Source of the DNA: Lysobacterales bacterium
GTDB taxonomy: Bacteria; Pseudomonadota; Gammaproteobacteria; Xanthomonadales; SZUA-38
Length of the DNA: 64,000 nt
Assembly: GCA_030065125.1 (NCBI GenBank)
Contig: JASJDM010000007.1
Coordinates: 1-64,000 of the forward strand
Direction of reading: 5' to 3'
Below, piece after piece: positions 1 through 64,000 of the stretch. How positions within the stretch are numbered: position 1 is the stretch's first letter; every line of letters starts with the position of its first letter. The notes below the pieces were generated by a model that saw only the letters and a list, made by a program, of their open reading frames with translations, did not search any database and was not told where the DNA came from. A program made the translations under genes and the position numbers.

Positions 1-1
1 G

Positions 2-553
2 CTGTGGGCCGTGAACCTGGCCTGGCTGTCGCGCCGGCATTTCCTCGAGGGGGCCGGCGCGGGCCCCGTGACCCTGAAACTGGTGGTCGGGATGGCCGTA
101 CTGATCTGTGGCGGCGGCGCCCTGGGGCTGGTCCACACAGCACCGGAAGGCCGGGAACTGTTCATACTGCTGCTGTTCGTCATCTGGGCGGCAGACATTG
201 GTGCCTACGCGGCCGGCAGACTGCTTGGAAAACACAAACTTGCCCCCCAGATCAGTCCCGGGAAAACCTGGGAAGGCGTGCTTGGCGGGCAGCTGCTGGT
301 CATCGCAGTCATATTGGCCGCCAGTTGGATTCGCCCGGAGCTGATCTCACCCTGGCCAATGCTGGTCTGGGGCTGCGCCACGGCGGCAGTGTCGGTGGTG
401 GGCGACCTGTTCGTCAGTCTGCTCAAGCGCCAGCGCAACCTCAAGGACGCAGGCTCCATATTCCCCGGTCATGGCGGCGTACTGGACCGGTTCGACAGCA
501 TGCTGGCCGCCGCGCCAGTGTTTGGACTGGGGCTGTTGCTGTCCCAGGTGTGA
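2..553 (+). CDS. cdsA: Phosphatidate cytidylyltransferase, 3' part
   Basis: Makes CDP-diacylglycerol from phosphatidate and CTP, the branch point of phospholipid synthesis, in the inner membrane. The gene enters from the left edge, so about 184 C-terminal residues are visible and the start is outside the window. Several hydrophobic membrane segments are present, and the family signature near the C terminus is clear: S-L-L-K-R, then K-D, then P-G-H-G-G-V-L-D-R-F-D at about 441-501. It is followed after 91 bases by rseP on the same strand. In many gammaproteobacteria dxr stands between cdsA and rseP; there is no room for it here. Identity is secure from the signature and the neighbours. Confidence 0.93.
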   Translation: MWAVNLAWLSRRHFLEGAGAGPVTLKLVVGMAVLICGGGALGLVHTAPEGRELFILLLFVIWAADIGAYAAGRLLGKHKLAPQISPGKTWEGVLGGQLLVIAVILAASWIRPELISPWPMLVWGCATAAVSVVGDLFVSLLKRQRNLKDAGSIFPGHGGVLDRFDSMLAAAPVFGLGLLLSQV

Positions 554-644
554 GGCCACCCCGGTGGGGAACTCCACCACCGGTACGATGATCAAACGCA
601 ATTCAGCAAGAAAGGACAGCCGTACGCGGCACCGGAAACTGTAG

Positions 645-2000
645 ATGGGTGATTTTTTAGGTTCTGTCTGGTGGTTGATTGTTGCCCTGGGGCTGCTGGT
701 CACCTTCCACGAATACGGCCACTTCTGGGTCGCACGGCGCTGTGGCGTCAAGGTGCTGCGGTTCTCGGTGGGATTTGGCACACCGATCTTTTCCCGCACC
801 GGGAAAGACGGTACCGAATACGTGGTGGCCGCCCTGCCCCTGGGTGGCTACGTCAAAATGCTGGACGAACGCGAGTCGGACGTAGGGCCGGACGAAGTTT
901 CCCAGGCGTTCAACAATAAGACCCTGGGCCAGCGTTCGGCCATTATCGCGGCGGGCCCCATCTTCAACCTGGCTTTTGCCCTGCTCGCCTTCTGGCTGAT
1001 GTTCATGGTGGGCGTGCAGGAGTTTCGCATGCTGCTGGGTGAACCCCAGGGCATTGCCCAGAGCGCTGGCCTCCAGGCGGGTGACGAGATCGTGGCCGTG
1101 GGCGAGCGTCCAACCCGCAGTCTGACCCATGCCAACCTGGAGCTCCTGGGGTATGGCATCGACCGCAAGCCGGTTGAGGTTACCGTTGAGGACGCCGGCG
1201 GAGAGCGCCGCCAGCATGTGCTGGATTTCAGCCAGCTGCCCGACGACTTCAAGGAAGAAAAGCTGCTGGAAACCGCGGGACTCACCATCTACAGCCCCAG
1301 GGGTCGACCCTTTGTCGACCGCCTGGTCGAAGGCGACCCGGCCGAACAGGGCGGCATGCGCGTGGGCGACCTCATTATCAGCGTGAACGGTTCGGCAGTG
1401 GAACAGGCCAGGGACCTGTCCGAGGCGATTCAGGCCCATGCTGACGGACTCAATCCCCTGGAAATCCTGGTGGAGCGGGACGGTCGGCAGGTCACCCTGA
1501 TGATTATGCCCCAGGCCAGCAGTGACGGCGGCGAGCAGCGCTATGTCATTGGCGTTTACCCCTTTGATCCCGAGGACCGGCGGTTTTTCACCATCATGCG
1601 GCTGGGTCCGCTGGAGTCCATCGGAGCTGCCTTCTCCGAGAGCTACCGGATTACCGGCGCCACTCTCGGTCTGATCGTGCGCATGGTGTCGGGCAGCGCC
1701 TCCCTGAGTAACCTGTCCGGCCCCATTTCCATCGCTCAGTACGCGCGGGACTCCGCCCGGCTGGGGCTGTCACGGTTTCTGTTTTTCCTGGGTGTACTCA
1801 GCCTCAGCCTCGCAATCCTGAATTTCCTGCCAATCCCGCTCCTGGATGGGGGGCACCTGGCCTACTACCTGGTGGAGTGGGTGACCGGCAAGCCGGTTTC
1901 CGAACACGTTCAAATCATCGGCCAATACGTTGGCCTCAGCCTGCTGATTGCGCTGATGGGCCTCACTTTTTATAACGACATTTTGCGACTCGTGTCGTAA
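645..2000 (+). CDS. rseP: Site-2 membrane metalloprotease RseP
   Basis: Intramembrane zinc protease that cuts the anti-sigma factor RseA after DegS, releasing sigma-E, and clears remnant signal peptides. The protein has 451 residues, the family's usual length. The zinc motif H-E-Y-G-H lies at residues 22-26 in the first membrane segment. Two PDZ domains fill roughly residues 115-300, and the second active-site motif P-I-P-L-L-D-G-G-H-L lies near residue 400 before the last membrane segments. The ATG at 645 places the HExxH motif at the expected distance from the N terminus. Its place directly before bamA matches the conserved envelope operon. Function is inferred from the family; motifs and order are seen. 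Confidence 0.96.
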   Translation: MGDFLGSVWWLIVALGLLVTFHEYGHFWVARRCGVKVLRFSVGFGTPIFSRTGKDGTEYVVAALPLGGYVKMLDERESDVGPDEVSQAFNNKTLGQRSAIIAAGPIFNLAFALLAFWLMFMVGVQEFRMLLGEPQGIAQSAGLQAGDEIVAVGERPTRSLTHANLELLGYGIDRKPVEVTVEDAGGERRQHVLDFSQLPDDFKEEKLLETAGLTIYSPRGRPFVDRLVEGDPAEQGGMRVGDLIISVNGSAVEQARDLSEAIQAHADGLNPLEILVERDGRQVTLMIMPQASSDGGEQRYVIGVYPFDPEDRRFFTIMRLGPLESIGAAFSESYRITGATLGLIVRMVSGSASLSNLSGPISIAQYARDSARLGLSRFLFFLGVLSLSLAILNFLPIPLLDGGHLAYYLVEWVTGKPVSEHVQIIGQYVGLSLLIALMGLTFYNDILRLVS

Positions 2001-2079
2001 CATGCGCCGCTTGTCATCCATTGAACGGGATTCTGACGTGCAAAGACGGGTGCCCGCCGACTCCGGCCACAACAACACA

Positions 2080-4476
2080 ATGACCCGAATCTTCATGATC
2101 CTAGCGGTGCTGCTGTGGGCAAACCTTGCCCAGGCGGCGTCACCGTTCCAGATTTCCGACATTCGCGTGGAGGGGCTGCAGCGGATTTCCGCAGGCACGG
2201 TTTTCAACTACCTGCCGCTGGAAGTCGGCGACACCCTGGACGAGGCAGGCGTGGGGCGCGCCATGCAGGCGCTGTTCAAGACGGGTTTTTTCGAAGACAT
2301 TGCCTTTGATCGCGAGGGCAACATCCTGGTCATAACGGTGGAGGAGCGGCCGGCGATCTCGGAAATCCGTATCGACGGCAACAAGGACATCAAGACCGAA
2401 GACCTGCTCCAGGCTCTGTCCGATTTTGGCCTGTCCGAAGGTGACGTCTTCCAGCGCCGCACCCTGGACCGGGTACAGCAGTCGCTGACCCGCGAGTACT
2501 ACAACCGCGGCAAGTACAACGTCCTGGTGGAGGCGCGTCCACGCCAGCTCCAGCGGAATCGGGTCGAGGTGGAAATCGATATCACCGAGGGTGAAGCTGC
2601 CACCATCAAGCACATCAATATTGTCGGCAACACCATATTCACCGACGAGGAGATCCTGGAGGATTTTGAATCCAGCACCGGCGGCTGGCTGTCCTGGTAC
2701 ACCCGGGACAACCAGTATTCCCAGGAGAAGCTGCAGGGTGACCTGGAAGCCCTGACCTCTTACTACCAGGACCGCGGCTACATCGATTTCAACATCGAAT
2801 CCACCCAGGTCTCCATCAGCCCCGACAAAAAAGACATCTACGTTACCGCCAATGTCCGCGAGGGTTCGGTGCACACCGTGTCCGAGGTCCTGCTGACCGG
2901 CGACATGGTGCTGACCGAGCAGGATCTGCGCCGATTCATCGTGATCCAGGACGGGTCGGTATTTTCCCGCAGGCTGCTGGAGGCCAGCGTGGAGAACATC
3001 ACCAATCGCCTGGCCAGCGTGGGCTACGCGTTTGCCAACGTCAGCCCTATTCCCGAAATCGACGCCGACAACCGAGAGGTCAAGATTACCCTGCTGGTAG
3101 CACCCGGCAAACGCGTATACGTCCGCCGCATCAATTTCTACGGCAACTCCAAAACCAAGGACGAAGTGATGCGCCGGGAAATGCGCCAGTTCGAGGGCGG
3201 CGTGTTTTCCCAGCCCATGGTGGACCGCTCCCGGCTGCGCCTGCAGCGGCTGAGCTTCGTTGAATCCGTGGACATCGAGACACCCCGGGTCGGCGAGGAC
3301 CTGGTGGACGTCAATGTCACCATCAAGGAGCGCACCGCCGGCTCCTTCACCTTTGGCCTGGGCTTCTCCCAGACCACGGGCATCCTGGGCAGCCTTTCCA
3401 TCAACCAGGAGAACTTCCTGGGATCCGGCAAGCAGGCCGGCATCAGTCTGCAGAACAGCAGCTTTTACCAGCGCTTCGACCTGTCTTTCGTCAACCCCTA
3501 CTACACCGAAGATGGCGTCAGCCGCGGCTTCAATTTCAGCATCCGGGAACTGGACCAGGGTGAAGCCAACATTGCCAGCTACCTGGCAGACACCAAGGCG
3601 TTTGGCGTGACCTACGGCATACCTTTGACGGAAGTGGACCGGGTGCGGCTGCTGATCGGCCTGGAAGACACCGAGATCACGCCCTTTTCGGGCCTGGGCA
3701 CTGAAATCACCGATGAACTGCTGTTCTACGAGCTCAGCGAGCCCTGTGAGCCGTTTGAAGACGCGGGCTGCCCGTTTAACGGCTTCCGCACGGTGGACTC
3801 GGCCCAGACCCTGCGCACCGAACTGCTGTGGTCCCGTGATTCGCGCAACCGATTTTTCAGCCCCACCCGGGGCTCGGTTCAGCGACTGGGCTTTGAACTG
3901 GCCGTGCCCGGCAGCACCATCGAGTATTACAAGATCAACTACTCCAACAAGAAGTATTTCCCGCTGACCCGCACCGGCAGCTTCACCTTCGCCCTGAGTG
4001 GCGAGATTGGCTATGGTGATACCTACGGCGACGACAGCGACTCGCCGTACGGGCTGCCGTTTTTCGAGCATTTCTTCGCCGGCGGCGTCCGCTCGGTGCG
4101 CGGATATGAGGACAACACCCTGGGCCCCCGGGAGCGGTTTATCGATATCGACCCGGATACCGGCGAGGAACGCGTCACCATTGGTCGTCCGCTGGGCGGC
4201 GATCTGAAGGTCACCGGCGCAGCCGAGCTGTTTTTCCCGATTCCCTTTGCCAAGGAAGCCAGCGTCACCACCCGACTGTCCTGGTTCGTGGACTTCGGCC
4301 AGGTTTATCGTGACCTGGACTCCTTCGAAGCTGAAGAAATCCGCTACACCACGGGTCTTTCCCTGCAGTGGCAGGCTCCGGTGGGGCCGGTCATCATCAA
4401 CCTGGTGGCACCGCTGAACGACAAAGACGGGGACGAAACCGAAACCCTGCAGTTCGCATTCGGCAATTTCTTCTGA
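2080..4476 (+). CDS. bamA: Outer-membrane protein assembly factor BamA
   Basis: Central beta-barrel of the BAM complex, which folds and inserts outer-membrane proteins. The 798-residue product begins with a signal peptide (M-T-R-I-F-M-I-L-A-V-L-L, cleavage after A-Q-A). POTRA domains follow over about residues 20-420, then the surface-antigen barrel, including V-R-G-Y near 4094-4105, the family's V-R-G-F/Y loop motif. The open frame continues upstream to 2002, but the ATG at 2080 is preferred because it directly precedes the signal peptide. The gene follows rseP and precedes skp, the usual order. The C terminus ends in F-G-N-F-F, with a terminal Phe as expected of an outer-membrane barrel. 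Confidence 0.96.
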   Translation: MTRIFMILAVLLWANLAQAASPFQISDIRVEGLQRISAGTVFNYLPLEVGDTLDEAGVGRAMQALFKTGFFEDIAFDREGNILVITVEERPAISEIRIDGNKDIKTEDLLQALSDFGLSEGDVFQRRTLDRVQQSLTREYYNRGKYNVLVEARPRQLQRNRVEVEIDITEGEAATIKHINIVGNTIFTDEEILEDFESSTGGWLSWYTRDNQYSQEKLQGDLEALTSYYQDRGYIDFNIESTQVSISPDKKDIYVTANVREGSVHTVSEVLLTGDMVLTEQDLRRFIVIQDGSVFSRRLLEASVENITNRLASVGYAFANVSPIPEIDADNREVKITLLVAPGKRVYVRRINFYGNSKTKDEVMRREMRQFEGGVFSQPMVDRSRLRLQRLSFVESVDIETPRVGEDLVDVNVTIKERTAGSFTFGLGFSQTTGILGSLSINQENFLGSGKQAGISLQNSSFYQRFDLSFVNPYYTEDGVSRGFNFSIRELDQGEANIASYLADTKAFGVTYGIPLTEVDRVRLLIGLEDTEITPFSGLGTEITDELLFYELSEPCEPFEDAGCPFNGFRTVDSAQTLRTELLWSRDSRNRFFSPTRGSVQRLGFELAVPGSTIEYYKINYSNKKYFPLTRTGSFTFALSGEIGYGDTYGDDSDSPYGLPFFEHFFAGGVRSVRGYEDNTLGPRERFIDIDPDTGEERVTIGRPLGGDLKVTGAAELFFPIPFAKEASVTTRLSWFVDFGQVYRDLDSFEAEEIRYTTGLSLQWQAPVGPVIINLVAPLNDKDGDETETLQFAFGNFF

Positions 4477-4578
4477 TCCATGCCCCGGTTCGGGCGCCCG
4501 GAATTTTCGACACAGAACCCGGATCTGAGGCAAACTGCGCTATTAAGCGGCGACAACAAGCCGACGGCTGGGCCTGGG

Positions 4579-4737
4579 AGGCTGTTGAAAAATGATTTTT
4601 TTCGACAAGCTCCGGCCGGTACAGGGATGTACCGACATTTTCGATGACTGTAAGTCATTGAAAATGCGAGCCAACAGAAAATCACATTTTTCCGTTGGCG
4701 TCGTTGAAAAAGCCATGGATGGATTTTTCAACACCCT
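4579..4737. mobile_element. MITE-like palindromic element between bamA and skp
   Basis: The ends form an inverted repeat: aggctgttgaaaaat at 4579-4593 and atttttcaacaccct at 4723-4737 pair at 14 of 15 positions. Inside are a hairpin at 4618-4633 (ggtac/gtacc), a 13-base stem with one mismatch at 4636-4648 and 4654-4666, and a perfect 9-base stem at 4703-4711 and 4724-4732. No transposase is encoded and no clear target duplication is seen. Size, terminal repeats and AT-rich content in a GC-rich genome fit a non-autonomous element. It lies just upstream of skp and could alter its expression or supply a spurious N-terminal extension, since an open frame runs through it. Confidence 0.5.
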
Positions 4738-4759
4738 GCTGGAGGCTCGATTCGGAGTG

Positions 4760-5326
4760 ATGACGAGCGGTTCCACACATCCATCCCCGGCAACCCAGGG
4801 GATGCTGACTTGTTTCCTGGCGGCCATCTGCCTGGTGGCGGCCCCGATCGCCTATTCCCAGACCCGGGTGGGCTACGTGGACTGGGAAGAACTCATCAAG
4901 AGCGCGCCCCAGATCCAGGTCGCCCGGGACAAGCTCGACACGGAATTTCGCGCCAAAAACGAGGCCATTGCGGAAAAGGAACGGGACCTGCTGGACCGGG
5001 AAGAGCGCCTGTTGCGTGACTCTGCGGTGATGAGCTCCGAGATCAGGGAGCGGCAGGAGCGTGAAATCCGAACCCTGCGCCGGGACGTACAGCGCGAAAA
5101 AGAGGATCTGCGCGAGGAACTGGACTACCGCCTGCAGGAAGAGCGCCAGCGGGTCGAAGAGGAAATCTACGACATCGTGCGGGCATTTGCCGAGGAAAAC
5201 GGATTTGACCTGATCATTCCCGGCCCGGCACTGTACGCCAGCGACGCCATCAACCTGACCGGTCAGCTGCTGCAGCGGCTGCGGGTTTCCTTCGGACCGG
5301 AACAGACCGATCCAGAGCCCCAATGA
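4760..5326 (+). CDS. skp: Periplasmic chaperone Skp/OmpH
   Basis: Trimeric periplasmic chaperone that holds unfolded outer-membrane proteins for delivery to BamA. From ATG 4760 the product has 188 residues: a hydrophobic export segment, then the family N-terminal strand (V-G-Y-V-D), then a long charged coiled coil rich in Glu and Arg, which forms the tentacles, and a C-terminal strand. The frame is open upstream to 4592 through the MITE-like element; that part is unlikely to be coding. A start at ATG 4802 would give a shorter, more normal signal peptide, so the start is uncertain. The stop overlaps the lpxD start. Family and neighbours agree. Confidence 0.88.
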   Translation: MTSGSTHPSPATQGMLTCFLAAICLVAAPIAYSQTRVGYVDWEELIKSAPQIQVARDKLDTEFRAKNEAIAEKERDLLDREERLLRDSAVMSSEIRERQEREIRTLRRDVQREKEDLREELDYRLQEERQRVEEEIYDIVRAFAEENGFDLIIPGPALYASDAINLTGQLLQRLRVSFGPEQTDPEPQ

Positions 5327-6336
5327 CCGATCAACTGTCGCTGAGGGAACTGGCCGGACACCTGGGCTGTGAATTCCGGGGCGACCCTGAAACCACGGTC
5401 ACCGGCGTCAGTACCCTGCAACAGGCCGGGGAATCCGACCTCAGTTTCCTGGCCAACCCACGCTATCGCAAACACCTGGCCCAGACCCGGGCCGGCATCG
5501 TCGTGCTTCGCACCGACGACGCCGAGGGGTATGACGGCGCCGCCCTGCTGTGCGACGACCCCTACGCCAGCTACGCCCGGGCGGCCGCGCTGTTTGACCA
5601 CGCCCGCCGGTTTGAGCCCGGCATCCACCCCGGCGCTTTTGTGGATCCCGCGGCCAGAGTCGCTGACGGATGTTTCGTCGGGGCCGGGACCGTGGTCGAA
5701 TCCGGCGCAGAAATCGGATCCGGGGTCCATCTGGGTCATGGCACCATCATCGGCCGCAACTGCAGCGTTGGCGACAACAGTTTCCTGGGGCCGAGGGTAA
5801 CGGTGACCGCCGGAGCCCGGTTGGGCCAGCGAGTTATTGTCCATCCCGGCGCCGTGATCGGCGCCGACGGCTTTGGCCTGGCCTTCCACGAGGGCGGCTG
5901 GATCAAGGTGCCCCAGCTGGGGTCGGTGGTGATCGGGGACGACTGCGAAATCGGCGCCAACACAACCATCGACCGGGGCGCCCTGGAGGATACAGTGCTG
6001 GAAAATGACGTGCGGCTGGATAACCAGATTCAGATCGCCCACAACGTCCGCATCGGCGCGCATACCGCCATGGCCGGCTGTTCTGCCGTTGCCGGCAGCG
6101 CCAGAATCGGAAAGTATTGCCTGATTGGTGGTGGTGCCGGTATTCTCGGCCATCTTGAGGTTGCCGACCGTGTCACCGTGACCGCCATGAGCCTGGTCAC
6201 CCGGTCGATTACCGAAGCCGGCGAATACTCATCGGGTACTCCACTGCAACCAAACCGGGACTGGCGGAGGAACGCAGTTCGCCTGCGCCAGCTGGATGAT
6301 ATGGCCCGTCGGCTGCGCCGACTGGAAAAGGAATAA
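5323..6336 (+). CDS. lpxD: UDP-3-O-acylglucosamine N-acyltransferase LpxD
   Basis: Third step of lipid A synthesis: transfers a hydroxyacyl chain from acyl-ACP to the 2-amino group of UDP-3-O-acylglucosamine in the cytoplasm. The 337-residue protein has the N-terminal uridine-binding domain, then a left-handed parallel beta-helix with hexapeptide repeats from about residue 100, and a C-terminal helix. The catalytic histidine is expected in I-Q-I-A-H-N-V-R-I-G. The ATG overlaps the skp stop by four bases, indicating translational coupling. It stands in the usual order before fabZ and lpxA. Confidence 0.96.
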   Translation: MTDQLSLRELAGHLGCEFRGDPETTVTGVSTLQQAGESDLSFLANPRYRKHLAQTRAGIVVLRTDDAEGYDGAALLCDDPYASYARAAALFDHARRFEPGIHPGAFVDPAARVADGCFVGAGTVVESGAEIGSGVHLGHGTIIGRNCSVGDNSFLGPRVTVTAGARLGQRVIVHPGAVIGADGFGLAFHEGGWIKVPQLGSVVIGDDCEIGANTTIDRGALEDTVLENDVRLDNQIQIAHNVRIGAHTAMAGCSAVAGSARIGKYCLIGGGAGILGHLEVADRVTVTAMSLVTRSITEAGEYSSGTPLQPNRDWRRNAVRLRQLDDMARRLRRLEKE

Positions 6337-6340
6337 GGTC

Positions 6341-6805
6341 ATGACAGACTCTGTCGACGCCAAGGGAAAAATTGTCACTATCGAGAAGATCCGGGAGTTT
6401 CTTCCTCACCGGTATCCTTTTCTGCTGATTGATCGGGTGGTGGACTACGAACTTGACCAGTGGCTCAAGGCCATCAAGAACGTCACCATCAACGAACCAT
6501 TCTTTACCGGCCACTTTCCGGACCACCCGGTGATGCCGGGCGTGCTGATCCTGGAGGCCATGGCCCAGAGTGCAGGCATCCTGGTTCAGCTGAGCGCCGA
6601 GGACAATCCGTCCGTCAATCCGCTGTTTTACCTGGTCAAGATCGACAAGGCCCGGTTCTCCAGGACCGTTGTGCCCGGCGACCAGCTGCTGCTGGAGATC
6701 CACCAGAAGCGAATGCTGCGCAAGATGGGCCTGTATCAGTGCCAGGCCAGCGTGGACGGGGAGACCGTGGCAACGGCCGAGATTCTCTGTGCGGAGCGCA
6801 GCTGA
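6341..6805 (+). CDS. fabZ: 3-hydroxyacyl-ACP dehydratase FabZ
   Basis: Dehydrates 3-hydroxyacyl-ACP in fatty acid elongation and competes with lipid A synthesis for hydroxyacyl-ACP. The 154-residue hot-dog-fold protein shows L-P-H-R-Y-P-F near residue 21, and the catalytic pair His58 (in [11 protein letters not shown]) and Glu72 (in L-E-A-M-A-Q). The frame is open upstream into lpxD, but ATG 6341 with a purine-rich aagg just ahead gives the normal family length. It lies four bases after lpxD and two bases before the lpxA GTG, which keeps lipid A and fatty acid supply under common expression. Confidence 0.96.
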
Positions 6806-6807
6806 AC

Positions 6808-7578
6808 GTGATCGATCCAAGAGCCTGCATAGACCCGGCTGCCGAGCTGGACGAAGACGTCGAGGTGGGTCCATTCAGCGTCATTGGACCCAAGGTGGAG
6901 ATTGCCGCCGGCACCCGAATCGGCCCCCACTCGGTCATCCAGGGTCCGACCCGGATTGGCCGCAACTGCCAGATCTACCAGTTCACTTCCCTGGGGGCCG
7001 ACCCCCAGGACAAGAAATTTGAGGGCGAAGAGGCCCTGCTGGAAATCGGTGATAACAACACCATCCGCGAGTTCTGCACCTTCAATCGGGGCACCGAGTC
7101 CGGTGGCGGCGTGACCCGCATCGGCAACAACAACTGGCTCATGGCCTACGTCCACATTGCCCACGACTGTATTGTCGGCAACGACAACATCTTTGCCAAT
7201 GCCGCTTCCCTGGCCGGACACGTCACGGTGGAAGACGATGTGATCCTTGGCGGCTTTACCCTGGTCCACCAGTTCTGCCGGATCGGGCGCAATGCGTTTA
7301 CCTCCATGGGCAGCATCATCAACCGCGATGTCCCGCCCTACGTCACCGTGGCCGGCAAGATGGCCGAGCCCCGAGGCATCAACAGCGAGGGCCTGCGCCG
7401 ACGCGGCTTCTCCCGTGAACGCATCGCCAATATAAAAAAGGCCTACAAGGTCCTGTATAAAACCGGCTTGAAACTCAACGAGGCGCTGGAAAGCCTGGAC
7501 GCCATGAGCGACGAATCCGACGACATTCAGCCCATGGTGGATTTCATTCGAGGAAGCCAGCGCAGCATCATCAGGTAG
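6808..7578 (+). CDS. lpxA: UDP-N-acetylglucosamine acyltransferase LpxA
   Basis: First committed step of lipid A synthesis, moving a 3-hydroxyacyl chain from ACP to UDP-GlcNAc. GTG 6808 gives 256 residues, close to the family norm; the frame is open far upstream inside fabZ in another phase, which is not coding. A left-handed beta-helix of hexapeptide repeats covers the first ~190 residues, with the catalytic His119 in H-I-A-H-D-C-I-V-G-N. A helical C-terminal domain follows, including L-Y-K-T-G-L-K-L-N-E-A. It sits two bases after fabZ and 12 before lpxB. The GTG start is chosen from fit to family length and spacing. Confidence 0.95.
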   Translation: MIDPRACIDPAAELDEDVEVGPFSVIGPKVEIAAGTRIGPHSVIQGPTRIGRNCQIYQFTSLGADPQDKKFEGEEALLEIGDNNTIREFCTFNRGTESGGGVTRIGNNNWLMAYVHIAHDCIVGNDNIFANAASLAGHVTVEDDVILGGFTLVHQFCRIGRNAFTSMGSIINRDVPPYVTVAGKMAEPRGINSEGLRRRGFSRERIANIKKAYKVLYKTGLKLNEALESLDAMSDESDDIQPMVDFIRGSQRSIIR

Positions 7579-7590
7579 CGCCGGCTTCCC

Positions 7591-8742
7591 ATGACCACTC
7601 AAATTGTCCTGGTTGCCGGCGAAGCCTCTGGCGATCGGCTGGGCGCCGCCCTGATCCAGTCCCTGCGAGCGGTCCTCCCGGATTGCGACTTTTCCGGCAT
7701 CGGCGGGCCCATGATGGCGGACGAAGGGATGGATTGCTGGTACCCCGCCAGCGACCTGGCGCTCATGGGATTCGCCGAGGTGGTAGGGGAGCTGCCCAGG
7801 CTGCTCAGGCTGAGACGGCAGTTTATCCGCCGGGTCCTCAGCCGGCCGCCGGCCTGCTACATCGGCATCGATGCCCCGGACTTCAACCTGGGCGTGGAAA
7901 AACGACTCAAACGCGCCGGCATCACCACAATCCAGTACGTCAGCCCGTCAGTCTGGGCCTGGCGTCGCGGGCGGGCCCGCAAGATCGGGCGCAGCGCCGA
8001 CCTGGTGCTGACCCTGTTTCCCTTTGAACCGGCGATCTACCGGGAGTTTGACGTGGACGCCCGGTTCGTAGGTCACCCCACCGCTGACCAGATTCCACTG
8101 CATCCCGACAAGCCGGCACTGCGCCAGCAGCTGGGACTGGCCGGGTCCGGAACAACCGTGGCGGTGCTGCCGGGCAGCCGGATGGGTGAAATCCGGCGCC
8201 TGGGACAGATTTTCCTGGATGCCTGCCAGATCATGTCCCGGGAGATGCCCGATCTGCGGTTCGTATCTCCCTGCGCCAGCGAAGCCACCCGCCTGGAATT
8301 TCAACGCATGGTGGACGCAACGGGTGAAGTCGACATGCAGCTGCTGGACGGCCGATCCCTGGAGTGCCTGGGCGCAGCGGATGCAGCGCTGCTGGCATCG
8401 GGGACAGCCGCGCTGGAAGCGCTCCTGTGCAAGACGCCCATGGTGGTCAGCTACCGGATTTCGCCAATAACCCACTGGATCGTGCATACGTTTGGATTGA
8501 TGAAAGTGGAGCGCTATTCTTTGCCCAACGCTCTGGCCGATAGCCCGCTGGTTCCCGAGGTGATGCAGAAACAGGCGACGCCGGAAAACCTGGCGACGGA
8601 AATGCTGACGCTGCTGCGTAGCGAGGACCGGCAGAACCACATGCTGCAGCAATTCACCCTGATCCACCAGCAGCTCAAGCAGGATGCCAGTCGCGCAGCC
8701 GCTGCCGCCGTGGCGGAACTGCTGTCCAGAGGGAACCGATGA
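7591..8742 (+). CDS. lpxB: Lipid-A-disaccharide synthase LpxB
   Basis: Condenses UDP-2,3-diacylglucosamine with lipid X to form the tetraacyl disaccharide of lipid A at the inner face of the cytoplasmic membrane. The 383 residues show the N-terminal family motif A-G-E-A-S-G-D at about residues 9-15, the Y-V-S-P-S-V-W-A-W segment near residue 117, the V-L-P-G-S-R-M-G-E-I nucleotide-sugar region near residue 192, and the late G-T-A-A-L-E-A loop. It ends by overlapping the rnhB start by four bases. Assignment is firm. Confidence 0.96.
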   Translation: MTTQIVLVAGEASGDRLGAALIQSLRAVLPDCDFSGIGGPMMADEGMDCWYPASDLALMGFAEVVGELPRLLRLRRQFIRRVLSRPPACYIGIDAPDFNLGVEKRLKRAGITTIQYVSPSVWAWRRGRARKIGRSADLVLTLFPFEPAIYREFDVDARFVGHPTADQIPLHPDKPALRQQLGLAGSGTTVAVLPGSRMGEIRRLGQIFLDACQIMSREMPDLRFVSPCASEATRLEFQRMVDATGEVDMQLLDGRSLECLGAADAALLASGTAALEALLCKTPMVVSYRISPITHWIVHTFGLMKVERYSLPNALADSPLVPEVMQKQATPENLATEMLTLLRSEDRQNHMLQQFTLIHQQLKQDASRAAAAAVAELLSRGNR

Positions 8743-9353
8743 CCGCCAGACCCCTGCTCACTGCTGGCGTTGACGAGGCAGGCCGGGGCTGCCTGGCCGG
8801 ACCGGTAGCCGTATCCGCGGTCATCCTGGACCCGGCCCATGACTGGGAGGCCGTTGACGATTCAAAGCAGTTGTCCAGGGAGCGACGGGAAGAGCTGGCA
8901 GACATGGTTCGAAACCACTGCCTGGCCTGGCGGGTGGTGCTGATCGATCGCGCAACCATTGATCAGATCAATATCCTGCAGGCCACGCTGCTGGGCATGC
9001 GCCGGGCGGTCAAGGGTCTGGACCTTGCACCGGAGCTGGTACTGATCGACGGCAATCGCGCCCCGGAACTCGACATCGAAACCCGCACCCTGGTCGACGG
9101 CGACGCTCTTGAAAAGTGTATCGGCGCTGCTTCCATCCTGGCCAAAACCCATCGGGACGCCTATATGACCCGGTTGGATTCCCGTTTTCCCGAATACGGG
9201 TTCGGCCGGCACAAGGGCTACGGCACGCCGGAACATCTGCAGGCGCTGCAACGCCACGGCCCCACGCCAGAGCACCGGCGTTCATTTGCCCCGGTTCGCG
9301 ATACGCTGCAGGATGACCTGTTTGGCCCGGCCAACCCGCCCGCCGCCCCCTGA
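8739..9353 (+). CDS. rnhB: Ribonuclease HII
   Basis: Removes ribonucleotides misincorporated in DNA and RNA of RNA-DNA hybrids. The 204-residue protein has the metal-binding Asp12-Glu13 in A-G-V-D-E-A-G-R-G, a second acidic site in V-L-I-D-G-N near residue 102, and the A-S-I-L-A-K-T-H-R-D segment followed by the typical H-K-G-Y-G-T motif. It overlaps lpxB by four bases and precedes dnaE by two, the standard neighbourhood. Confidence 0.96.
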   Translation: MTARPLLTAGVDEAGRGCLAGPVAVSAVILDPAHDWEAVDDSKQLSRERREELADMVRNHCLAWRVVLIDRATIDQINILQATLLGMRRAVKGLDLAPELVLIDGNRAPELDIETRTLVDGDALEKCIGAASILAKTHRDAYMTRLDSRFPEYGFGRHKGYGTPEHLQALQRHGPTPEHRRSFAPVRDTLQDDLFGPANPPAAP

Positions 9354-9355
9354 CC

Positions 9356-12300
9356 ATGTCGTTTGTCCACCTCAACCTGCATACCGAGTACTCGTTGGTC
9401 GACAGCACGGTGCGGATCAAGCCGCTGATCAATCGGGTGGTGGAACTGGGCATGCCGGCAGTGGCGGTCACCGACCAGTGCAACCTGTTCGCCCTGGTCA
9501 AATTTTTCAAGGCCGCCGAAGCGGCCGGCATCAAGCCCCTGGCAGGCTCTGACCTGTGGGTTGCCAACCCCGAGTCCCCGGATCAACCCGACCGGCTGAC
9601 GGTGCTGTGCCAGAACCGGAGGGGCTACGGCTCATTGTGCCGGTTGATTTCCCGGGCCTACCTGGAGCGCAGCGGCCGGTTCGCCGTGGTTCAGAAGGAC
9701 TGGCTGGAACAGGAAAATGACGGGCTGATCGCTCTTGCGGGCGCCACCCACGGGGAGTTCGGACGGCTGCTGCTGGACGGTAAACCCAAGCGCGCGGCCG
9801 AAACCCTGGGCTACTGGGCCGGCCTGTTCGATGACCGCTTCTACGTGGACCTGACCCGTACCGGCAGGGAGGGCGAACGTCGCTATGAAGACGGCGCCCT
9901 GGATGCGGCACACCGCTGTGGTCTGCCTGTGGTGGCCACCAACGACGTGCGTTTTGTCCACCAGTCTGACTACGCGGCCCACGAAGCTCGGGTCTGTATC
10001 CACGAAGGGCGCATGCTCAATGACCCGAGCCGCCCCAGAAACTACACCGCCGAACAATACCTGCGGTCACCGCAAGAAATGGCCCAGGTGTTCGACGACA
10101 TTCCGGAGACCCTGACCAACGCCCTGGAACTGGCCAAGCGCTGCAACCTGAGCCTGGACCTGGGGACCTACTATCTGCCGGATTTCCCGGTCCCGGAAAA
10201 CCACACCATTGAATCCCACCTGCGCAGCGAGGCCCAGCGCGGGCTGGAGGAGCGCCTGGCCGTACATCCGGTGGCCGAAGGATTCTCACTGGACGATTAC
10301 AACGATCGTCTGGAGCATGAACTGGGCGTGATCTGCCAGATGGGGTTTCCGGGCTACTTTCTGATCGTGGCCGACTTCATCCGCTGGGCCAAGGAACAAC
10401 TCATACCCGTTGGTCCCGGCCGCGGATCCGGAGCGGGTTCGCTGGTGGCTTACTGCCTGGGCATCACCGACCTGGACCCGCTGGAACACGAACTGCTGTT
10501 CGAGCGCTTCCTCAACCCGGAACGGGTGTCGATGCCGGACTTCGACGTGGACTTCTGCATGGACCGCCGGGACGAAGTCATCGATTACGTGGCCCAGACC
10601 TACGGGCGCGGCCATGTATCCCAGATCATCACCTACGGCAGCATGGCGGCCCGGGCCGTGGTGCGGGACACCGGCCGCGTGCTGGGGATGCCCTACGGCC
10701 AGGTCGACGGGGTGGCCAAGCTGATTCCCATGACCCTGGGCATCACCCTGGACGCCGCGCTGGCCGAAGAGGGTGAACTGAAAGAGCGAACCGAGACCGA
10801 GGATGAGGTAGGTGAACTCATGGGCCTGGCCCAGTCCCTGGAAGGCCTGGCCCGCAATGCGGGGAAACATGCCGGCGGCGTGGTCATCGCCCCCAGCGCG
10901 CTCACCGAATACTGCCCGCTGTACTGCGAATCCGGCGGTGAGAGCGTGGTCACCCAGTTCGACAAGGACGACGTTGAGGCCGTGGGACTGGTCAAGTTCG
11001 ACTTTCTGGGCCTGCGCACCCTGACCATCATTGACTGGGCGGTGGAAGCCATCAACCGCGGCCGCCAGGCAAACCAGCAGGAACCCCTGGACATCAACAA
11101 GCTGCCCATGGATGACCAGAGGGCCTTCAAGCTGCTGCAGGCCTGCGACACCACCGCGGTGTTCCAGCTGGAATCCCGGGGCATGAAGGACCTGATCCGA
11201 CGACTCAAGCCCAGCTCCTTCGACGACATCGTGGCGCTCGTGGCACTGTTCCGGCCGGGCCCGCTGGATTCGGGCATGGTGGATACCTACATCGACTGCA
11301 AGCACGGCCGCGCCCCGGTCAGGTATCCACACCCGGACCTTGAACCCATTCTCAAGGAAACCCACGGCGTGATCCTCTACCAGGAACAGGTCATGCAGAT
11401 CGCCCAGGTCCTGGCCGGTTACACCCTGGGCGGCGCCGATATCCTGCGCCGGGCCATGGGTAAGAAGAAACCGGCGGAGATGGCCAAGCAGCGGACCATT
11501 TTCGTGGACGGCGCCGTTGGCCGGGAAATCGATGCTGCCCTGGCTGAATCCATCTTCGACCTGATGGAGACCTTCGCCGGGTACGGCTTCAACAAGTCCC
11601 ACTCGGCTGCCTATGCGCTGCTGTCATACCAGACCGCATTCCTGAAAGCCCACTATCCGGCGGAGTTTCTGGCCGCGGTGCTGTCCTCGGACATGGACAA
11701 CACGGACAAGGTGGTGATTTTCTTCGACGACGCCCGCCAGCGTGGGTTGACCATTGACCCGCCCAACGTCAACCGCTCCATGTACCCCTTCACGGCAACC
11801 GCATCGGACCGGATACTGTACGGCCTCGGCGCCATCAAGGGGGTCGGACAGTCCGCCATCGAAGGCATCATCGAGGAACGCGAGAATGGCGGGCCATTTG
11901 CCGACCTGATGGATTTCTGTACCCGGGTTGACCTGCAGAAGGTCAACCGCCGGGTGATCGAATCACTGATCAAAGCCGGCGCCATGGACGACCTGGGCCC
12001 CAACCGGGGTTCCCTGGCCCACGGCCTGCCCGAGGTACTCAAGGCGGCAGAGCAGCACTACCGCGATCAGGCCGCTGGGCAGTCGGACATGTTTGGCGCA
12101 CCGACACCCGTGGCGTCACCCAGCCAGCCCGCCACCGTGGCCGACTGGGACGAAGAGGTCCGGCTCAGCGGCGAGCGTGACACCCTGGGTCTCTACCTGA
12201 GCGGTCACCCTATCGCCAGCCTGGCCAGGGACCTGACGCCCATCGTCAGCTGCACCCTGGGTGAGGCTGAGCGCCACTTCGGCTCCAAGGTGGGGCAGCG

Positions 12301-12811
12301 GGGCAGCGGATACGCCAACCGGGGCACTCCCGGCACCCTTGCGGGCATGGTCATCAGCGTGCGCCGGCGCGGTGAGCGCAGTGCCTTCGCAGTCATCGAA
12401 GACCCATCCGGCCGCATGGAGCTGGCGATCTACGGGAACGTGCTGCAGGACAACTCAGAACTGCTGGTCAGGGACCAGGTGGTTATTGCCGAGGGCAACC
12501 TGGTGCCGGACGACTTCAGCGGCGGCCTGCAGATGCGGGTCAACCAGCTCATGTCACTGGACCAGGCGCTGCCGCGATACGTCAGGGCCGTGGCGGTGCG
12601 TGCGGACGCGGCGTTCAACATCAGGCAGTTCCGCGAGATGATTCAGCAGCACCAGCCTGGCGATACGCCAGTGCTGCTGGACTACCAGTCAGACGGGGCC
12701 ACCGCCCGTCTGAAGCTGGACGAAAGCTGCCGGGTCCGGCCCACCCGGGGCCTGATCAAGGACCTCAAGCAACTGCCTGGGGTGGACGCCGCACAACTGG
12801 TGTTTGCGTGA
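9356..12811 (+). CDS. dnaE: DNA polymerase III alpha subunit
   Basis: Replicative polymerase of the chromosome. The 1151-residue protein matches DnaE1 length (about 1160). It begins with a PHP domain (H-L-N-L-H-T-E-Y-S near residue 4), then the C-family polymerase palm with catalytic aspartates in P-D-F-D-V-D-F near residue 397. Fingers follow, then a helix-hairpin-helix region (I-K-G-V-G near residue 828) and a C-terminal OB fold. No exonuclease domain is fused, as usual in gammaproteobacteria where DnaQ is separate. It is the last gene of the run from rseP; the repeat array and a fresh promoter follow. Confidence 0.97.
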   Translation: MSFVHLNLHTEYSLVDSTVRIKPLINRVVELGMPAVAVTDQCNLFALVKFFKAAEAAGIKPLAGSDLWVANPESPDQPDRLTVLCQNRRGYGSLCRLISRAYLERSGRFAVVQKDWLEQENDGLIALAGATHGEFGRLLLDGKPKRAAETLGYWAGLFDDRFYVDLTRTGREGERRYEDGALDAAHRCGLPVVATNDVRFVHQSDYAAHEARVCIHEGRMLNDPSRPRNYTAEQYLRSPQEMAQVFDDIPETLTNALELAKRCNLSLDLGTYYLPDFPVPENHTIESHLRSEAQRGLEERLAVHPVAEGFSLDDYNDRLEHELGVICQMGFPGYFLIVADFIRWAKEQLIPVGPGRGSGAGSLVAYCLGITDLDPLEHELLFERFLNPERVSMPDFDVDFCMDRRDEVIDYVAQTYGRGHVSQIITYGSMAARAVVRDTGRVLGMPYGQVDGVAKLIPMTLGITLDAALAEEGELKERTETEDEVGELMGLAQSLEGLARNAGKHAGGVVIAPSALTEYCPLYCESGGESVVTQFDKDDVEAVGLVKFDFLGLRTLTIIDWAVEAINRGRQANQQEPLDINKLPMDDQRAFKLLQACDTTAVFQLESRGMKDLIRRLKPSSFDDIVALVALFRPGPLDSGMVDTYIDCKHGRAPVRYPHPDLEPILKETHGVILYQEQVMQIAQVLAGYTLGGADILRRAMGKKKPAEMAKQRTIFVDGAVGREIDAALAESIFDLMETFAGYGFNKSHSAAYALLSYQTAFLKAHYPAEFLAAVLSSDMDNTDKVVIFFDDARQRGLTIDPPNVNRSMYPFTATASDRILYGLGAIKGVGQSAIEGIIEERENGGPFADLMDFCTRVDLQKVNRRVIESLIKAGAMDDLGPNRGSLAHGLPEVLKAAEQHYRDQAAGQSDMFGAPTPVASPSQPATVADWDEEVRLSGERDTLGLYLSGHPIASLARDLTPIVSCTLGEAERHFGSKVGQRGSGYANRGTPGTLAGMVISVRRRGERSAFAVIEDPSGRMELAIYGNVLQDNSELLVRDQVVIAEGNLVPDDFSGGLQMRVNQLMSLDQALPRYVRAVAVRADAAFNIRQFREMIQQHQPGDTPVLLDYQSDGATARLKLDESCRVRPTRGLIKDLKQLPGVDAAQLVFA

Positions 12812-12817
12812 TGTTCG

Positions 12818-13115
12818 TTCATCCGCAAGACGGGACATCCTGTCCCGCTCGCGGCCGGGAATCGAAAACGCAGTTTCCGATTCCCTTGCGGCCTCCGGCC
12901 GTTGGCACATGATTCGTTCATCCGCGAGATCGTCCGTCCATGGACGACTCGCGGACGCTTCGCAAAAACGCGGTTTTGCTTCGCTTACGGCCTCCGGCCA
13001 TTGGCGGGTTGGTTTATCCGCAAGACGCGTCATCCATGACGCGCTCGCGGGCGCTACGCAAAATGTGATTTTGCTTCGCTTACGGCCTCCGGCCGTTGGC
13101 ACATCCATGTGCCAA
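12818..13115. repeat. Three tandem copies of long palindromic repeat (family R1)
   Basis: Copies at 12818-12910, 12917-13008 and 13013-13115, spaced 96-99 bases. Each starts TT(C/T)ATCCGC and holds three hairpins in order: a first hairpin flanked by CCGC(A/G)AG and CTCGCGG, a second A/T-centred hairpin, and GGCC-TCC-GGCC. First stems differ: CGGGACA/TGTCCCG, TCGTCC/GGACGA and CGCGTCAT/ATGACGCG. Copy 1 has a distinct second stem of 13 bases with one mismatch (12857-12869 with 12873-12885). Only the last copy ends with the complete palindrome TTGGCACATCCATGTGCCAA (13096-13115). The array fills the dnaE-accA gap; I see no gene in it. Confidence 0.85.
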
Positions 13116-13134
13116 GGGTTGCCAGGGGTCTTCG

Positions 13135-13164
13135 TTCTAAACTTGGGGCGTTACCCGTTATAAT
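13135..13164 (+). promoter_or_regulatory. Predicted accA promoter with perfect -10 box
   Basis: TATAAT at 13159-13164 is a consensus -10. A weak -35 (TTCTAA, 13135-13140) lies 18 bases upstream. A start site seven bases past the box would fall on the accA ATG at 13171, giving a leaderless message. No Shine-Dalgarno-like sequence stands before that ATG, which agrees. Confidence 0.55.
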
Positions 13165-13170
13165 TCCTGG

Positions 13171-14130
13171 ATGACTAACAACACCCAATTCCTGGACTTC
13201 GAACAACCCATTGCGGAACTCGAAGCGAAGATCAAGGAACTGCGCTACGTCGGCTCGGACAACGCGATGAACCTGGAAGAGGAAATCCATCGCCTGGAAG
13301 AGAAGCTGCGCAGCCGCACCAAGTCTATTTTTGCGTCTCTGGATCCGTGGCAGATTTCCCAGCTGGCGCGACACCCCGAGCGCCCCTACACCCTGGATTA
13401 CGTGAGCCGCATCACCAGCGAGTTTCACGAACTCCATGGCGACCGCGCCTATGCCGACGACAGTGCGGTGATCGGCGGCCTGGCCAGGATCGATGACCGG
13501 GCGGTCATGATCATCGGCCACCAGAAGGGGCGGGACACCAAGGAAAAGGTGCGGCGTAACTTCGGCATGCCGCGACCCGAGGGGTATCGCAAGTGCCTGC
13601 GCCTGATGAAAATGGCGGAGCGCTTCGAGCTGCCGGTGCTGACCTTTATCGACACTCCGGGCGCCTACCCCGGAGTGGGCGCAGAAGAGCGCGGACAGAG
13701 CGAGGCCATCGCGCGCAACCTGTTCGAGATGTCGCAGCTGCGCACTCCCATTGTCTGCACGGTCATTGGCGAAGGTGGTTCCGGCGGTGCCCTGGCCATC
13801 GGCGTTGGCGACGTCACCCTGATGCTGGAGTATGCAACGTACTCGGTGATTTCCCCCGAAGGCTGTGCGTCTATCCTTTGGAAGAGCCGGGACTATGCCA
13901 AGGACGCCGCGGCTGCGCTGAGCATTACCTCTAAAAACCTGAAGGGTCTGGGCCTGATCGACGGCATCGTCGCCGAACCGCTGGGTGGTGCGCACCGGGA
14001 TGTTGACGGCATTGCCGATGCCCTTAAATCTACCCTGGTCCAGTCACTGGAGGAACTCGAAGGCAAGAGCATGGACGAACTGCTGGAGCGCCGCTACCAG
14101 AGACTGATGCAGTACGGCGCCTACAAATAG
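13171..14130 (+). CDS. accA: Acetyl-CoA carboxylase carboxyltransferase alpha subunit
   Basis: Alpha half of the carboxyltransferase that makes malonyl-CoA with AccD, the first step of fatty acid synthesis. The 319-residue protein matches the family length. It begins with the typical [12 protein letters not shown], contains [15 protein letters not shown], and has the oxyanion-type loop [12 protein letters not shown]. The family commonly follows dnaE, as here, but with a repeat array and its own consensus -10 box between. The message is predicted to be leaderless. tilS follows after 15 bases. Confidence 0.96.
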
Positions 14131-14145
14131 TACCGCCATCCAGCC

Positions 14146-15486
14146 GTGTCCGCGCCCGGCCACCCCCCAAGCCTGTCAACAGTAGCTGAGCAATTCCTGG
14201 ATCAGCACCTGCCCACACCTTTTACCGGGCGGCTGCTGGTTGCGCTGAGCGGCGGTGCCGACTCAACCGCCCTGCTCCTGTCCATTAGCGAAACTGCTCA
14301 TGCCGGTCAGCATCCGCTGGAGGCGCTGCATTTCAACCATGCTGTCCAGGACCATTCCGACCAGTGGCAGACCCACAGCCAGCAACTGTGCGACAGCCTG
14401 GGGCTGGCATTGCATTGCGGCCTGGCCCGGGGCTGGTCCCGCCAGCAGCCCAGCGAAACCGAACTGCGACAGGCGCGGTATGACTGGATGAACGAATTGA
14501 TGAAACCGGGCGACGCCCTGCTCACGGCGCACCATCGCGATGACCTGGCTGAAACCCTGTTGCTCAACCTGATGCGTGCCAGCGGTATTCACGGACAGCG
14601 GGCCATCGCCCCCAGCCGTACATTCGGGCCGGGGCTGCTGCTCAGGCCATTTCTGCCGCTGCGCCGATCCCGGATCGAAAGCTGGCTGCAGCAACGCGGA
14701 GTCCAGTGGATGGATGATCCCAGCAACCGCGACCCGGGCGTTCCGCGCAGTTTCATCCGGCACCAGGTCATCCCGGAACTGCAAAAGCACTGGCCGGATG
14801 CCGCGGAGTCGCTGGCACGCAGTGCCGAGCTGTCGGGCGAGGCCGCCGCCCTGGTGGACGAATACTGCGACCAGGACCTGGATGCACTGGTGGATCCGGG
14901 CCAGGACGCGTTGAGCGTCAGTGGCCTGCAGCAGCTGCAGCCGGCACGCCAGCGCGCAGTTATCAGGCGCTGGATCCAGCGCCGGGGTTTCCCCGCACCG
15001 CCAGCCAGTCGGCTGATGGAGCTGCAGCGACAGTTGTCGGGTGACGGCGGCCTGCTGATCGCCTGGCCCAACTGTGAGCTGCGCCGCTACCGGGACGGAC
15101 TTCGACTCATGCATCCGCTGCTGGACATAGCGACCGACTGGCGGGTGGAGTGGCACCGGGGAGCCTGTGAGCTTCCCGCCGGACTTGGCCGCCTGGAATG
15201 GCGGCGTTTGTCAGACAACAGCCTGGTGGACGGGCCGGTACCGCCGCTGTCGGTGGATTTCGACCCGGCCTGTTCCCGCTTCAGGCCCGCGGGCAGCGCC
15301 CGCACCCGGACGCTGAAAAATCTGTTCCAGGAGCAGGGTATTCCACCGTGGGAGCGCGTCCGGATTCCGCGGATCTACCGGGGGCAGGAACTGATTGGCC
15401 TGGGGGACCTGCTGGGCTCCGACTCGCTGGCGCAATTGCAGCAGGAAACCCAGAGCAGGCTGGTATGGCAGCGAGGCCGAAACTGA
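14146..15486 (+). CDS. tilS: tRNA(Ile)-lysidine synthase
   Basis: Adds lysine to C34 of the CAU-anticodon tRNA-Ile so that it reads AUA. The GTG at 14146 gives 446 residues. The ATP-binding PP-loop S-G-G-A-D-S lies at residues 35-40, and H-H-R-D-D-L-A-E-T-L-L-L-N follows near residue 127. The C-terminal substrate-binding domains include R-T-L-K-N-L-F-Q-E near residue 386. It sits 15 bases after accA, as is common. No better in-frame start is evident near the PP-loop. Confidence 0.93.
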   Translation: MSAPGHPPSLSTVAEQFLDQHLPTPFTGRLLVALSGGADSTALLLSISETAHAGQHPLEALHFNHAVQDHSDQWQTHSQQLCDSLGLALHCGLARGWSRQQPSETELRQARYDWMNELMKPGDALLTAHHRDDLAETLLLNLMRASGIHGQRAIAPSRTFGPGLLLRPFLPLRRSRIESWLQQRGVQWMDDPSNRDPGVPRSFIRHQVIPELQKHWPDAAESLARSAELSGEAAALVDEYCDQDLDALVDPGQDALSVSGLQQLQPARQRAVIRRWIQRRGFPAPPASRLMELQRQLSGDGGLLIAWPNCELRRYRDGLRLMHPLLDIATDWRVEWHRGACELPAGLGRLEWRRLSDNSLVDGPVPPLSVDFDPACSRFRPAGSARTRTLKNLFQEQGIPPWERVRIPRIYRGQELIGLGDLLGSDSLAQLQQETQSRLVWQRGRN

Positions 15487-15559
15487 GCTGTTCGTTGCCC
15501 GCGGTCTGTATCATAATTGCCTGCCCCGGCAGGAGACTGCGCAGCACGGCAACGGGCCG

Positions 15560-15799
15560 ATGACCGACAGCAAACAGCAAGCCCCGGATTTCGAAGAGGC
15601 GCTCAAGGAACTGGAAACACTGGTCGAGTCCATGGAACAGGGTGACCTGACCCTGGAGCAGTCCCTGGCAAGTTTTGAGCGCGGCGTGGCACTGACGCGC
15701 CTCTGCCGGGACGCACTGGACCAGGCGCAGCTCAAGGTGGATAAACTGCTGGAGAACGATTCGGATGCAACCGAACCCCTCGACCCCGAGTCCGATTGA
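15560..15799 (+). CDS. xseB: Exodeoxyribonuclease VII small subunit
   Basis: Small helical subunit that joins XseA to degrade single-stranded DNA. The 79 residues fit the family: F-E-E-A-L-K-E-L-E near residue 10, then G-D-L-T-L-E-Q-S-L near residue 28, then G-V-A-L, then a charged C terminus. ATG 15560 is chosen over the longer open frame because it gives the normal length. The 3' end overlaps ispA by 35 bases, as is usual for xseB-ispA. The large subunit xseA is not in the window. Confidence 0.93.
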   Translation: MTDSKQQAPDFEEALKELETLVESMEQGDLTLEQSLASFERGVALTRLCRDALDQAQLKVDKLLENDSDATEPLDPESD

Positions 15800-16667
15800 C
15801 CAGCACATCGCGAAACTGGTCGCGCAGGTCAACGATCAACTCGAGCGACACCTGCCGCCGGAATCAATGGCGCCCAGGCGACTGCACGCCGCCATGCGGT
15901 ACGCCGTGCTGGGCGGCGGCAAGCGCATGCGGCCCCTGTTCGTATATGGCGCCGCTGAAGCTCTGGCGGCTTCGCCCGAATCCGCCGATCCGCTGGCCTG
16001 CGCGGTCGAGCTGATTCACGCCTATTCCCTGATTCACGATGACCTCCCGGTGATGGATGACGACGATCTGCGGCGAGGCCGTCCAACCTGTCATCGCGCG
16101 TTTGACGAGGCCACCGCGGTGCTGGCAGGTGATGCGCTGCAGGCATTGGCTTTCGACGTGCTCGTTTCTGATCTTCCACCGAGCGCCGACGCGGCCGGCC
16201 TGGTGACGCTGCTCGCCCGCTCCTGTGGGTCCCGCGGTATGGCGGGTGGCCAGGCCGTTGACCTGGAAGCGGTTGGCGAATCCATGGGCCTGGAGGCGCT
16301 GAAAAACATGCACGAACTCAAAACCGGTGCGCTCATCACCTGCGCCGTGGAATTGCCGGCGGTGCTGCACCGGGCGGGCCAGGCCCAGCGCGACGCGCTG
16401 CGGCGTTACGGCCAGTGTATCGGGCTGGCGTTTCAGATCCACGACGACGTACTGGACATCGAGGGAGACACCGCGGAGATCGGCAAACCCCAGGGCTCCG
16501 ACCAGGAGCAGAACAAGCCGACCTTTCCGGCCTGTGTCGGCCTGGAGGCCTCGCGCAAGATGGCCGGAGACCTGTTCCAGGAAGCCATGGACTGCCTGTC
16601 CGCCCTGCCCGGCTCCACCGGTCTTTTGGAATACCTCGCCCGGTTCACCGTGGAGCGATCACGTTGA
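15765..16667 (+). CDS. ispA: Farnesyl diphosphate synthase (short-chain prenyl transferase)
   Basis: Condenses dimethylallyl and isopentenyl diphosphates to geranyl and farnesyl diphosphate for quinones and undecaprenyl carriers. The 300-residue protein has G-G-G-K-R-M-R-P near residue 50, the first aspartate-rich motif D-D-L-P-V-M-D-D-D-D at 92-101, and the second in Q-I-H-D-D-V-L-D. The start overlaps xseB. In many relatives dxs follows; here a small EF-hand gene overlaps its stop instead, so no deoxyxylulose-pathway gene is linked. Confidence 0.95.
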   Translation: MQPNPSTPSPIDQHIAKLVAQVNDQLERHLPPESMAPRRLHAAMRYAVLGGGKRMRPLFVYGAAEALAASPESADPLACAVELIHAYSLIHDDLPVMDDDDLRRGRPTCHRAFDEATAVLAGDALQALAFDVLVSDLPPSADAAGLVTLLARSCGSRGMAGGQAVDLEAVGESMGLEALKNMHELKTGALITCAVELPAVLHRAGQAQRDALRRYGQCIGLAFQIHDDVLDIEGDTAEIGKPQGSDQEQNKPTFPACVGLEASRKMAGDLFQEAMDCLSALPGSTGLLEYLARFTVERSR

Positions 16668-16912
16668 TTTCGATCAGGGACTACTTCAACCGCATTGATG
16701 GCAACGGTGACGGCCAGATCGACCAGAACGAGTTTCGGCAGCTGGCTCAGCAGCTGGGGCTGAACCGCACGGAAGATGTCATCGACGCGGTTTTTGGCGC
16801 CATCGACGCGGACGGCGACGGGCTGATCTCGCGGAGTGAGTTCAGGCAGTGGTGGGACCGGGGTGAGATGCGCCCGGATACCGGTGCCGAAGACGCCGGC
16901 ACAATGGACTGA
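16664..16912 (+). CDS. Small two-EF-hand calcium-binding protein
   Basis: A protein of about 82 residues made almost entirely of two canonical EF-hand loops: D12-x-N14-x-D16 ... I19-D20 ... E23, and D48-x-D50-x-D52 ... I55-S56 ... E59. Each is followed by E-F and flanked by helices, so it looks like a minimal calmodulin-type sensor or buffer. No signal peptide is seen, so it is probably cytosolic. The start is inferred as TTG 16664, overlapping the ispA TGA; no ATG or GTG is available in frame. Linkage to ispA suggests shared transcription, not function. Calcium binding is inferred from the loops. Confidence 0.75.
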   Translation: MISIRDYFNRIDGNGDGQIDQNEFRQLAQQLGLNRTEDVIDAVFGAIDADGDGLISRSEFRQWWDRGEMRPDTGAEDAGTMD

Positions 16913-16913
16913 A

Positions 16914-16942
16914 TTGATCGACGGGCTGGGCTAAACTATCCG
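16914..16942 (+). promoter_or_regulatory. Possible promoter ahead of the CNB-fold gene
   Basis: TTGATC (16914-16919) and TATCCG (16937-16942) with a 17-base spacer. The -35 is fair and the -10 weak. Position ahead of an independently spaced gene is the main support. Confidence 0.25.
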
Positions 16943-16984
16943 AAACAGTGTCCCTGTGGATCACTGACCGGAGAAGGAAAGCGC

Positions 16985-17389
16985 ATGAGTCATACCAAAT
17001 CTTACCTGACCGAACAGGACATGAAGCTGTTCGAGGACAAGGGAGAAATCGTCCAGTACAAGCCCAAGGACGTCATTCTTCACCAGGACACCGTGACCGA
17101 TAAGCTCTGCCTCATACGCTCCGGAGTCGTGCAGATCGATTTCAGCCGTGTCTACGCCCATGACACCCTGGCGCTGCTGGGTGACGGCGATTTCTTCGGC
17201 GAAGTCTCTTTCCTTGATCACCGCGAATCCAGCGCCAGCGCCATTGCCGCCAAACCCTGCGAAATCCTCGAGGTCGCCCACGACATCCTGCGCGAACTGC
17301 TGGCCGCAGACGACGGCCTGGGCGCCCGCTTCTACAAGACCATCGCCCTGACGCTGGCCAACCGGATTCGGTTTACTAACGTGCATTAG
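16985..17389 (+). CDS. Stand-alone cyclic-nucleotide-binding-fold protein
   Basis: 134 residues forming a single Crp-type cyclic-nucleotide-binding domain with no DNA-binding, kinase or channel partner domain. The phosphate-binding cassette region reads G-E-V-S-F-L-D-H-R-E-S-S-A-S-A at residues 72-86. Aligned with Crp (E-R-S-A), the conserved ligand-binding Arg is Ser82, so conventional cAMP or cGMP binding is doubtful. The ATG is preceded by ggagaagga at good spacing. It could be a protein-interaction module or a degenerate sensor. The gene lies 72 bases after the EF-hand gene; its stop abuts a palindromic repeat that may help end the transcript. Confidence 0.85.
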   Translation: MSHTKSYLTEQDMKLFEDKGEIVQYKPKDVILHQDTVTDKLCLIRSGVVQIDFSRVYAHDTLALLGDGDFFGEVSFLDHRESSASAIAAKPCEILEVAHDILRELLAADDGLGARFYKTIALTLANRIRFTNVH

Positions 17390-17491
17390 TTGGTCCGCAA
17401 GACCGCGCATCCTGCCCGGCTCGCAGTCGCTGCGCAAAACGCGGTTTTGCTTCGCTCACGGCCTTCGGCCGTTGGCACATCCATGTGCCAA
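17390..17491. repeat. R1 palindromic repeat, single copy
   Basis: Starts directly after the preceding stop codon. It has the first hairpin CCGCGCA-TCC-TGCCCGG with one internal mismatch, a perfect second stem GCAAAAC-GCG-GTTTTGC, GGCC-TTC-GGCC, and ends with the full 20-base palindrome at 17472-17491. The stretch 17492-17593 between this copy and the next shows no gene. Confidence 0.8.
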
Positions 17492-17593
17492 ATGGCTTCG
17501 ATCAAAACAGTTCTCATGCGGCACCGGGCATCCGAAGTGGGCGATGGCAATTTTTGGGGACACTCAAAAGGCCTTGCCGATAGTTGCTTACGC

Positions 17594-17668
17594 CGGCTCG
17601 CGGGCGCTGCGCAAAACGTGGTTTTGCTTCGCTCACGGCCTTCGGCCGTTGGCACATTTCTGTGCCAA
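17594..17668. repeat. R1 palindromic repeat, 5'-truncated copy
   Basis: Lacks the first hairpin. It keeps the second stem (GCAAAAC-GTG-GTTTTGC), the GGCC-TTC-GGCC hairpin and a closing palindrome TTGGCACA-TTTC-TGTGCCAA at 17649-17668. It leads, after about 42 bases, into the 23-bp hairpin array. Confidence 0.75.
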
Positions 17669-17710
17669 AGAGCTTCCTTCAAGCTATGTATCACAAGTCT
17701 CGCTCTTCCC

Positions 17711-17801
17711 AGCGTGCGCAGCACGCGTTCCCCAGGCCGCACAGCGGCCGTTTCCCAGCTCGCGCAGCGAGCGTTCCCCAGCGCCCGCAGGGCGCGTTCC
17801 C
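17711..17801. repeat. Tandem 23-bp variable-stem hairpin array (R2), 4 units
   Basis: Each unit is A + 6-base arm + 3-base loop + complementary 6-base arm + GTTCCCC (GTTTCCC once). Arms in order are GCGTGC/GCACGC, GGCCGC/GCGGCC, GCTCGC/GCGAGC and GCGCCC/GGGCGC, with loops GCA, ACA, GCA and GCA. All four stems pair perfectly although their sequences differ, while the spacer is constant. Confidence 0.85.
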
Positions 17802-17903
17802 ACAAAACAAATCCGTTGCCGAAATCCTCAGCTTTGCGGTGCTTCGTTGCGCTCTACGAAATTTGCTGTAGGATGAGATGCTCGCAACAGACAGGAGGTT
17901 CGC

Positions 17904-18149
17904 ATGCGGTTAGCCGTTCTCGCTGTAGTCAGCCTGGCCATCACGGCCTGCGCCTCGGTGCCCAACAAAAAGCTGGCTGGAGAACCTCCCCCCGTATGTA
18001 ATCCCGAAATCCAGGACAATCGCTCAGTCATGGATTCCTCCTGCATGAACCTGCTGCAGGATCTCCCCATCGCTCGCGGCCGCGTCAAGGCCACCGGCCT
18101 CAAGAAAAGCCGGGAGTGCATGGGGCCGCATTGTACGACCAGGCATTAG
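17904..18149 (+). CDS. Small lipoprotein of unknown function
   Basis: 81 residues with a clear lipoprotein signal: charged start, hydrophobic core, and lipobox I-T-A-C with the lipidated Cys16. Four further cysteines lie in the mature part (P-V-C-N-P, S-S-C-M-N, R-E-C-M-G, P-H-C-T-T), which could form disulfides in the periplasm. A strong aggagg stands six bases before ATG 17904, so translation is likely despite the small size. It lies between two nearly identical palindromic repeat blocks. I do not recognise a family. Confidence 0.75.
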   Translation: MRLAVLAVVSLAITACASVPNKKLAGEPPPVCNPEIQDNRSVMDSSCMNLLQDLPIARGRVKATGLKKSRECMGPHCTTRH

Positions 18150-18160
18150 CGTTTATTAGG

Positions 18161-18362
18161 TTCATCCGCAAGACGCGTCATCCATGACGCGCTCGCGGGC
18201 GCTACGCAAAATTGCGATTTTGCTCCGCTTACGGCCTTCGGCCGTTGGCACATGGTTGGTTCATCCGCAAGACGCGTCATCCGTGACGCGCTCGCGGGCG
18301 CTACGCAAAATGCGATTTTGCTTCGCTTACGGCCTCCGGCCGTTGGCACATCCCTGTGCCAA
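18161..18362. repeat. R1 palindromic repeats, two tandem copies
   Basis: Copies at 18161-18253 and 18260-18362, 99 bases apart and almost identical. Both carry the CGCGTCA-type first hairpin; the centre differs (ATCCATG versus ATCCGTG). The second copy ends with TTGGCACATCCCTGTGCCAA at 18343-18362, whereas the first stops at TTGGCACAT. The block leads into the second 23-bp array. Confidence 0.85.
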
Positions 18363-18404
18363 AGAGCTTCGTTCAAGCTCTGTATCACAAGTCTCGCTTT
18401 TCCC

Positions 18405-18495
18405 AGCGTGCGCAGCACGCGTTCCCCAGGCCGCACAGCGGCCGTTTCCCAGCTCGCGCAGCGAGCGTTCCCCAGCGCCCAGAGGGCGCGTTCCC
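18405..18495. repeat. Tandem 23-bp variable-stem hairpin array (R2), second copy
   Basis: The same four units and arms as at 17711-17801, with the last loop AGA instead of GCA. The 42-base lead-in also matches the earlier block with a few substitutions, so this is a duplication of the whole repeat block. The remaining 45 bases before pmbA show nothing recognisable. Confidence 0.85.
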
Positions 18496-18540
18496 TGGAA
18501 CCACAACGAATTTGACTGGCACTGCTGCCAAAGAATTGTT

Positions 18541-19935
18541 TTATTGCCCTGCGACGGTCATCCGATCAATCAGTATTGACGGGCTGCGCAGGGCGGCGCG
18601 GTCGTCCAGGTCGTTGCCAACGCCCACAATGCCCTTGAACATCTGTTCCAGGTTGCCGGCAATGGTTACTCCCTCAACCGGATAGGCGATCCTGCCGTCT
18701 TCCACCCAGAAACCCGATGCGCCCCTGGAATAATCACCGGTCACCAGGTGTACCCCCTGCCCCATGAGTTCACCCACCACCAGGCCGCGGCCCATCTGTG
18801 CCAGCAGGTCGTCCCGGGACTGGGAACCCGGCTCCAGGGTCAGGTTGTGCACGCCGCCGGAATTGCCGGTGCTGCTCAGCCCCAGCTTGCGGGCGGAGTA
18901 GCTGCCCAGAACATAACCCGTCAGAACCCCGTCTTCGATCAGGCTCCGCTCCCGGGTGGCCACCCCCTCTCCGTCGTACCAGCACGAGCGCAGCCCGCGC
19001 CGCTGGAAAGGGTGCTCGCGTATCTGGATATGGTCGGGAAACAGCTGCTCCCCTGCCCGGTCCACCAGGAACGAGGACCGCCGGTACAGATTGGCACCAC
19101 TGACTCCACCCACCAGATGCCCAAGCAGGCTGCGGCCGGTCTCAGGCAGGAACAGGACCGGTACCGTTGCCGTCTCAACTGGCCGCGCGCCGTGCCGCTG
19201 TACCGCCCGCCGGCCTGCTTCCAGACCGATTTCCTCCATGTCCTGCAGGTCCGCGGCACAGCGTCGGGTGTCGTACCAGTAGTCCCGCTGCATGCTGTCA
19301 TCGCTCTGGGCCAGCACCACGCAGCTGGCGGAGTGACGGGTGGCCCGCCGACTGCCGACAAAGCCATGAGAATTGGCAAAAACCGCCACGGTGCTGCCGC
19401 TGCTGACCGTGGCACCCTCGGAGTTTTTGATCAACGGATCGCAACCCAGCGCCGCATGCTCACAGCGGGTTGCCAGCTCGATAGCCTGGTCCGGTGCAAT
19501 TTCCCAGGGGTGCCAGCCGTCCAGTTCCACCGGCTCGGTGGCCATTTGCTCCGGATCAGCCAGTCCATGGCACGGGTCCGGTTCCGCCAGTCGCGCAATG
19601 CTGCAGGCCATGTCCAGGGACTCGTCGATGGACCCCGGGCTGAGATCGGCGCTGGACGCGCCGCCCTTGCGCTGGCCGAAGTAGACCGTGATGCCGACGC
19701 CGCGATCCCGGCTGTATTCCAGGGTTTCGACCTCGCCCATGCGGACCGTGGCCGACAGGCCGGCATGGATGCTGGCAGATACGTCAGCCTGGCTTGCGCC
19801 CCGTTCCCTGGCCCGTTTCAGGATGCCCTCGGCAATCTCCGAGAGGCGCTGGATCTCCTGCTCCGCCCAGCGGGATTTCTGCTCCGCTTTTGAGAGATCC
19901 AGGTCGAATCCATTATCCTTGTTCAGTTCGTTCAT
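18541..19935 (-). CDS. pmbA: Metalloprotease subunit PmbA (TldE)
   Basis: Partner of TldD in the TldD/E protease, which matures peptides such as microcin B17 and degrades unstructured peptides in the cytosol. The 464-residue protein belongs to the U62 family. Typical segments include D-R-G-V-G-I-T-V-Y-F-G near residue 79 and the C-terminal half with N-S-G-G-V-H-N-L-T, G-D-Y-S-R-G-A-S-G-F-W-V-E and I-A-Y-P-V-E. It lacks the HExxxH zinc motif, as expected of this subunit. It diverges from darP with only 15 bases between start codons, so the two promoters must overlap coding sequence. Confidence 0.95.
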   Translation of the reverse strand: MNELNKDNGFDLDLSKAEQKSRWAEQEIQRLSEIAEGILKRARERGASQADVSASIHAGLSATVRMGEVETLEYSRDRGVGITVYFGQRKGGASSADLSPGSIDESLDMACSIARLAEPDPCHGLADPEQMATEPVELDGWHPWEIAPDQAIELATRCEHAALGCDPLIKNSEGATVSSGSTVAVFANSHGFVGSRRATRHSASCVVLAQSDDSMQRDYWYDTRRCAADLQDMEEIGLEAGRRAVQRHGARPVETATVPVLFLPETGRSLLGHLVGGVSGANLYRRSSFLVDRAGEQLFPDHIQIREHPFQRRGLRSCWYDGEGVATRERSLIEDGVLTGYVLGSYSARKLGLSSTGNSGGVHNLTLEPGSQSRDDLLAQMGRGLVVGELMGQGVHLVTGDYSRGASGFWVEDGRIAYPVEGVTIAGNLEQMFKGIVGVGNDLDDRAALRSPSILIDRMTVAGQ

Positions 19936-19950
19936 CGTGTCGGAAAATCC

Positions 19951-20469
19951 ATGTTTTCAGATTCCGAAGAATCCCTTTCCAAGTCCCAGCTCAAGCGGGA
20001 CGCCCGGGAGCTGTTCGACCTGGGTCGTCAGCTGGTGGCCATGTCCCCCAACCAGCTGGAACAGATTCCGCTGCCCGAATCGGTGCTCGATGCCGTTGTG
20101 GAAGCCCAACGCATCAAAAGCCACGTGGCCCACAAACGCCAGCTCCAGTTCCTGGCCAAGCAACTGCGCGCCATTGACCCCCAGCCCATCATCGACGCCG
20201 CCGCGAAGCTTCACGGCCAGGGCGTCGAGGACACCCTCAAGCAGCATCGGCTGGAAGCGTGGCGGGAAGCCCTGCTGAACGACGGGCACCAGCGACTGAA
20301 CGAGCTGATCGCCCAGCGGCCGGACCTTGATCGGCAATTGATTCGGAGCCTGATTCGAAAGGCGCAGCGTGAGCTGGCCGAGATGAAACCCCCGGCAGCC
20401 GCCCGCAAGCTTTTTCGCAGCCTGCGTGAGCTGGACGACCAGTCTCCGCTGGAACCACCGCGATCATGA
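19951..20469 (+). CDS. darP: 50S ribosome assembly factor DarP (YjgA, DUF615)
   Basis: Binds late 50S precursors and aids peptidyl-transferase-centre maturation in the cytosol. The 172-residue all-helical protein shows the family start (K-S-Q-L-K-R-D-A, then E-L-F-D-L-G) and the central [15 protein letters not shown] motif. darP lies among pmbA and tldD in many gammaproteobacteria. Here its last six bases overlap the end of the convergent tldD gene. Confidence 0.93.
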
Positions 20470-21909
20470 GGCCTGGGTGCCGCCGACTGTCAGGCCGTCG
20501 ATCCGCAATGTAGGCTGGCCAACACCAACGGGTACGCTTTGCCCGTTTTTGCCGCAAACGCCAACGCCCAGGTCCAGCTCCAGGTCGTTGCCCACCATGC
20601 TGACCCGGGTCAATGCCTCGGGCCCGTTGCCAATCAGGGTGGCACCCTTGACGGGTCGGGTCACCCGGCCGTTCTCGATCAGGTAAGCTTCACTGGCGGA
20701 AAAGACGAACTGCCCCGAGGTGATATCCACCTGGCCGCCGCCAAAGTTCACCGCGTACAGTCCGCTGTCCACGGATTCAATGATCTCGCCGGGGTCGTGA
20801 TTACCCGCCAGCATATAGGTGTTGGTCATTCTCGGCATGGGCAGATGGGCAAATGACTCGCGCCGGCCGTTGCCGGTGCTGCGCACGCCCATCAGTCCGG
20901 CATTGTGTTTGTCCTGCATATAGCCGGTCAGGATGCCGTTTTCGATCAGCACCGTGTTCTCCGCCGGCACGCCCTCGTCATCCACGGTCAATGAGCCCCG
21001 GCGTCCAGGCAGGGTCCCATCGTCCACCACGGTACACAGCGGCGATGCCACCTGCTGGCCCATGCGACCGGCAAAGGCCGAGGTGCCCTTGCGGTTAAAG
21101 TCGCCCTCCAGGCCGTGGCCCACCGCTTCGTGCAGCAGTACGCCGGGCCAGCCGGGCCCCAGCACTACGGTCATGGTTCCCGCCGGCGCGTCCACCGCCT
21201 CCAGATTCACCACCGCCTGGCGTACGGCTTCATGGGCCATCTTCTCGGCGTTTTCCGCCGTCAGCAGTTCGTCGTAGCCATAACGGCCGCCGCAGCCGGA
21301 TACCCCCGTTTCCCGCCGGGATCCGTCTTCGGCAATGATCTGTACGTTGAGCCTGACCAGGGGCCGGACGTCCCCGGCCAGGGTGCCGTCGCTGCAGGCC
21401 ACCAGCACCACGTCGTGAGTCGCGGCCACGCTGGCCACCACCTGGCGTACCCGTGGGTCCGCTTTCCGGGCCATGGCGTCGATGCGACGCAACCAGTCAA
21501 CCTTGTCCTCGCTGCCCAGGGAATTCACCGGGTCGATAGGCGGATACAGGGCACCACCGGAAGTGCGGTGCCAGGCCTGCATGGAGCCGGACTCTCCGCT
21601 GCGGGCGATGGCCCTGGCCGCCCGGGAGGCGTCTTCCAGGGCCGGCAGCACCAGTTCGTCGGAATAGGCAAAGCCGGTCTTCTCACCAGACACCGCCCGC
21701 GCCCCCGCACCCTGCTCAATGCTGTGATGCCCTTCCTTGACGATTCCGTCTTCCAGCACCCAGGACTCGTGGCGCGAATACTGAAAATACAGGTCCGCCG
21801 TATCCACCGACGGCCCCATCAGAGTGCCGAGCAGACGCTCCAGTTCCTTCTCCCCAAGGCCACCAGGTTCCAGCAGGCGCTGGGTCGCAATATCGAGATT
21901 TTCGGTCAT
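20464..21909 (-). CDS. tldD: Metalloprotease TldD
   Basis: Catalytic subunit of the TldD/E peptidase. The 481-residue protein carries the zinc motif H-E-A-V-G-H followed by [12 protein letters not shown], characteristic of the U62 family. The C-terminal half shows R-M-T-N-T-Y and the [13 protein letters not shown] region. The stop shares six bases with the darP end on the other strand. yhdP, its usual upstream neighbour, lies some 10 kb away beyond an accessory block. Confidence 0.96.
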
Positions 21910-22126
21910 CCGGGTATTGCAACAGAAAGTGGTGTCTGGGGCGAGTACGCAAATCCCATTTTTGCCGCTGGATGGCAGGCAATGCAGACTTTACCAATCC
22001 GCGGGATCGCGGCGATGCCTGAACATTTTCACCGATCTCGATGCTGACCTGGACATGGGCCTTCTCCATGAAACGGGCATCGGGGAAACGGGCACCGGGC
22101 CGGTCCCAGGGTCATCGCAGGCAACT

Positions 22127-24133
22127 TCATCCGCCGCGGCTGATCGGGCCGAAATACATCGGCCGGTCTTCCACCTCGATGTGCAGGGTGCGAATGTTGT
22201 TGTCATCGTTCACGTCCCCGCTGTCGCTGCGCAACTCTGCGGTCACCTGAGCTGAACCACTGCCGAAGTGGGCCTGGGCATCGAACGTGAGTACGGCCAC
22301 GCTGCCGTCTCCAGGGACACGTTCAAGAGTGCACCGCAGGGTGGTTTCACCGGCCGGAAGGCAATTCCAGGGTGTGGTGCCCGCCGGCGTGAGCTGGAAG
22401 AGATTCCGGCTGGTCAGCAGGAGTTCGGCATTCATGGCTTCCAGCCCCCAGTTGGCTACCCGAACGGATAACTCGAAAGGCCATGCAGCGACAACCGGCT
22501 GAGGCGGGGACTGAAAGTTTACCGATAGATCAGACATTGCCGGGGTTCCGTTCTGGTTTTCCATTGCCCCGGCGTCAAAGTGCTCTCCGCCCGGCACCCG
22601 AGGGTGATCCACGGGACGTATCGCACCCAGGTAGTCCCTGGACCCGCTCACCTCCGACCGTGCACACAGGTCAATGGCGGGTGAAGTGTCGGCCAACTGC
22701 AGCGTACCTTCCAGTAGCGCCGGATCTTCAGTCACATGGACGGAGATGCCCGGTACCGCATCGAGATCCATGCGGCGCTCGGCGGTTTCCAGCTCCGGCG
22801 TGACCAGGCATCGAATTTCCAGCACATCCAGGTCAGGATTGGCACCGGCCTTTTGAACATCGCCGGAATCCGCCATGAAGTGGACCGGAGCCAGCGGCTG
22901 GTCATACCAGATAATGGAATTCTCGATCAGCAGGTGTTCAACACTTTCGCTGTCTCCGTGCAACCCAAAGACCCCGTAAATGTCAGCGTCGTCGACCTGC
23001 TGATGGAGCAACGTCGTGTGGGATAAGGACAGGCGACCCGGCTGTTGCGGAGACCCGGCAACGGAAAACAGCAGTTCCGCCCTGGAGGCCGGCCGATGGT
23101 TGTCCCGAAACTGCGAGTTGGAAACCCGAACAAGGCTCTCATCGACGGCAATCAGCGACACGGACGGACCGGCGAATCCATCAACACAATCCGCCGGCCC
23201 GGAACTTACGGCGGCGTTGCCGTCAAACCTGGCGCGGTCAATGGTGACCGTGGATCGGACAGCGCTGATGGTTCCGCCGAGAGGCATCCAGGGATCATCA
23301 GGGCAGTCTGACCGGGCGCCAGGAAATCCAAGCGCGGTGTTGTCCACCACCTCGGCATCATGCAGATCCAGCGTCGAGCCGGAGAGGTAAATAACCGCAC
23401 CGCTGGTCGCCGAATTTCCGGCCATGGTCACGCCGGAAACCGCAGCCTCGCAGTTTTCCGCGTGCAGTACCCCGCCGCGGCCCGTCGCATCGTTCCCGGT
23501 GAAGACCGCGCCGGTCAGGTTCAGCGCGCTTCCGGTACAGAAGATGGCGCCACCGCCCTCTTCGGCAGGGGCACCCTGGGCGACATTGGCGATGAATTCC
23601 ACAACCTTGTGTTCAAACGGGGGCGGAGCCAGCCTCAGTGCCCCTCCGTCTTCAACGGCAATAGCGCCACCCCGATCGGCGGTGCCCTGTCGAATGCTGG
23701 CATTCCCGATGGTTACGTCAACGCTCCCGCGGATGCTGATCGCTCCACCCCCGCCAGAGGCTCGCCCATTGAGGATGTCCAGGCCGAACAACAGGACCTG
23801 TTGTCGGGTGGTCGTTGCGGCCGTGGCTTCAATAGTAATGGGCCGACGGATGCTCTGTCCGTCCAAAACGATTCGCTTTTCCGTCAGGCTGGAGATCAGC
23901 AAGGATACGTCCCGGATCAGCAGCTGTTTCGGCGGCGTGAAGTTATTCGCATCCACGTAGTAACTGGCGCAGCCTTCGGCGTCGATAGCGGTCTGAAGAT
24001 CGCGGTAGTCGGCTTTGCCGCTGTTGGAAACGATGACCGAACGGTGAGGATCCTCCGCCGGGCACAGGGGAATCTGAGCCAGCGAAAGCGATGTGATACT
24101 GCACAGCATCACGGCAACAAAAAAACGGACCAT
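22127..24133 (-). CDS. Secreted right-handed beta-helix protein
   Basis: The 668-residue product starts at ATG 24133 after a strong ggagg; the longer frame to 24181 would bury the signal peptide (M-V-R-F-F-V-A-V-M-L). The body is a parallel beta-helix with repeated G-G-A-I turns, such as G-G-A-I-S-I-R-G, G-G-A-I-A-V-E-D and G-G-A-I-F-C-T-G, as in polymorphic surface proteins. An anchor-Q-like segment follows (S-P-A-I-D-L-C, later D-A-G-A-M-E). The last ~130 residues look like an Ig-like CARDB/DUF11-type domain ending with D-V-N-D-D-N-N. It is probably exported or surface-bound. It diverges from the ECF sigma gene. Substrate or partner is unknown. Confidence 0.8.
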   Translation of the reverse strand: MVRFFVAVMLCSITSLSLAQIPLCPAEDPHRSVIVSNSGKADYRDLQTAIDAEGCASYYVDANNFTPPKQLLIRDVSLLISSLTEKRIVLDGQSIRRPITIEATAATTTRQQVLLFGLDILNGRASGGGGAISIRGSVDVTIGNASIRQGTADRGGAIAVEDGGALRLAPPPFEHKVVEFIANVAQGAPAEEGGGAIFCTGSALNLTGAVFTGNDATGRGGVLHAENCEAAVSGVTMAGNSATSGAVIYLSGSTLDLHDAEVVDNTALGFPGARSDCPDDPWMPLGGTISAVRSTVTIDRARFDGNAAVSSGPADCVDGFAGPSVSLIAVDESLVRVSNSQFRDNHRPASRAELLFSVAGSPQQPGRLSLSHTTLLHQQVDDADIYGVFGLHGDSESVEHLLIENSIIWYDQPLAPVHFMADSGDVQKAGANPDLDVLEIRCLVTPELETAERRMDLDAVPGISVHVTEDPALLEGTLQLADTSPAIDLCARSEVSGSRDYLGAIRPVDHPRVPGGEHFDAGAMENQNGTPAMSDLSVNFQSPPQPVVAAWPFELSVRVANWGLEAMNAELLLTSRNLFQLTPAGTTPWNCLPAGETTLRCTLERVPGDGSVAVLTFDAQAHFGSGSAQVTAELRSDSGDVNDDNNIRTLHIEVEDRPMYFGPISRGG

Positions 24134-24418
24134 TTTTCTTTCCTCCCAATGGGGTGTTTGCCGGGTTACAGGAACACTCACGTGGAAAGTGGAAAAAACC
24201 CGCCAGGTCAGTGCGCGGCCGGTCGAATTGGCGGGATTTGCCGCCGCCGTTAGGAGGTAGTCCTGCAGAAGACTCGCATGTAGGCCCGGGTTGCCGAATG
24301 AGTCGCCTTCCAGACGTCCTTTCTCGACCAGTAGGACATGGCCGTCAGTCCCGGCAAATATACATGGTGGTGCATTGCGGATAAGCTATGGTTCAGGATC
24401 CAGTCCGGACAAGCAACC

Positions 24419-25009
24419 GTGCCCGAAGACCAGCCCGGCAACGCGATACTGGGAGACATCACCACGGCCCTGAAAGCCAGCCGGGAGGGTGATGCGTCTG
24501 ACTGGGACCACCTGTTCAAGCTCGTGTATCAGGACCTCCGACGCCTGGCCGGCATCCAGGGCCGCAATACTCCCGACGTTGTAACCCTGGAGCGCACCGG
24601 ACTGGTCAACGAAGCTTTTCTCCGGTTGGTCAAATACAGCAATGTTGACTGGCAAAGCCGCGACCACTTTTTCGCCGTCGCCAGCAAGGCCATGCGCCAG
24701 ATCGTGGTGGACGAATGCCGCCGAAGGCTGGCGGAAAAACGAGGCGGGGGCGCAGTCCACGTGGACATCAATGACGTCGACGCCGAGGCTGAACGCCAGG
24801 CCGAGGCGGTGCTGGCCATCAACGAGGAACTGGATGCCCTGAGAGCCTCGGATCCCGATCTGGCCCGAGTGGTGGAATGCCGTTTTTTTGCCGGATACAG
24901 CGAAGAGGAAACCGCGGCCGGCATGGGCGTCTCCCTGCGCACCGTTCAGCGTAAGTGGAAACAGGCCCGCGAACTGCTCAAGGAACGCCTTCAGCCCGAT
25001 TTCGGTTGA
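24419..25009 (+). CDS. ECF-type sigma factor, TIGR02999-like
   Basis: The 196-residue product from GTG 24419 has sigma region 2 at about residues 30-105 (T-G-L-V-N-E-A-F-L-R-L-V, then V-D-W-Q-S-R-D-H-F-F-A-V-A-S-K-A-M-R). A linker with A-E-K-R-G-G-G follows. Region 4 lies at about 135-192 (R-F-F-A-G-Y-S-E-E-E-T-A and S-L-R-T-V-Q-R-K-W). These phrases are typical of the TIGR02999 group, whose genes often sit by Ser/Thr kinases rather than anti-sigma factors. Upstream open frame lacks a better start. No anti-sigma gene is present. Its 3' end overlaps the convergent kinase gene by 19 bases. Confidence 0.88.
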   Translation: MPEDQPGNAILGDITTALKASREGDASDWDHLFKLVYQDLRRLAGIQGRNTPDVVTLERTGLVNEAFLRLVKYSNVDWQSRDHFFAVASKAMRQIVVDECRRRLAEKRGGGAVHVDINDVDAEAERQAEAVLAINEELDALRASDPDLARVVECRFFAGYSEEETAAGMGVSLRTVQRKWKQARELLKERLQPDFG

Positions 25010-27771
25010 TCTGCCACCTCTAGCGCAGCCTTCAGACGATCCAGGAGATCTTGCCGGTAAGGTGCGTGCTCCGTCACCAGACGATGCAGGGTCAAAACCG
25101 GCTCCGGCGGCGGCTGGCCGGCCTCAACATAGGCCTCGAGACAATCAACCCGGATCGCCAGGGACACAGGGTGGGTCGGCGCCCGTCCCGAGCGCACCAT
25201 GTCCGCGGCACGGTCATAGGCCTCGAAGGCCGCCAGGCGGGAGCCGCTCCGGGCATGGGCCCGCGCCAGCCGGTGCGTGGTCTGGGCAAAGTGCATGGAA
25301 CCGGTTTCGCCGTTGTCTGATCGCAGGGAGATGACGCCGGTCAGATGGGCCAGTGCCGCCGGGTGGTCGCCCTGACGGGACAGCAACTCGCCCCGCAGCT
25401 CCATGGGGAAGGCCAGTCGCGGACTGTCGGGACCGAACTGACCGGTCCTGATCTCCAGTCCGCTGTCGATCAGGGCCGCCGTACCCTCGGTGTTCCCGCT
25501 CTCCAGCAGGGCATCGGCCAGGCTCAGCTGGCTGTTCCCGGTGGTCATCGCGTCCGGGCCATAGACTGCGAGTTTGCAGGACACGGCACGTTCGAGGGAA
25601 TCCACTGACGCGTCCAGGTTGCCCATCTCCAGCTGCGTATTGCCGAGATTGTTGTATACCTTGCACAGCAGCGTCGGGGTTGGAGAAGCGCCTGCCTGGG
25701 AGTCACGGATTTGCTCGAAGACCCGCTTTGCGTCTTCCAGTCGGGCGAGATCGGAAAGCGTGTTGGCGTAGTTGAAGCGGATGGTGGCCAACTCATGGTT
25801 ATTCAGACCCGCTCCGTTCCTGTGAATAGCGAGCGCCTGTTCAAAAGCTTCCACGGACTCGGGTTCCCGGCCCAGGTGATTCAACGACCGGCCGATGGAC
25901 CCCAGGGTCTTGGCAATGTCCGGGTGGAGTTCATCAAGGTACTGGCGCCGAATGGTCAATGCCTTTTGAAACACCTCCAGCGCACTGCCGACCCGCCCAT
26001 TGATCCCCAGCACCTCGCCATAGTCCGTCAGCACATCCGCCCGGGCAAGGCCATTCAGGGCAGCTGGGAACTCCCCGTCGACCAGGGCCGACTCCATGAC
26101 CGCGAGCGCCTGCCTGGGCTGTTCTGCAAACACCAGGGCCTGGGCCCAGCGGGAGCGACTGCGCAATGCCTCGTCACCGTATCCAGCCCCCAGACCGGCG
26201 TAAATTTTGCTGGCCAGGCGGAAACTCTCGAGGGCTTCGGCAAGCCGGGATACCTCCCGGAGCACTCTCCCGTTGACCCCATGCCAGCGTGCCAGGTCGG
26301 CACCGTCCAACGCCGACCGGCTTTGCTCCAGGAATCCCAGGGCGGCCTCGGGATCACCGGATCGAAACGCCACATCAGCCAGGCCGACCTGGATTGCAGC
26401 GCGCTGGGGAGGTTCGCGAGCTGCCGCCAGTGCCCCGCTGAAGCTGGACCAGGCGGCATCCAGCTGCCCCAGCTGCAGGCGATTGGATCCGATGAGGAAA
26501 AGCAGTTCCGCCATCACCGGGGCCTCGTCGGCAAGGGAAATTCGAACCTCCCGCTCCCAGCTGTCCAGCAGCGCTGCCGAGGAACTGGCGTCTCGTCCCG
26601 AATAGGGCGACGCGGTATCCAGCATCTGCCGGGTCAGGGCCTGGATCCTCTCCGCGGCCTGGGCCCGTTCGATCGCCGCATTGCGGGCCGACGAGATCTG
26701 CAGGAATGCGACCACAACAACCGCAATCAGGGCGATGGCGCTGACCAGCGCAACACCGGCGGCAAGCCGATTGCGCATCAGCAGGCGGGAAAGGGCGTAT
26801 CCCGGCCCGGCCCCGCGCGCGCTCACCGGCCGGCCCTTGCGGAACGCCTTGAGGTCTTCAGCCAGCTGCGCTGCCGATGTGTACCGGTCTTGGGGCCGGC
26901 GCTGCAGACACTTGAGCACAATGGCGTCCAGGTCGCCGCGAACCCGATTTGACTCGGTACGCTTACCGTCGGACTTCAATGCGTCACTGGGTCGGACTGG
27001 CGCACTGGCAGAAACCGCCTGCATGACCTTGACCTGGGACCCGCTTTCGGAGGCATAAGGATGACGTCCCGTAAGCAACAGATACAGAACAATGCCCAGC
27101 TGATAAATGTCCGTGGCGATAGAGATGTCCCCGCCCTCGATCTGCTCCGGACTGGAATAGCTCAGCGTCAGCAGACGACCGGTTTCGATGGCGTCGTTGT
27201 CCACGGACTTGGCGATGCCAAAATCCAGCAGCTTGACGGTTCCCTCCCGGCTGACGAGGACATTGGATGGTTTGATATCCCGATGGACCACCGCCGCCCG
27301 GTGGGCATGGTCCAGGGCCCATACCACCTGGGTGAACAGCTTGATGCGCTGGGTCAGATCCAGGCCCTGCTCCGCGCAGTACTGATCGATGGGAATCCCG
27401 TTGATGTGCTCCATGACCAGGTAGGGTCGGCCGTCGGGCGCTACGCCGCCGTCCAGCAAGCCGGCAATGTTGGGATGGGAAAGATCTGCCAGGATCTGGC
27501 GCTCCAGGCGAATTCGTTTCTCGGATCGCCGATCCCGGTGCTCATGGCGAAGCAATTTGATGGCCACGGACTGGTCGTATTCACCATCGACTCGCTGCGC
27601 CAGGTAGACCGTTGACATGCCACCGGTGCCCAGCAGGGACTCGATGCGATAATTGCCGACAACCTGCCCGACGAGCCCACCGCCATCCTCCGGCGAGAGC
27701 CGCTGCATAACCCGCATACCGCCCCCCGGGGTCAGCAGATCATCGAGATCGAGAGATTGGGTAGATGTCAT
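24991..27771 (-). CDS. Transmembrane Ser/Thr protein kinase with TPR region
   Basis: 926 residues. The Hanks-type kinase domain is at about 41-312: G-loop G-T-G-G-M-S-T-V (48-55), Lys72 in V-A-I-K, H-R-D-I-K-P-S-N (163-170, catalytic Asp165), and D-F-G (183-185). The activation segment has T-L-S-Y-S-S-P-E-Q, with Thr/Ser candidates for phosphorylation. One membrane helix lies at about 337-358. The remaining ~560 residues are helical TPR-like repeats on the far side of the membrane, presumably a sensor. All catalytic residues are present, so activity is expected. Overlap with and proximity to the ECF gene suggest the sigma factor as a target; this is inference from the family. Confidence 0.9.
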   Translation of the reverse strand: MTSTQSLDLDDLLTPGGGMRVMQRLSPEDGGGLVGQVVGNYRIESLLGTGGMSTVYLAQRVDGEYDQSVAIKLLRHEHRDRRSEKRIRLERQILADLSHPNIAGLLDGGVAPDGRPYLVMEHINGIPIDQYCAEQGLDLTQRIKLFTQVVWALDHAHRAAVVHRDIKPSNVLVSREGTVKLLDFGIAKSVDNDAIETGRLLTLSYSSPEQIEGGDISIATDIYQLGIVLYLLLTGRHPYASESGSQVKVMQAVSASAPVRPSDALKSDGKRTESNRVRGDLDAIVLKCLQRRPQDRYTSAAQLAEDLKAFRKGRPVSARGAGPGYALSRLLMRNRLAAGVALVSAIALIAVVVVAFLQISSARNAAIERAQAAERIQALTRQMLDTASPYSGRDASSSAALLDSWEREVRISLADEAPVMAELLFLIGSNRLQLGQLDAAWSSFSGALAAAREPPQRAAIQVGLADVAFRSGDPEAALGFLEQSRSALDGADLARWHGVNGRVLREVSRLAEALESFRLASKIYAGLGAGYGDEALRSRSRWAQALVFAEQPRQALAVMESALVDGEFPAALNGLARADVLTDYGEVLGINGRVGSALEVFQKALTIRRQYLDELHPDIAKTLGSIGRSLNHLGREPESVEAFEQALAIHRNGAGLNNHELATIRFNYANTLSDLARLEDAKRVFEQIRDSQAGASPTPTLLCKVYNNLGNTQLEMGNLDASVDSLERAVSCKLAVYGPDAMTTGNSQLSLADALLESGNTEGTAALIDSGLEIRTGQFGPDSPRLAFPMELRGELLSRQGDHPAALAHLTGVISLRSDNGETGSMHFAQTTHRLARAHARSGSRLAAFEAYDRAADMVRSGRAPTHPVSLAIRVDCLEAYVEAGQPPPEPVLTLHRLVTEHAPYRQDLLDRLKAALEVADQPKSG

Positions 27772-28000
27772 GCAGGTCTCCGCGGCTGCACACAGTCAAT
27801 TCCGGCATGGGGAAGCCGCTCCCTCCCCTTCCACATCCATGCTAACGCAAACTGCCGCCGATTCCCGCCTCGTACGTGGCCGGACACGGGCAGAAGATGA
27901 CGCGAGTCAACTCTGTCTGGCGGGATTCGTTCGCTGCTTGCGTGACTCCTGTCGAATCGCGGCGGCAATTGCGCGGCTGCAGGCCCTCTGGAGAATCACT

Positions 28001-30265
28001 ATGAACAACGACAATACCCCCCGACTCTGGCGAAGTATCATCACGAGCGTGCTGGCAATGCCATTGGTGCTGGGATGCCTGGCCGCCCACGCTGGCGACC
28101 CCGACCTGCTGCTCACCGTAGGCCCGGACCCGGAATGCGACCACCTGTCGCTGGAGAATGCTTGGCGGACCGTGCCACCGTCAGACGCGTTTCGCGAAGT
28201 TGAAATCCGGGTGCGCAGAGATCATCGAAGGTCCACCCACCTGGTCATTGATGATCTGGCGGCGCGGCCTGAAGGCTTTCATCTCACCATCGCTGGCGGA
28301 TACACGGCCTGCACGGACGACACTCCCCTTACCTCCCGATCCGAGCTGATGGGAAACAACCAATCCCCCATCGTGGAAATCTCAGCCGGTGGTCCCGGCA
28401 ACGGTCCCGCGCTGGACCGAACCGTCGAGTTTGTCGGTATCGAGTTTGAAGACAACGATCTCAGCGCCATCGCGCAGTCCAGGGGCGGCGCCATTTACGC
28501 CACGGCAGGTCGCGTCCTTCTGCGAGACACCCGGATCGTCAACACCGCGGCCCGGGAAGGCGGCGGCGTCTATCTTGGCGTGGATCCCCACGGGTCACGA
28601 CCGTCGCTTGTGCTTCGAGGGTTTGTCCTGCTGGGCGGGGAAGCCACCTCAACCGACCCCGGTGTCCCGGTGGCCGGCGGAACCATTGCGTGCCTGAGTG
28701 ACCCCAGCCACGGCCGCATAGAGATTGACGCCGAGGGCGCCTGGTCCGGGACCAGCCGCGCCATCGCCACCAGCGCGATCGGTGGAGGATTGCGTGGCGG
28801 GCTGGCGGCTCTGGACCACTGCACTATGCGCATGGTGGGCCCCGGATTTCTGCGGACCTTCCTGCTGGCTTCCGGGCTGGGTGGCGCCTTTGGGGGGACC
28901 ATCTGGGCGGCCAACGGTTCGCAGGTGAACCTGGCCGACGTTCGGCTGGATCCATCGGCCCAGTCCCGGTCCGGAGTGACCTTCGGCAACGGCGGCGCAT
29001 TTTACGTGGACAGCGGTTCCATACTGCGTCTATCCGGCGTCCTGGTGAGAGGGGCTGAACTGCGCGGCACAACATCCCGCGGTGGGGTGCTTTCGGCCAA
29101 CGGTGACGGAACCACCGTTGAAATCGGCTGTGCCGAGCACACCGGCGGAAACCTGTGCCGACCCGGGAGTGCCGCTCCGGTTCTTTTCGAAGTGACAACC
29201 ATATCCCGGGCCGAATCCGGGGGCGCGATCCTGGCCACCGACGGCGCCCGGATACGGGCGTCCGGATTGGTCATTGACAGTGCACGGGCAAACCGCGGCG
29301 CCGCTGTGGAGGTCGTCGGGGAATCGTCTGCGGTGACCCTGCGAAATTCCCAGATTTTGCGTTCAGCCGGCGTCAACGGCGCCACGGCAGAAAGCCTGTT
29401 CCATGTTGACGGCGGCGCACTGCATCTCGAACATGTGACGACGGCCGAAAACGATAACCTTGCAGCGTTGATCGACAGCTCCAGCGACGCACTCGTGACC
29501 GTGAACTCGTCCCTGCTTGCTGAAGACAGTGCCGTGAGCGTCATGGGCCAGCCCGGCATCGACGTCATCACGGATGGTTGTGTCCTGACCAGCGCCGCAT
29601 CACCCTATCCCGCAACGGCTGGGGCATGGGACCTGCTGCCATCCCCAGCAGATATGGGATTTGACGCTGAAAGCCCTTACCAATACCGACTGGCACAATC
29701 GTCCCTGGCAGTAGACCGCTGCGCTGGGCCAGCCACTCTGCCCACCGACATCGAGGGTGACCCCCGGGACAGCACCGCCGGGATGCCGGCATCACCTGAT
29801 CCCGGCGCTGATGAACGGGTGGGTCGCGTAAGCTACTGCCAGGTCGAGAATACCGTCCTCAATGCGGCTTCACACACCTTTGTCATGGACGTTCCGTCCG
29901 ATGAGGTGATTCGCGACCTGGACGTGGAAATGGTGCTGCAGGGGAACGCCATCTACAGGGCCAGCCTGGCCACGGGCAGTTTCAAGGCGGACCTTCATTT
30001 CGTGAATGGAGACAGGGCCGGACCCAACCACTGGTATATCGATGACGAGGCCATTGGCCGGAGCAACGCCGATATCATTGCGGTTCGACCCGACGCATTC
30101 GACGGTATCGCTGACCGGCTGGGCCAATTCGATGGACGGCCGCTGAACCTTCAGTCCTGGGTGCTGACCCTGGACAAACACTCAGACGGTACGCCAAGTG
30201 CGCTGGACCAGTGGTGTCTCACCGTCCCGCCACCGGAACAGGTGTTCGGCGACAGCTTTGAGTAA
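28001..30265 (+). CDS. Secreted beta-helix protein with C-terminal P-like domain
   Basis: The 754-residue product from ATG 28001 (ggag seven bases ahead) has a signal peptide (hydrophobic S-V-L-A-M-P-L-V-L-G-C-L, cleavage after A-H-A). The frame is open upstream but crosses the kinase start region, so it is not used. The body is a parallel beta-helix with G-G-A-I and G-G-G-V turns, then an anchor-type segment (D-P-G-A-D-E). The last ~140 residues resemble a proprotein-convertase P-like beta domain (S-W-V-L-T-L ... D-Q-W-C-L-T-V). It ends V-F-G-D-S-F-E, a tail seen on many exported proteins of related bacteria. It diverges from the kinase gene with 229 bases between. Confidence 0.8.
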   Translation: MNNDNTPRLWRSIITSVLAMPLVLGCLAAHAGDPDLLLTVGPDPECDHLSLENAWRTVPPSDAFREVEIRVRRDHRRSTHLVIDDLAARPEGFHLTIAGGYTACTDDTPLTSRSELMGNNQSPIVEISAGGPGNGPALDRTVEFVGIEFEDNDLSAIAQSRGGAIYATAGRVLLRDTRIVNTAAREGGGVYLGVDPHGSRPSLVLRGFVLLGGEATSTDPGVPVAGGTIACLSDPSHGRIEIDAEGAWSGTSRAIATSAIGGGLRGGLAALDHCTMRMVGPGFLRTFLLASGLGGAFGGTIWAANGSQVNLADVRLDPSAQSRSGVTFGNGGAFYVDSGSILRLSGVLVRGAELRGTTSRGGVLSANGDGTTVEIGCAEHTGGNLCRPGSAAPVLFEVTTISRAESGGAILATDGARIRASGLVIDSARANRGAAVEVVGESSAVTLRNSQILRSAGVNGATAESLFHVDGGALHLEHVTTAENDNLAALIDSSSDALVTVNSSLLAEDSAVSVMGQPGIDVITDGCVLTSAASPYPATAGAWDLLPSPADMGFDAESPYQYRLAQSSLAVDRCAGPATLPTDIEGDPRDSTAGMPASPDPGADERVGRVSYCQVENTVLNAASHTFVMDVPSDEVIRDLDVEMVLQGNAIYRASLATGSFKADLHFVNGDRAGPNHWYIDDEAIGRSNADIIAVRPDAFDGIADRLGQFDGRPLNLQSWVLTLDKHSDGTPSALDQWCLTVPPPEQVFGDSFE

Positions 30266-30273
30266 AAATGGGT

Positions 30274-30300
30274 GACGCCAGGAATACGCGTTCTGGCGTC
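30274..30300 (+). terminator. Hairpin after the second beta-helix gene
   Basis: GACGCCAG (30274-30281) pairs perfectly with CTGGCGTC (30293-30300) across an 11-base loop, nine bases after the stop codon. There is no U-run, so it may protect the 3' end or act as a weak terminator. Confidence 0.4.
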
Positions 30301-30539
30301 TGGTCGTGCATTGCCGCAATCAGGCCTATCCCACAGCATGGCATACTCGGCGCGGCTCGGGTTTAACCACCTCACTGTCATCCGCAACCCAAAGCCGTCG
30401 GTTCGAATTCAGGCTGTTTCTCTTTGAATTCGATCAGATTCCAGGGTAGCCGCTGTTCGCGAAGCCAATACGGCATGCAACTTTGCCACCACAAAGGACA
30501 CCAAATAGACATAGGGCCGGTGGACGAAAGGAGAAAGAA

Positions 30540-31262
30540 TTGCGTATCCGAATTGCATTACTGCTGATCATCTGTGTACTGACGGACAACGCAATGGCCG
30601 AAGGCCTGCGCGGCGATCCCGCAGCAGTCGCCGATGCCAGGTCCATGGTTGGAACAATGGGAGGTATCCACATCTGGAAAGAACTCGAGAAAGTGCATTT
30701 TGTGCACGAGTGGGATATCGCCAACCGCCACGAGCGATACCTCGAGAACGAAATACTCGATCTCACCGGCCCACGGTCGTGGGTGACCATGAAGAGCGAA
30801 AGCTACGATCGCGTCCGTGCTTACAGTCCCGAGTATGGGTACTGGAGCATCACGAACGGCAAATTCGCCCGCGGAGATGAAGTATCGCTGGCCAACGCCA
30901 TGGAGCGGGCTCCCTACAGCATTTACCGCATTGCGCGCAGCGTTGCGCGTGACGATGAGTCACTTGAGGTGCGATTCGGCACGCTCGAGGGTATCCCGGG
31001 CTTTCCAGCACTCGAGTTCGCGGATGCGGAGGGCGTGGCGCGTGGTTGGATTATTCTCAATGCCCGGAAGGAACCGGTCATCTGGGCGACCACCCAGTAC
31101 GTTTATGTGTTCGGTCCGCTTGCGCGCTTTGGCAACCTTTGGGTGCCGAACTGGGCGACCACAAACAACGGACTGGTCCGCTACGAAATGGTGTCGCTGA
31201 CTGGCCACAATGCCAAGCCGCAGCTGGGCCTGTTCGCCCCGCCTGAAGGGAATCCGGACTGA
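30540..31262 (+). CDS. Secreted protein of unknown function
   Basis: 240 residues from TTG 30540, chosen because aaggag stands at ideal distance and the product then begins with a signal peptide (R-I-R-I-A-L-L-L-I-I-C-V-L, cleavage after A-M-A). The mature part has no cysteine cluster or repeats. It has many Trp and Tyr residues and segments such as G-G-I-H-I-W-K-E-L, Y-G-Y-W-S-I-T-N-G-K-F and V-W-A-T-T-Q-Y-V-Y. These suggest a compact beta-rich periplasmic domain that may resemble lipid-binding folds, but I do not recognise a family. It runs towards the histidine kinase gene on the opposite strand, 15 bases from its stop. Confidence 0.65.
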   Translation: MRIRIALLLIICVLTDNAMAEGLRGDPAAVADARSMVGTMGGIHIWKELEKVHFVHEWDIANRHERYLENEILDLTGPRSWVTMKSESYDRVRAYSPEYGYWSITNGKFARGDEVSLANAMERAPYSIYRIARSVARDDESLEVRFGTLEGIPGFPALEFADAEGVARGWIILNARKEPVIWATTQYVYVFGPLARFGNLWVPNWATTNNGLVRYEMVSLTGHNAKPQLGLFAPPEGNPD

Positions 31263-31277
31263 AAGACGATGAAGGAT

Positions 31278-32339
31278 TCAGTCGCCGGTCCCCGGCACCG
31301 GCAGTTCGACCCGGAAGCACGCCCCATCTGAACTCGAGCTCAACGTAATTGTGCCATCCACCTCATCGACCAACAGGCGTACCGTGGACAGTCCCAGGCC
31401 GGACCCCTTTTCTTCGGATTTAGTGGTGAAAAACGTGTCAAATATGTCGTCCTGGATCTCGAGTGGCACACCCGGGCCCTCATCCTCCACTTCCAGCACC
31501 ACGCGCTCCCGGCCACTGCCCACCGTTCGCACGATGATTCGCCCACCCTCGGGCTGCGCATCCCGCGCATTCACCAACAAGTTGAGAAGAATCTGCTCCA
31601 ATCGACCTGCGTCGAAGGGCGGCGCTGGATCGGCCCCGTGTTTCACTTCAATTGTGTACGCTTTCCCAAACGCCCGCCGCAACAGCCCAACCAGTTCATC
31701 GACCAGTTCGTTGACCGGAAGGTCTGTGGGCGCATGATCCCGCCTTGACGTCGCGAGCAGGCTGTCGGTGAGACGCTGCCCCCGCTCAATGGCAGCGATG
31801 ACGTCACTCAGCAACGGATTTTCTGCGTCGCGCATCTTCAGGACGTCAACGTTGCCCCTGATCACCGTCAGCAGGTTATTCAGGTCGTGGGCAACCCCAC
31901 CAACAAGATGGCCGACCAGTTCCAGGCGCTGGGCCTGTAAAAGCTCCTTGGTTCTTGCCGCGACCAGACCTTCAAGGTCTCGATTCAGAGTCTCGATCTG
32001 TTCGTTCCTCTCGGCCAGGATGCGCCCAAACAACCGGTTGACAACCAGCATTCGCCGCACGGTGACCAACAGGAGTCCGAAAAAGAGCCCGACGAAGGAG
32101 GGAACTACGAAGAAGCGAACTTCGGGTCCATAGCCCATTACAACCCGGTATTGAATGACAGCAGCCATCAGGACAGCCGCCACGCACGCCAGGACGATCC
32201 CGGCATTCAGCAGTGTGATCCAAGGTTGCGATGGTGGGCTCTTCAGCACGACATTGGCTCCATCCACTTGACCAGTTCCGCGGCGCGCACCTGAATGCGC
32301 CGCTACTGTCCCCGAACGACCGCCGATACTACAGGACAT
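31278..32339 (-). CDS. Orphan membrane sensor histidine kinase
   Basis: 353 residues: two membrane helices at about 41-63 and 76-96 with a very short outer loop, a coiled-coil linker, then the phospho-acceptor His151 in G-G-V-A-H-D-L-N-N-L-L-T-V-I. The ATPase domain has Asn253/Asn257 in L-N-L-L-V-N-A-R-D-A, D-E-G-P-G-V near 286 and G-S-G-L-G-L at 312-317. All kinase motifs are intact. The outer loop is too short for a classic ligand domain, so sensing may occur in the membrane. No response regulator is adjacent. It lies 152 bases downstream of yhdP on the same strand. Confidence 0.88.
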   Translation of the reverse strand: MSCSIGGRSGTVAAHSGARRGTGQVDGANVVLKSPPSQPWITLLNAGIVLACVAAVLMAAVIQYRVVMGYGPEVRFFVVPSFVGLFFGLLLVTVRRMLVVNRLFGRILAERNEQIETLNRDLEGLVAARTKELLQAQRLELVGHLVGGVAHDLNNLLTVIRGNVDVLKMRDAENPLLSDVIAAIERGQRLTDSLLATSRRDHAPTDLPVNELVDELVGLLRRAFGKAYTIEVKHGADPAPPFDAGRLEQILLNLLVNARDAQPEGGRIIVRTVGSGRERVVLEVEDEGPGVPLEIQDDIFDTFFTTKSEEKGSGLGLSTVRLLVDEVDGTITLSSSSDGACFRVELPVPGTGD

Positions 32340-32491
32340 TTTCCCTGTGAAAAAACATGCCTGCAGATCTGGTCCGGAACGGCTGCTGTCAGACCCGGCC
32401 GCGGATTGCTGTGCCCACCGGGGAAATGACTTGACATTCCTCCAACCTCAACGGCATCTGGGCACTGGCCCCAACTATGGAATCCTGGAAA

Positions 32492-35400
32492 TCACCTGCC
32501 CGCGGTCTCCAGATCAAACCGCTGATCATCAGCCCCGATCAGCTCCACCACCGGTTCGTCCCAGCTCCCGGTGACCGAATAGTGGAACTGGGTGATTTCG
32601 TCGATGGCGCGGTCGAAGATGTTCTGCAGCACAAACGCCGCCGCCGCGCCGGCGCCGCCGCCGGCCAGGGCACCCACCAGCGGCAGGGTCGATCCGACTT
32701 CGGGCACCACGGTGATGACCTGGTCATAGTCCTGGGCCGCGACGCCGGTGCGACCTTTGATCAGGATGTCGGCAGTGGGGCCCTTGATCAGCAGGTTGTC
32801 GGTGCGGGCGTCACCTTCGTCCAGGTTGAATTTACCCTCGATGGAGTCGAAGGACAGGCCGCTCCTGAACAGGTCGCCGAAATCCAGCTGCAGCCGACGC
32901 GGCAGCGCCTGCAGACTGAGCAATCCGAAAATCCGTCCCGCGCCGGGTTCCACCTCCAGGATACGCCCCCGGATAATCCGGACGTCCAGTTCCCCGCCCA
33001 GGTTGGCCAGGTCAAAATCCGTGGGCCCGCCGGGCCAGTGGGCATCGATGCGCAGGATGGTCTGGCCGTCTTCAACCAGCCGGGTAAAGCCGAAGCCGTC
33101 CAGCAGGTCGCCCAGGTCCTCGGCGCTGACGGTGACCCCGAACTGGCTGTCCCGTCCCTGGTCGGTGATGTTCCAGTCGCCGGTGGCACTGATGGCCATG
33201 ACCTCGGACCGGGTTTCCAGCTGGTCAATGTGCATGCCGTCCCCGGTGGGATACGACTCGAAACTGACCTCGCCGAACTCCGTGGCGCCGAATTTCAGTG
33301 ACTGGGCCACGAAGCGCAGGGGCGGTATCTGGCGCGGATCGATGGTGCTGGATTCCATTTCCACGTCCGACTCCGGGACCTCCAGCCGCTCGAATTCCGC
33401 CAGCAGCAGGCGGCTTACCGAGGGGTTTACCGGAATCCGCAGCTGCCCCTTGATCTGATCGCCGTCCAGCTGCACGGTCCAGTACTCGGTGTCGCGGTCG
33501 GTCTTGATATTCAGGTTGGTGAAATCCCGGCCGCTGTAGCGTACCCGGTCGACCTTGACGTCCAGGTCCTGCAGGCTCCGGGTGTCAGTTTCGGACAGGT
33601 CGGACGGCACAAACTGGGACATGAAGTCGGACCACTGGTCCAGGTCGATGGACGGGATCTGACCGCCCACGGCCAGGCCGGATCCCGAGGTTTTGTATGG
33701 CCTGCCGCCGCCAAACAGCAGCAGCCCGGACCATTCATTGGACGTCCCCGTATTCAGGTCCAGAGACACCACGTCCCCGATCTGGATAGTCAGGTCCGCC
33801 AGATCCGGAAGGTCAAACCCGAACTTGACCGGCAGCGCAGCACCCGGGGGTTTGTTCAGTGGTGGCGGCAGATCCACCTGGCTGGTCAGCAGGTCGGATT
33901 CCAGTGTCATCCGGGGCCCCTGACCGTCGGCGGCGTCTTCCTCGACAGTCAGGCGCACTGTCCACTCGCAGGCCTCCGGTACCCGGGACAGCACCGGCTC
34001 CAGCACCGGAAAGTCCTGGGTAAAAATGCTAGCCGGTGCGACACCGACCAGCACCGCCTCTGCTGCCAGGCCCGGGGTACTGACAAATTCTCCGGTGGCC
34101 AGGGACAGCCTGGACGGGTACCCACGCAGGTTGGTGTCCAGGCCACGTCCGGAAATACCCTTGTCGGAAAAATCCACCCGGCCGGTGGTGCCTGGAAACT
34201 CGATACCCCACTTTTCGTCGGTGACCAGCGCATCATCCAGCCAAACGTGTCCAACCACCTTCTGCTCGGGCATGCCCTGCCTCAGAGGAAGCTCGAGGGT
34301 GGTCCAGGCCTGGGCCGCACCATCCACGCTCAGGTCTTCCAGGAATTCCCGGTAGTCCTGGTAAATAGGCGTGCGCCGAAGGAATGCCAGGAAGCGTGAG
34401 GCTTCGGACTGGCCCTGGGCTGCCACCTTCAGTCGAGGCTCCCGGTATTGCGGGAGATCAATCTCGACGTCGTTGACAGGAAGGTTTGCCAGGGATGCCC
34501 GCGGCAATGTGGCTGACAGTCCCTGGGCATCAAAATAAAGGCTGGCGTCCAGCTGGTCGGCCGCCGGCCAATCCGGATGAAAGTCCACCAGTGCATCTTC
34601 CACAATGGCCCTGGCCTCGAACTTGCCCTCGCCACCCCGAAACGGCCACTGGTCAAGGTCTCCGTACAGCACCATGTTGCCGCCCTCGACCGATCCCCGG
34701 ACCAGCGCACGATCCAGCCAGTCGATCAAAGGCTGGTTGAACTTGCGGTAGGGCCAGAATCGGCGGGCTTCTTCCACCTGCCCCGAATACACCCTCAGCT
34801 GGGCATCGATGAATGGCCGCCCGTCTCCGCCGCGAAGGTAGACCCGGCTGAGCCCGCGCACGCCCTCGTTGCGAAACTCAAGCGCCGGCGCGTCTACCGT
34901 CCATTCCGGCCCGTCCCAGGAGAAACCCACGGTGCCGTCGACGTCGTTCAGCAGCAGGGGCCACCGGAACACCTTGGGCAGCTCGACGATCGTGTCCTGG
35001 AGATCATCAACCTGAAAGCTGCCGCCGGCGCCCTGCAGCTGCACGCTGCCGGTCAGGCCCGACACGCCGGGCAGCTTCCCCACCGGCCGCCAGGAGATGC
35101 CCTGAAGCGCCGCCCCGCCGCGCATTGCCAGGTTGTCGCCGGCATCGACCCGCAGGTCCAGTCCGCTCACCTCACCCTGGGGCGCCAGCTGGTAGAGCCG
35201 GTCGCGCAGGTCCTCAGGCAGGCCCCGCACGACGGTCACGGCGCTGCTGATATCTCCCAGGTTCAGGGTGTTGGCAGTGACGGCGTAGCGGTCGCCAGCG
35301 TTGCCGGGTCGATGGGACAGCGCAATCTCAGCGTCACCCCAGGCGCGCTCCTGGAAGACCACCTCACCGTCGCTGAAATTGAACTGCCATCCGCCGTCAG

Positions 35401-36328
35401 CGTCCAGCGCGAGTTCCAGGTAGCCGGCCAGCCGCTGGGCGGAAAAGCGCGTGTCCACCGGGGCATCGTCCCGCTGCACCTGCCCGGCCAGGGTTAACTG
35501 GTCCAGCTCGAACTCAGACTGCAGCGACTCCAGCCGGTCACCGTCCCAGTGCCCCCACAGGCTGGCGGTAAGCTGCCCAGCCTCCAACAGGGCGCCCGCT
35601 ATCGGCGTGGTACCCAACCAGGTTGGCAGATCCAGCTCACGGGCCTCCAGGTAGAAATCGGCGGCCGGGGTCGGGTCATCCGACAGGGATGATCGGGTGC
35701 GCAGGCGGAACTCCAGGGAGCCGCCGGTATCGGCCCGACCCCCCAGGATGCCCTGGATTTCCTGGTAGCCGCCGGCGTTGTTCAGGGTCAGCTCGAGATC
35801 GCCGTAGCGCGCAGACGTGTTGCTGATCTCGTCGCTGACGACCACCTCGCCGGCACGCAGGCCAAAGTTTCGAAGGGACTGCAGCCAGCCGCGCGAATCG
35901 TCGGCGCTCTGGGATTGACCGGTTACCAGGCCGGCGACGCCCCAGCTGCCGTCTGGCTTTCGAACCAGTTCCAGGCGGTCACTCAGCAAGCGAAAGTGGG
36001 TGCCCCCGGTGCCCGGTCGGACCCAGTTCAGCAGGTCAAAGCCGACCTCGGCGCTGTCCAGCATGATGTCGCCGCCGGCCGTATCGATGATGACGCCGTG
36101 CAGGGTCAGGCTGGGGCCGGGGCCCGCCCATGCTCCCGAAACCTGTTCAATTTCAACCGGTTGCCCGATGCGCTGACTCAGCCACTGCTCCACCTGGGGA
36201 CGCAGGTGGCTGGCGTAGGGCAGCAGCAGACTGGCCAGGGCCACGCCGATGGCCAGAGTAATGATGGACATGGCCAGCGCGGTCCACGCAAATGCGCGGA
36301 ACTGGCGAAGCTTCCGTTGAAACGGCAT
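32492..36328 (-). CDS. yhdP: AsmA-like envelope protein YhdP
   Basis: A very large inner-membrane-anchored, periplasm-spanning protein of the AsmA-like group (TIGR02099/DUF3971). In E. coli it works with TamB and YdbH in moving phospholipids to the outer membrane. The product has 1278 residues, near the E. coli length of about 1266. A single N-terminal membrane helix at about 14-36 is followed by long beta-rich repeats. The C-terminal part carries G-R-I-L-E-V-E-P-G-A-G-R-I-F-G-L-L-S, typical of the family. It is preceded by rng as in other gammaproteobacteria. Confidence 0.93.
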   Translation of the reverse strand: MPFQRKLRQFRAFAWTALAMSIITLAIGVALASLLLPYASHLRPQVEQWLSQRIGQPVEIEQVSGAWAGPGPSLTLHGVIIDTAGGDIMLDSAEVGFDLLNWVRPGTGGTHFRLLSDRLELVRKPDGSWGVAGLVTGQSQSADDSRGWLQSLRNFGLRAGEVVVSDEISNTSARYGDLELTLNNAGGYQEIQGILGGRADTGGSLEFRLRTRSSLSDDPTPAADFYLEARELDLPTWLGTTPIAGALLEAGQLTASLWGHWDGDRLESLQSEFELDQLTLAGQVQRDDAPVDTRFSAQRLAGYLELALDADGGWQFNFSDGEVVFQERAWGDAEIALSHRPGNAGDRYAVTANTLNLGDISSAVTVVRGLPEDLRDRLYQLAPQGEVSGLDLRVDAGDNLAMRGGAALQGISWRPVGKLPGVSGLTGSVQLQGAGGSFQVDDLQDTIVELPKVFRWPLLLNDVDGTVGFSWDGPEWTVDAPALEFRNEGVRGLSRVYLRGGDGRPFIDAQLRVYSGQVEEARRFWPYRKFNQPLIDWLDRALVRGSVEGGNMVLYGDLDQWPFRGGEGKFEARAIVEDALVDFHPDWPAADQLDASLYFDAQGLSATLPRASLANLPVNDVEIDLPQYREPRLKVAAQGQSEASRFLAFLRRTPIYQDYREFLEDLSVDGAAQAWTTLELPLRQGMPEQKVVGHVWLDDALVTDEKWGIEFPGTTGRVDFSDKGISGRGLDTNLRGYPSRLSLATGEFVSTPGLAAEAVLVGVAPASIFTQDFPVLEPVLSRVPEACEWTVRLTVEEDAADGQGPRMTLESDLLTSQVDLPPPLNKPPGAALPVKFGFDLPDLADLTIQIGDVVSLDLNTGTSNEWSGLLLFGGGRPYKTSGSGLAVGGQIPSIDLDQWSDFMSQFVPSDLSETDTRSLQDLDVKVDRVRYSGRDFTNLNIKTDRDTEYWTVQLDGDQIKGQLRIPVNPSVSRLLLAEFERLEVPESDVEMESSTIDPRQIPPLRFVAQSLKFGATEFGEVSFESYPTGDGMHIDQLETRSEVMAISATGDWNITDQGRDSQFGVTVSAEDLGDLLDGFGFTRLVEDGQTILRIDAHWPGGPTDFDLANLGGELDVRIIRGRILEVEPGAGRIFGLLSLQALPRRLQLDFGDLFRSGLSFDSIEGKFNLDEGDARTDNLLIKGPTADILIKGRTGVAAQDYDQVITVVPEVGSTLPLVGALAGGGAGAAAAFVLQNIFDRAIDEITQFHYSVTGSWDEPVVELIGADDQRFDLETAGR

Positions 36329-36515
36329 TCAGGGTTCGATGTCAGGGGCGGATTCAGCGGGGTCGGGAGACCCGGCAGCTTACCCGGACACCGTTTCCGT
36401 GGTTGGCTGAGAATGCATCATGACGTTCTGGTCCAGCCGCGCGTTGGCTCCTATTGTCGTTGGATTTTTAAAGGGACCGGCAGACAGGGTCTGGCAATTC
36501 ATTGTCAGTACAATT

Positions 36516-37982
36516 TTAGAACAACACGACGTCAAATTGTTCCTGGCTGTACTGCTCCTCGGCCTGGAAGCGAATGGTCTTCTGAATGCCCTCTTCCAGC
36601 GCAGCGATGGTCGCCGATTCTTCGTCCAGTATGCGATCCACCACCTGGGGTGCAGCCATGACCATCAGCCGGTCGGCATCAAACTGCCGGACCGCCCGGG
36701 TAATCTCGCGAAAGATCTCGTAGCACACGGTTTCAGCGGTCTTGATATTGCCCCGGCCGCCACAGACCGTGCAGGGCTCACACAGCAGCCGCTCCAGGCT
36801 TTCCGAGGTGCGCTTGCGAGTCATCTCCACCAGCCCCAGGGTGGAGATTTCGGAAATGAAGGTCTTGGCGTGATCCTTTGACAGGGCTTTTTTGAGGTTT
36901 CGCAGCACCTGTTCCCGGTGACCCTGCTCGGTCATGTCGATGAAATCGATGATGATGATGCCACCCAGATTCCTCAGGCGCAGCTGCCGGGCGATGGCCT
37001 GGGTCGACTCCAGGTTGGTTTTGAATATGGTCTCTTCCAGGTTTCGATGCCCTACGAATCCACCGGTGTTGACGTCGATGGTGGTCATGGCCTCGGTCTG
37101 GTCTATGACCAGGTGGCCGCCCGATTTGAGCGGCACGGTTCGCCGCAGGGCACTGCTGATGTCGTCCTCGCAGCCGTACAGATCGAAAATGGGGCGCTCT
37201 TCCTGGTACAGCTCAACCCGGTCCGCACGTTCCGGCATGAACTGGCGCACAAATCCCAGGCTGCGCTCGTAGGCCTGCTTCTGGTCGATCCGTACCCGGT
37301 CCACGTCGGCAGACATCAGGTCACGCATGACCCGTACTTCCAGGGATGGATCTTCCAGCACCATGTCGCCGCCGTTAGCGCCGGACTGCCGGTCCTGCAC
37401 CAGCTCCCACAGGCGATTCAGGTATTCCAGATCGGCGCGAATGGCAAAGGTGTCCATGCCTTCGCCATTGGTGCGGACGATGTAACCCACCTCCGGATTG
37501 GGCCGAATGTCGTCAACGATGGTTCTCAGCCGCTCCCGCTCGGCTTCATCTTCGATTCGCACGGACACGCCGATCTGCGGTGAGTAGGGCGTCAGCACCA
37601 GGAAGCGAGACGGAATACTGATCTGGGTGGTCAGGCGCGCCCCCTTGCTGCCGATGGGATCTTTGATCACCTGCACCAGGATCTCCTGGCCTTCACTAAG
37701 CAGCTCGTTGATGGTTGGCGGCTCAGGCGTTTCCCCCGGAGGACCGTCCTCGGCCGGCCGGAAGATATCCGATGCATGGAGGAATGCGGTGCGTTCGAGG
37801 CCGATATCCACGAAGGCTGCCTGCATTCCGGGCAGCACCCGGGATACCACCCCGCGATAGATGTTGCCCAGGTAGGCGCGGCGGCTGCCCCGCTCAATCA
37901 TCACCTCCTGCAGCATGCCGTTCTCCACCACGGCCGCGCGGGTTTCATTGGGGGTGACGTTGATCAGGATTTCTTCACTCAT
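36516..37982 (-). CDS. rng: Ribonuclease G
   Basis: Endoribonuclease of the RNase E/G family that matures the 16S rRNA 5' end and cuts selected mRNAs. The 488-residue product has an N-terminal S1 domain (F-V-D-I-G-L-E-R-T-A-F-L-H-A near residue 52), the metal site D-F-I-D-M near residue 347, and the zinc-link cysteines C-E-P-C-T-V-C-G-G near residue 402. No long RNase E-type C-terminal scaffold is present, so this is RNase G. It overlaps maf by eight bases; 187 bases separate it from yhdP. Confidence 0.95.
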   Translation of the reverse strand: MSEEILINVTPNETRAAVVENGMLQEVMIERGSRRAYLGNIYRGVVSRVLPGMQAAFVDIGLERTAFLHASDIFRPAEDGPPGETPEPPTINELLSEGQEILVQVIKDPIGSKGARLTTQISIPSRFLVLTPYSPQIGVSVRIEDEAERERLRTIVDDIRPNPEVGYIVRTNGEGMDTFAIRADLEYLNRLWELVQDRQSGANGGDMVLEDPSLEVRVMRDLMSADVDRVRIDQKQAYERSLGFVRQFMPERADRVELYQEERPIFDLYGCEDDISSALRRTVPLKSGGHLVIDQTEAMTTIDVNTGGFVGHRNLEETIFKTNLESTQAIARQLRLRNLGGIIIIDFIDMTEQGHREQVLRNLKKALSKDHAKTFISEISTLGLVEMTRKRTSESLERLLCEPCTVCGGRGNIKTAETVCYEIFREITRAVRQFDADRLMVMAAPQVVDRILDEESATIAALEEGIQKTIRFQAEEQYSQEQFDVVLF

Positions 37983-38613
37983 GGCCTGCGTGTCCGGGTC
38001 CGAACAGGGAATCTACCGCAAAAACTCCGGCTTCGCGCAGCAGGGCCACGGTCTCAAACACCGGCAGGCCCATGACACCCGAGAAACTGCCCTGGATATC
38101 ACTGATGAATCCCGCCGCCAGTCCCTGCACGGCGTAGGCGCCGGCCTTGTCCGCCGGCTCGCCGGATTGCCAGTAAGCGTCGATGGCGTGGGGCGGTATG
38201 CAATCGAATGACACGCTACTGGACTGCAGCCGGTGGAGGATCCCGCCAGGCGTGGCCAGGGCGACGCCCGTCAATACCTGGTGCCGACGCCCCGACAGGC
38301 GGGTCAGCATGGCACGGGCGTGGTCCGGGCCGGTGGGTTTGCCGAACACCTCGTCGTCCAGCACTACCGCAGTGTCCGCCCCCAGCACCGGAAGCGACTC
38401 CGGCCACTCGCCGGTTTCCAGGATCAGCTGGCGACCGGCCTGGGCTTTTTCCCGGGCCAGTCGAATGACGAAATCGGACGCTGATTCACCGGGCTGCTGG
38501 ATTTCCTCCACGCTGACCAGCAGGCAGGTGTAACCCACGCCGATCTGGTCCAGCAGCTGCCGGCGGCGCGGCGACTGGGAGGCCAGGGCGATCTGGGGCA
38601 GGTCGCCGCTCAT
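37975..38613 (-). CDS. Maf-family nucleotide pyrophosphatase
   Basis: House-cleaning hydrolase that removes abnormal nucleotides, probably a dTTP/UTP pyrophosphatase of the YhdE subgroup judging from position beside rng. The 212 residues open with L-A-S-Q-S-P-R-R-R-Q-L-L near residue 10 and contain the catalytic Asp region V-L-G-A-D-T-A-V near residue 77 and G-K-P near residue 91. Overlaps with both rng (8 bases) and rlmH (4 bases) show tight co-expression. Substrate preference is inferred from neighbours. Confidence 0.92.
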   Translation of the reverse strand: MSGDLPQIALASQSPRRRQLLDQIGVGYTCLLVSVEEIQQPGESASDFVIRLAREKAQAGRQLILETGEWPESLPVLGADTAVVLDDEVFGKPTGPDHARAMLTRLSGRRHQVLTGVALATPGGILHRLQSSSVSFDCIPPHAIDAYWQSGEPADKAGAYAVQGLAAGFISDIQGSFSGVMGLPVFETVALLREAGVFAVDSLFGPGHAGHE

Positions 38614-39095
38614 CCACCCTCCCGACCGGGGCGCACCGTGGGCCGGTGATAGGGGTGACCCTGGAGAATGGTCCAGGCCCGGTACAGCTGTTCGGCCAGC
38701 ACCACGCGCACCAGCTGGTGCGGCAGAGTCAGGGGCCCCAGGGACCAGACGGCGGACGCCTGCCGCCGCAGGGATTCATCCAGCCCTTCCGCGCCTCCGA
38801 TCAGGAAAGCCACGTCGCGACCGTCGTCCAGCCAGCCCTTGAACTGGCTGGCCAGATCCTCGGTGGTCCAGCCGCGGCCGCGTTCGTCCAGGGCGACCAG
38901 GCGCGCCTGGCCGGCGGACTTGCACAGGGCCTGCGCTTCCGCGCATCGAATGGATTGAGGGTCAGGGCCTTTGGCGGGGGTGATTTCCACCAGTTGAAAT
39001 CCCAGGTGGCGGGGCAGCCTGCGGGCATACTCATCGACGCCCGCACCGATCCAGGCAGGCATTTTTCTTCCGACCGAGAGGACGCGCAGCTTCAC
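38610..39095 (-). CDS. rlmH: 23S rRNA pseudouridine-1915 N3-methyltransferase RlmH
   Basis: SPOUT methyltransferase that modifies pseudouridine 1915 of 23S rRNA on 70S ribosomes. The 161-residue protein is of typical size. The SAM-binding knot is visible: F-L-I-G-G-A-E-G-L, then W-S-L-G-P-L-T-L-P-H-Q-L-V-R, then E-Q-L-Y-R-A at the C terminus, with the usual H-P-Y-H-R ending. It overlaps maf by four bases and follows rsfS after 27. Confidence 0.96.
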   Translation of the reverse strand: MKLRVLSVGRKMPAWIGAGVDEYARRLPRHLGFQLVEITPAKGPDPQSIRCAEAQALCKSAGQARLVALDERGRGWTTEDLASQFKGWLDDGRDVAFLIGGAEGLDESLRRQASAVWSLGPLTLPHQLVRVVLAEQLYRAWTILQGHPYHRPTVRPGREGG

Positions 39096-39122
39096 GACCA
39101 GTCAGCCGACATCCCGGGCAAA

Positions 39123-39503
39123 TCAGCCCGTGGCGCGCTTGTCCTCGATCTTCCAGAGAGACTCCAGGCTGTAAAAATCCCGGGTTCGCGGCAGCATCAG
39201 GTGTACCAGCACGTCGGCAAGATCCACCAGTATCCACTCGGCTTCGGACTCACCTTCCACGCCCAACACCTCGACACCGGCGCGCTTGCTGTTGAGCACG
39301 ACAGATTCTGCAAGGGTTTTGACGTGCCGGGTAGAGTTCCCGGAGGCGACGACCATGAAGTCGGTGATGGTGGTTTTGCCGCGGACATCGATGGTTTCGA
39401 TACTGATGGCCTTGGCATCGTCCAGTGCGTCCTGGACCATTTTGGCAACCTGTTCAGGGTTGCCCGCTGGACCGGCATCGGTCCGGTTTGAGTCTTTTTC
39501 CAA
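39123..39503 (-). CDS. rsfS: Ribosome silencing factor RsfS
   Basis: Binds uL14 on the 50S subunit and blocks joining with 30S when nutrients are short. The 126 residues contain the family phrases D-V-R-G-K-T-T-I-T-D-F-M-V-V-A-S-G-N-S near residue 40 and E-W-I-L-V-D-L near residue 89, followed by V-L-V-H. A short variable tail ends the protein. It sits between nadD and rlmH, the usual position. Confidence 0.95.
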   Translation of the reverse strand: MEKDSNRTDAGPAGNPEQVAKMVQDALDDAKAISIETIDVRGKTTITDFMVVASGNSTRHVKTLAESVVLNSKRAGVEVLGVEGESEAEWILVDLADVLVHLMLPRTRDFYSLESLWKIEDKRATG

Positions 39504-39561
39504 GTGGTCAGTCCCTCGGGTGGTTGACTGATTGGTATTGTAACCACGAACCGGCGCCGGG

Positions 39562-40206
39562 TCATATCCTGGATTCCGCCCGGTACAGCGCGTGTTTCCT
39601 GATGTAATTCAGCACCTTCCCGGGCACCTGGTAACGGGGCAGGCTACCCTGCAGCAGCTGCAGCCGGATGGCGGTGGCGGAAATCTCCAATGCCGAAACC
39701 TGGCAGCGCCACAGGGCCGGGCCCTCGCTGCGACGCAACTGTGCAGGACCGGCCACCTCGCGTTCATTCAGCAGATCACCAAGCTCGGGGGCCACCGGCA
39801 GGTCATGGCCGCCGGGCCGGGTCATGATCACCAGGTGGACCCGGTCAAGCAGTTCCCGCCAGCGGTGCCAGCGATCGAGGCCGGTGGCAGCGTCCTGGCC
39901 CAGGATGAGGCAAGGGACTCCCCCGTACTGCTCACTGAAGCTGTCCACGGTATCGATCATGTAAGAACGTCCCTGGCGGCGCAGTTCCCGGTCGTCGGGG
40001 TGCAGCCGCTGCTGACCTTCCAGGGCAAGATTCAGCATGGCCCAGCGATGCTCCGGGCCGGCGGAAGGCTGATCGCGATGGGGCGGCGTCCTGGCCAGCA
40101 CCATGTGCACCGGCATATCGATGGTGACCGCCACTTCCCAGGCGGTTCGCAGATGACCCAGGTGGATCGGGTCGAAGGTACCGCCGTAGATGCCGCGCAG
40201 GCTCAA
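39562..40206 (-). CDS. nadD: Nicotinate-nucleotide adenylyltransferase
   Basis: Adenylates nicotinate mononucleotide in NAD synthesis. The 214-residue protein begins with the nucleotidyltransferase signature G-G-T-F-D-P-I-H-L-G-H at residues 8-18 and has the late I-S-A-T-A-I-R motif (S-T/A-x-I-R type) near residue 178. It overlaps holA by four bases and precedes rsfS by 58. Confidence 0.95.
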   Translation of the reverse strand: MSLRGIYGGTFDPIHLGHLRTAWEVAVTIDMPVHMVLARTPPHRDQPSAGPEHRWAMLNLALEGQQRLHPDDRELRRQGRSYMIDTVDSFSEQYGGVPCLILGQDAATGLDRWHRWRELLDRVHLVIMTRPGGHDLPVAPELGDLLNEREVAGPAQLRRSEGPALWRCQVSALEISATAIRLQLLQGSLPRYQVPGKVLNYIRKHALYRAESRI

Positions 40207-41243
40207 TGGGCGCGACCGAGGCGGCCCAGCGCCGGTTCACCGGTGGCAATCAGTACCAGCAGCCAGTCCACCTGCAGCCAGGGATCACCGGCTTCCGCTC
40301 CCTTGACCAGGCGATCCAGCCGCGCACAACCCGCCAGTGCGCCCGACCACTGCTGCGGCGACAGCCGGCGCATGGCCCGGTCCACCAGCTGCTTGCGGCT
40401 GTCCCACACCTGGTTATCCCTCAGGATGGGCTGCAGATTGGCCCCGCGTTTCAGGGCTGCGCGCAGTCGGGAGAGCAGGCGAACTTCCCGGGTCAGCGCC
40501 CAGGCCACCACCGGCAGGGGCGAATCCTCCGAACGCAGCGAACGGGCGATGCGCAGGGCCCGGCCCGCGTGCCCGGCCAGGGCCGAGTCCACCAGCCGGT
40601 AGACGTCAAAGCGGGCGCTGTCCGCCACCAGGTGTTCGATATCCGCCGCGGTCACCGACCTTCCCTGGCAAAGCAGCGCCAGTTTCTCGATCTCCTGGGC
40701 CGCTGCCAGCATGTTGCCCTCGATGCGGTTGGCCAGGGCCCGGCAGGCGGCGGGCTCCGGAGAGAGACCGGCAGCGCGCATGCGCTGATCCAGCCATCCC
40801 GGCAGGCGGTTCAGCGCCACCGGCCACACCTGGATCACCACGCCGGCCTGGTCCAGCGCCTTGGCCCAGGCCGTGGCCAGGGTGCGCTTGTCCAGTCTGG
40901 GCATGGTGATCAGAAGGACGTCGCCGCCCGGTTCAGCCCGGCTGGCCAGCTCGCGCAGAGCAGCAGAGCCCTCTCGGCCCGGCTTGCCCGATGGAACGCG
41001 TACGTCCAGCAGGCGACGGCTGGAGAACAGCGACAGGTTGTCGCTGCCGGAACCGATACTGTCCCAGTCAAACCCGGTGTCGACGTCAAACACCAGGCGT
41101 TCGTCGATGCCCGCAGCGCGGGCCGAGTCCCGGATGGCCTGGGACGTTTCCATGACGGTCAGCGGCTCATCACCCGTGACCAGATAAACCGGCTGCAGGC
41201 CGGACTGCAGGTGTTGCTGGATGGATTCGGGCTTCAGTCGCAC
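40203..41243 (-). CDS. holA: DNA polymerase III delta subunit
   Basis: Clamp-loader subunit that opens the beta clamp. The 346 residues show the family N terminus (L-Q-P-V-Y-L-V-T-G-D-E-P-L near residue 17), the clamp-opening region around S-L-F-S-S-R-R-L-L-D-V-R near residue 70, and helical C-terminal collar segments. It lies between lptE (7 bases) and nadD (overlap), the conserved order. Confidence 0.94.
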   Translation of the reverse strand: MRLKPESIQQHLQSGLQPVYLVTGDEPLTVMETSQAIRDSARAAGIDERLVFDVDTGFDWDSIGSGSDNLSLFSSRRLLDVRVPSGKPGREGSAALRELASRAEPGGDVLLITMPRLDKRTLATAWAKALDQAGVVIQVWPVALNRLPGWLDQRMRAAGLSPEPAACRALANRIEGNMLAAAQEIEKLALLCQGRSVTAADIEHLVADSARFDVYRLVDSALAGHAGRALRIARSLRSEDSPLPVVAWALTREVRLLSRLRAALKRGANLQPILRDNQVWDSRKQLVDRAMRRLSPQQWSGALAGCARLDRLVKGAEAGDPWLQVDWLLVLIATGEPALGRLGRAH

Positions 41244-41250
41244 GGTCAGC

Positions 41251-41748
41251 TCAGCGGATGGCCAGTTCGATGGATTCGACGATGCGGCGCGCCATGTCCC
41301 GGGTCATTTCCTGACGCAGATACTCCTCTTCGCTGGCGGCACCCAGCACCTGACCCTGGTCAAAGGTGTAATCCCGCTCCAGCTCCAGGAGCTGGGAAGG
41401 CAGCAGCGTATTGCCCTGGGCATCCACCAGATCGAACTCCAGCTGGTACACCAGGACAAACTCGCGCACCCGGGCCGTGGCGCCAATGGACTGAACGTTC
41501 CTGGCCAGCTCGTTGCGGGTGATCCTGAGTCCAGCAGTGGCGGCATCCGCGGCGACAATGTCAATGCCGTTGCCCCGCAGCAAACCGGTCAGTTCGTTGA
41601 CCAGTTCGCGGCTGCCGGCCGGTGCGGTCAGGTGGGTCCGCGCCATTTCCGGCGGCAGCTGGGACTGACCGCGCAGGGCGAATCCGCAGCCCGGCAGCTG
41701 TGCCGCCAGAACAAGCCCCAGTAGGGCCCGTATCACCCGGGGCCTCAT
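41251..41748 (-). CDS. lptE: LPS-assembly lipoprotein LptE
   Basis: Outer-membrane lipoprotein that plugs the LptD barrel and helps place lipopolysaccharide on the surface. The 165 residues begin with a lipoprotein signal ending in L-P-G-C (Cys21) followed by G-F-A-L-R-G, the family's usual mature start. Beta strands and a C-terminal helix with M-A-R-R-I follow. The ATG overlaps the leuS stop by four bases, as in E. coli. Confidence 0.95.
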   Translation of the reverse strand: MRPRVIRALLGLVLAAQLPGCGFALRGQSQLPPEMARTHLTAPAGSRELVNELTGLLRGNGIDIVAADAATAGLRITRNELARNVQSIGATARVREFVLVYQLEFDLVDAQGNTLLPSQLLELERDYTFDQGQVLGAASEEEYLRQEMTRDMARRIVESIELAIR

Positions 41749-44342
41749 GTGGCGACGATGTTGACCAGCTTGTTGGGCACCACGATCACCTTGCGCAGGG
41801 TCTTGCCCTCCACGAATCGGGCCACGTTCGGCTCGGCCATGGCCAACTCCTCCAGCTCAGCCTGTTCCATATCCGCGGGCGCCTCGACCCGGCCGCGCAC
41901 CTTGCCGTTGACCTGGACTACGATCTGCACGCTGTCACGCTTGAGCGCGCTGGCGTCGGCCTGGGGCCAGGGCTGGTCCAGCAGGAACTCACTGCGGCCC
42001 AACTCCCGCCACAGCGCGGCGGCGACGTGAGGCGTCATGGGGCTCAGCATCTGCACCACCGATTCCCACACCTTCTGCAGCAGCGCCCGGTCCTGATCGG
42101 ACTCTTCCGGGTGCCTTGAGGCCATGTTGACCAGCTCAATGATGGCGGCGATGGCCGTGTTGAAGGTGCCACGGCGGCCGATGTCGTCTCCCACCTTGGC
42201 GATGGTCTCGTTCAGCTTGCGGTTCAGCTCCTTCTGGCCGGCGTCCAGGGAAGCCGGCTCCAGGTCACCGGCCTGCCCGGCGCTGACGTGGTCATACACG
42301 TTGCGCCACAGCCGCTTGAGGAAACGGTAGGCCCCCTCCACGCCTGCTTCGGACCATTCCAGGGACTGGTGGGGCGGCGAGTCGGACACGGAAAACAGCC
42401 GCACGGTATCGGCTCCGTAGCGGTCCACCAGGTACTGGGGGTCCACGCCGTTGTTCTTGGACTTGGACATCTTCTCGATGGGGCCTACCTCCACCGGCTC
42501 GCCATCCAGGACCGCGCCGACGATACGCCCGCGGTCATCCCGCTCGGTTGTGACTTCGGCCGGATTCAGGTATTCCCTGGCGCCGTCATCCCCTTCGCGG
42601 AAATAGGTCTCGGCCACCACCATGCCCTGGCACAGCAGGCGGGTTGCCGGCTCGTCGGAGGTCACCAGACCCGCGTCGCGCATCAGCTTGTGATAGAAGC
42701 GGAAATACATCAGGTGCAGGATGGCGTGCTCGATGCCGCCGATGTACTGGTCCACCGGCAGCCAGTAGTTGGCGCGTTCGTCCAGCTGGGCGTTGGCGTC
42801 GGGGCAGGTGTACCGGGCGTAGTACCAGGATGACTCCATGAAGGTATCGAAGGTGTCGGTTTCCCGCTCGGCGGCACCGCCGCATTCCGGACAGGTGGTC
42901 TTGCGCCACTCGGGATCCGCCTTGATGGGCGACTGTACGCCCATGAATTCCACTTCCTCGGGCAGCACCACCGGCAGGTCTTCCTCGGGCACGGGCACGT
43001 CCCCACAGTCCGGACAGATGATGACCGGGATAGGGCAGCCCCAGTAGCGCTGACGGGATACGCCCCAGTCGCGCAGGCGGAAATTTACCTGGCGCCGGCC
43101 GATGCCCTGCTGCTCCAGCCAGTCGATGGCCTTGGCCTTGGCCTCGGTCACTTCCATGCCGTCCAGCCACTCGCTGTTGATGGCCGGCCCGTCGCCTGTG
43201 TAGGCGTCACCGTCGAAGTCCTCCGGCGGCTGGACCGTGCGAATGATGGGCAGGTCATAGGCCTTGGCAAAATCCCAGTCGCGCTGGTCCTGGCCCGGCA
43301 CCGCCATGATGGCGCCGGTGCCGTAACTCATCAGCACGTAGTCCGCGATGTAAACCGGGACCGGCTTGCCGGTGAAGGGGTTCAGCGCGTAAGCGCCGGT
43401 GAATGCGCCGCGTTTTTCCAGCTGCCCCTCGGCCAGGCGGTCTGCCTCGGTGGTTTTTGCCGCCTGGGCAACAAATGCGTCCACCGCGTCTTTCTGGTCC
43501 GGGGTAACAATACCGGCCACCAGCGGATGTTCCGGAGACAGCACCGCGTAGGTCATGCCAAAGCTGGTATCCGGCCGGGTGGTGTACACGCGGATGGCGT
43601 GTCCATCGGCATCCAGGGTTCCTGCTGCGTCGCAGACCTTCAGATCGAATTCAGCCCCTTCCGAGCGCCCGATCCAGTTGCGCTGCATGGTCTTGACCGA
43701 GTCCGGCCACCCTTCCAGCCTGTCCAGTTCGTCCAGCAGTTCCTGGGCGTAGTTGGTGATCTTCAGGAACCACTGGGGAATTTCCCGGATCTCCACCTCG
43801 GCGCCCGAGCGCCAGCCGCGGCCGTCAATTACCTGTTCGTTGGCCAGCACGGTCTGGTCCACCGGGTCCCAGTTGACCGTGGCGCTTTTGCGGTAGGCCA
43901 GGCCCTGTTTCATCAGCCGCACGAACATCTGCTGCTCCCACCGGTAGTATTCCGGCTTGCAGCAGGTCACCTCGCGGCTCCAGTCGTAAGCGTACCCCAG
44001 GCGCTTGAGCTGGCCGCGCATGTGGTCGATGTTCTGATAGGTCCAGCGGGCAGGCGGAACCTTGTTCTTGATGGCTGCGTTCTCCGCCGGCAGGCCGAAA
44101 GCGTCCCACCCCATGGGCTGCAGTACGTTCTTGCCCAGCATCCGCTGATAGCGGGATATCACGTCGCCGATGGTGTAGTTGCGGACGTGGCCCATATGCA
44201 GGGCACCGCTGGGGTACGGCAGCATGGACAGGCAATAGAACTTTTCCCGGTCGGGGTCCTCGGTGACCCGGTAGGACTGCTCGCGCTCCCACTGCTCCTG
44301 GGCCGCGGTTTCCACTGCCTGTGGATCGTATAGTGCTTCCAT
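41745..44342 (-). CDS. leuS: Leucyl-tRNA synthetase
   Basis: Charges tRNA-Leu. The 865-residue protein has the class I HIGH motif as H-M-G-H at 49-52 and K-M-S-K-S near residue 624. A CP1 editing domain lies between them (T-R-P-D-T-S-F-G-M near residue 255), with zinc-type cysteines at C-P-D-C and C-P-E-C in the middle. It is the first gene of the leuS-lptE-holA-nadD run. The 210 bases upstream separate it from a divergent gene and should hold both promoters, though no clear boxes are seen. Confidence 0.97.
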   Translation of the reverse strand: MEALYDPQAVETAAQEQWEREQSYRVTEDPDREKFYCLSMLPYPSGALHMGHVRNYTIGDVISRYQRMLGKNVLQPMGWDAFGLPAENAAIKNKVPPARWTYQNIDHMRGQLKRLGYAYDWSREVTCCKPEYYRWEQQMFVRLMKQGLAYRKSATVNWDPVDQTVLANEQVIDGRGWRSGAEVEIREIPQWFLKITNYAQELLDELDRLEGWPDSVKTMQRNWIGRSEGAEFDLKVCDAAGTLDADGHAIRVYTTRPDTSFGMTYAVLSPEHPLVAGIVTPDQKDAVDAFVAQAAKTTEADRLAEGQLEKRGAFTGAYALNPFTGKPVPVYIADYVLMSYGTGAIMAVPGQDQRDWDFAKAYDLPIIRTVQPPEDFDGDAYTGDGPAINSEWLDGMEVTEAKAKAIDWLEQQGIGRRQVNFRLRDWGVSRQRYWGCPIPVIICPDCGDVPVPEEDLPVVLPEEVEFMGVQSPIKADPEWRKTTCPECGGAAERETDTFDTFMESSWYYARYTCPDANAQLDERANYWLPVDQYIGGIEHAILHLMYFRFYHKLMRDAGLVTSDEPATRLLCQGMVVAETYFREGDDGAREYLNPAEVTTERDDRGRIVGAVLDGEPVEVGPIEKMSKSKNNGVDPQYLVDRYGADTVRLFSVSDSPPHQSLEWSEAGVEGAYRFLKRLWRNVYDHVSAGQAGDLEPASLDAGQKELNRKLNETIAKVGDDIGRRGTFNTAIAAIIELVNMASRHPEESDQDRALLQKVWESVVQMLSPMTPHVAAALWRELGRSEFLLDQPWPQADASALKRDSVQIVVQVNGKVRGRVEAPADMEQAELEELAMAEPNVARFVEGKTLRKVIVVPNKLVNIVAT

Positions 44343-44552
44343 TGAGGTGTCTCGTTTTTCTGCGGTGCGGGCCGCTGATCGCGAAAAGCGGCAGCTTCAG
44401 CGGCATCCTGCTGACAAAGCGCAATGCTAACGTATCCACTGTGCACGCAGAACCCCTGGCTCCGGGTACTGTCAAATTACCCGAGACACGCGGCGAGCCA
44501 GCTCGCTGCAAACGCATGAGATCGGCCCGACCCTGGCCGACTGGAGAGCGAT

Positions 44553-45071
44553 ATGAATACTTCACGCAACAAGCGCCGGGTACTGCTGTCCCTGCTGCTG
44601 GGCATGCTGGCCCTGCCCGCCCTGGCATCGGCCGACAAGGACAAGGACGCCGGACTCGACGCGGTCATCGGCGGTGGCGAAGAATTGACCGCGGACGTCA
44701 TGTATGGCGAGGTCGTGGACAAGATTTACGCGCCGCGGATCAGCAGCTTCCGGGTGCTGGACAACCAGCGCATCATCCTTTACGCGACGCCCTTCAAGCC
44801 TTACCTCATCACCCTGAGACGAAAGGCCAATGCCCTGAGATTCGATGACGCGATTGCCATCAAGCGCAGCGGCAGCACCATTCACGCCCGCTTCGACAGC
44901 ATCATCGTGGACGGCTTCCCCTACAGCATCAAGCGCATTGAAAAGCTGGACAAGGAAACCGCCAAGTCCCTGCTGGCCCGGGACAAGGACAAGAAACGTA
45001 AAGGCGACGAGTCCGAGGAGAAGGAGCCCGGAGAAAAGAAAGAGCCCGACGAATCATCATCGGACTCCTGA
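44553..45071 (+). CDS. Secreted DUF6491-like small protein
   Basis: 172 residues with a signal peptide (K-R-R, then L-L-S-L-L-L-G-M-L-A-L, cleavage after A-S-A). The central ~80 residues (I-S-S-F-R-V-L-D ... P-Y-L-I-T-L-R-R ... I-H-A-R-F-D-S-I) resemble DUF6491, a small periplasmic domain of unknown role. The cysteines usual in that family are missing, and a highly charged Lys/Glu tail of about 30 residues is added. It is divergent from leuS. The family call is from memory of the pattern, so moderate. Confidence 0.65.
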   Translation: MNTSRNKRRVLLSLLLGMLALPALASADKDKDAGLDAVIGGGEELTADVMYGEVVDKIYAPRISSFRVLDNQRIILYATPFKPYLITLRRKANALRFDDAIAIKRSGSTIHARFDSIIVDGFPYSIKRIEKLDKETAKSLLARDKDKKRKGDESEEKEPGEKKEPDESSSDS

Positions 45072-45078
45072 TTACGGA

Positions 45079-45696
45079 TCAGTGACGGTGGGAGGCCTGC
45101 CGGAAGCGCAGGGAAAAGTACACCGGCACGGCCATGCTGATGGACTGCAGCCCGGCGATTTCGCGCAGCTTTTCCACACCGTCAGCCACGCCCAGTGAAC
45201 GGGCGCTGACCAGGATCGGGGCGCTGCTGACGGCCTGGATCACCTGGCCATCCAGGGCGCTGACCTGGACCGTCGCCAGGAAGGGTGTGGTGGCGCCACG
45301 AAAGTTCAGCTCGATACGCACTTCCGTGTCGAGCGACTGTCCCGGCTCCAGGTCGGCATAGGTCTGCCAGTCCAGCTGCCCCGATATCTCCGCGGTAGGA
45401 AACTCCTGGGTCGTGAAAAGATGCTCGCGCATCCGTTCGTCCCGGATGGGGATCCGGGTATCTACGCTGTCCAGGGCAATTTCCAGGTTGAGCCGGCCCA
45501 TACCGGATATGCCGCCGCTGATGCTGGCGAAGCGGTGAGCTTCCGCCACGTCGACGTTCTTGAGAGAGACGAAACTCACGGTGGAGTTTTCACTGTCCAG
45601 GGCCCACTCCGCGGGTCCGGCAACCGCCGTGGCAGGCCCAAGAATCAACGCGGCGATGCAGGTCGCGATTCGGGTCAAGATTGAGGTCCTGATCAT
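45079..45696 (-). CDS. YceI-family periplasmic lipocalin-like protein
   Basis: 205 residues from ATG 45696, with aaggag at normal spacing; the longer frame overlaps the upstream gene and would hide the signal peptide. The signal is followed by the YceI start A-E-W-A-L-D-S-E-N-S-T-V-S-F-V-S. The beta-barrel ends with M-A-V-P-V-Y-F-S-L-R-F. YceI proteins bind isoprenoid or fatty ligands in the periplasm; ligand here is unknown. The ATG overlaps the CDGSH gene's stop (ATGA), so the two are coupled. Confidence 0.85.
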   Translation of the reverse strand: MIRTSILTRIATCIAALILGPATAVAGPAEWALDSENSTVSFVSLKNVDVAEAHRFASISGGISGMGRLNLEIALDSVDTRIPIRDERMREHLFTTQEFPTAEISGQLDWQTYADLEPGQSLDTEVRIELNFRGATTPFLATVQVSALDGQVIQAVSSAPILVSARSLGVADGVEKLREIAGLQSISMAVPVYFSLRFRQASHRH

Positions 45697-45932
45697 GTGT
45701 CCTGCTCCTTTTCTGGAAAACGATGACTGCCGTCGCACAGCGGTATGTCCATGCTGCGGTGGCAAAAATAAACGTATTTCTGTCGCCGGGAAGTGAATTC
45801 CACCGGGGTGTGTTCGGTGGTCTGGTGCGAACCATCACGAAAAGGCTGCTTGCCGCTGAGCCCGCATCGGCACCAGAAATATTTCTTTCCAGGCTGAACC
45901 AGAACCACGTATGGTGTAGCTTTTTCCACCAC
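45693..45932 (-). CDS. CDGSH iron-sulfur protein with altered ligands
   Basis: 79 residues from GTG 45932 with two CDGSH-type motifs. Motif 1 is C21-R-C23 ... R32-D-G-S-H36: the third cysteine is replaced by Arg32. Motif 2 is Y55-F-C57 ... C66-D-G-S-H70: the first cysteine is replaced by Tyr55. The spacing of the remaining ligands is canonical (nine from 23 to 32 and from 57 to 66), so alignment is unambiguous. Each motif thus keeps three of four [2Fe-2S] ligands. Both changes could come from single base transitions. It is coupled to the YceI gene and diverges from the WYL regulator with 21 bases between starts. Confidence 0.85.
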   Translation of the reverse strand: MVEKATPYVVLVQPGKKYFWCRCGLSGKQPFRDGSHQTTEHTPVEFTSRRQKYVYFCHRSMDIPLCDGSHRFPEKEQDT

Positions 45933-45953
45933 GCGATTCTACATGATCAGGGT

Positions 45954-46934
45954 ATGAGCAAACTCGAACGCGTCTATCACCTGCACAACATCCTCAGCCA
46001 GCGCCGAACCCCGATCTCAAGACAGTCCCTGATGGAGCAGCTCGGCTGTTCCCAGGCCACCCTTTACCGACTGATCGCGGACCTGCGCGATCACCTGGGC
46101 GCCCCCATCGAACAGGACCCGGAATCCCGGGGCTTTTTCTACGACCAGCACGCCGGCATACGGCCGTTCGAGCTGCCCGGTATCTGGCTCAGCCCGGAAG
46201 AGCTGCAGGCGCTGATGTCGGCCAAAGAGATCCTCGGCAGCGTGCAGCCCGGCCTGATGGAGGACGAACTGGATTCACTCAGGACCCGGATCGAGAAGCT
46301 GCTGGACGAAAAGGGTGTGGACCAGGGCTCCCAGAGCCGGCGCATCCGCATCATTCACCAGGCCAGCCGCCTGGTGTCCAGTGATCGATTCCGTCCGGTC
46401 CTCAGCGCCCTGGTCACCCGGCGCCGGCTGCAGATCCGCTACCGCGCGCGGGGCAGCAACGAGCTGACCGAAAGGGTGATTTCCCCCCAGCGGCTGACCA
46501 GCTACCGTCACAACTGGTACGTTGACGCCTGGTGCCACCTGCGCAAGGCCCTGCGCAGCTTCGCCCTGGAGTGCATCGAGCAGGCAGACATCCTGGAGGA
46601 ATCCGCCCGGGACATCCCCGATGACGAACTGGGGCCGCACTTCACCAGTGCCTACGGCATCTTTTCAGGACCGGCCGAACACCGGGCCGTGATGGTGTTC
46701 TCGGCGAAGATCGCCCGCTGGGTATCCGACGAGCTGTGGCACTCCAAACAGGAGGGACGGTGGCTGGACGACGGTCGCTATGAACTCAGGCTACCCTATG
46801 GAAAGAGCCAGGAACTGGTGATGGACATCCTGCGCTACGGGCCCGACGTCGAGGTGATGGAGCCCCCGCCCCTGCGCCAGGCGGTGCAGGACCGCGCCAG
46901 GGCTACGGCTGAACTGTACCGGGAGACCGGCTGA
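45954..46934 (+). CDS. WYL-domain transcriptional regulator (YafY-like)
   Basis: 326 residues from ATG 45954: an N-terminal winged helix (R-V-Y-H-L-H-N-I-L-S near residue 5; S-R-Q-S-L-M-E-Q-L-G-C-S-Q-A-T-L-Y-R-L near residue 22), then a WYL sensor domain (S-Y-R-H-N-W-Y-V-D-A-W-C near residue 180), then a C-terminal WCX-type extension. Members sense nucleotides or other ligands. Its divergence from the CDGSH-YceI pair over 21 bases makes that pair the likely target. The 3' end overlaps the convergent hydrolase gene by 32 bases. Confidence 0.88.
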   Translation: MSKLERVYHLHNILSQRRTPISRQSLMEQLGCSQATLYRLIADLRDHLGAPIEQDPESRGFFYDQHAGIRPFELPGIWLSPEELQALMSAKEILGSVQPGLMEDELDSLRTRIEKLLDEKGVDQGSQSRRIRIIHQASRLVSSDRFRPVLSALVTRRRLQIRYRARGSNELTERVISPQRLTSYRHNWYVDAWCHLRKALRSFALECIEQADILEESARDIPDDELGPHFTSAYGIFSGPAEHRAVMVFSAKIARWVSDELWHSKQEGRWLDDGRYELRLPYGKSQELVMDILRYGPDVEVMEPPPLRQAVQDRARATAELYRETG

Positions 46935-47847
46935 CCTGCTGCCGCCACTGGATGTAGTCCGTGGCGGTCCCCAGCGGATCTTCCACCATGGGCAGGTGTC
47001 CGATGCCCGGCATCAGGATCAGCGTGTCGCTGGCCAGCAGACCAGCCAGGATAGGGCCGCCGTCGGGGTGCAGCACGCGGTCCCGCTCACCCCAGACAAT
47101 CAAGGCCGGAACGGTCAGTCCCTGGGCAAAAGTCTCTGACGGCTGGGAGCCAAAACCCACGTCCTGGAATATGGACTGGTAAAGCTCCTGGCGCGCTACC
47201 TGACGCTCCGCCAGGTAGTCAATCATGGGTCCCGGCAGAAACGGCCGCTGTTCGAACACCAGCTCCAGGGTCTGCTCGAACTGCTCCGGGCTGCTGGGGA
47301 TCAAGGGATTGGTCTCGCCCTGGAGAACGGTTTCGACAAAGGGACTGACGGGTGCCGCGGCAACCCCCGCCGGCGCCAGCAGCCAGACGGATTCAACCCG
47401 TTCGGGATGCCGCCGGGCCATGGCCAGGGCAATGTAGCCCCCCATGGAATTGCCGCCAAGGTGAAACCTCCGCAGGCCGATAGCATCGGCAAATTCGAAC
47501 AGGCGCTGGGCCTGGGCGGCGATGGTGTAGCCGTCGGCCGCGGGGTCGCTGTCGCCGAAACCAGGCAGGTCCGGGGCCACCACCCGGTAGCGGTCGGTCA
47601 GGTGGCGGGCTACCCGGTTCCAGTTGTCCTTATCGGCGCCGAATCCATGCAGCAGCAGCAGCGGCGCCCCGCTGCCGCCGTCGGTGTAGGCCCAGCGAGT
47701 TCCCTGGACCCTGACTGTTCTGCTGTCCAGCCCGGCCAGCTGGCGCTCCAGGCCCACCGCCGCGTAGTACATGGGTCCCGGGGCGAAGAACCAGGTCAGG
47801 GTCAGGGTAATGACCAGCGCCAGCAGTAGAACGAGAAAAATCCGCAT
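46903..47847 (-). CDS. Membrane-anchored alpha/beta hydrolase
   Basis: 314 residues with an N-terminal membrane anchor at about 3-22, oxyanion loop H-G-F-G at 67-70, nucleophile Ser134 in G-G-N-S-M-G-G, an acid near W-G-E-R-D-R, and His near residue 285 in G-I-G-H-L-P-M. This is a complete catalytic triad of the MhpC-like esterase/lipase type. The substrate cannot be told from sequence. The catalytic part is probably periplasmic or membrane-facing. Confidence 0.88.
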   Translation of the reverse strand: MRIFLVLLLALVITLTLTWFFAPGPMYYAAVGLERQLAGLDSRTVRVQGTRWAYTDGGSGAPLLLLHGFGADKDNWNRVARHLTDRYRVVAPDLPGFGDSDPAADGYTIAAQAQRLFEFADAIGLRRFHLGGNSMGGYIALAMARRHPERVESVWLLAPAGVAAAPVSPFVETVLQGETNPLIPSSPEQFEQTLELVFEQRPFLPGPMIDYLAERQVARQELYQSIFQDVGFGSQPSETFAQGLTVPALIVWGERDRVLHPDGGPILAGLLASDTLILMPGIGHLPMVEDPLGTATDYIQWRQQVSRSPGTVQP

Positions 47848-47910
47848 TCTCAGGTTTTGGGAAGGGCGCCGGTCAGGATGCCTGCAACGCTTCCCAGGGA
47901 ATGATCCAAC

Positions 47911-48183
47911 ATGGCCAGCATCATACGTCGAGATCTCAACCGATTCTTCCTTTACTGGGCCGCGGCCCTCAATTTCCTGTGGGTCGCCACACCGTGGCTG
48001 GACGGCCCGGCCCAGCTGCTGGGATCGGTCTGGCTGTGGAGCCTGGTGGTTCCTGCTCTTTGCCTGGCCCTGCTCAACCCGCGCCGTACCGCAGGCGTCA
48101 CCCTGGCACTGGCGGCCCTTCCCTGGCTGATGCTGCGCGAGAGCGCCAGGGTGTCACAGTGGCGGGCCCGCAGCGAGACCTGA
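47911..48183 (+). CDS. Small membrane protein of unknown function
   Basis: 90 residues with two or three hydrophobic segments (about 13-30, 33-56 and 60-74), Arg-rich at both ends (I-I-R-R-D-L-N-R; R-A-R-S-E-T). Codon use matches neighbours. It diverges from the hydrolase gene with 63 bases between. No family recognised. It is real if the membrane segments are conserved elsewhere. Confidence 0.55.
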   Translation: MASIIRRDLNRFFLYWAAALNFLWVATPWLDGPAQLLGSVWLWSLVVPALCLALLNPRRTAGVTLALAALPWLMLRESARVSQWRARSET

Positions 48184-48339
48184 TCAGTAGCCTGGATTAT
48201 TCATGAACCCGCAGAACGAACCATCGATTTGATATTTGATTCAAACGCTTGGGGTGGATCTTGGGCGTTCTCAAGAAGGATAGTGTTGCTGGCGGATCGT
48301 CGCCTGCCGTGGCGGCACATCTCAGCCGATCCCGCGCCA

Positions 48340-48358
48340 ACCATAGCGGTGCTATGGT
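48340..48358. other. Perfect hairpin between convergent genes
   Basis: ACCATAGC and GCTATGGT pair perfectly around the loop GGT, in the 245-base gap between two converging genes. No U-run follows. It could be a bidirectional terminator or a protein-binding palindrome. The rest of the gap shows no gene. Confidence 0.35.
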
Positions 48359-48428
48359 CTGGCACACGATCGGCCGACCTGCACGCACCACGACAACCGA
48401 CAATTCCGCCGTTCATAAACAATCCAGG

Positions 48429-50741
48429 CTATCTTCCCCAGTCCTGGGACGTCACCTCCAGGGTGATGGTTGCCGAGGCCTGGCCGCCAAAGCCGTCATC
48501 CACCGTGTAAGTCAGCTCGTCGCCTCCCCACCAGGCGGGCATGGGGGTGTAAAGGATCTGGTTGTCCGCGGTCACCTCCGCTGAGCCATAGCGGGTCATC
48601 GCGGTCACCGAGATAATGGTCAGCGGATCACCGTCGGGATCAAAGTCGTTGGCCAGTACGTCGATGAGTACCGCGACCTCTTTCCTGGTTGTGGCCTGGT
48701 CGTCCACCGCCACCGGCAGCTGGTTGAAGGGGGTGACCTCAACGCTGATGGTCGCCGTGCTGGTGATGCCGAACTCGTCTTCCGCGGTGTAGATGAAAGT
48801 GTCGGTGCCGACGAAGCTGCGCTCCGGTGTGTACTCCACCTGGCCGCCACTGATGACCGCCGTGCCGTTGGCGGGATCTCCCACCGATTGCAGCACCACG
48901 CCTTGTCCGGAATCGTTGGCCAGCACGTCGATGGTGACGGGCTGGGTCCGCGGCGTCGACGCCTGGTCGTCACCCAGCACCAGCGGCGGCCGCTCGATGA
49001 CCGTGACGCTGACCTGCGCCATGGCCTGGCCGCCCGCCCCGTCATCGGTGGTGTAGCCAAAGCTGTCGCTGCCGAAAAAGTCCGGGTTGGGGGTGTAGGT
49101 CACGCTCTGATCACCGTTGATCTCGGCCACGCCGTTGGCCGGCTGGGTCACGGCGGTCACGCTGAGAGGGTCTCCATCAGGGTCGCTGTCGTTTTCCAGC
49201 ACATCGATGACCACGGCAAACCCCTGCAGCGTGGAGGCGCTGTCGTCAGCCGCAGCCGGGAAAGTGTTCACCACCACCTGGGGACCCAGCCGAACCTGGG
49301 TTTCCGATCGGGCAATGCGGTAGACGTCCACCTCGCGCTTGTGCTGTATCGGGTTGCGCAGGGCGCGTCGCAGCCAGGCCGGGTCGTCGATCTCTTCCCG
49401 CTGCCACTGCACCCGGGTGCTGGCCTCGGTAGCCTCCCGGACGACCACGTCCCGGGATGACTGCTCCAGGCTGACGAACTCGATCTCCACGCGCCGGTTC
49501 AGCTTGCGATTGTCTTCGCTGGTGTTGGGCACCCGGGGCTCGGCTTCACCCCGCCAGGCTACGTTGAGCTGGTCCGGGGACAGGCCTGCCTGCTGGAAAA
49601 AGCCTGCCACCTGTTCGGCCCGCCGCTGGGACAGCCCCAGGTTGTACTGGTCGCTGGCCAGGTCGCAGGTATGCCCGGTCAGTTTGATGCGGCCCTGGAT
49701 GTCCATGCTGCGGATACGCGCCACCAGGTCGGTCAGCACCTCGCCGGTATCCGACCGGATCGCCGAGCGGTCCAGGTCGAACAGGGCCATTTCGGCTACG
49801 GTGACCCGGTTCTTCATCAGGCGCGCTTCGGTCACTGCCGGCACCGCCGGTACCGGGACTTCCACCCGCCGCTCGATACCGTCCCGCCGGGGCTGATAGC
49901 TCTCACCGAAGGCATAGCGGTACATCAGCACCGCCCGGGTATCGCTGTCGTCCACTTCAAAGTCACCGGACTTGTTCAGGTATTCGCCGGTCAGTGACAG
50001 GCTGTGGCCGGTGTTGGCAAAAAACTTTTCCAGACCCAGGCTGACCGTGAGCTGATCCGCGTTGGAGCGGCCGTCTTCCCAGTCCAGGCCGCCGCGCAGT
50101 CGCACCAGCGACCGGTCGAACCAGCGACCCACCCTCAGGCCGGCGCCGTAGTCATAAGGCCGCTCAAAAATACGGGTGATGGTGTCGGTGAACTGGTCCT
50201 GCACAAAGGCCTGGTTGCCGCTGACCCCGGTCAGTTGTTCGATCTCGGTCCGCACGCTCTCGCTGACCAGCCGGTCACCCGTCATACCTTTCATTACGTA
50301 GGCGCCCCAGAACAGCATCGGGCCTTCCCGGCCATAGCCCAGGGTCAGCTTGCGGTCGTCCCACTGGTTCTGGTCCACCGCCAGAAACGCCTTGGATATC
50401 TTCACGGAATCCTGGTTGAGGGCGGCATCTTCCAGGCTCTGAGCCCCGCTGAGCCAGTGGTAGTTGAGCTTGACGCCGCCCCGCTCATCGCCGAGCCACA
50501 GCTCGCCAATCCAGTTGGAGTCATCGTCTTCGCCGAAGACATTGAAATACTCACCCTGGATATCGCCCTCGTCATCGATCCCGATGCCGACCCGCACGTC
50601 ATCGCCCGCGTAAGACACCTGGGCATTGCCATCGCTGCCGGTCCAGCGCACGTCGGCGCCTGAGCTGCTGTTGTCCTGGGCCGAAGCGGCCGCACCGCCG
50701 GTGATACACGCCACCAGCGTCAGAACGCGAATATTCATCAT
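48429..50741 (-). CDS. OmpA-family protein with three C-terminal Ig-like repeats
   Basis: 770 residues: signal peptide (cleavage after A-S-A), an acidic beta-rich region to about 285 that may form a barrel, then an OmpA C-like peptidoglycan-binding domain at about 312-425 (G-H-T-C-D-L-A-S-D, then L-S-Q-R-R-A-E-Q-V). About 70 linker residues precede three cadherin-like Ig repeats near 494-583, 584-670 and 673-763. Each repeat has I-D-V-L-x-N-D and Y-T-P; the first and third carry D-P-D-G-D-P-L. The usual OmpA protein ends at the peptidoglycan domain, so the repeat tail is unusual. D-P-D-G-D loops suggest calcium binding. Confidence 0.85.
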   Translation of the reverse strand: MMNIRVLTLVACITGGAAASAQDNSSSGADVRWTGSDGNAQVSYAGDDVRVGIGIDDEGDIQGEYFNVFGEDDDSNWIGELWLGDERGGVKLNYHWLSGAQSLEDAALNQDSVKISKAFLAVDQNQWDDRKLTLGYGREGPMLFWGAYVMKGMTGDRLVSESVRTEIEQLTGVSGNQAFVQDQFTDTITRIFERPYDYGAGLRVGRWFDRSLVRLRGGLDWEDGRSNADQLTVSLGLEKFFANTGHSLSLTGEYLNKSGDFEVDDSDTRAVLMYRYAFGESYQPRRDGIERRVEVPVPAVPAVTEARLMKNRVTVAEMALFDLDRSAIRSDTGEVLTDLVARIRSMDIQGRIKLTGHTCDLASDQYNLGLSQRRAEQVAGFFQQAGLSPDQLNVAWRGEAEPRVPNTSEDNRKLNRRVEIEFVSLEQSSRDVVVREATEASTRVQWQREEIDDPAWLRRALRNPIQHKREVDVYRIARSETQVRLGPQVVVNTFPAAADDSASTLQGFAVVIDVLENDSDPDGDPLSVTAVTQPANGVAEINGDQSVTYTPNPDFFGSDSFGYTTDDGAGGQAMAQVSVTVIERPPLVLGDDQASTPRTQPVTIDVLANDSGQGVVLQSVGDPANGTAVISGGQVEYTPERSFVGTDTFIYTAEDEFGITSTATISVEVTPFNQLPVAVDDQATTRKEVAVLIDVLANDFDPDGDPLTIISVTAMTRYGSAEVTADNQILYTPMPAWWGGDELTYTVDDGFGGQASATITLEVTSQDWGR

Positions 50742-50897
50742 CTTGTCTCCCCGGATGTGGGTCAGTTCAGGGTCTGCTTTCCTGGTGTGCCTGCCAGGGC
50801 ACCAGCAAAGATTAGGCGAAAAATGGTGTCTGGTAAATGAAACCGCCGGGCTTTGGACCCGGCGGCTCGATGCGGTCAGCTGACGGTCACTATCCCG

Positions 50898-51101
50898 TCA
50901 GTCTTTGAGCACAAAAGTGACCTTGAGATTGACCCGGTACTCGACGATCTGGCCATTCTTGATGATCACCTTCTGGCCGTCCACCCAGGCACCTCTGACG
51001 CCCTTCAGGGTCTTGGTGGCGCGCTTGACACCCTTGTTGATGGCCGCCTCGAAACTCTTGGGAGAAGAAGCGATGATTTCTGTAACGCGTGCGACTGCCA
51101 T
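50898..51101 (-). CDS. Dodecin (internal start within the fused frame)
   Basis: 67-residue flavin-storage protein that forms dodecamers. It shows the typical A-W-V-D-G-Q-K-V, then G-Q-I-V-E-Y-R-V-N-L-K-V-T-F-V-L-K-D. A strong aggagg stands seven bases before its ATG at 51101, so a free dodecin is almost certainly made whether or not the deaminase-linked form is. The length is normal for the family. Confidence 0.88.
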   Translation of the reverse strand: MAVARVTEIIASSPKSFEAAINKGVKRATKTLKGVRGAWVDGQKVIIKNGQIVEYRVNLKVTFVLKD

Positions 51102-51731
51102 ATTTTTTCCTCCTGTTGCAGGGATCTCCTGGTCGCCGCGGTCAGTCGCGGCAGTGGATCCCTGAGACTGGGGATTGTAAATGACCCCGCCAGACCGGGC
51201 ATAGTCAGCAAATACACTTGTTGACCTTTTTCGACTAACCTCCGTCAGCACCGTCATGCCCCGGGCTCGCAGTGTCCCTTTCCAGTCCTCGGGTTTGGAG
51301 CCTTCGTCGAAGCCGATGGCTTCAGCGTCCGCCGCGGTGCTGCCGCAGACCAGGGAGCGCACCCCGGACCAGGGGATGGCACCCAGGCACATGGCACAGG
51401 GTTCGGTGGACGTCACCAGCTCATAGTCACCGGTGGACAGGTCGAAGGATCCAACCACCGCCTGGGCCAGGGTCAGCGCCACCACTTCGGCGTGGGCCGC
51501 CGAGCTGTTGATCGCCGTGACCAGGTTGACACCAGGCGCAACCACCTGGCCATTGGCGTCGAACACCACCGCCGCAAAGGGTCCGCCCGTGCCCCGCCGG
51601 ACATTTTCCCTGGCCAGTTCAATCACCAGTTCCATCCGCTGCCCGGGCGTTTCCAGGGCACCTTGCCAGCCCTGGACAAACCCGGTTATCCAGTCGGGCA
51701 GCTGCCAGGTGACCGCGGGCCAGTCAGCCAT
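50898..51731 (-). CDS. Nucleoside/guanine deaminase reading in frame into dodecin
   Basis: 277 residues from ATG 51731, eight bases inside the rlmB end. Residues 1-187 are a zinc-dependent cytidine-deaminase-fold enzyme with H80-A-E82 and P111-C-A-M-C115, most like guanine deaminase/tRNA-deaminase-type proteins, ending at the natural G-G-V-I-Y-N. No stop follows: 23 low-complexity residues lead directly into a full dodecin at 211-277. The linker contains the dodecin's own ribosome binding site translated as G-G-K. Either a fusion is made along with free dodecin, or the deaminase stop has been lost, possibly by a one-base change. Zinc ligands are intact. Confidence 0.75.
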   Translation of the reverse strand: MADWPAVTWQLPDWITGFVQGWQGALETPGQRMELVIELARENVRRGTGGPFAAVVFDANGQVVAPGVNLVTAINSSAAHAEVVALTLAQAVVGSFDLSTGDYELVTSTEPCAMCLGAIPWSGVRSLVCGSTAADAEAIGFDEGSKPEDWKGTLRARGMTVLTEVSRKRSTSVFADYARSGGVIYNPQSQGSTAATDRGDQEIPATGGKNMAVARVTEIIASSPKSFEAAINKGVKRATKTLKGVRGAWVDGQKVIIKNGQIVEYRVNLKVTFVLKD

Positions 51732-52503
51732 GGGACAGCCTCTGCCGCTGAACTTCAAACAGGAAGACACCCGCCGCCACGGAAACATTGAGGCTTTCGG
51801 CCTGGCCCTGCATGGGAATAGCGGCCAGGAAATCGCAGGTTTCCCGGATCAGGCGGTGCATCCCCTGCCCTTCACTGCCCAGCACCACCACGGTAGGCCC
51901 GGTGAGGTCGAGCTGGTACAGGGACTGTCCGGTGTCGCCGGCCGCACCTACCACCCACAGACCCATCTTCTTGAGTGACCTGAGGCAGCGGGCCAGGTTG
52001 GTCACCTGCACCAGAGGCAGCCGTTCCGCAGCACCGGCAGCGGCTTTCCGGGCCGCGGGCGTGAGATCCACAGACCGGTCGCGGGGAAATACCACGGCCG
52101 TCACGCCGGCCGCCTCTGCGCTGCGCAGACAGGCGCCGAAATTGCGGGGATCCTCGATGTGGTCCAGCACCAGGATCAGCGGGTTCCCGGAAGTTTCCAC
52201 CAGTTCGGCCAGATCGGCCTCGGGCCGGTAACCGGCGGAACGGTACAGCGCCGCGACGCCCTGATGTCGGGTCCCGGGAAAGCGCCGGTCGAACTCCGCG
52301 CTGTCGGCGCGGGTAACCTGTACGTCAGCAGATTCTGCCGCACCCAGCAGGCCACGCACCCGGGCATCCTGGCGACCCGCCGCCACCAGCAGCTCCCGCA
52401 CGTTGGCAGGATCGTTTGACAGCGCCCCCTCCACGGGGTTGATACCCACCAGCCAGCTCTCGGTGCGGCCGGATTTCCCGGGCTTATGCCTGGCGCGACT
52501 CAT
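51724..52503 (-). CDS. rlmB: 23S rRNA guanosine-2251 2'-O-methyltransferase RlmB
   Basis: SpoU-type methyltransferase for G2251. The 259 residues from ATG 52503 open with W-L-V-G-I-N-P-V-E near residue 18 (substrate-binding domain) and end with the SAM knot: D-H-I-E-D-P-R-N-F-G-A near residue 117, V-V-L-G-S-E-G-Q-G near 205 and I-P-M-Q-G-Q-A-E-S-L-N-V-S near 226. The longer upstream frame lies inside rnr and is rejected. It overlaps rnr by 20 bases, as in other gammaproteobacteria where rnr-rlmB is conserved. Confidence 0.95.
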   Translation of the reverse strand: MSRARHKPGKSGRTESWLVGINPVEGALSNDPANVRELLVAAGRQDARVRGLLGAAESADVQVTRADSAEFDRRFPGTRHQGVAALYRSAGYRPEADLAELVETSGNPLILVLDHIEDPRNFGACLRSAEAAGVTAVVFPRDRSVDLTPAARKAAAGAAERLPLVQVTNLARCLRSLKKMGLWVVGAAGDTGQSLYQLDLTGPTVVVLGSEGQGMHRLIRETCDFLAAIPMQGQAESLNVSVAAGVFLFEVQRQRLSHG

Positions 52504-54694
52504 CACCCGACTCACGGGGGACCAGCTTGAGGTCGACCTGGCGATCGTCCACGTCCACCCGGATGACCTGTACCTGGACCTGGTCGGCCAGGCGATAGGT
52601 TCGGCGGCGCTTTTCACCGGTGAGGGTGTGGGCGATGGGATCGAAGTGGTAGTAGTCATTGGGCAGCATAGTGACATGGACCAGCCCGGAAATCTGGTTG
52701 TCGTGTATCTCCACGAACAGGCCAAACTCCCGCACCCCGGTTACCGTTCCGGCGAAATCATCACCCACGTGGGCCAGCAGGTAATTGCACTTGAGCCGCT
52801 CGTCCACGTCCCGGGAAGCGTCTTCGGCCCGGCGCTCGGTCATGCTGGAATGCTCGGCAATCTTGCCCGCCTGCTCCAGGGAATAGGCATACGACTGCCG
52901 CCGGTCCCCCTTGAAGGTGCTGCGCAGGGCCCGGTGCACCATCAGGTCCGGATAGCGGCGAATCGGCGAGGTGAAGTGGGCGTAAGCATCCAGGGCCAGG
53001 CCAAAGTGGCCGGCGTTGGCGGTCTGGTAAACCGCCAGGCTCAGGGAACGCAGGATCAGCGCCTCGATCAGATCCCGGTCCGGCCGCTCCCGTGACTCAC
53101 GCAGCACCTGAGACAGCCGTTCCGGCTTGATGTCGTCGCCGGGCGGGAGGTAGATCCCCAGCTCCATCAGCGCATCGCGCAATCCATCCAGTTTTCTTTC
53201 CGGCGGTGAGGCGTGCACCCGGAACGGGACCGGGACCTTCCTGCTGATCAGGTAGCGGGCGGCGGCAACGTTGGCGGCGATCATGCATTCTTCGATCAGC
53301 CGGTGTGCATCGTTGCGCGACCGGGGCACGATGGCAGCCACTTCACCCTGCTCGTCAAACCTGAATCCCACCTCCCGGCTGCGGAAATCGATGGCGCCGC
53401 GCCTCTCGCGATAGGACCGAAACGCCTGGTAGACCTGGTAGAGCCGGGTGAGAGACTCCTGCACCGGCGCCTCCAGGGCCTTCCCGCCACCACCGTCCAG
53501 GAACGCCCAGGCCTGCTCGTAGGTGAGCCGGGCATGGGAATGCATCACGGCGTCGTAAAACCTGCTGCGTTTGACCTGGCCGTCTTCACCCACCTGCATC
53601 TCGCAGACCATGCACAGCCGATCCACCGCTGGATTCAGCGAGCAGATGCCGTTGGACAGGGCCTCGGGCAGCATGGGCAGCACCCGGTTGGGAAAGTACA
53701 CCGAGGTGCCGCGGTGATAAGCCTCTTCATCGACTGCGGTCCCGGGCCGGACGTAATGGGATACGTCGGCAATGGCCACCAGCAATTTCCATCCCCCGCG
53801 GGATGCCTGTTCGCAGTACACCGCGTCGTCAAAATCCCGGGCGTCGGCCCCGTCGATAGTCACCAGGGGCACCTGGCGCAGGTCCTTGCGGCCCGGCATC
53901 TCGTCTTCCTGCACATGGTCAGGAATCTTCAGGTCCTTTGCCGAGAGGGCTTTGGGCCACTGGTGCGGCAGGTCGAAGTTGCGAATGGCCACCTCGGTGG
54001 CCATGGGGGCATTGATGTTGCGACCCAGCACCTCCAGCACCCGCCCCACCGGCTGGCGTCGGCGATCCGGCTGCTCGGTGATTTCCAGGTACACAAAATC
54101 GCCGCTGGAAGCGTTCTTTTCATGCCCTGGCGGAATCAAAACGTCCTGACTGACCCGCTTTTCATCCGGCACCACGAAGGCCACGCCCGACTCCCGGTGG
54201 AATCGGCCCACCAGGTGGCTGTTGGCCCGCTCCAGGATGCTGACCACCGCACCCTCGATACGGCCACGACGATCTACCGATTGAGCGCGGACCAGGACCC
54301 GGTCGCCATGGAGGACCTGACGCATCTGCCGCGCTGACAGGTACCAGTCGTCCCCCTCCTCATCCAGGTCGACAAACCCGTATCCATCCGGGTGGCCAAT
54401 GACCCGGCCCGCCTTCAGGTCCAGTTTGCGGGAAATACCGTAGCCGCCACGCCGGTTCTGGATCAGCTGGCCGTCGCGCAACATGGCCGCCAGCCGTCTC
54501 CGCAGCGCTTCCTGGTCCCGCTCACCGTCGAGTTCCAGGGCATCCACCAGGTGACTGAATTTCATCAGCTCGCCGCGCTGGTCCAGCAAGCCCATGATCG
54601 CCTCGCGGCTGGGAATGGGCTGCTCGTAGCGGCTGGCCTCACGCTTGGCGTGGGGGTCTTTGAATCCGGTTTTTCTTGTTTTTTTTCTGGGCAT
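52484..54694 (-). CDS. rnr: Ribonuclease R
   Basis: 3'-5' exoribonuclease that digests structured RNA and acts in rRNA quality control. The 736 residues comprise an N-terminal helix-turn-helix-like region, two cold-shock domains (G-H-P-D-G-Y-G-F-V near residue 100), the RNB catalytic domain (D-G-A-D-A-R-D-F-D-D-A-V near residue 280), and one S1 domain near the C terminus. The basic tail seen in E. coli RNase R (813 residues) is shorter here. It precedes rlmB. Confidence 0.95.
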   Translation of the reverse strand: MPRKKTRKTGFKDPHAKREASRYEQPIPSREAIMGLLDQRGELMKFSHLVDALELDGERDQEALRRRLAAMLRDGQLIQNRRGGYGISRKLDLKAGRVIGHPDGYGFVDLDEEGDDWYLSARQMRQVLHGDRVLVRAQSVDRRGRIEGAVVSILERANSHLVGRFHRESGVAFVVPDEKRVSQDVLIPPGHEKNASSGDFVYLEITEQPDRRRQPVGRVLEVLGRNINAPMATEVAIRNFDLPHQWPKALSAKDLKIPDHVQEDEMPGRKDLRQVPLVTIDGADARDFDDAVYCEQASRGGWKLLVAIADVSHYVRPGTAVDEEAYHRGTSVYFPNRVLPMLPEALSNGICSLNPAVDRLCMVCEMQVGEDGQVKRSRFYDAVMHSHARLTYEQAWAFLDGGGGKALEAPVQESLTRLYQVYQAFRSYRERRGAIDFRSREVGFRFDEQGEVAAIVPRSRNDAHRLIEECMIAANVAAARYLISRKVPVPFRVHASPPERKLDGLRDALMELGIYLPPGDDIKPERLSQVLRESRERPDRDLIEALILRSLSLAVYQTANAGHFGLALDAYAHFTSPIRRYPDLMVHRALRSTFKGDRRQSYAYSLEQAGKIAEHSSMTERRAEDASRDVDERLKCNYLLAHVGDDFAGTVTGVREFGLFVEIHDNQISGLVHVTMLPNDYYHFDPIAHTLTGEKRRRTYRLADQVQVQVIRVDVDDRQVDLKLVPRESGDESRQA

Positions 54695-54742
54695 GCCTGA
54701 TCCCGAGACGTGCCCGGTTGAGGTTGGTCAGTGAGAGGTACT

Positions 54743-55672
54743 TCAGGCCGACGTTGATCCGCTGCCCTTGGCCACCTTGGTCGCCATGGCAATCATGGAA
54801 GACACGTCAGACAAATCGGCCGGAACCACCAGCGTATTGCCCTCTTTGGCCAGGTTGGAAAAACTAGCCAGGTACTGTTCGGCTACCCGCAGCTGCATGG
54901 CCTCGGATCCGCCCCGCTCCTGCAGGGCCGTAGCCACCCGCTTCAAGCCCTCTGCAGTTGCGGTGGCCACTGCCAGAATGGCCTGGGCTTCACCCTGGGC
55001 TTCGTTGATCTGTTGCTCCCGGGCCGCTTCGGACTCCATGATCACGCGCTTTTTCTCACCGTCGGCCTGGTTGACCTGGGCGTCGCGTTCACCCTCGGAG
55101 GTCAGCACCACGGCCCGCTTTTCGCGCTCGGCGCGCATCTGCTTCTCCATGGCCTGGAGCACGTCGTGGGGCGGCGTGATGTTGCGGATTTCGTAGCGCA
55201 GCACCTTGACACCCCAGGGGTCCGAGGCTTTGTCCAGTTCACTGACAACGTTGGAGTTGATCATGGCCCGCTCTTCGAAGGTTCGATCCAGCTCGATTTT
55301 GCCGATTTCGCTGCGCAGGGTGGTCTGGGCCAGCTGGGCGATGGCAAACACGAAGTCGCCGATGCCGTAGGAGGCACGGCGGGCATCCAGCACCTGCATG
55401 TACAACACGCCGTCCACGTGGACCTGCACGTTGTCCCGGGTAATACAGATCTGCTCAGGGATATCGTAAGCCTGCTCCTTCAGGGAGTGCTTGTAGGCAA
55501 TTTTTTCAATGAACGGGATCAGGATATGAAATCCCGCAGTGAGGGTTCGGCTGTATTTGCCCAGGTTCTCCACCACGTAGGCGTTCTGCTGGGGGACCAC
55601 CGTGGCGGTTTTTGCCAGCACGATAATGATGGCAACGGCGATGATCACCGCAACGATCAGGGAGGTTTCCAT
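54743..55672 (-). CDS. SPFH/band 7 membrane protein (QmcA-like)
   Basis: 309 residues with an N-terminal membrane anchor at about 4-20, a band-7 domain (V-P-Q-Q-N-A-Y-V-V-E-N-L-G-K near residue 26; E-R-A-M-I-N-S-N-V-V near 133) and a coiled coil rich in E-A-x-x, ending with G-E-A-Q-A-I-L-A. These stomatin/paraslipin proteins form membrane microdomain cages. Pairing with an NfeD gene 12 bases upstream is typical, as in qmcA-ybbK. Confidence 0.93.
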   Translation of the reverse strand: METSLIVAVIIAVAIIIVLAKTATVVPQQNAYVVENLGKYSRTLTAGFHILIPFIEKIAYKHSLKEQAYDIPEQICITRDNVQVHVDGVLYMQVLDARRASYGIGDFVFAIAQLAQTTLRSEIGKIELDRTFEERAMINSNVVSELDKASDPWGVKVLRYEIRNITPPHDVLQAMEKQMRAEREKRAVVLTSEGERDAQVNQADGEKKRVIMESEAAREQQINEAQGEAQAILAVATATAEGLKRVATALQERGGSEAMQLRVAEQYLASFSNLAKEGNTLVVPADLSDVSSMIAMATKVAKGSGSTSA

Positions 55673-55684
55673 ATCTCTAACTCC

Positions 55685-56134
55685 TCAGGAGTGACTAGAT
55701 TCTTCGGGAGCACGCACGTGCAGGGTGGTTCCCTCGGTGCGCTCGATCACCGCCTTTCCGCCTGCGGGAATCGGCAGTTTGCCGTCGTGGACAACTTTCC
55801 AACTGGACCCGCGATACTCAACCCGCGCTTCCGTGCCGGACTCCAGGCCGTTGGGGAGCGCCAGGGTTTTGCCGGAATCAGAGTTGTCGTAGCCCGGCAG
55901 GTTGCCCCGCAGCTTGTTGTAGAGTTCCCGGCGGAATGACACCATCAGCACCGCGCTCAACGCGGCAAATGCCAACCACTGGGCCCATTCCGGCCCGCCG
56001 ATGCCGGTCAGCACGCCAAGCCCGACGATGACGGCGGCAACGCCGGCAAACACCAGGTAGAACCCGGCGTCGATGACCATCAGTTCTGCCGCAAGCAGCA
56101 GCGTTCCAAAGGCGATCCAGGCCCACCAGGCCAT
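55685..56134 (-). CDS. NfeD-like membrane protein (YbbK-like)
   Basis: 149 residues with three or four membrane helices in the first ~75 (A-F-G-T-L-L-L-A-A-E-L, A-G-V-A-A-V-I-V-G-L-G-V) and a C-terminal OB fold (G-T-E-A-R-V-E-Y-R-G-S-S-W near residue 100, then A-V-I-E-R-T-E-G). It is the usual partner of SPFH proteins and lies 12 bases upstream of one. It is the short form without the ClpP-like protease domain. Confidence 0.92.
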   Translation of the reverse strand: MAWWAWIAFGTLLLAAELMVIDAGFYLVFAGVAAVIVGLGVLTGIGGPEWAQWLAFAALSAVLMVSFRRELYNKLRGNLPGYDNSDSGKTLALPNGLESGTEARVEYRGSSWKVVHDGKLPIPAGGKAVIERTEGTTLHVRAPEESSHS

Positions 56135-56215
56135 AGGCTAAAGCTCCGAACGTAAAGTGAAGCCTAATGGTATCAGGCTTTCAAGGATTTGACCGGGTCG
56201 CCAGACGTGTCATGG

Positions 56216-56902
56216 CTACTCAGGGTAGGTCAGCAGCAGCAGCGCCACCTGGATACCGTCGTACAGCACATGGGCCAGCACCAGGGGCAGCAGGCGCTGC
56301 ACCCGGTAGTAAAACATTCCGGCCACCAGGCTCTTGATGCCAATGGTGACAACGCCATATGGGCCCTGGCTCCAGTGGGTCAGGCCGATGATCAGTGCTG
56401 ATAGCACCACCGACGCGACCACCCAGGCCATGGCGGGTGAAAACGACCACAGCTTGTTGAGCAGAAACGTCCTCACCAGTTCTTCATACAGGGCCACCCC
56501 GATCCACAGCACCGGACCGAACCAGATGACCAGCATCCAGGGGTGCTGGCGCATGTCCAGCATCAGGCCCAGCAGCTCCATGTTGGGCCGGGACTCCAGG
56601 ATGCCGCCGAGCAGAGGCCGCTCCAGGACAAACAGCAAAAAATAGACCGCGGTCAGCGCCACACCCCACAACCCATCGGTCAGCAGGGTCCCTGTACCCC
56701 GGTTGAACTCGGACAGCGGCTGCTTCAGGTAAAAGCGCTGCAGCAGCAGAATGGCAACGATGCTCAAGCCGCCGAACAGCAGCGGGTAGACGATCAATTC
56801 CAGCGGCGCGAAGCCGCTGGACTGGTGGACCCGATACCAGATCATCAGGGTCGCCGGCATGCCGACGACGATGAGCAGGGCAATGAGTTTTCGGGAGATC
56901 AC
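56216..56902 (-). CDS. CPBP-family intramembrane metalloprotease
   Basis: 228 residues with about seven hydrophobic segments. The CPBP motifs are present: Glu140-Glu141 with Arg144 (Y-E-E-L-V-R), His176 (I-G-L-T-H-W) and His211 with Asp215 (L-A-H-V-L-Y-D-G). The start is GTG 56902, which lies just inside the edge of a 23-bp hairpin array. Role may be peptide processing or protein maturation; the substrate is unknown. No bacteriocin genes lie nearby. Confidence 0.83.
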   Translation of the reverse strand: MISRKLIALLIVVGMPATLMIWYRVHQSSGFAPLELIVYPLLFGGLSIVAILLLQRFYLKQPLSEFNRGTGTLLTDGLWGVALTAVYFLLFVLERPLLGGILESRPNMELLGLMLDMRQHPWMLVIWFGPVLWIGVALYEELVRTFLLNKLWSFSPAMAWVVASVVLSALIIGLTHWSQGPYGVVTIGIKSLVAGMFYYRVQRLLPLVLAHVLYDGIQVALLLLTYPE

Positions 56903-56916
56903 TCGCTTTGCTCGCG

Positions 56917-57008
56917 GGGGAACGCGGCCTTTGGCCGCTGGGGAACGGCCGCTACATGGCCTGGGGAACGGACGCTGCGCGGCCTGGGGAACGCGCGCGC
57001 TGCGCGCT
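56917..57008. repeat. Tandem 23-bp variable-stem hairpin array (R2), 4 units, reverse orientation
   Basis: Units at 56917-56939, 56940-56962, 56963-56985 and 56986-57008, each GGGGAAC + 15-base palindrome + T. Read on the minus strand the spacer is GTTCCCC as in the arrays near 17.7 and 18.4 kb. Stems are GCGGCC/GGCCGC (perfect), one with two mismatches, one with a single mismatch, and GCGCGC/GCGCGC. It lies between the CPBP gene start and the rraA end. Confidence 0.85.
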
Positions 57009-57055
57009 GGGGACGAGGATGCTGGCCTGGCACCGCAGTCAACCGAACCAACGGA

Positions 57056-57535
57056 TCAAACCAAACATCGATCCGCCACAATCACCCCATTGTTGTCCGC
57101 GTAAATCCAATCGCCAGGACTCACGGTCACACCGCAGAACTCCAGCGGCACCTCCAGGTCACCCAGCCCGCGCTTTTCGGTCTTAACCGGGATGGCGCCG
57201 ATGGCCTGGACGCCCAGGTCGATTCCGGCCAGCACATCCACGTCCCGCACCGAGCCCCAGATCACCAGTCCGGCCCAGCCGTTTTCGGCGGCCTTGGCGG
57301 CAATCATGTCGCCCAGCAGGGCGCGCCGGCGGGAGCCGCCGCCGTCCACGACCATGACCCGGCCGTTACCGGGTTCGGCCGCCTGAGACTTCACCAGGGA
57401 GTTGTCCTCGTAACACTTGATGGTCACCACCGGACCGCCGAAGGCCGCGCGGCCGCCGTAGTTCCTGAACACCGGCTCCAGCACCCGGACATCCGGGTGC
57501 TCATCACAAAGGTCCGGCGTTGAGATGGTCGTCAC
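57056..57535 (-). CDS. rraA: RraA-family protein (RNase E regulator / HMG aldolase-like)
   Basis: 159 residues with the RraA core: [15 protein letters not shown] near residue 63, [12 protein letters not shown] near 90 and P-V-K-T near 116. Members either inhibit RNase E or act as class II aldolases on 4-hydroxy-4-methyl-2-oxoglutarate; the small size fits RraA. Its start overlaps the glcB stop by four bases. The only RNase E/G gene seen in the window is rng. Confidence 0.9.
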
Positions 57536-59700
57536 GGCAGCGCCTTGGCGGTTTTACGGTGGGCATGCAGCAGAGGCTCGGTGTAGCCACTGGGTTGGCT
57601 GCGGCCTTCGAACACCAGGTCCCTGGCCGCCTGGAAGGCAATGCTGGACTCAAAATCCGGCGCCATGTTGCGGTAGTTGGGATCGCCGGCGTTCTGGCGA
57701 TCCACCACCTGGGCCATGCGCTGCAGGGTTTCCAGGACCTGCTCCTCGGTGCAGACCCCGTGGTGCAGCCAGTTACACATGTGCTGGCTGGAGATCCGCA
57801 GCGTAGCGCGGTCTTCCATCAGGCCCACGTCGTTGATATCGGGCACCTTGGAGCAGCCCACGCCCTGGCCAATCCAGCGGACCACGTAACCCAGCAGGCC
57901 CTGGGCATTGTTGTCCAGCTCTTCCTGGATCTCGCCGACGCTAAGGGACGACGGATCGTCCATCACCGGAACCGTCAGGATGTCGTCCAGGGACGCGCGG
58001 CCGCGGGATTTCAGTTCCTCCTGCCGGGCAAAAACGTCCACCTCGTGGTAGTGCATGGCGTGCAGCGTTGCCCCGTTGGGTGACGGCACCCAGGCAGTGT
58101 TGGCACCAGCCATGGGGTGAGCAATCTTGGTTTCCAGCATTTTTGCCATCAGGTCCGGTGCCGGCCACATGCCTTTGCCGATCTGCGCCTTACCGGGCAG
58201 GCCGCATTCCAGGCCGATATCCACGTTCCAGTCCTCGTAGGCCTTGATCCAGGGCTCCTCCTTGCAGGCCTCCTTGCGGATCATGGGACCCATCTCCATG
58301 CTGGTATGGATCTCGTCGCCGGTCCGGTCCAGGAACCCGGTGTTGATGAACACCACCCGGTCTTTCGCCGCCCGGATGCATTCCTTCAGGTTGACCGTGG
58401 TGCGGCGTTCCTCGTCCATGATGCCCATCTTGATGGTGTTGGGGTCCAGGCCCAGGGCCTGCTCCACCCGGCTGAACAGCTGCACCGCGAACGCCACTTC
58501 GTCAGGCCCGTGCATCTTGGGTTTGACGATGTAGATGCTGCCCCGCCGGCTGTTGTGAAAGCGGCTGTTGCCGTTGAGGTCATGCAGGGCGATCAGGGAC
58601 GTCATCATGGCGTCCATGATGCCCTCGAACACTTCCTCGCCGTTGCCGTCGCGGATAGCGTCGTTACGCATCAGGTGGCCCACGTTGCGCACGAACAGCA
58701 GGCTGCGCCCCGGCAGAGAGAAAGATTCACCATCCGGCGCCAGGTATTCCCGGTCGCCGTTCAGCGTTCGCGTCATCATGCGACCGTTTTTCTCGAAGGT
58801 GTCCTCCAGCGTCCCCTGCATCAGGCCCAGCCAGTTGCCGTACACCGTCACCTTGTCTTCGGCGTCCACCGCCGCGACCGAGTCTTCACAGTCCTGGATG
58901 GTGGTTACGGCCGCTTCCACCAGGATGTCCTTGACGCCGGCCTTGTCCGACCGCCCGATGGACGAATCCCGATCGATCTGGATTTCCAGGTGAAGGCCGT
59001 TGTTGACCAGCAGCACCGCGGACGGGCTGGCCGGATCGCCGCAGTAGCCCGCCAACTTGTCCGGGCTGACCAGCCGGGCCGCTGCACCGCCGGACACCGC
59101 TACGACCAGTTGGCCATCCTCGACTCGGTAAGCCTCCGCCTCGGCGTGGCTGGCACCTGCCAGGGGGGCCGCCGTGTCCAGCAGGCTGCGGCCCTTGGCA
59201 ATGACGCGTTCGCCTCGAATCGGGTTGTAGTCCGAGGTCCGCTCAGCACCGTGGTCCTCGGGGATGGCGTCCGTGCCGTACAGGGCGTCATACAGGCTGC
59301 CCCAGCGGGCATTGGCCGCGTTCAGGGCGAACCGGGCGTTCATGACCGGCACCACCAGCTGCGGGCCCGCCTGGCCGGCGACCTCTTCGTCCACGTTTTC
59401 CGTGGTGATGGAGAAAGTCTCACCCTCGGGCACCAGGTAGCCGATCTCATGCAGAAAGGCCTTGTAAGCGGCAAAGCCCTTGTCCCCATTGGCGGTGTGC
59501 CAAGCGTCGATCTTCTCCTGGATCTGATCCCGGATGCCCAGCAGCTCCACGTTTCGCGGCGTCAGATCGCTGATGATGGCGGCAAAAGATGACCAGAACT
59601 GGTCGGATGAAAAACCGCTGCCCGGCAACGCTTTTTCTTCTATGAAATCACACAAAACCTTGCTGACGCTCAGTCCCTGGCGTTCAACCCGTTCGTTCAT
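57532..59700 (-). CDS. glcB: Malate synthase G
   Basis: Condenses glyoxylate with acetyl-CoA to malate in growth on C2 compounds. The 722 residues match the monomeric G type (about 720). Landmarks are [14 protein letters not shown] near residue 262, [13 protein letters not shown] near 329, and [17 protein letters not shown] near 450. Isocitrate lyase and glycolate oxidase genes are not in the window. It is coupled to rraA. Confidence 0.97.
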
Positions 59701-59793
59701 TGGTGGTGTCCCAAGTCAATTCGTCCAACCGTCAATGTTAACCGGCCACGGATTGAAAAGAACACTGGGGAAAACCGCTGAATTGCCCAAGCC

Positions 59794-59821
59794 GATCAGA
59801 CCCCGATCAGACCCCGATCAG
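59794..59821. repeat. Short tandem repeat at end of amidohydrolase gene
   Basis: The 11-base unit GATCAGACCCC occurs twice and is followed by GATCAG. The last part includes the stop codon of the amidohydrolase gene. Probably slippage-prone, with no clear role. Confidence 0.5.
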
Positions 59822-61527
59822 TCACCCGCCAACCGTTCCAGCGCCTCCCGGGCGGGTGGAAACTCGGGGAAAATCTCCAGCGCCTTCAACTGGGCTTTCC
59901 GGGCGGCAGCCCCGTCCCCTGTCGCCTCCAGGGCCAGGCCGTAGACGTGATGGGACGAATGGACCTCCGGGTAGGTCTGGCGAACCATGTCGTACAGCAG
60001 CAGCGCCTTCCTCGCCTGTTCCGGGTCGCGGGTCAGGCCACCTTCGCCGTACAGCAGGGAGAACCCAAAAAAGAAAAAAGGATACTGGGCAAACAGCACC
60101 ACGTCGGGGTCTTCGCTCCGGTATTGCCTGAACAGGCGGGCCGCCTCGTCCATGTCTCTGGAAAACACCGCGGTCTCCAGGGCCCGGACCTTGGGATCTA
60201 ACTGCTGGTTGCTGCGTCTGAGATCGTTACGGATCGCGCCCAGCCTGTCCGCGTCGTACCAGAGCCCCCGCAGCATGACGCCCGCGGGATCGCCCAGCTG
60301 GTCCAGGTCATCCAGCGGGTTGTTCCGCACCAGAACCAGGTCTGCCCGGGCACCGGTCTGGACCACCCCGACCACCGGATAGGCAGGATTCAGCTGTCGC
60401 ATCAGCCTGCCGGCATGTACGGTGGCCGCCGCCAGGGCCTGGTTGGCCGTCAACCCGGCTCGCCTGAAGGCATCGAGCTCCGACAGCAGTGATGCACCTG
60501 GATAGCAGCCAGCCACGGGCATGTCGCTGCCGGCCACCAGCATTGCGGGATTGACGGTCACGGCGAGGGCGCTGATCACGGCCACGTCGTCGGCCGACTT
60601 CTGCACCCGTTCTGCCCAGTCCTCACCTCGCCTCGCATAGCGGTTGATGCCGGGGCGGTAGGGCTGGAAGGTGGCGGGGTGGATCAGGGCAGCTTCAGGC
60701 CGGTTGACCAACTGGTCCAGGTCGAACGGCATTCGCGCCCCCTCGGCGTGACCGGCCATGTTGGCGGTGAAGGTGATGCCGGCATCCGTCAGGGTCCCCA
60801 GCATGCGCTTGATTTCCTGCCGGTCTTCCCGGGACTCAAGCACCTTGAACAGCTGCTCACCGTGGGCCACGTTGAGATGGGGACACCGGGTCAGATCGTC
60901 CAGGGAAACCGCATCGGGAACATGGCCGACCACCGTGGTGCCAAGCTCCCGGGATCGCTGGCAGACAGCCAGGTACTGTTCCCGGCTCAGCTCGGAATAC
61001 ACCTTGATGAAGTCATAACCCGCTGCATGCATCTGTCCCACGGCCCGACGGGCGCTGTCCGGGCCCTTCACGCTGGACATGGGCAGCATGTTCGGCGGGT
61101 CGCCGTCCAGGTAGTCTCCGCCGGTCAGGAAATCCGGCGAGAAAATCCCTTCGCTTCGAATGCGATCGCGCAGGCGCAGGTGCCAGGGCAGACCCCGCAT
61201 GTTGACCGCTGATGTGACGCCGTACAGCGCCAGCATCTTCAGGTCCTGGGGATGATCGATATGGATGTGGCTGTCGACAAGGCCCGGCAGCAGGAACTGT
61301 CCGTCCCCGTCGATGATATGATCGCCAGCCCGCCGTTGGAACCGGGCAGTCGGCAGGACCTGGTCTATGCGGTTGCCTCGGACGATGACCGCCTGATTCA
61401 GGCGGATATCAGGCTGGGCCATGGTCAGCACGTTGACGTTGATGAATACGGTTCGTGGTTCCTGGGCTCCGGCTTCGGCCAGAAGAAGAAAAACCAGCAG
61501 GGCAAAAATCCATCGGGTCACGGCCAC
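59818..61527 (-). CDS. Exported amidohydrolase with C-terminal helical extension
   Basis: 569 residues: signal peptide (cleavage after A-G-A), then an amidohydrolase barrel with H87-x-H89 in S-H-I-H-I-D, a Lys in F-I-K-V-Y-S, His in V-V-G-H-V-P-D and in V-A-H-G-E-Q, and Asp in V-A-G-S-D-M-P-V. These are the metal and catalytic set of imidazolonepropionase/prolidase-like enzymes. The last ~130 residues are TPR-like helices. The substrate is not evident; a periplasmic cyclic amide or dipeptide is possible. It diverges from the winged-helix/PD40 gene with 82 bases between starts. Confidence 0.85.
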   Translation of the reverse strand: MAVTRWIFALLVFLLLAEAGAQEPRTVFINVNVLTMAQPDIRLNQAVIVRGNRIDQVLPTARFQRRAGDHIIDGDGQFLLPGLVDSHIHIDHPQDLKMLALYGVTSAVNMRGLPWHLRLRDRIRSEGIFSPDFLTGGDYLDGDPPNMLPMSSVKGPDSARRAVGQMHAAGYDFIKVYSELSREQYLAVCQRSRELGTTVVGHVPDAVSLDDLTRCPHLNVAHGEQLFKVLESREDRQEIKRMLGTLTDAGITFTANMAGHAEGARMPFDLDQLVNRPEAALIHPATFQPYRPGINRYARRGEDWAERVQKSADDVAVISALAVTVNPAMLVAGSDMPVAGCYPGASLLSELDAFRRAGLTANQALAAATVHAGRLMRQLNPAYPVVGVVQTGARADLVLVRNNPLDDLDQLGDPAGVMLRGLWYDADRLGAIRNDLRRSNQQLDPKVRALETAVFSRDMDEAARLFRQYRSEDPDVVLFAQYPFFFFGFSLLYGEGGLTRDPEQARKALLLYDMVRQTYPEVHSSHHVYGLALEATGDGAAARKAQLKALEIFPEFPPAREALERLAGD

Positions 61528-61609
61528 TCCTTAAACGTCAGTTGAACGAATCCAACCTAAAGGATTCCAACAGCATGAACCTGAGGATCCGCTTGGGAAT
61601 TCATTGGGA

Positions 61610-63718
61610 ATGACAAAAAACCAGCGATTCCAGCTCGCCGACATCACCATCGATCCGGCCACCAATCGCCTGAGCCGTGGCGCTGATTCGGTGTCGGTGG
61701 AGCCCCGGGCCATGCAGGTGCTGCGGCTGCTGCTGGAGCGCCGGGGCGAGGTGGTCAGCCGGCGGGAAATTTTTGACCAGGTCTGGCGGTCCGCGGACAT
61801 CACCGACGATTCCCTGAATCGACTGGTGTTCGATCTGCGCAAGGCTTTCAAGGCCCTGGATCCGGAAGTGCAGGCCATCGAGACCATACGCAAGGTGGGC
61901 TACCGCGTGGCGGCCGCTGATCCGGCCGAGGCGTCGAAGGCGCCGGCAGGCCGGCGGCCCTGGATGATCGGGCTGGCTCTGGCCGCGGCTTCCGTTGGGA
62001 CAGTGCTGGTCCTGACAGGGCGTACGGGAGGGCCCGTGGATGAATCACCAACCATCGAGGTTTTCAGCAACCAACTGGGATTTGAAACCCACCCCTCCTT
62101 TCATCCCGATGGGCAGCAGGTGGTGTTCACCTGCAGTACCGACGGCAGCGAAAAGCTGGGCCTTTGCCTGCAGGGTCTGGGCGACCCTGCTCCAGGCGTG
62201 CTGCTGGTGGACGGCGGCGAAGGCGCGGCGTTTCATCCCGATGGCCAGCGAATTGCTTACCAGGCATCAGACACATCGGGCTGCGAGATCCGCATATTCC
62301 ACCTCGGTGATCAGAAGGACACGCTGCTGACCCGCTGCAATCGAAGGAACGACGGCAGCCTGGGCTGGTCCGCCGACGGTCAGCACCTGTTTTTTTCTGA
62401 CAGCCCGGACGGCGCCGCCGGCCCTTTTCATATTCGATCGGTCCCGGTCAATGGAGGGCCGGTGTCCGCCGTCACACGCCCGCCGGTGAATTCCGTGGGT
62501 GATCTCTACCCTGCTCCCTCCCCCGATGGTCAGTCACTGGCCTTTTTCCGTGCCGACCGCGAGTCAACCCTGTCCACCTACGTCACCCCGGGCATCGGCA
62601 GGGTATACCGCGCACCCCTGTCCGGCAGCCTGCGTGACGAGGGCCGGCCGGTGGAGCCGCTGACCAGCACAGCGGCCGAGATTACCGGCCTGGACTGGCT
62701 GGGATCCGGCGCCGACGCTGACCTGCTGTTTTTCTCCAACGCCAGGGACAACCGCTTTGCCTTGTGGAGGCTGTCTCCCGGCCAGGAATCACCCACCGTC
62801 TATGGCGGTTTTTCTGGCATCATCCGCCAGCCCGCAATCTCGGCAGACGGCATGGTCATCGCCGAGTCCTGGGCCGCTGATGCCGACATTTATTCACGCT
62901 CCTTGCTGGATCCCGCCGATCGGGGAACGGTGGTTTTCTCGTCCAGCCGGTACGACTTCGGCCCGGCGGTCTCGCCCGACGGCACCCGGCTGGCCTGGGT
63001 CTCCACGCGGTCCGGACGCCCACGGGTCTGGATCGGCGAGCTTGACGGCAATACGATCCTTGGCCCCATCGAACTGGATCACGGAGCAGAGGCGGAGTCA
63101 CCCCGCTGGTCGCCGGATTCACAGAAGATTGTGTTCGAGATGCGCCAGCGCGGTCAGAGCCGTCTCGTGGTGTACACATTGGACGCCCGGGCCAAGAAAA
63201 TCCTCGATCTGCCGGGAGACAACAGGGTTCCCTCCTGGTCCATCGATGGCTCGGCCGTGTACCACGCGTCGGATCGAAGCGGTGTCTGGCAGGTATGGCG
63301 CTACGACCTGGATACGACGGCGTCTGCTCAGATCACCAGCGGTGGCGCGTATGCGCAGAGAGAGTATCTGACCCGGCAGGATCGGGGACTGGTATTCAGC
63401 CGCCGTGATCAGCCCGGACTGTGGAAGCAGTCCTTTGCAGACGCCTCCACGGAGCAAATCGTAGCGGATCTTCCTCAGGAGTACTGGGGTAACTGGACGG
63501 TGCGCGGCAGTGAGGTTTTCTTCAGCCTGAATGACTCAGCGGGTCCCCAGGTATTCAGCGTCGATCTGGAAACCGGCCAGCGCAAAAGCCGCCTGGCGCT
63601 GGAACAACCCCTGCTGCGCGAGTCCACCAACCTCGCCGTCACCCCGGACGGCACCACCGTGTACTTCGCCGTGCGAAGCCGGATCAGCGCCGACCTCATC
63701 CGGTTCAGCGTCAACTGA
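61610..63718 (+). CDS. Transmembrane winged-helix regulator with PD40/TolB-like sensor
   Basis: 702 residues: an OmpR/CadC-type winged helix at about 8-102 (E-P-R-A-M-Q-V-L-R-L-L near residue 31; D-D-S-L-N-R-L-V-F-D-L-R-K-A near 66; I-R-K-V-G-Y-R-V near 93), one membrane helix at about 118-137, then a periplasmic beta-propeller of PD40 repeats (F-H-P-D-G-Q, S-P-D-G-Q, S-P-D-G-T and similar). This is the ToxR/CadC design, binding DNA directly from the membrane. The start is ATG 61610; TTG 61604 is also in frame. The divergent amidohydrolase gene is a plausible target. Confidence 0.88.
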   Translation: MTKNQRFQLADITIDPATNRLSRGADSVSVEPRAMQVLRLLLERRGEVVSRREIFDQVWRSADITDDSLNRLVFDLRKAFKALDPEVQAIETIRKVGYRVAAADPAEASKAPAGRRPWMIGLALAAASVGTVLVLTGRTGGPVDESPTIEVFSNQLGFETHPSFHPDGQQVVFTCSTDGSEKLGLCLQGLGDPAPGVLLVDGGEGAAFHPDGQRIAYQASDTSGCEIRIFHLGDQKDTLLTRCNRRNDGSLGWSADGQHLFFSDSPDGAAGPFHIRSVPVNGGPVSAVTRPPVNSVGDLYPAPSPDGQSLAFFRADRESTLSTYVTPGIGRVYRAPLSGSLRDEGRPVEPLTSTAAEITGLDWLGSGADADLLFFSNARDNRFALWRLSPGQESPTVYGGFSGIIRQPAISADGMVIAESWAADADIYSRSLLDPADRGTVVFSSSRYDFGPAVSPDGTRLAWVSTRSGRPRVWIGELDGNTILGPIELDHGAEAESPRWSPDSQKIVFEMRQRGQSRLVVYTLDARAKKILDLPGDNRVPSWSIDGSAVYHASDRSGVWQVWRYDLDTTASAQITSGGAYAQREYLTRQDRGLVFSRRDQPGLWKQSFADASTEQIVADLPQEYWGNWTVRGSEVFFSLNDSAGPQVFSVDLETGQRKSRLALEQPLLRESTNLAVTPDGTTVYFAVRSRISADLIRFSVN

Positions 63719-63743
63719 AAATACCGTAATCCTCTCGCGGCAT

Positions 63744-63764
63744 CCGTCGTTTCAGGCCCGACGG
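63744..63764 (+). terminator. Weak hairpin after the regulator gene
   Basis: CCGTCG (63744-63749) pairs with CGACGG (63759-63764) across nine bases, followed by tgatacttct. Possible weak terminator; it lies 26 bases after the stop codon. Confidence 0.3.
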
Positions 63765-63804
63765 TGATACTTCTGTGATTATTCCGGCCTAATCTCGGTC
63801 TCTA

Positions 63805-64000
63805 ATGAGCAACGCCTGGAATCGACGCGCTGTGAACAGAAAAGTACTCATTGTCGAAGATGACGCCGACCTGGCCCGCCTGGTCAGCCTGCACCTGGGT
63901 GACATCGGCTGCGAGGTGACCCACGCCGCCGACGGCGTCACCGGTCTGGACCTGGCTGCCGGTGGGGCATTCGATCTCATTATCCTGGACCTGATGCTGC
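63805..64000 (+). CDS. Response regulator, 5' part
   Basis: The first 65 residues of a receiver domain: acidic pocket E18-D19-D20 in V-L-I-V-E-D-D-A-D-L and phospho-acceptor Asp62 in L-I-I-L-D-L-M-L. The gene runs off the right edge, so the output domain is unseen; OmpR-type is likely but not shown. ATG 63805 or GTG 63832 could be the start; neither has a clear ribosome binding site. It follows the winged-helix/PD40 gene by 86 bases. Confidence 0.85.
   Translation, partial: MSNAWNRRAVNRKVLIVEDDADLARLVSLHLGDIGCEVTHAADGVTGLDLAAGGAFDLIILDLML

Follow-up and report, generated by a model that had tools for sequence, protein, structure and literature searches.

Self-complementary tandem hairpin arrays as probable arms of a dispersed, mostly non-coding element in a Lysobacterales bacterium

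The window analyzed here is the whole 64,000 nt stretch covering positions 1 to 64,000 of the forward strand of contig JASJDM010000007.1, from the Lysobacterales bacterium assembly GCA_030065125.1. It contains three tandem hairpin arrays with a period of 23 bp, at the places where an earlier note on this DNA had located them, together with two genes beside arrays and the palindromes listed in Table 1. Arrays 1 and 2 each have four perfect 6-3-6 hairpins out of four, and array 3, on the minus strand, has two perfect hairpins, one with one mismatch and one with two, all as that note had described. One correction concerns the spacer, which in the middle of arrays 1 and 2 reads GTTTCCCA rather than GTTCCCCA. 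The four stems of array 1 are identical to those of array 2 and a single loop base differs, so that these near-copies are not independent of each other within the window. The gene beside array 2 is one that we take to be PmbA/TldD-like. Rfam gave no match above the gathering score anywhere in the window.

Table 1. Positions of arrays, palindromes and genes in the window, and of the IVP gene on C117
Feature	Position	Strand	Description
Family-2 palindromes (second family)	12813..13101	+	Three tandem units; no GTTCCCC array joined here
Family-2 palindromes plus about 50 bp	17401..17711	+	Abut array 1 on the left, where left arm and core usually sit
Array 1	17712..17801	+	Single arm; stems GCGTGC, GGCCGC, GCTCGC, GCGCCC; tags GTTCCCCA / GTTTCCCA / GTTCCCCA / GTTCCC
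Family-2 palindromes plus about 50 bp	18160..18405	+	Abut array 2 on the left
Array 2	18406..18495	+	Single arm; closely repeats array 1, with AGA for GCA in the fourth loop
Gene, presumably PmbA/TldD-like	18541..19935	-	3' end towards array 2, about 45 bp off
Array 3	56917..57013	-	Single arm, reverse orientation; four hairpins, tags GGGGAAC
Gene	57056..57535	-	3' end about 43 bp from array 3
IVP gene	C117:23751-24053		118 aa; PF05635, E=4.8e-34

Across the whole genome, the pattern GTTCCC-N17-GTTCCC matched 92 times in forward and 99 times in reverse orientation (191 matches), while the reversed pattern, used as a control, gave 0 forward matches and 1 reverse match. The three window stretches and 57 fetched regions make up a set of 60 regions with 304 tag-bounded units; regions were picked by their tags, among the matches listed, or by one inner hairpin, and at least 12 further places exist outside the set. 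The 304 interior tags comprise 232 copies of GTTCCCCA, 40 of GTTTCCCA, 18 of GTTTCCTA and 14 others. After seven units of unusual length were set aside, 284 units were scored as 6-bp stems and 13 as 4-bp stems. Perfect pairing was found in 249 of the 284 6-bp stems, spanning 26 sequences, and in all 13 of the shorter ones. When the 3' halves were shuffled, 9.4% of stems were perfect, with a maximum of 15.8% over 2000 shuffles. The observation in the earlier note is confirmed.

Each unit retains self-complementarity while its stem sequence varies. In 20 pairs of homologous element copies, stem positions had changed on both sides in 37 instances, against 4.4 expected under independence, and all 37 of these were still paired; changes on one side only numbered 10. 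Many of the two-sided differences are differences of whole units, and the cleanest single case is that of L094 and L100, which carry GCTCAC/GTGAGC and GCTCGC/GCGAGC in one unit of an aligned stretch that is 95.8% identical. The proposal that pairing rather than sequence is maintained is borne out by these double-sided changes. Mismatches were predominantly G.T on the GTTCCC strand (16, versus one A.C), a bias that shrank to 18:4 once the innermost units were added and duplicates removed; in this wider set the bias falls wholly in the right arms (14:0 as against 4:4). A transcription-linked C-to-T bias is disfavored as the cause of the mismatches because their bias falls on the other strand.

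Two inverted arms were found in 39 of the 60 regions, with GGGGAAC-hairpin units on the left and hairpin-GTTCCCC units on the right of a core, so that a standard copy reads [GGGGAAC-hairpin-T]n, core, [hairpin-GTTCCCCA]n. The G-rich strand of the inverted arrays points inward. Including its two inner hairpins, the core measures 117-125 bp in 21 of the 39 two-arm elements when counted by eye; its inner part is 85-93 nt long, most often about 90 bp, and poorly conserved. In a sample of 20, the cores did not fold better than their shuffles (mean z 0.13 for RNA and 0.17 for DNA). Four is the commonest number of tags, with exactly four in 58 of 103 arms, and the hairpin loops are mostly GNA or GNNA. 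Such loops may form unusually stable DNA hairpins; the folding energies computed for the two strands come from a model lacking special DNA triloops. In the two-arm elements, leaving aside the GCGCGAAGCGC unit and the innermost units, only 2 of 152 adjacent stem pairs were identical, compared with 13.7 in pooled shuffles, the lowest of which had 4. Exact hairpins common to both arms of one element numbered 21, compared with 6.2 in shuffles and 15 in the largest; the suggestion that units arise by a copying process that produces palindromes is partly right in this respect. The number of four tags and the types of stem could be founder effects. By eye, the neighboring elements L032 and L033 have one interior in inverted versions, and L042, L049 and L086 have multi-unit duplications.

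Homologous copies are present at many sites, matching for example at 93% over 187 bp and at 86% over 349 bp, and they cluster at the 3' ends of genes. Genes were called on either side of 44 elements, of which 23 sit between convergent and 2 between divergent genes, whereas the 47 background gene pairs of the window include 7 of each kind. Within the searches made the elements are species-specific, being absent from the relatives searched. The strict pattern had 0 matches in genome-contig and viral-contig databases, from which this genome itself may be missing, and one whole element had no match among plasmids and phages. Additionally, a generic search for tandem hairpins with a constant spacer found none in 80 related loci (1.48 Mb) or in 347 kb of G001-G003. 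At one site, presumably argD/purK, the array is missing from both G001 and G003, whose protein identity of 60% makes the distance too great for this to count as an empty site. Rfam searches with 10 element loci gave five matches, none of which reached the gathering score, and a resemblance to CRISPR or integron attC arrays led nowhere. We consider the arrays to be arms of a short, dispersed, mostly non-coding element, with a probability of about 0.6.

In one copy, on C117, the core is replaced by an intact gene for an IVP (four-helix-bundle) protein, flanked by an arm on each side. The arms of this copy have three exact hairpins in common by eye, and no clear period of 5-11 was seen. Among the regions seen it alone carries an IVP gene, and that gene may have been inserted later; the second IVP gene of the genome is flanked by other arms. 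In many other bacteria IVP genes often lie between inverted arrays, mostly of 7-bp units, while the elements here have their period at 23 bp and not at 7 bp. The IVP loci tested were two from this genome and 29 others, the best-scoring of a class search rather than a random draw. Inverted repeats scoring at least 12 were found at 16 of 24 IVP loci, compared with 1 of 96 same-locus control windows, and 8 of 9 plasmid loci examined scored at least 14; 8 of 28 loci gave no inverted repeat at all. By eye, G skew was positive upstream and negative downstream in 24 of 33 loci and otherwise in 9. A G-heptamer pattern occurred in 5 of 22 genomes, namely 3 of 12 with IVP and 2 of 10 without it (one match each), although the reversed heptamer control also matched G136, G183 and G306, where the test is therefore not clean. 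The genome G345 has one IVP copy, and its GGGAATA arrays form inverted pairs that lack the gene at four sites or more; judged by eye, 4 of 13 gene-free sites in G345 and 0 of 6 in G136 resemble inverted pairs. The element described here is probably a hairpin-bearing variant of the IVP/inverted-array architecture, and probably mobilized in trans.

How such an element might persist and spread can be outlined from these regularities. Selection, or repair, would act on the folded single-stranded arms, in which compact hairpins may hold the G-rich tags at fixed spacing. Differences between neighboring stems would favor folding within each single hairpin and guard the tandem array against slippage, and a protein recognizing the folded arms would spread copies in trans. 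The candidate mobilizers encoded in the genome are REP-type tyrosine transposases and the IVP/Avd-like four-helix-bundle protein. That the latter, perhaps with a reverse transcriptase, moves inverted arrays in trans and that gene-free copies are its non-autonomous relatives is possible, if tentative. The IVP gene inside the core of one copy, the association of inverted arrays with IVP genes and the combination seen in G345 are consistent with it, but there is a single IVP-bearing copy in this genome, the second gene has other arms, 9 of the 13 gene-free G345 sites are one-sided by eye, and proteins of the family are called functionally uncharacterized in PMC10053308. The protein matches Avd models of diversity-generating retroelements weakly (17 bits against a cut-off of 40, and 20 against 80). 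Equally tentative is the reading that the element is of REPIN/BIME type with an unusual tag and is moved by one of the REP-type transposases. The earlier note had advised looking for a RAYT transposase gene, and three Y1 genes of this genome match the REP transposase model. They do so at 72, 64 and 32 bits, all under the curated cut-off of 80, and no GTTCCC array was seen within about 1.5 kb of any of them. The topology and compensatory changes are those reported for REPINs (PMC3116915), and stem alternatives, GT pairs, clusters and placement recall REPs (PMC3733652), but the tag fits neither GTAG nor CGTC, and REPIN spacers are said to fold, which the core here is not predicted to do.

Two further explanations were weighed. 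A structure useful to the host, such as a bidirectional terminator, an mRNA 3' protector or a G-quadruplex regulator, would fit the placement at gene 3' ends and the four G-tracts per arm, and a section heading in PMC4692102 indicates that related heptamers form quadruplexes in vitro. We think it unlikely, as the G.T mismatches lie on the GTTCCC strand, which would be absent from a neighboring gene's transcript in the first arm, and the elements are species-specific in the searches made, with a core that is not conserved. Quite improbable, in our judgment, is an origin free of selection, in which template switching at quasi-palindromes makes and repairs the palindromes and recombination spreads the arrays. 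The hairpins common to the arms of one element, the inverted interiors of L032 and L033 and the duplications in L042, L049 and L086 would all suit it, but alone it leaves the four tags per arm, their constancy and the dispersal unexplained. Returning to the IVP/inverted-array architecture, we suggest, as a doubtful generalization, that IVP genes with inverted tandem arrays, often G-rich, might make up an unrecognized kind of small mobile element, widespread in Gammaproteobacteria, in Cyanobacteria and further afield, whose protein would spread gene-free copies in trans via folded arms. The hairpin arrays here would then be a derived form with four G-tracts spaced by freely varying hairpins, either as a quadruplex whose loops are hairpins or as a four-way-junction ladder between arms.

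Across hundreds of units of this one genome, what is kept is the fold of DNA or RNA and not its sequence, so that selection for single-strand structure becomes directly measurable in a natural system. The IVP link, if true, would also mean a testable role for proteins that PMC10053308 describes as lacking a characterized function.

The earlier note knew of no named family with this design, yet the design is close to REP/BIME/REPIN elements and it is the tag that differs. PMC3116915 describes REPINs as inverted palindromes around a spacer for which length counts more than sequence, and reports compensatory changes. REPs, according to PMC3733652, occur in clusters, have GT pairs and alternative complementary residues in the stem, and lie between convergent or co-directional genes. 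The elements here are likewise short tagged palindromes with alternative complementary stem residues, arranged as inverted pairs whose spacer keeps a steady length (a core of 117-125 bp in 21 of the 39 two-arm elements), with 3' intergenic placement, high copy number and, as often in that group, species specificity. Unlike REPs and REPINs they bear the tag GTTCCCC(A), and each arm is an array in which four tags are commonest, the hairpins differ and the loops are mostly GNA or GNNA. G-rich heptamers also form arrays in Xanthomonas and Nostoc (GGGAATC and GGGGA(C/T)T). According to PMC4692102 these are mostly intergenic, most commonly of four units and generally without mobile-element association, with 70 and 75 inverted pairs in two xanthomonads and few in Nostoc, and with convergent placement at 16% in xanthomonads. 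A G-rich 7-mer, the preference for four units, inverted pairs and mostly intergenic location are common to both, but here the 7-mers are spaced by a self-complementary hairpin of 15-16 nt. Finally, the intervening sequences of 23S rRNA, according to PMC4990558, hold an S23p/IVP gene between inverted complementary ends, with heptameric repeats nearby; the C117 copy resembles them in its IVP gene bracketed by inverted ends, whereas the present elements lie outside rRNA, end in tandem arrays and are gene-free in nearly all copies seen. If IVP genes are truly linked to inverted short-repeat arrays, this would connect REPINs with heptamer arrays and with the intervening sequences of rRNA.

The draft genome carries an element that is shown to be dispersed, so far in this genome only, and to have arms that conserve fold over sequence. 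When the window was re-read, the three hairpin arrays claimed in the earlier note were present as described; the constancy of their spacer did not survive for arrays 1 and 2, whose middle spacer is GTTTCCCA, and array 2 is nearly a copy of array 1. The genome comprises 6.52 Mb in 138 contigs, the window belonging to contig C93, and GTTCCC-N17-GTTCCC has 92 forward and 99 reverse matches in it, against 0 and 1 for a reversed-pattern control. One window gene encodes a PmbA-like protein, whose best named collection entry, 61% identical, is a Lysobacterales MAG; on that ground the organism is probably a gammaproteobacterium.

Fifty-seven regions were fetched from the matches listed for this pattern and those of one inner hairpin, making a sample of 60 with three window stretches; at least 12 further places lie outside it. 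Arms were present in all 60 (103 arms, 407 units), and 39 regions had two, with GGGGAAC-hairpin units at the left, a core, and hairpin-GTTCCCC units at the right; contig ends cut some of the others. All three window arrays are single arms, two with another palindrome family replacing the left arm. Core plus inner hairpins, counted by eye, span 117-125 bp in 21 of the 39 two-arm elements, and this length is within that range in 20 of the 27 elements orientable by a GCGCGAAGCGC hairpin. Core sequences are mostly unlike one another, and the inner cores showed no sign of folding beyond shuffles (n=20; mean z 0.13 under RNA and 0.17 under DNA parameters). The tag, or spacer, is GTTCCCCA at 232 of 304 interior positions; in a count where a variant tag may split an arm, the number of tags is exactly four in 58 of the 103 arms, two in 18, three in 6 and five or more in 21.

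The 304 units bounded by tags divide into 284 scored with a 6-bp stem, 13 with a 4-bp stem and 7 set aside for their length. The 6-bp stems were perfect in 249 cases, with one mismatch in 26, two in 5 and five or six in 4, and all 13 of the 4-bp stems were perfect. Perfect 6-bp stems fell from 87.7% to 9.4% when the 3' halves were dealt anew, and across the 59 stem pairs that are distinct the share of paired positions was 84%, against 56% in shuffles. Homologous copies were compared in 20 element pairs (396 stem positions), where 37 differences were two-sided, all paired in both copies (4.4 expected if independent), and 10 positions differed on one side. Whole-unit differences account for many of these stem changes; regions L094 and L100 differ by one paired change within an aligned stretch of 95.8% identity. 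The conserved property of the arms is likely single-strand folding, with four G-tracts spaced by hairpins.

Mismatches and loops are asymmetric between strands. Read on the GTTCCC strand, tag-bounded mismatches include 16 G.T against 1 A.C, 9 G.A against 2 C.T, and G.G level with C.C at 4; with innermost units in and duplicates out, the ratios are 18:4 and 15:3, and in this wider set G.T to A.C is 14:0 in right arms and 4:4 in left arms. The same strand has a GNA loop in 135 of 185 perfect 15-mers, and a GNNA loop in 48 of the 59 16-mers that pair perfectly. C(GNA)G loops in DNA, like C(GNNA)G loops, are unusually stable. The mismatch bias can reflect selection for folding of the GTTCCC strand or C-to-T change on an often-single strand; at the first arm its direction is opposite to that expected from selection on the neighbouring gene's run-out transcript.

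In two-arm elements, with GCGCGAAGCGC and innermost units left out, 2 of 152 neighbouring stem pairs were identical (13.7 in pooled shuffles, minimum 4), and the arrays therefore seem not to grow by single-unit slippage; multi-unit duplications were seen by eye in L042, L049 and L086. The two arms of one element had 21 exact hairpins in common (6.2 in shuffles, maximum 15), so one arm seems to be copied from the other, or both go back to a single original; the outermost hairpin was identical between arms in 8 of 39 elements (1.0 expected). L032 and L033, neighbours 1.3 kb apart, have retained arms and interiors that by eye look inverted relative to one another.

Homology is seen between copies from separate sites, for instance 93% over 187 bp in one case and 86% over 349 bp in another. 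With genes called by our own codon-usage script, 44 of 48 elements examined had a gene on both sides, of which 23 pairs were convergent, 19 co-directional and 2 divergent; the whole-window background of 47 neighbour pairs had 7 convergent and 7 divergent. The array pattern was matched in 16 of 101 genomes searched, this one included, the 15 others having one or two matches each with spacers reading as unrelated to the unit; three family members among the 101 had no match, nor did the collection scans. Contigs C7, C15, C18, C35, C43, C49, C52, C55, C57 and C122 start at or near arrays, and at the start of C35, probably through an effect of the assembly, unique sequence on either side of an element is a fold-back.

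Locations of the features discussed (L, fetched regions; C, contigs)
Feature	Location	Strand
Array 1	window 17712..17801	+
Array 2	window 18406..18495	+
Array 3	window 56917..57013	-
Second palindrome family	window 12813-13101, 17401-17700, 18160-18400; also L084, L089, L255	
Element with IVP gene	~C117:23430-24220	
REP-type transposase-like protein with DnaA domain	L053:1465-2394	
Y1 transposase gene between GGGGTCAGAGTAAAGGGACAG ends	L051:1170-2005	
L032 and L033	C1:184054-185792	

The second palindrome family, GGCCGTTGGCACA-N-TGTGCCA, has 58 exact matches in this genome and none in 40 others. Its outer hairpin varies in sequence with pairing kept and frame constant (five pattern-caught instances, all different), and in five places it lies left of a single GTTCCCC arm.

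The mover may be a REP-type transposase, the four-helix-bundle (S23p) protein IVP (PF05635) or something else, and the element may or may not be of use to the host. Three Y1 genes of the genome, REP-type tyrosine transposase-like, match the model for REP-associated transposases with 72, 64 and 32 bits, short of its cut-off of 80, and no GTTCCC array was found within the 1.5 kb viewed near them. The L053 protein ends in a DnaA C-terminal DNA-binding domain with a Pfam score just under cut-off. The L051 gene with its inverted ends apparently makes up a mobile element of its own, whose ending also stands beside a GTTCCCC array at the start of C52 (L080). In the C117 element the core is replaced by an intact IVP gene of 118 aa, and by eye three exact hairpins are common to both arms, which places the gene inside an integral element. 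XCC0516 (2GSC, E=5.8e-30) was the only solved structure matched by sequence to the protein. The genome's second IVP gene lies between inverted 8-bp arrays of different sequence.

Elsewhere, both in gammaproteobacteria and on plasmids of cyanobacteria, IVP genes are often flanked by inverted tandem arrays whose units are mostly 7 bp long (L271-L299, L350-L358). Among 369 genomes belonging to the same class, 77 had a PF05635 match, 71 over cut-off. Of 31 IVP loci, three were too short for flank scoring. Among the 28 scored, which include two from this genome, 18 reached at least 12, 12 of these at least 16, and 8 scored nothing; the corresponding figures at the two thresholds were 4 and none for 55 pmbA control loci, and 115 and 3 for 2980 windows drawn at random in other genomes. 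When the control windows came from the same loci, 1 of 96 scored at least 12, against 16 of 24 IVP loci. Nine plasmid loci (from 25 records; eight cyanobacterial, one Gemmatimonadota) gave eight scores of at least 14 and one of 0. Tandem periodicity was clear on at least one side in 20 of 33 loci, with period 7 in 19; none of periods 5 to 11 was detected at the C117 copy. The Nostoc sp. C052 locus has AGGGAAC units, near the GGGGAAC tag. Genome G345 combines one IVP copy with gene-free inverted GGGAATA pairs round short stretches elsewhere (L330-L333); by eye, its 13 fetched non-IVP sites comprise 4 inverted pairs and 9 one-sided looking sites, and six sites in genome G136 look one-sided. At L352, L353, L355 and L350, IVP genes separate cas10 from cmr3, cas6 from cas4, and one ribonucleotide reductase gene from another, those by cas genes being on Anabaena and Pseudanabaena plasmids.

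No paper that connects IVP genes to inverted arrays came up in our literature search, which relied partly on top-ranked matches and had most subscription journals outside it. PMC4692102 reports that heptamer arrays most commonly have four units, that each xanthomonad genome has 70-75 inverted pairs of them, and that they show no general link with mobile elements; its text contains none of the terms S23, helix bundle and xcc0516. The earlier note knew no named family with such a design, a surprise that is partly answered by REPs, which, according to PMC3733652 and PMC3116915, already show complementary stem variation and inverted dimers, together with GT pairs and convergent-gene placement.

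Follow-up and report, generated by a model that had tools for sequence, protein, structure and literature searches.

ECF43 sigma factors carry a sigma region 2.2 devoid of the charges of the DAED motif and are described as activated once a partner kinase phosphorylates a threonine there (PMC13147305, PMC8999054, PMC8103513). EcfK/PknS of Xanthomonas citri, an ECF43 system, controls a T6SS against amoebae; in EcfK a linker threonine, T106 between sigma2 and sigma4, also matters (PMC13147305). EcfP/PknT of Vibrio parahaemolyticus, likewise ECF43, belongs to the polymyxin response according to reviews (PMC8999054). Pairs of ECF43 factor and kinase are widespread, and only two outputs are described in the literature found. 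An ECF43 promoter consensus, the promoter signature described below and a secreted beta-helix-like output were all absent from the searchable full text; most subscription journals lie outside it.

The window, the whole 64 kb stretch of DNA analysed, contains an ECF43-Hanks kinase pair, which is of this known kind, flanked by the genes of two exported proteins, exoprotein 1 and exoprotein 2 (Table 1). As in EcfK/PknS, a sigma factor of the TIGR02999/ECF43 type stands beside a membrane Hanks kinase with periplasmic TPRs, and a threonine occupies the position of EcfK T51. Among PDB entries the kinase matches 9eed best (E 3e-47), a 364-residue 'kinase domain protein' whose length fits the PknS(1-364) structure of PMC13147305. 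The pair differs from EcfK/PknS in its convergent genes, in the sequence of sigma region 2.2 (ERTG, QATE in EcfK) and in its predicted targets: not a T6SS but the kinase itself and the secreted beta-helix-like protein on either side. With EcfP/PknT it shares a kinase-paired ECF factor lacking an anti-sigma and a threonine at the single sigma 2.2 phosphosite. It differs in predicted output and in that EcfP has STTA, free of acidic residues, whereas ERTG keeps one glutamate. We consider it probable, at about two chances in three, that the locus is an ECF43-type phospho-sigma module with two secreted, probably surface-exposed beta-helix proteins as output.

Table 1. Genes, predicted regulatory sites and sequence motifs of the locus (window coordinates)
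Feature	Position	Strand	Remarks
Exoprotein 1 gene	22127..24133	(-)	668 aa from ATG, signal peptide
Predicted sigma-dependent promoter of exoprotein 1	24178..24205	(-)	TGGCGGG-N16-CGTGA, starts at -72
Doubtful TGGCGGG upstream of sigma gene	24229..24235	(+)	CGT box absent at spacing 16
ECF43-type (TIGR02999) sigma factor gene	24419..25009	(+)	196 aa from GTG
Thr60 codon in ERTG	24596..24598	(+)	phospho-threonine position of sigma 2.2 in EcfP/EcfK
SLRTVQR of sigma 4.2 recognition helix	24932..24952	(+)	matches SLR[ST]xQR
Membrane Hanks-type kinase gene	24991..27771	(-)	926 aa
Predicted sigma-dependent promoter of kinase	27843..27870	(-)	AGGCGGG-N16-CGTTA, starts at -99, weaker match
Predicted sigma-dependent promoter of exoprotein 2	27918..27945	(+)	TGGCGGG-N16-CGTGA, starts at -83
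Exoprotein 2 gene	28001..30265	(+)	754 aa, signal peptide

Sigma factor, kinase and gene order

The sigma factor scores 182.9 bits against TIGR02999 in a profile search (cut-off 126.15). An alternative start at 24338 gives a product of 223 aa. No anti-sigma gene is present near the sigma gene at the locus. A Hanks-type kinase gene adjoins it, as in ECF43. The DAED motif of sigma 2.2 is replaced by ERTG, which places Thr60 at the phosphosite position; threonine or serine occupies this position in 43 of the 46 ECFs scored. ERTG retains one acidic residue, E58, unlike EcfP, and this feature of the sequence counts against the phospho-sigma explanation. TIGR02999 membership, the threonine in ERTG and the PknS-like kinase support a predicted sigma factor of the kinase-activated type.

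The kinase possesses a Pkinase domain (residues 41-302, E 1.6e-47) with all catalytic motifs (GxGxxSxV, AIK, HRD, DFG, SPE), one membrane stretch (residues 334-358) and, on the far side, a TPR-rich part (TPR_12, E 1.1e-46, five stretches). Complete catalytic motifs, a single membrane helix and far-side TPRs are characteristic of a Hanks-type receptor kinase (PknS-like). The sequence-only reading, which had proposed a TIGR02999-like ECF factor lacking an anti-sigma gene, paired with a complete Hanks-type kinase with a TPR-rich far side, is borne out on these points.

An envelope or contact signal would be received by the TPR-rich periplasmic part of the kinase. The kinase would then phosphorylate Thr60 in sigma region 2.2, and the phosphate would supply the negative charge needed by core RNA polymerase; both steps are modelled on EcfP and EcfK. 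The exoproteins may instead be the inputs, their export or folding being monitored by the periplasmic TPRs, with the sigma factor adjusting their synthesis in a feedback loop. TPRs bind proteins, and the promoter-like element described below also stands before the kinase gene, which would close such a loop; against this, the TPR part gave only repeat-level matches among 80 relatives and so lacks a conserved counterpart for comparison. We regard exoproteins as inputs as very unlikely.

The sigma and kinase genes run towards each other and share 19 bp at their 3' ends. They therefore do not form one operon, and a sigma-kinase operon was considered and rejected for this reason. Convergent order is uncommon (1/55 modules in relatives, 2/26 in the genome that holds the window). 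Tandem order with the sigma gene first is found in 39/55 modules in relatives and in 14/26 of the own genome. In the same 80 relatives neither the exact four-gene layout nor an ortholog of the whole module was found; the closest sigma match among them is 48% identical. The combination of an ECF factor, a kinase and a secreted protein bearing the promoter is seen again in several families. The symmetric four-gene unit suggested earlier is thus not sustained: its layout is not conserved, the comparative search proposed for it yielded no identical case, and its sigma factor and kinase are not co-transcribed.

Exoproteins

Both exoproteins have signal peptides (judged by eye) and GGA-rich repeats. 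In these features, and in a weak choice-of-anchor Q segment of exoprotein 1 (choice_anch_Q, 16 bits, cut-off 25), they resemble choice-of-anchor Q and right-handed beta-helix proteins (NF041518, PF13229). They differ from them in that both fall under the curated cut-offs of these families. Beta_helix matches the two proteins at E 0.09 and 0.11 (12.8 and 12.6 bits, cut-off 25.9). Exoprotein 1 contains Chlam_PMP/POMP repeats, one POMP repeat being just over its cut-off. A choice-of-anchor Q profile made from relatives matches neither protein. No homology between exoprotein 1 and exoprotein 2 is detectable beyond short repeats.

Single-sequence AlphaFold2 gave low-confidence models (pLDDT 35 and 43), so that claims on the fold rest mainly on sequence. 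In the exoprotein 1 model, short strands repeat over residues ~77-305, and parallel beta-helices make up nearly all of its best Foldseek matches, though at E 0.02 or worse and none significant. The family evidence is weak, and the beta-helix fold of both proteins is regarded as no more than probable. Of the two flanking divergent exported beta-helix proteins proposed at the outset, divergence and export stand, and the fold is retained as probable on weak concordant evidence.

Exoprotein 2 ends in VFGDSFE (30245-30265), a tail of the F-x-x-[GS]-F-E type. For exoprotein 1 such a tail was searched in every frame, including a lost tail downstream, and was not found. The F-x-x-[GS]-F-E ending is shared by many secreted proteins of this order (e.g. 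in L133, L196, L009, L010). The strict DNA form of the tail is present in 53/81 genomes and nearly absent from the reversed control. In the scanned proteins the tail was hit by none of the NCBIfam or Pfam models; it is possibly an undescribed C-terminal sorting signal.

Promoter-like element in the window and in relatives

The element was first seen by comparison of the two divergent intergenic regions. It is a dyad common to three genes, exoprotein 1, exoprotein 2 and the kinase, each copy lying in the correct orientation; the kinase copy has A for T at the first base of TGGCGGG. The search of the locus yielded no promoter for the sigma gene, and no standard sigma-70 promoters within 22000-30700. 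GGCGGG-N16-CGTKA occurs three times in the window, only upstream of both exoproteins and the kinase, against 0.18 expected, and 0/100 shuffles reach three. Since the motif had not been specified in advance, a rate for random quartets was computed: 2.4% of random upstream quartets share some 6-mer and 3-mer in three of four regions. Genome-wide the pattern shows no excess, with 11 occurrences and 14 of its reversed control, so that the signal lies in how the sites cluster within the window and not in their total number.

In relatives, 40 loci surrounding the most similar ECF genes were scanned with the window-derived pattern. Genes no more than four away from the ECF gene have 26 upstream copies of TGGCGGG. 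A [CG]GT box at spacing 16 accompanies 13 of these copies, and at any other spacing from 8 to 24 at most one has such a box; the control loci hold six TGGCGGG, none with a box at spacing 16. The nominal binomial p of 1e-12 is too small, since several loci are mutually related and not independent. Fixed patterns were used because an EM motif search over all modules of the own genome overfitted; it failed to separate relatives from controls. The promoter-bearing genes encode mostly secreted proteins: choice-of-anchor Q (L133, L115, L204), beta-propeller (L117), RCC1-repeat (L196) and others. In the genome G040, TGGCGGGATC-N13-CGTATC is carried by three secreted proteins in a row; sites of this form number four in G040, two in G022 and one in G013 genome-wide, and 0 in reversed controls. 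A more distant second ring of 20 ECF loci shows the element clearly only in L196, so the element is not a signature of all ECF43.

SLR[ST]xQR in the sigma 4.2 recognition helix is present in most loci with TGGCGGG. The site TGGCGGG-N16-[CG]G[TC] is found in 10/18 relatives' loci with this helix and in 2/37 of those devoid of it (p 7e-5, relatedness ignored). The comparison supports an element that appears to track the helix in relatives. In the own genome SLR[ST]xQR is found in only one other locus, L030, which has no such site. In a tree, most promoter-bearing ECFs belong to one supported clade of 26; the window sigma lies outside it, on an unresolved branch.

The element may also be a site for another regulator, an activator or repressor governing the exoproteins and the kinase, and not a sigma promoter. 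Some copies are part-palindromic (TGGCGGGATTTGCCGCC before the sigma gene, TGGCGGGAGTTCCCGCC in L127), and the -10 box differs between loci (CGTGA, CGTATC, GGTTA, CGACTT). The exoprotein sites, however, lack palindromy, both boxes are conserved inside a locus (L133, L122, L126, L196), and the element co-varies with the sigma 4.2 helix. ECF promoters typically consist of two boxes at a fixed 16-nt spacing, and that spacing gives the element the look of an ECF promoter. A separate regulator is considered improbable.

The common element upstream of both exoproteins, with the same element and spacing in relatives, supports the earlier proposal that the sigma factor drives the two surface proteins, as a prediction from sequence comparison. 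Active sigma would bind TGGCGGG (-35) and, after 16 nt, CGTGA (-10) before exoprotein 1 and exoprotein 2. It would bind the kinase element more weakly, which would result in positive feedback.

Parallel modules of the genome

The own genome contains 27 TIGR02999 factors, as does G022; G006 contains 35, and other families of the order are nearly devoid of them. A kinase lies within two genes of the factor in 22/26 scorable cases of the own genome. F-x-x-[GS]-F-E tail proteins lie within three genes of 17/26 modules and of 19/203 control genes, which are not independent where they adjoin (odds ratio 18, p 6e-10). Tail counts and TIGR02999 counts are correlated (Spearman 0.69, relatedness uncorrected).

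A further alternative is an ECF43 module of the ordinary sort whose targets are distant, like the T6SS of EcfK. The exoprotein genes would then lie beside it by chance, such secreted proteins being plentiful in the genome. Secreted tail proteins are indeed frequent, and the control loci themselves contain 13 per Mb; the four-gene arrangement is not kept in the 80 relatives; and convergence of the sigma and kinase genes leaves the neighbours outside one operon. Chance neighbourhood is opposed by the three identically spaced elements before exactly these genes, by the element preceding secreted proteins beside related ECFs in several families, and by the enrichment of tail proteins near the modules. 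It is judged unlikely, and the phospho-sigma module with the two exoproteins as output is preferred.

In the intergenic region 17386-18495 of the window, degenerate direct repeats are present, a 206-nt unit in two copies (94%) and a 45-nt unit in four; they hold TTGGCACAT...ATGTGCCAA-like palindromes.

A box of another sequence, TGTCCGGATT, followed downstream by CGTTA or CGCTT, has three copies in all upstream regions examined. Each copy precedes a large protein (L010, 5870-9031 and 15669-19901; L021, 3345-6473). These proteins lie near two other ECF-kinase modules of the own genome, the sigma helices of which differ. TGTCCGGATT is possibly the promoter code of those two sigma factors, and a family of -35 codes is hinted at because the TGTCCGGATT-linked factors have different helices. 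We tentatively suggest, at less than even odds, that ~27 kinase-sigma channels, partly insulated from one another, operate in this genome. Each would combine a 4.2 helix of its own with a -35 element to match, TGGCGGG in the present case and TGTCCGGATT close to two further ones, and many would control neighbouring secreted proteins.

The promoter signature, together with the helix motif that tracks it, would make the regulons of many ECF43-kinase pairs predictable. The findings also suggest that phospho-sigma signalling repeatedly has secreted, beta-helix-like surface proteins as its output. If the proposal of insulated channels is true, a bacterium of this order could pick its surface repertoire through parallel phospho-sigma switches.
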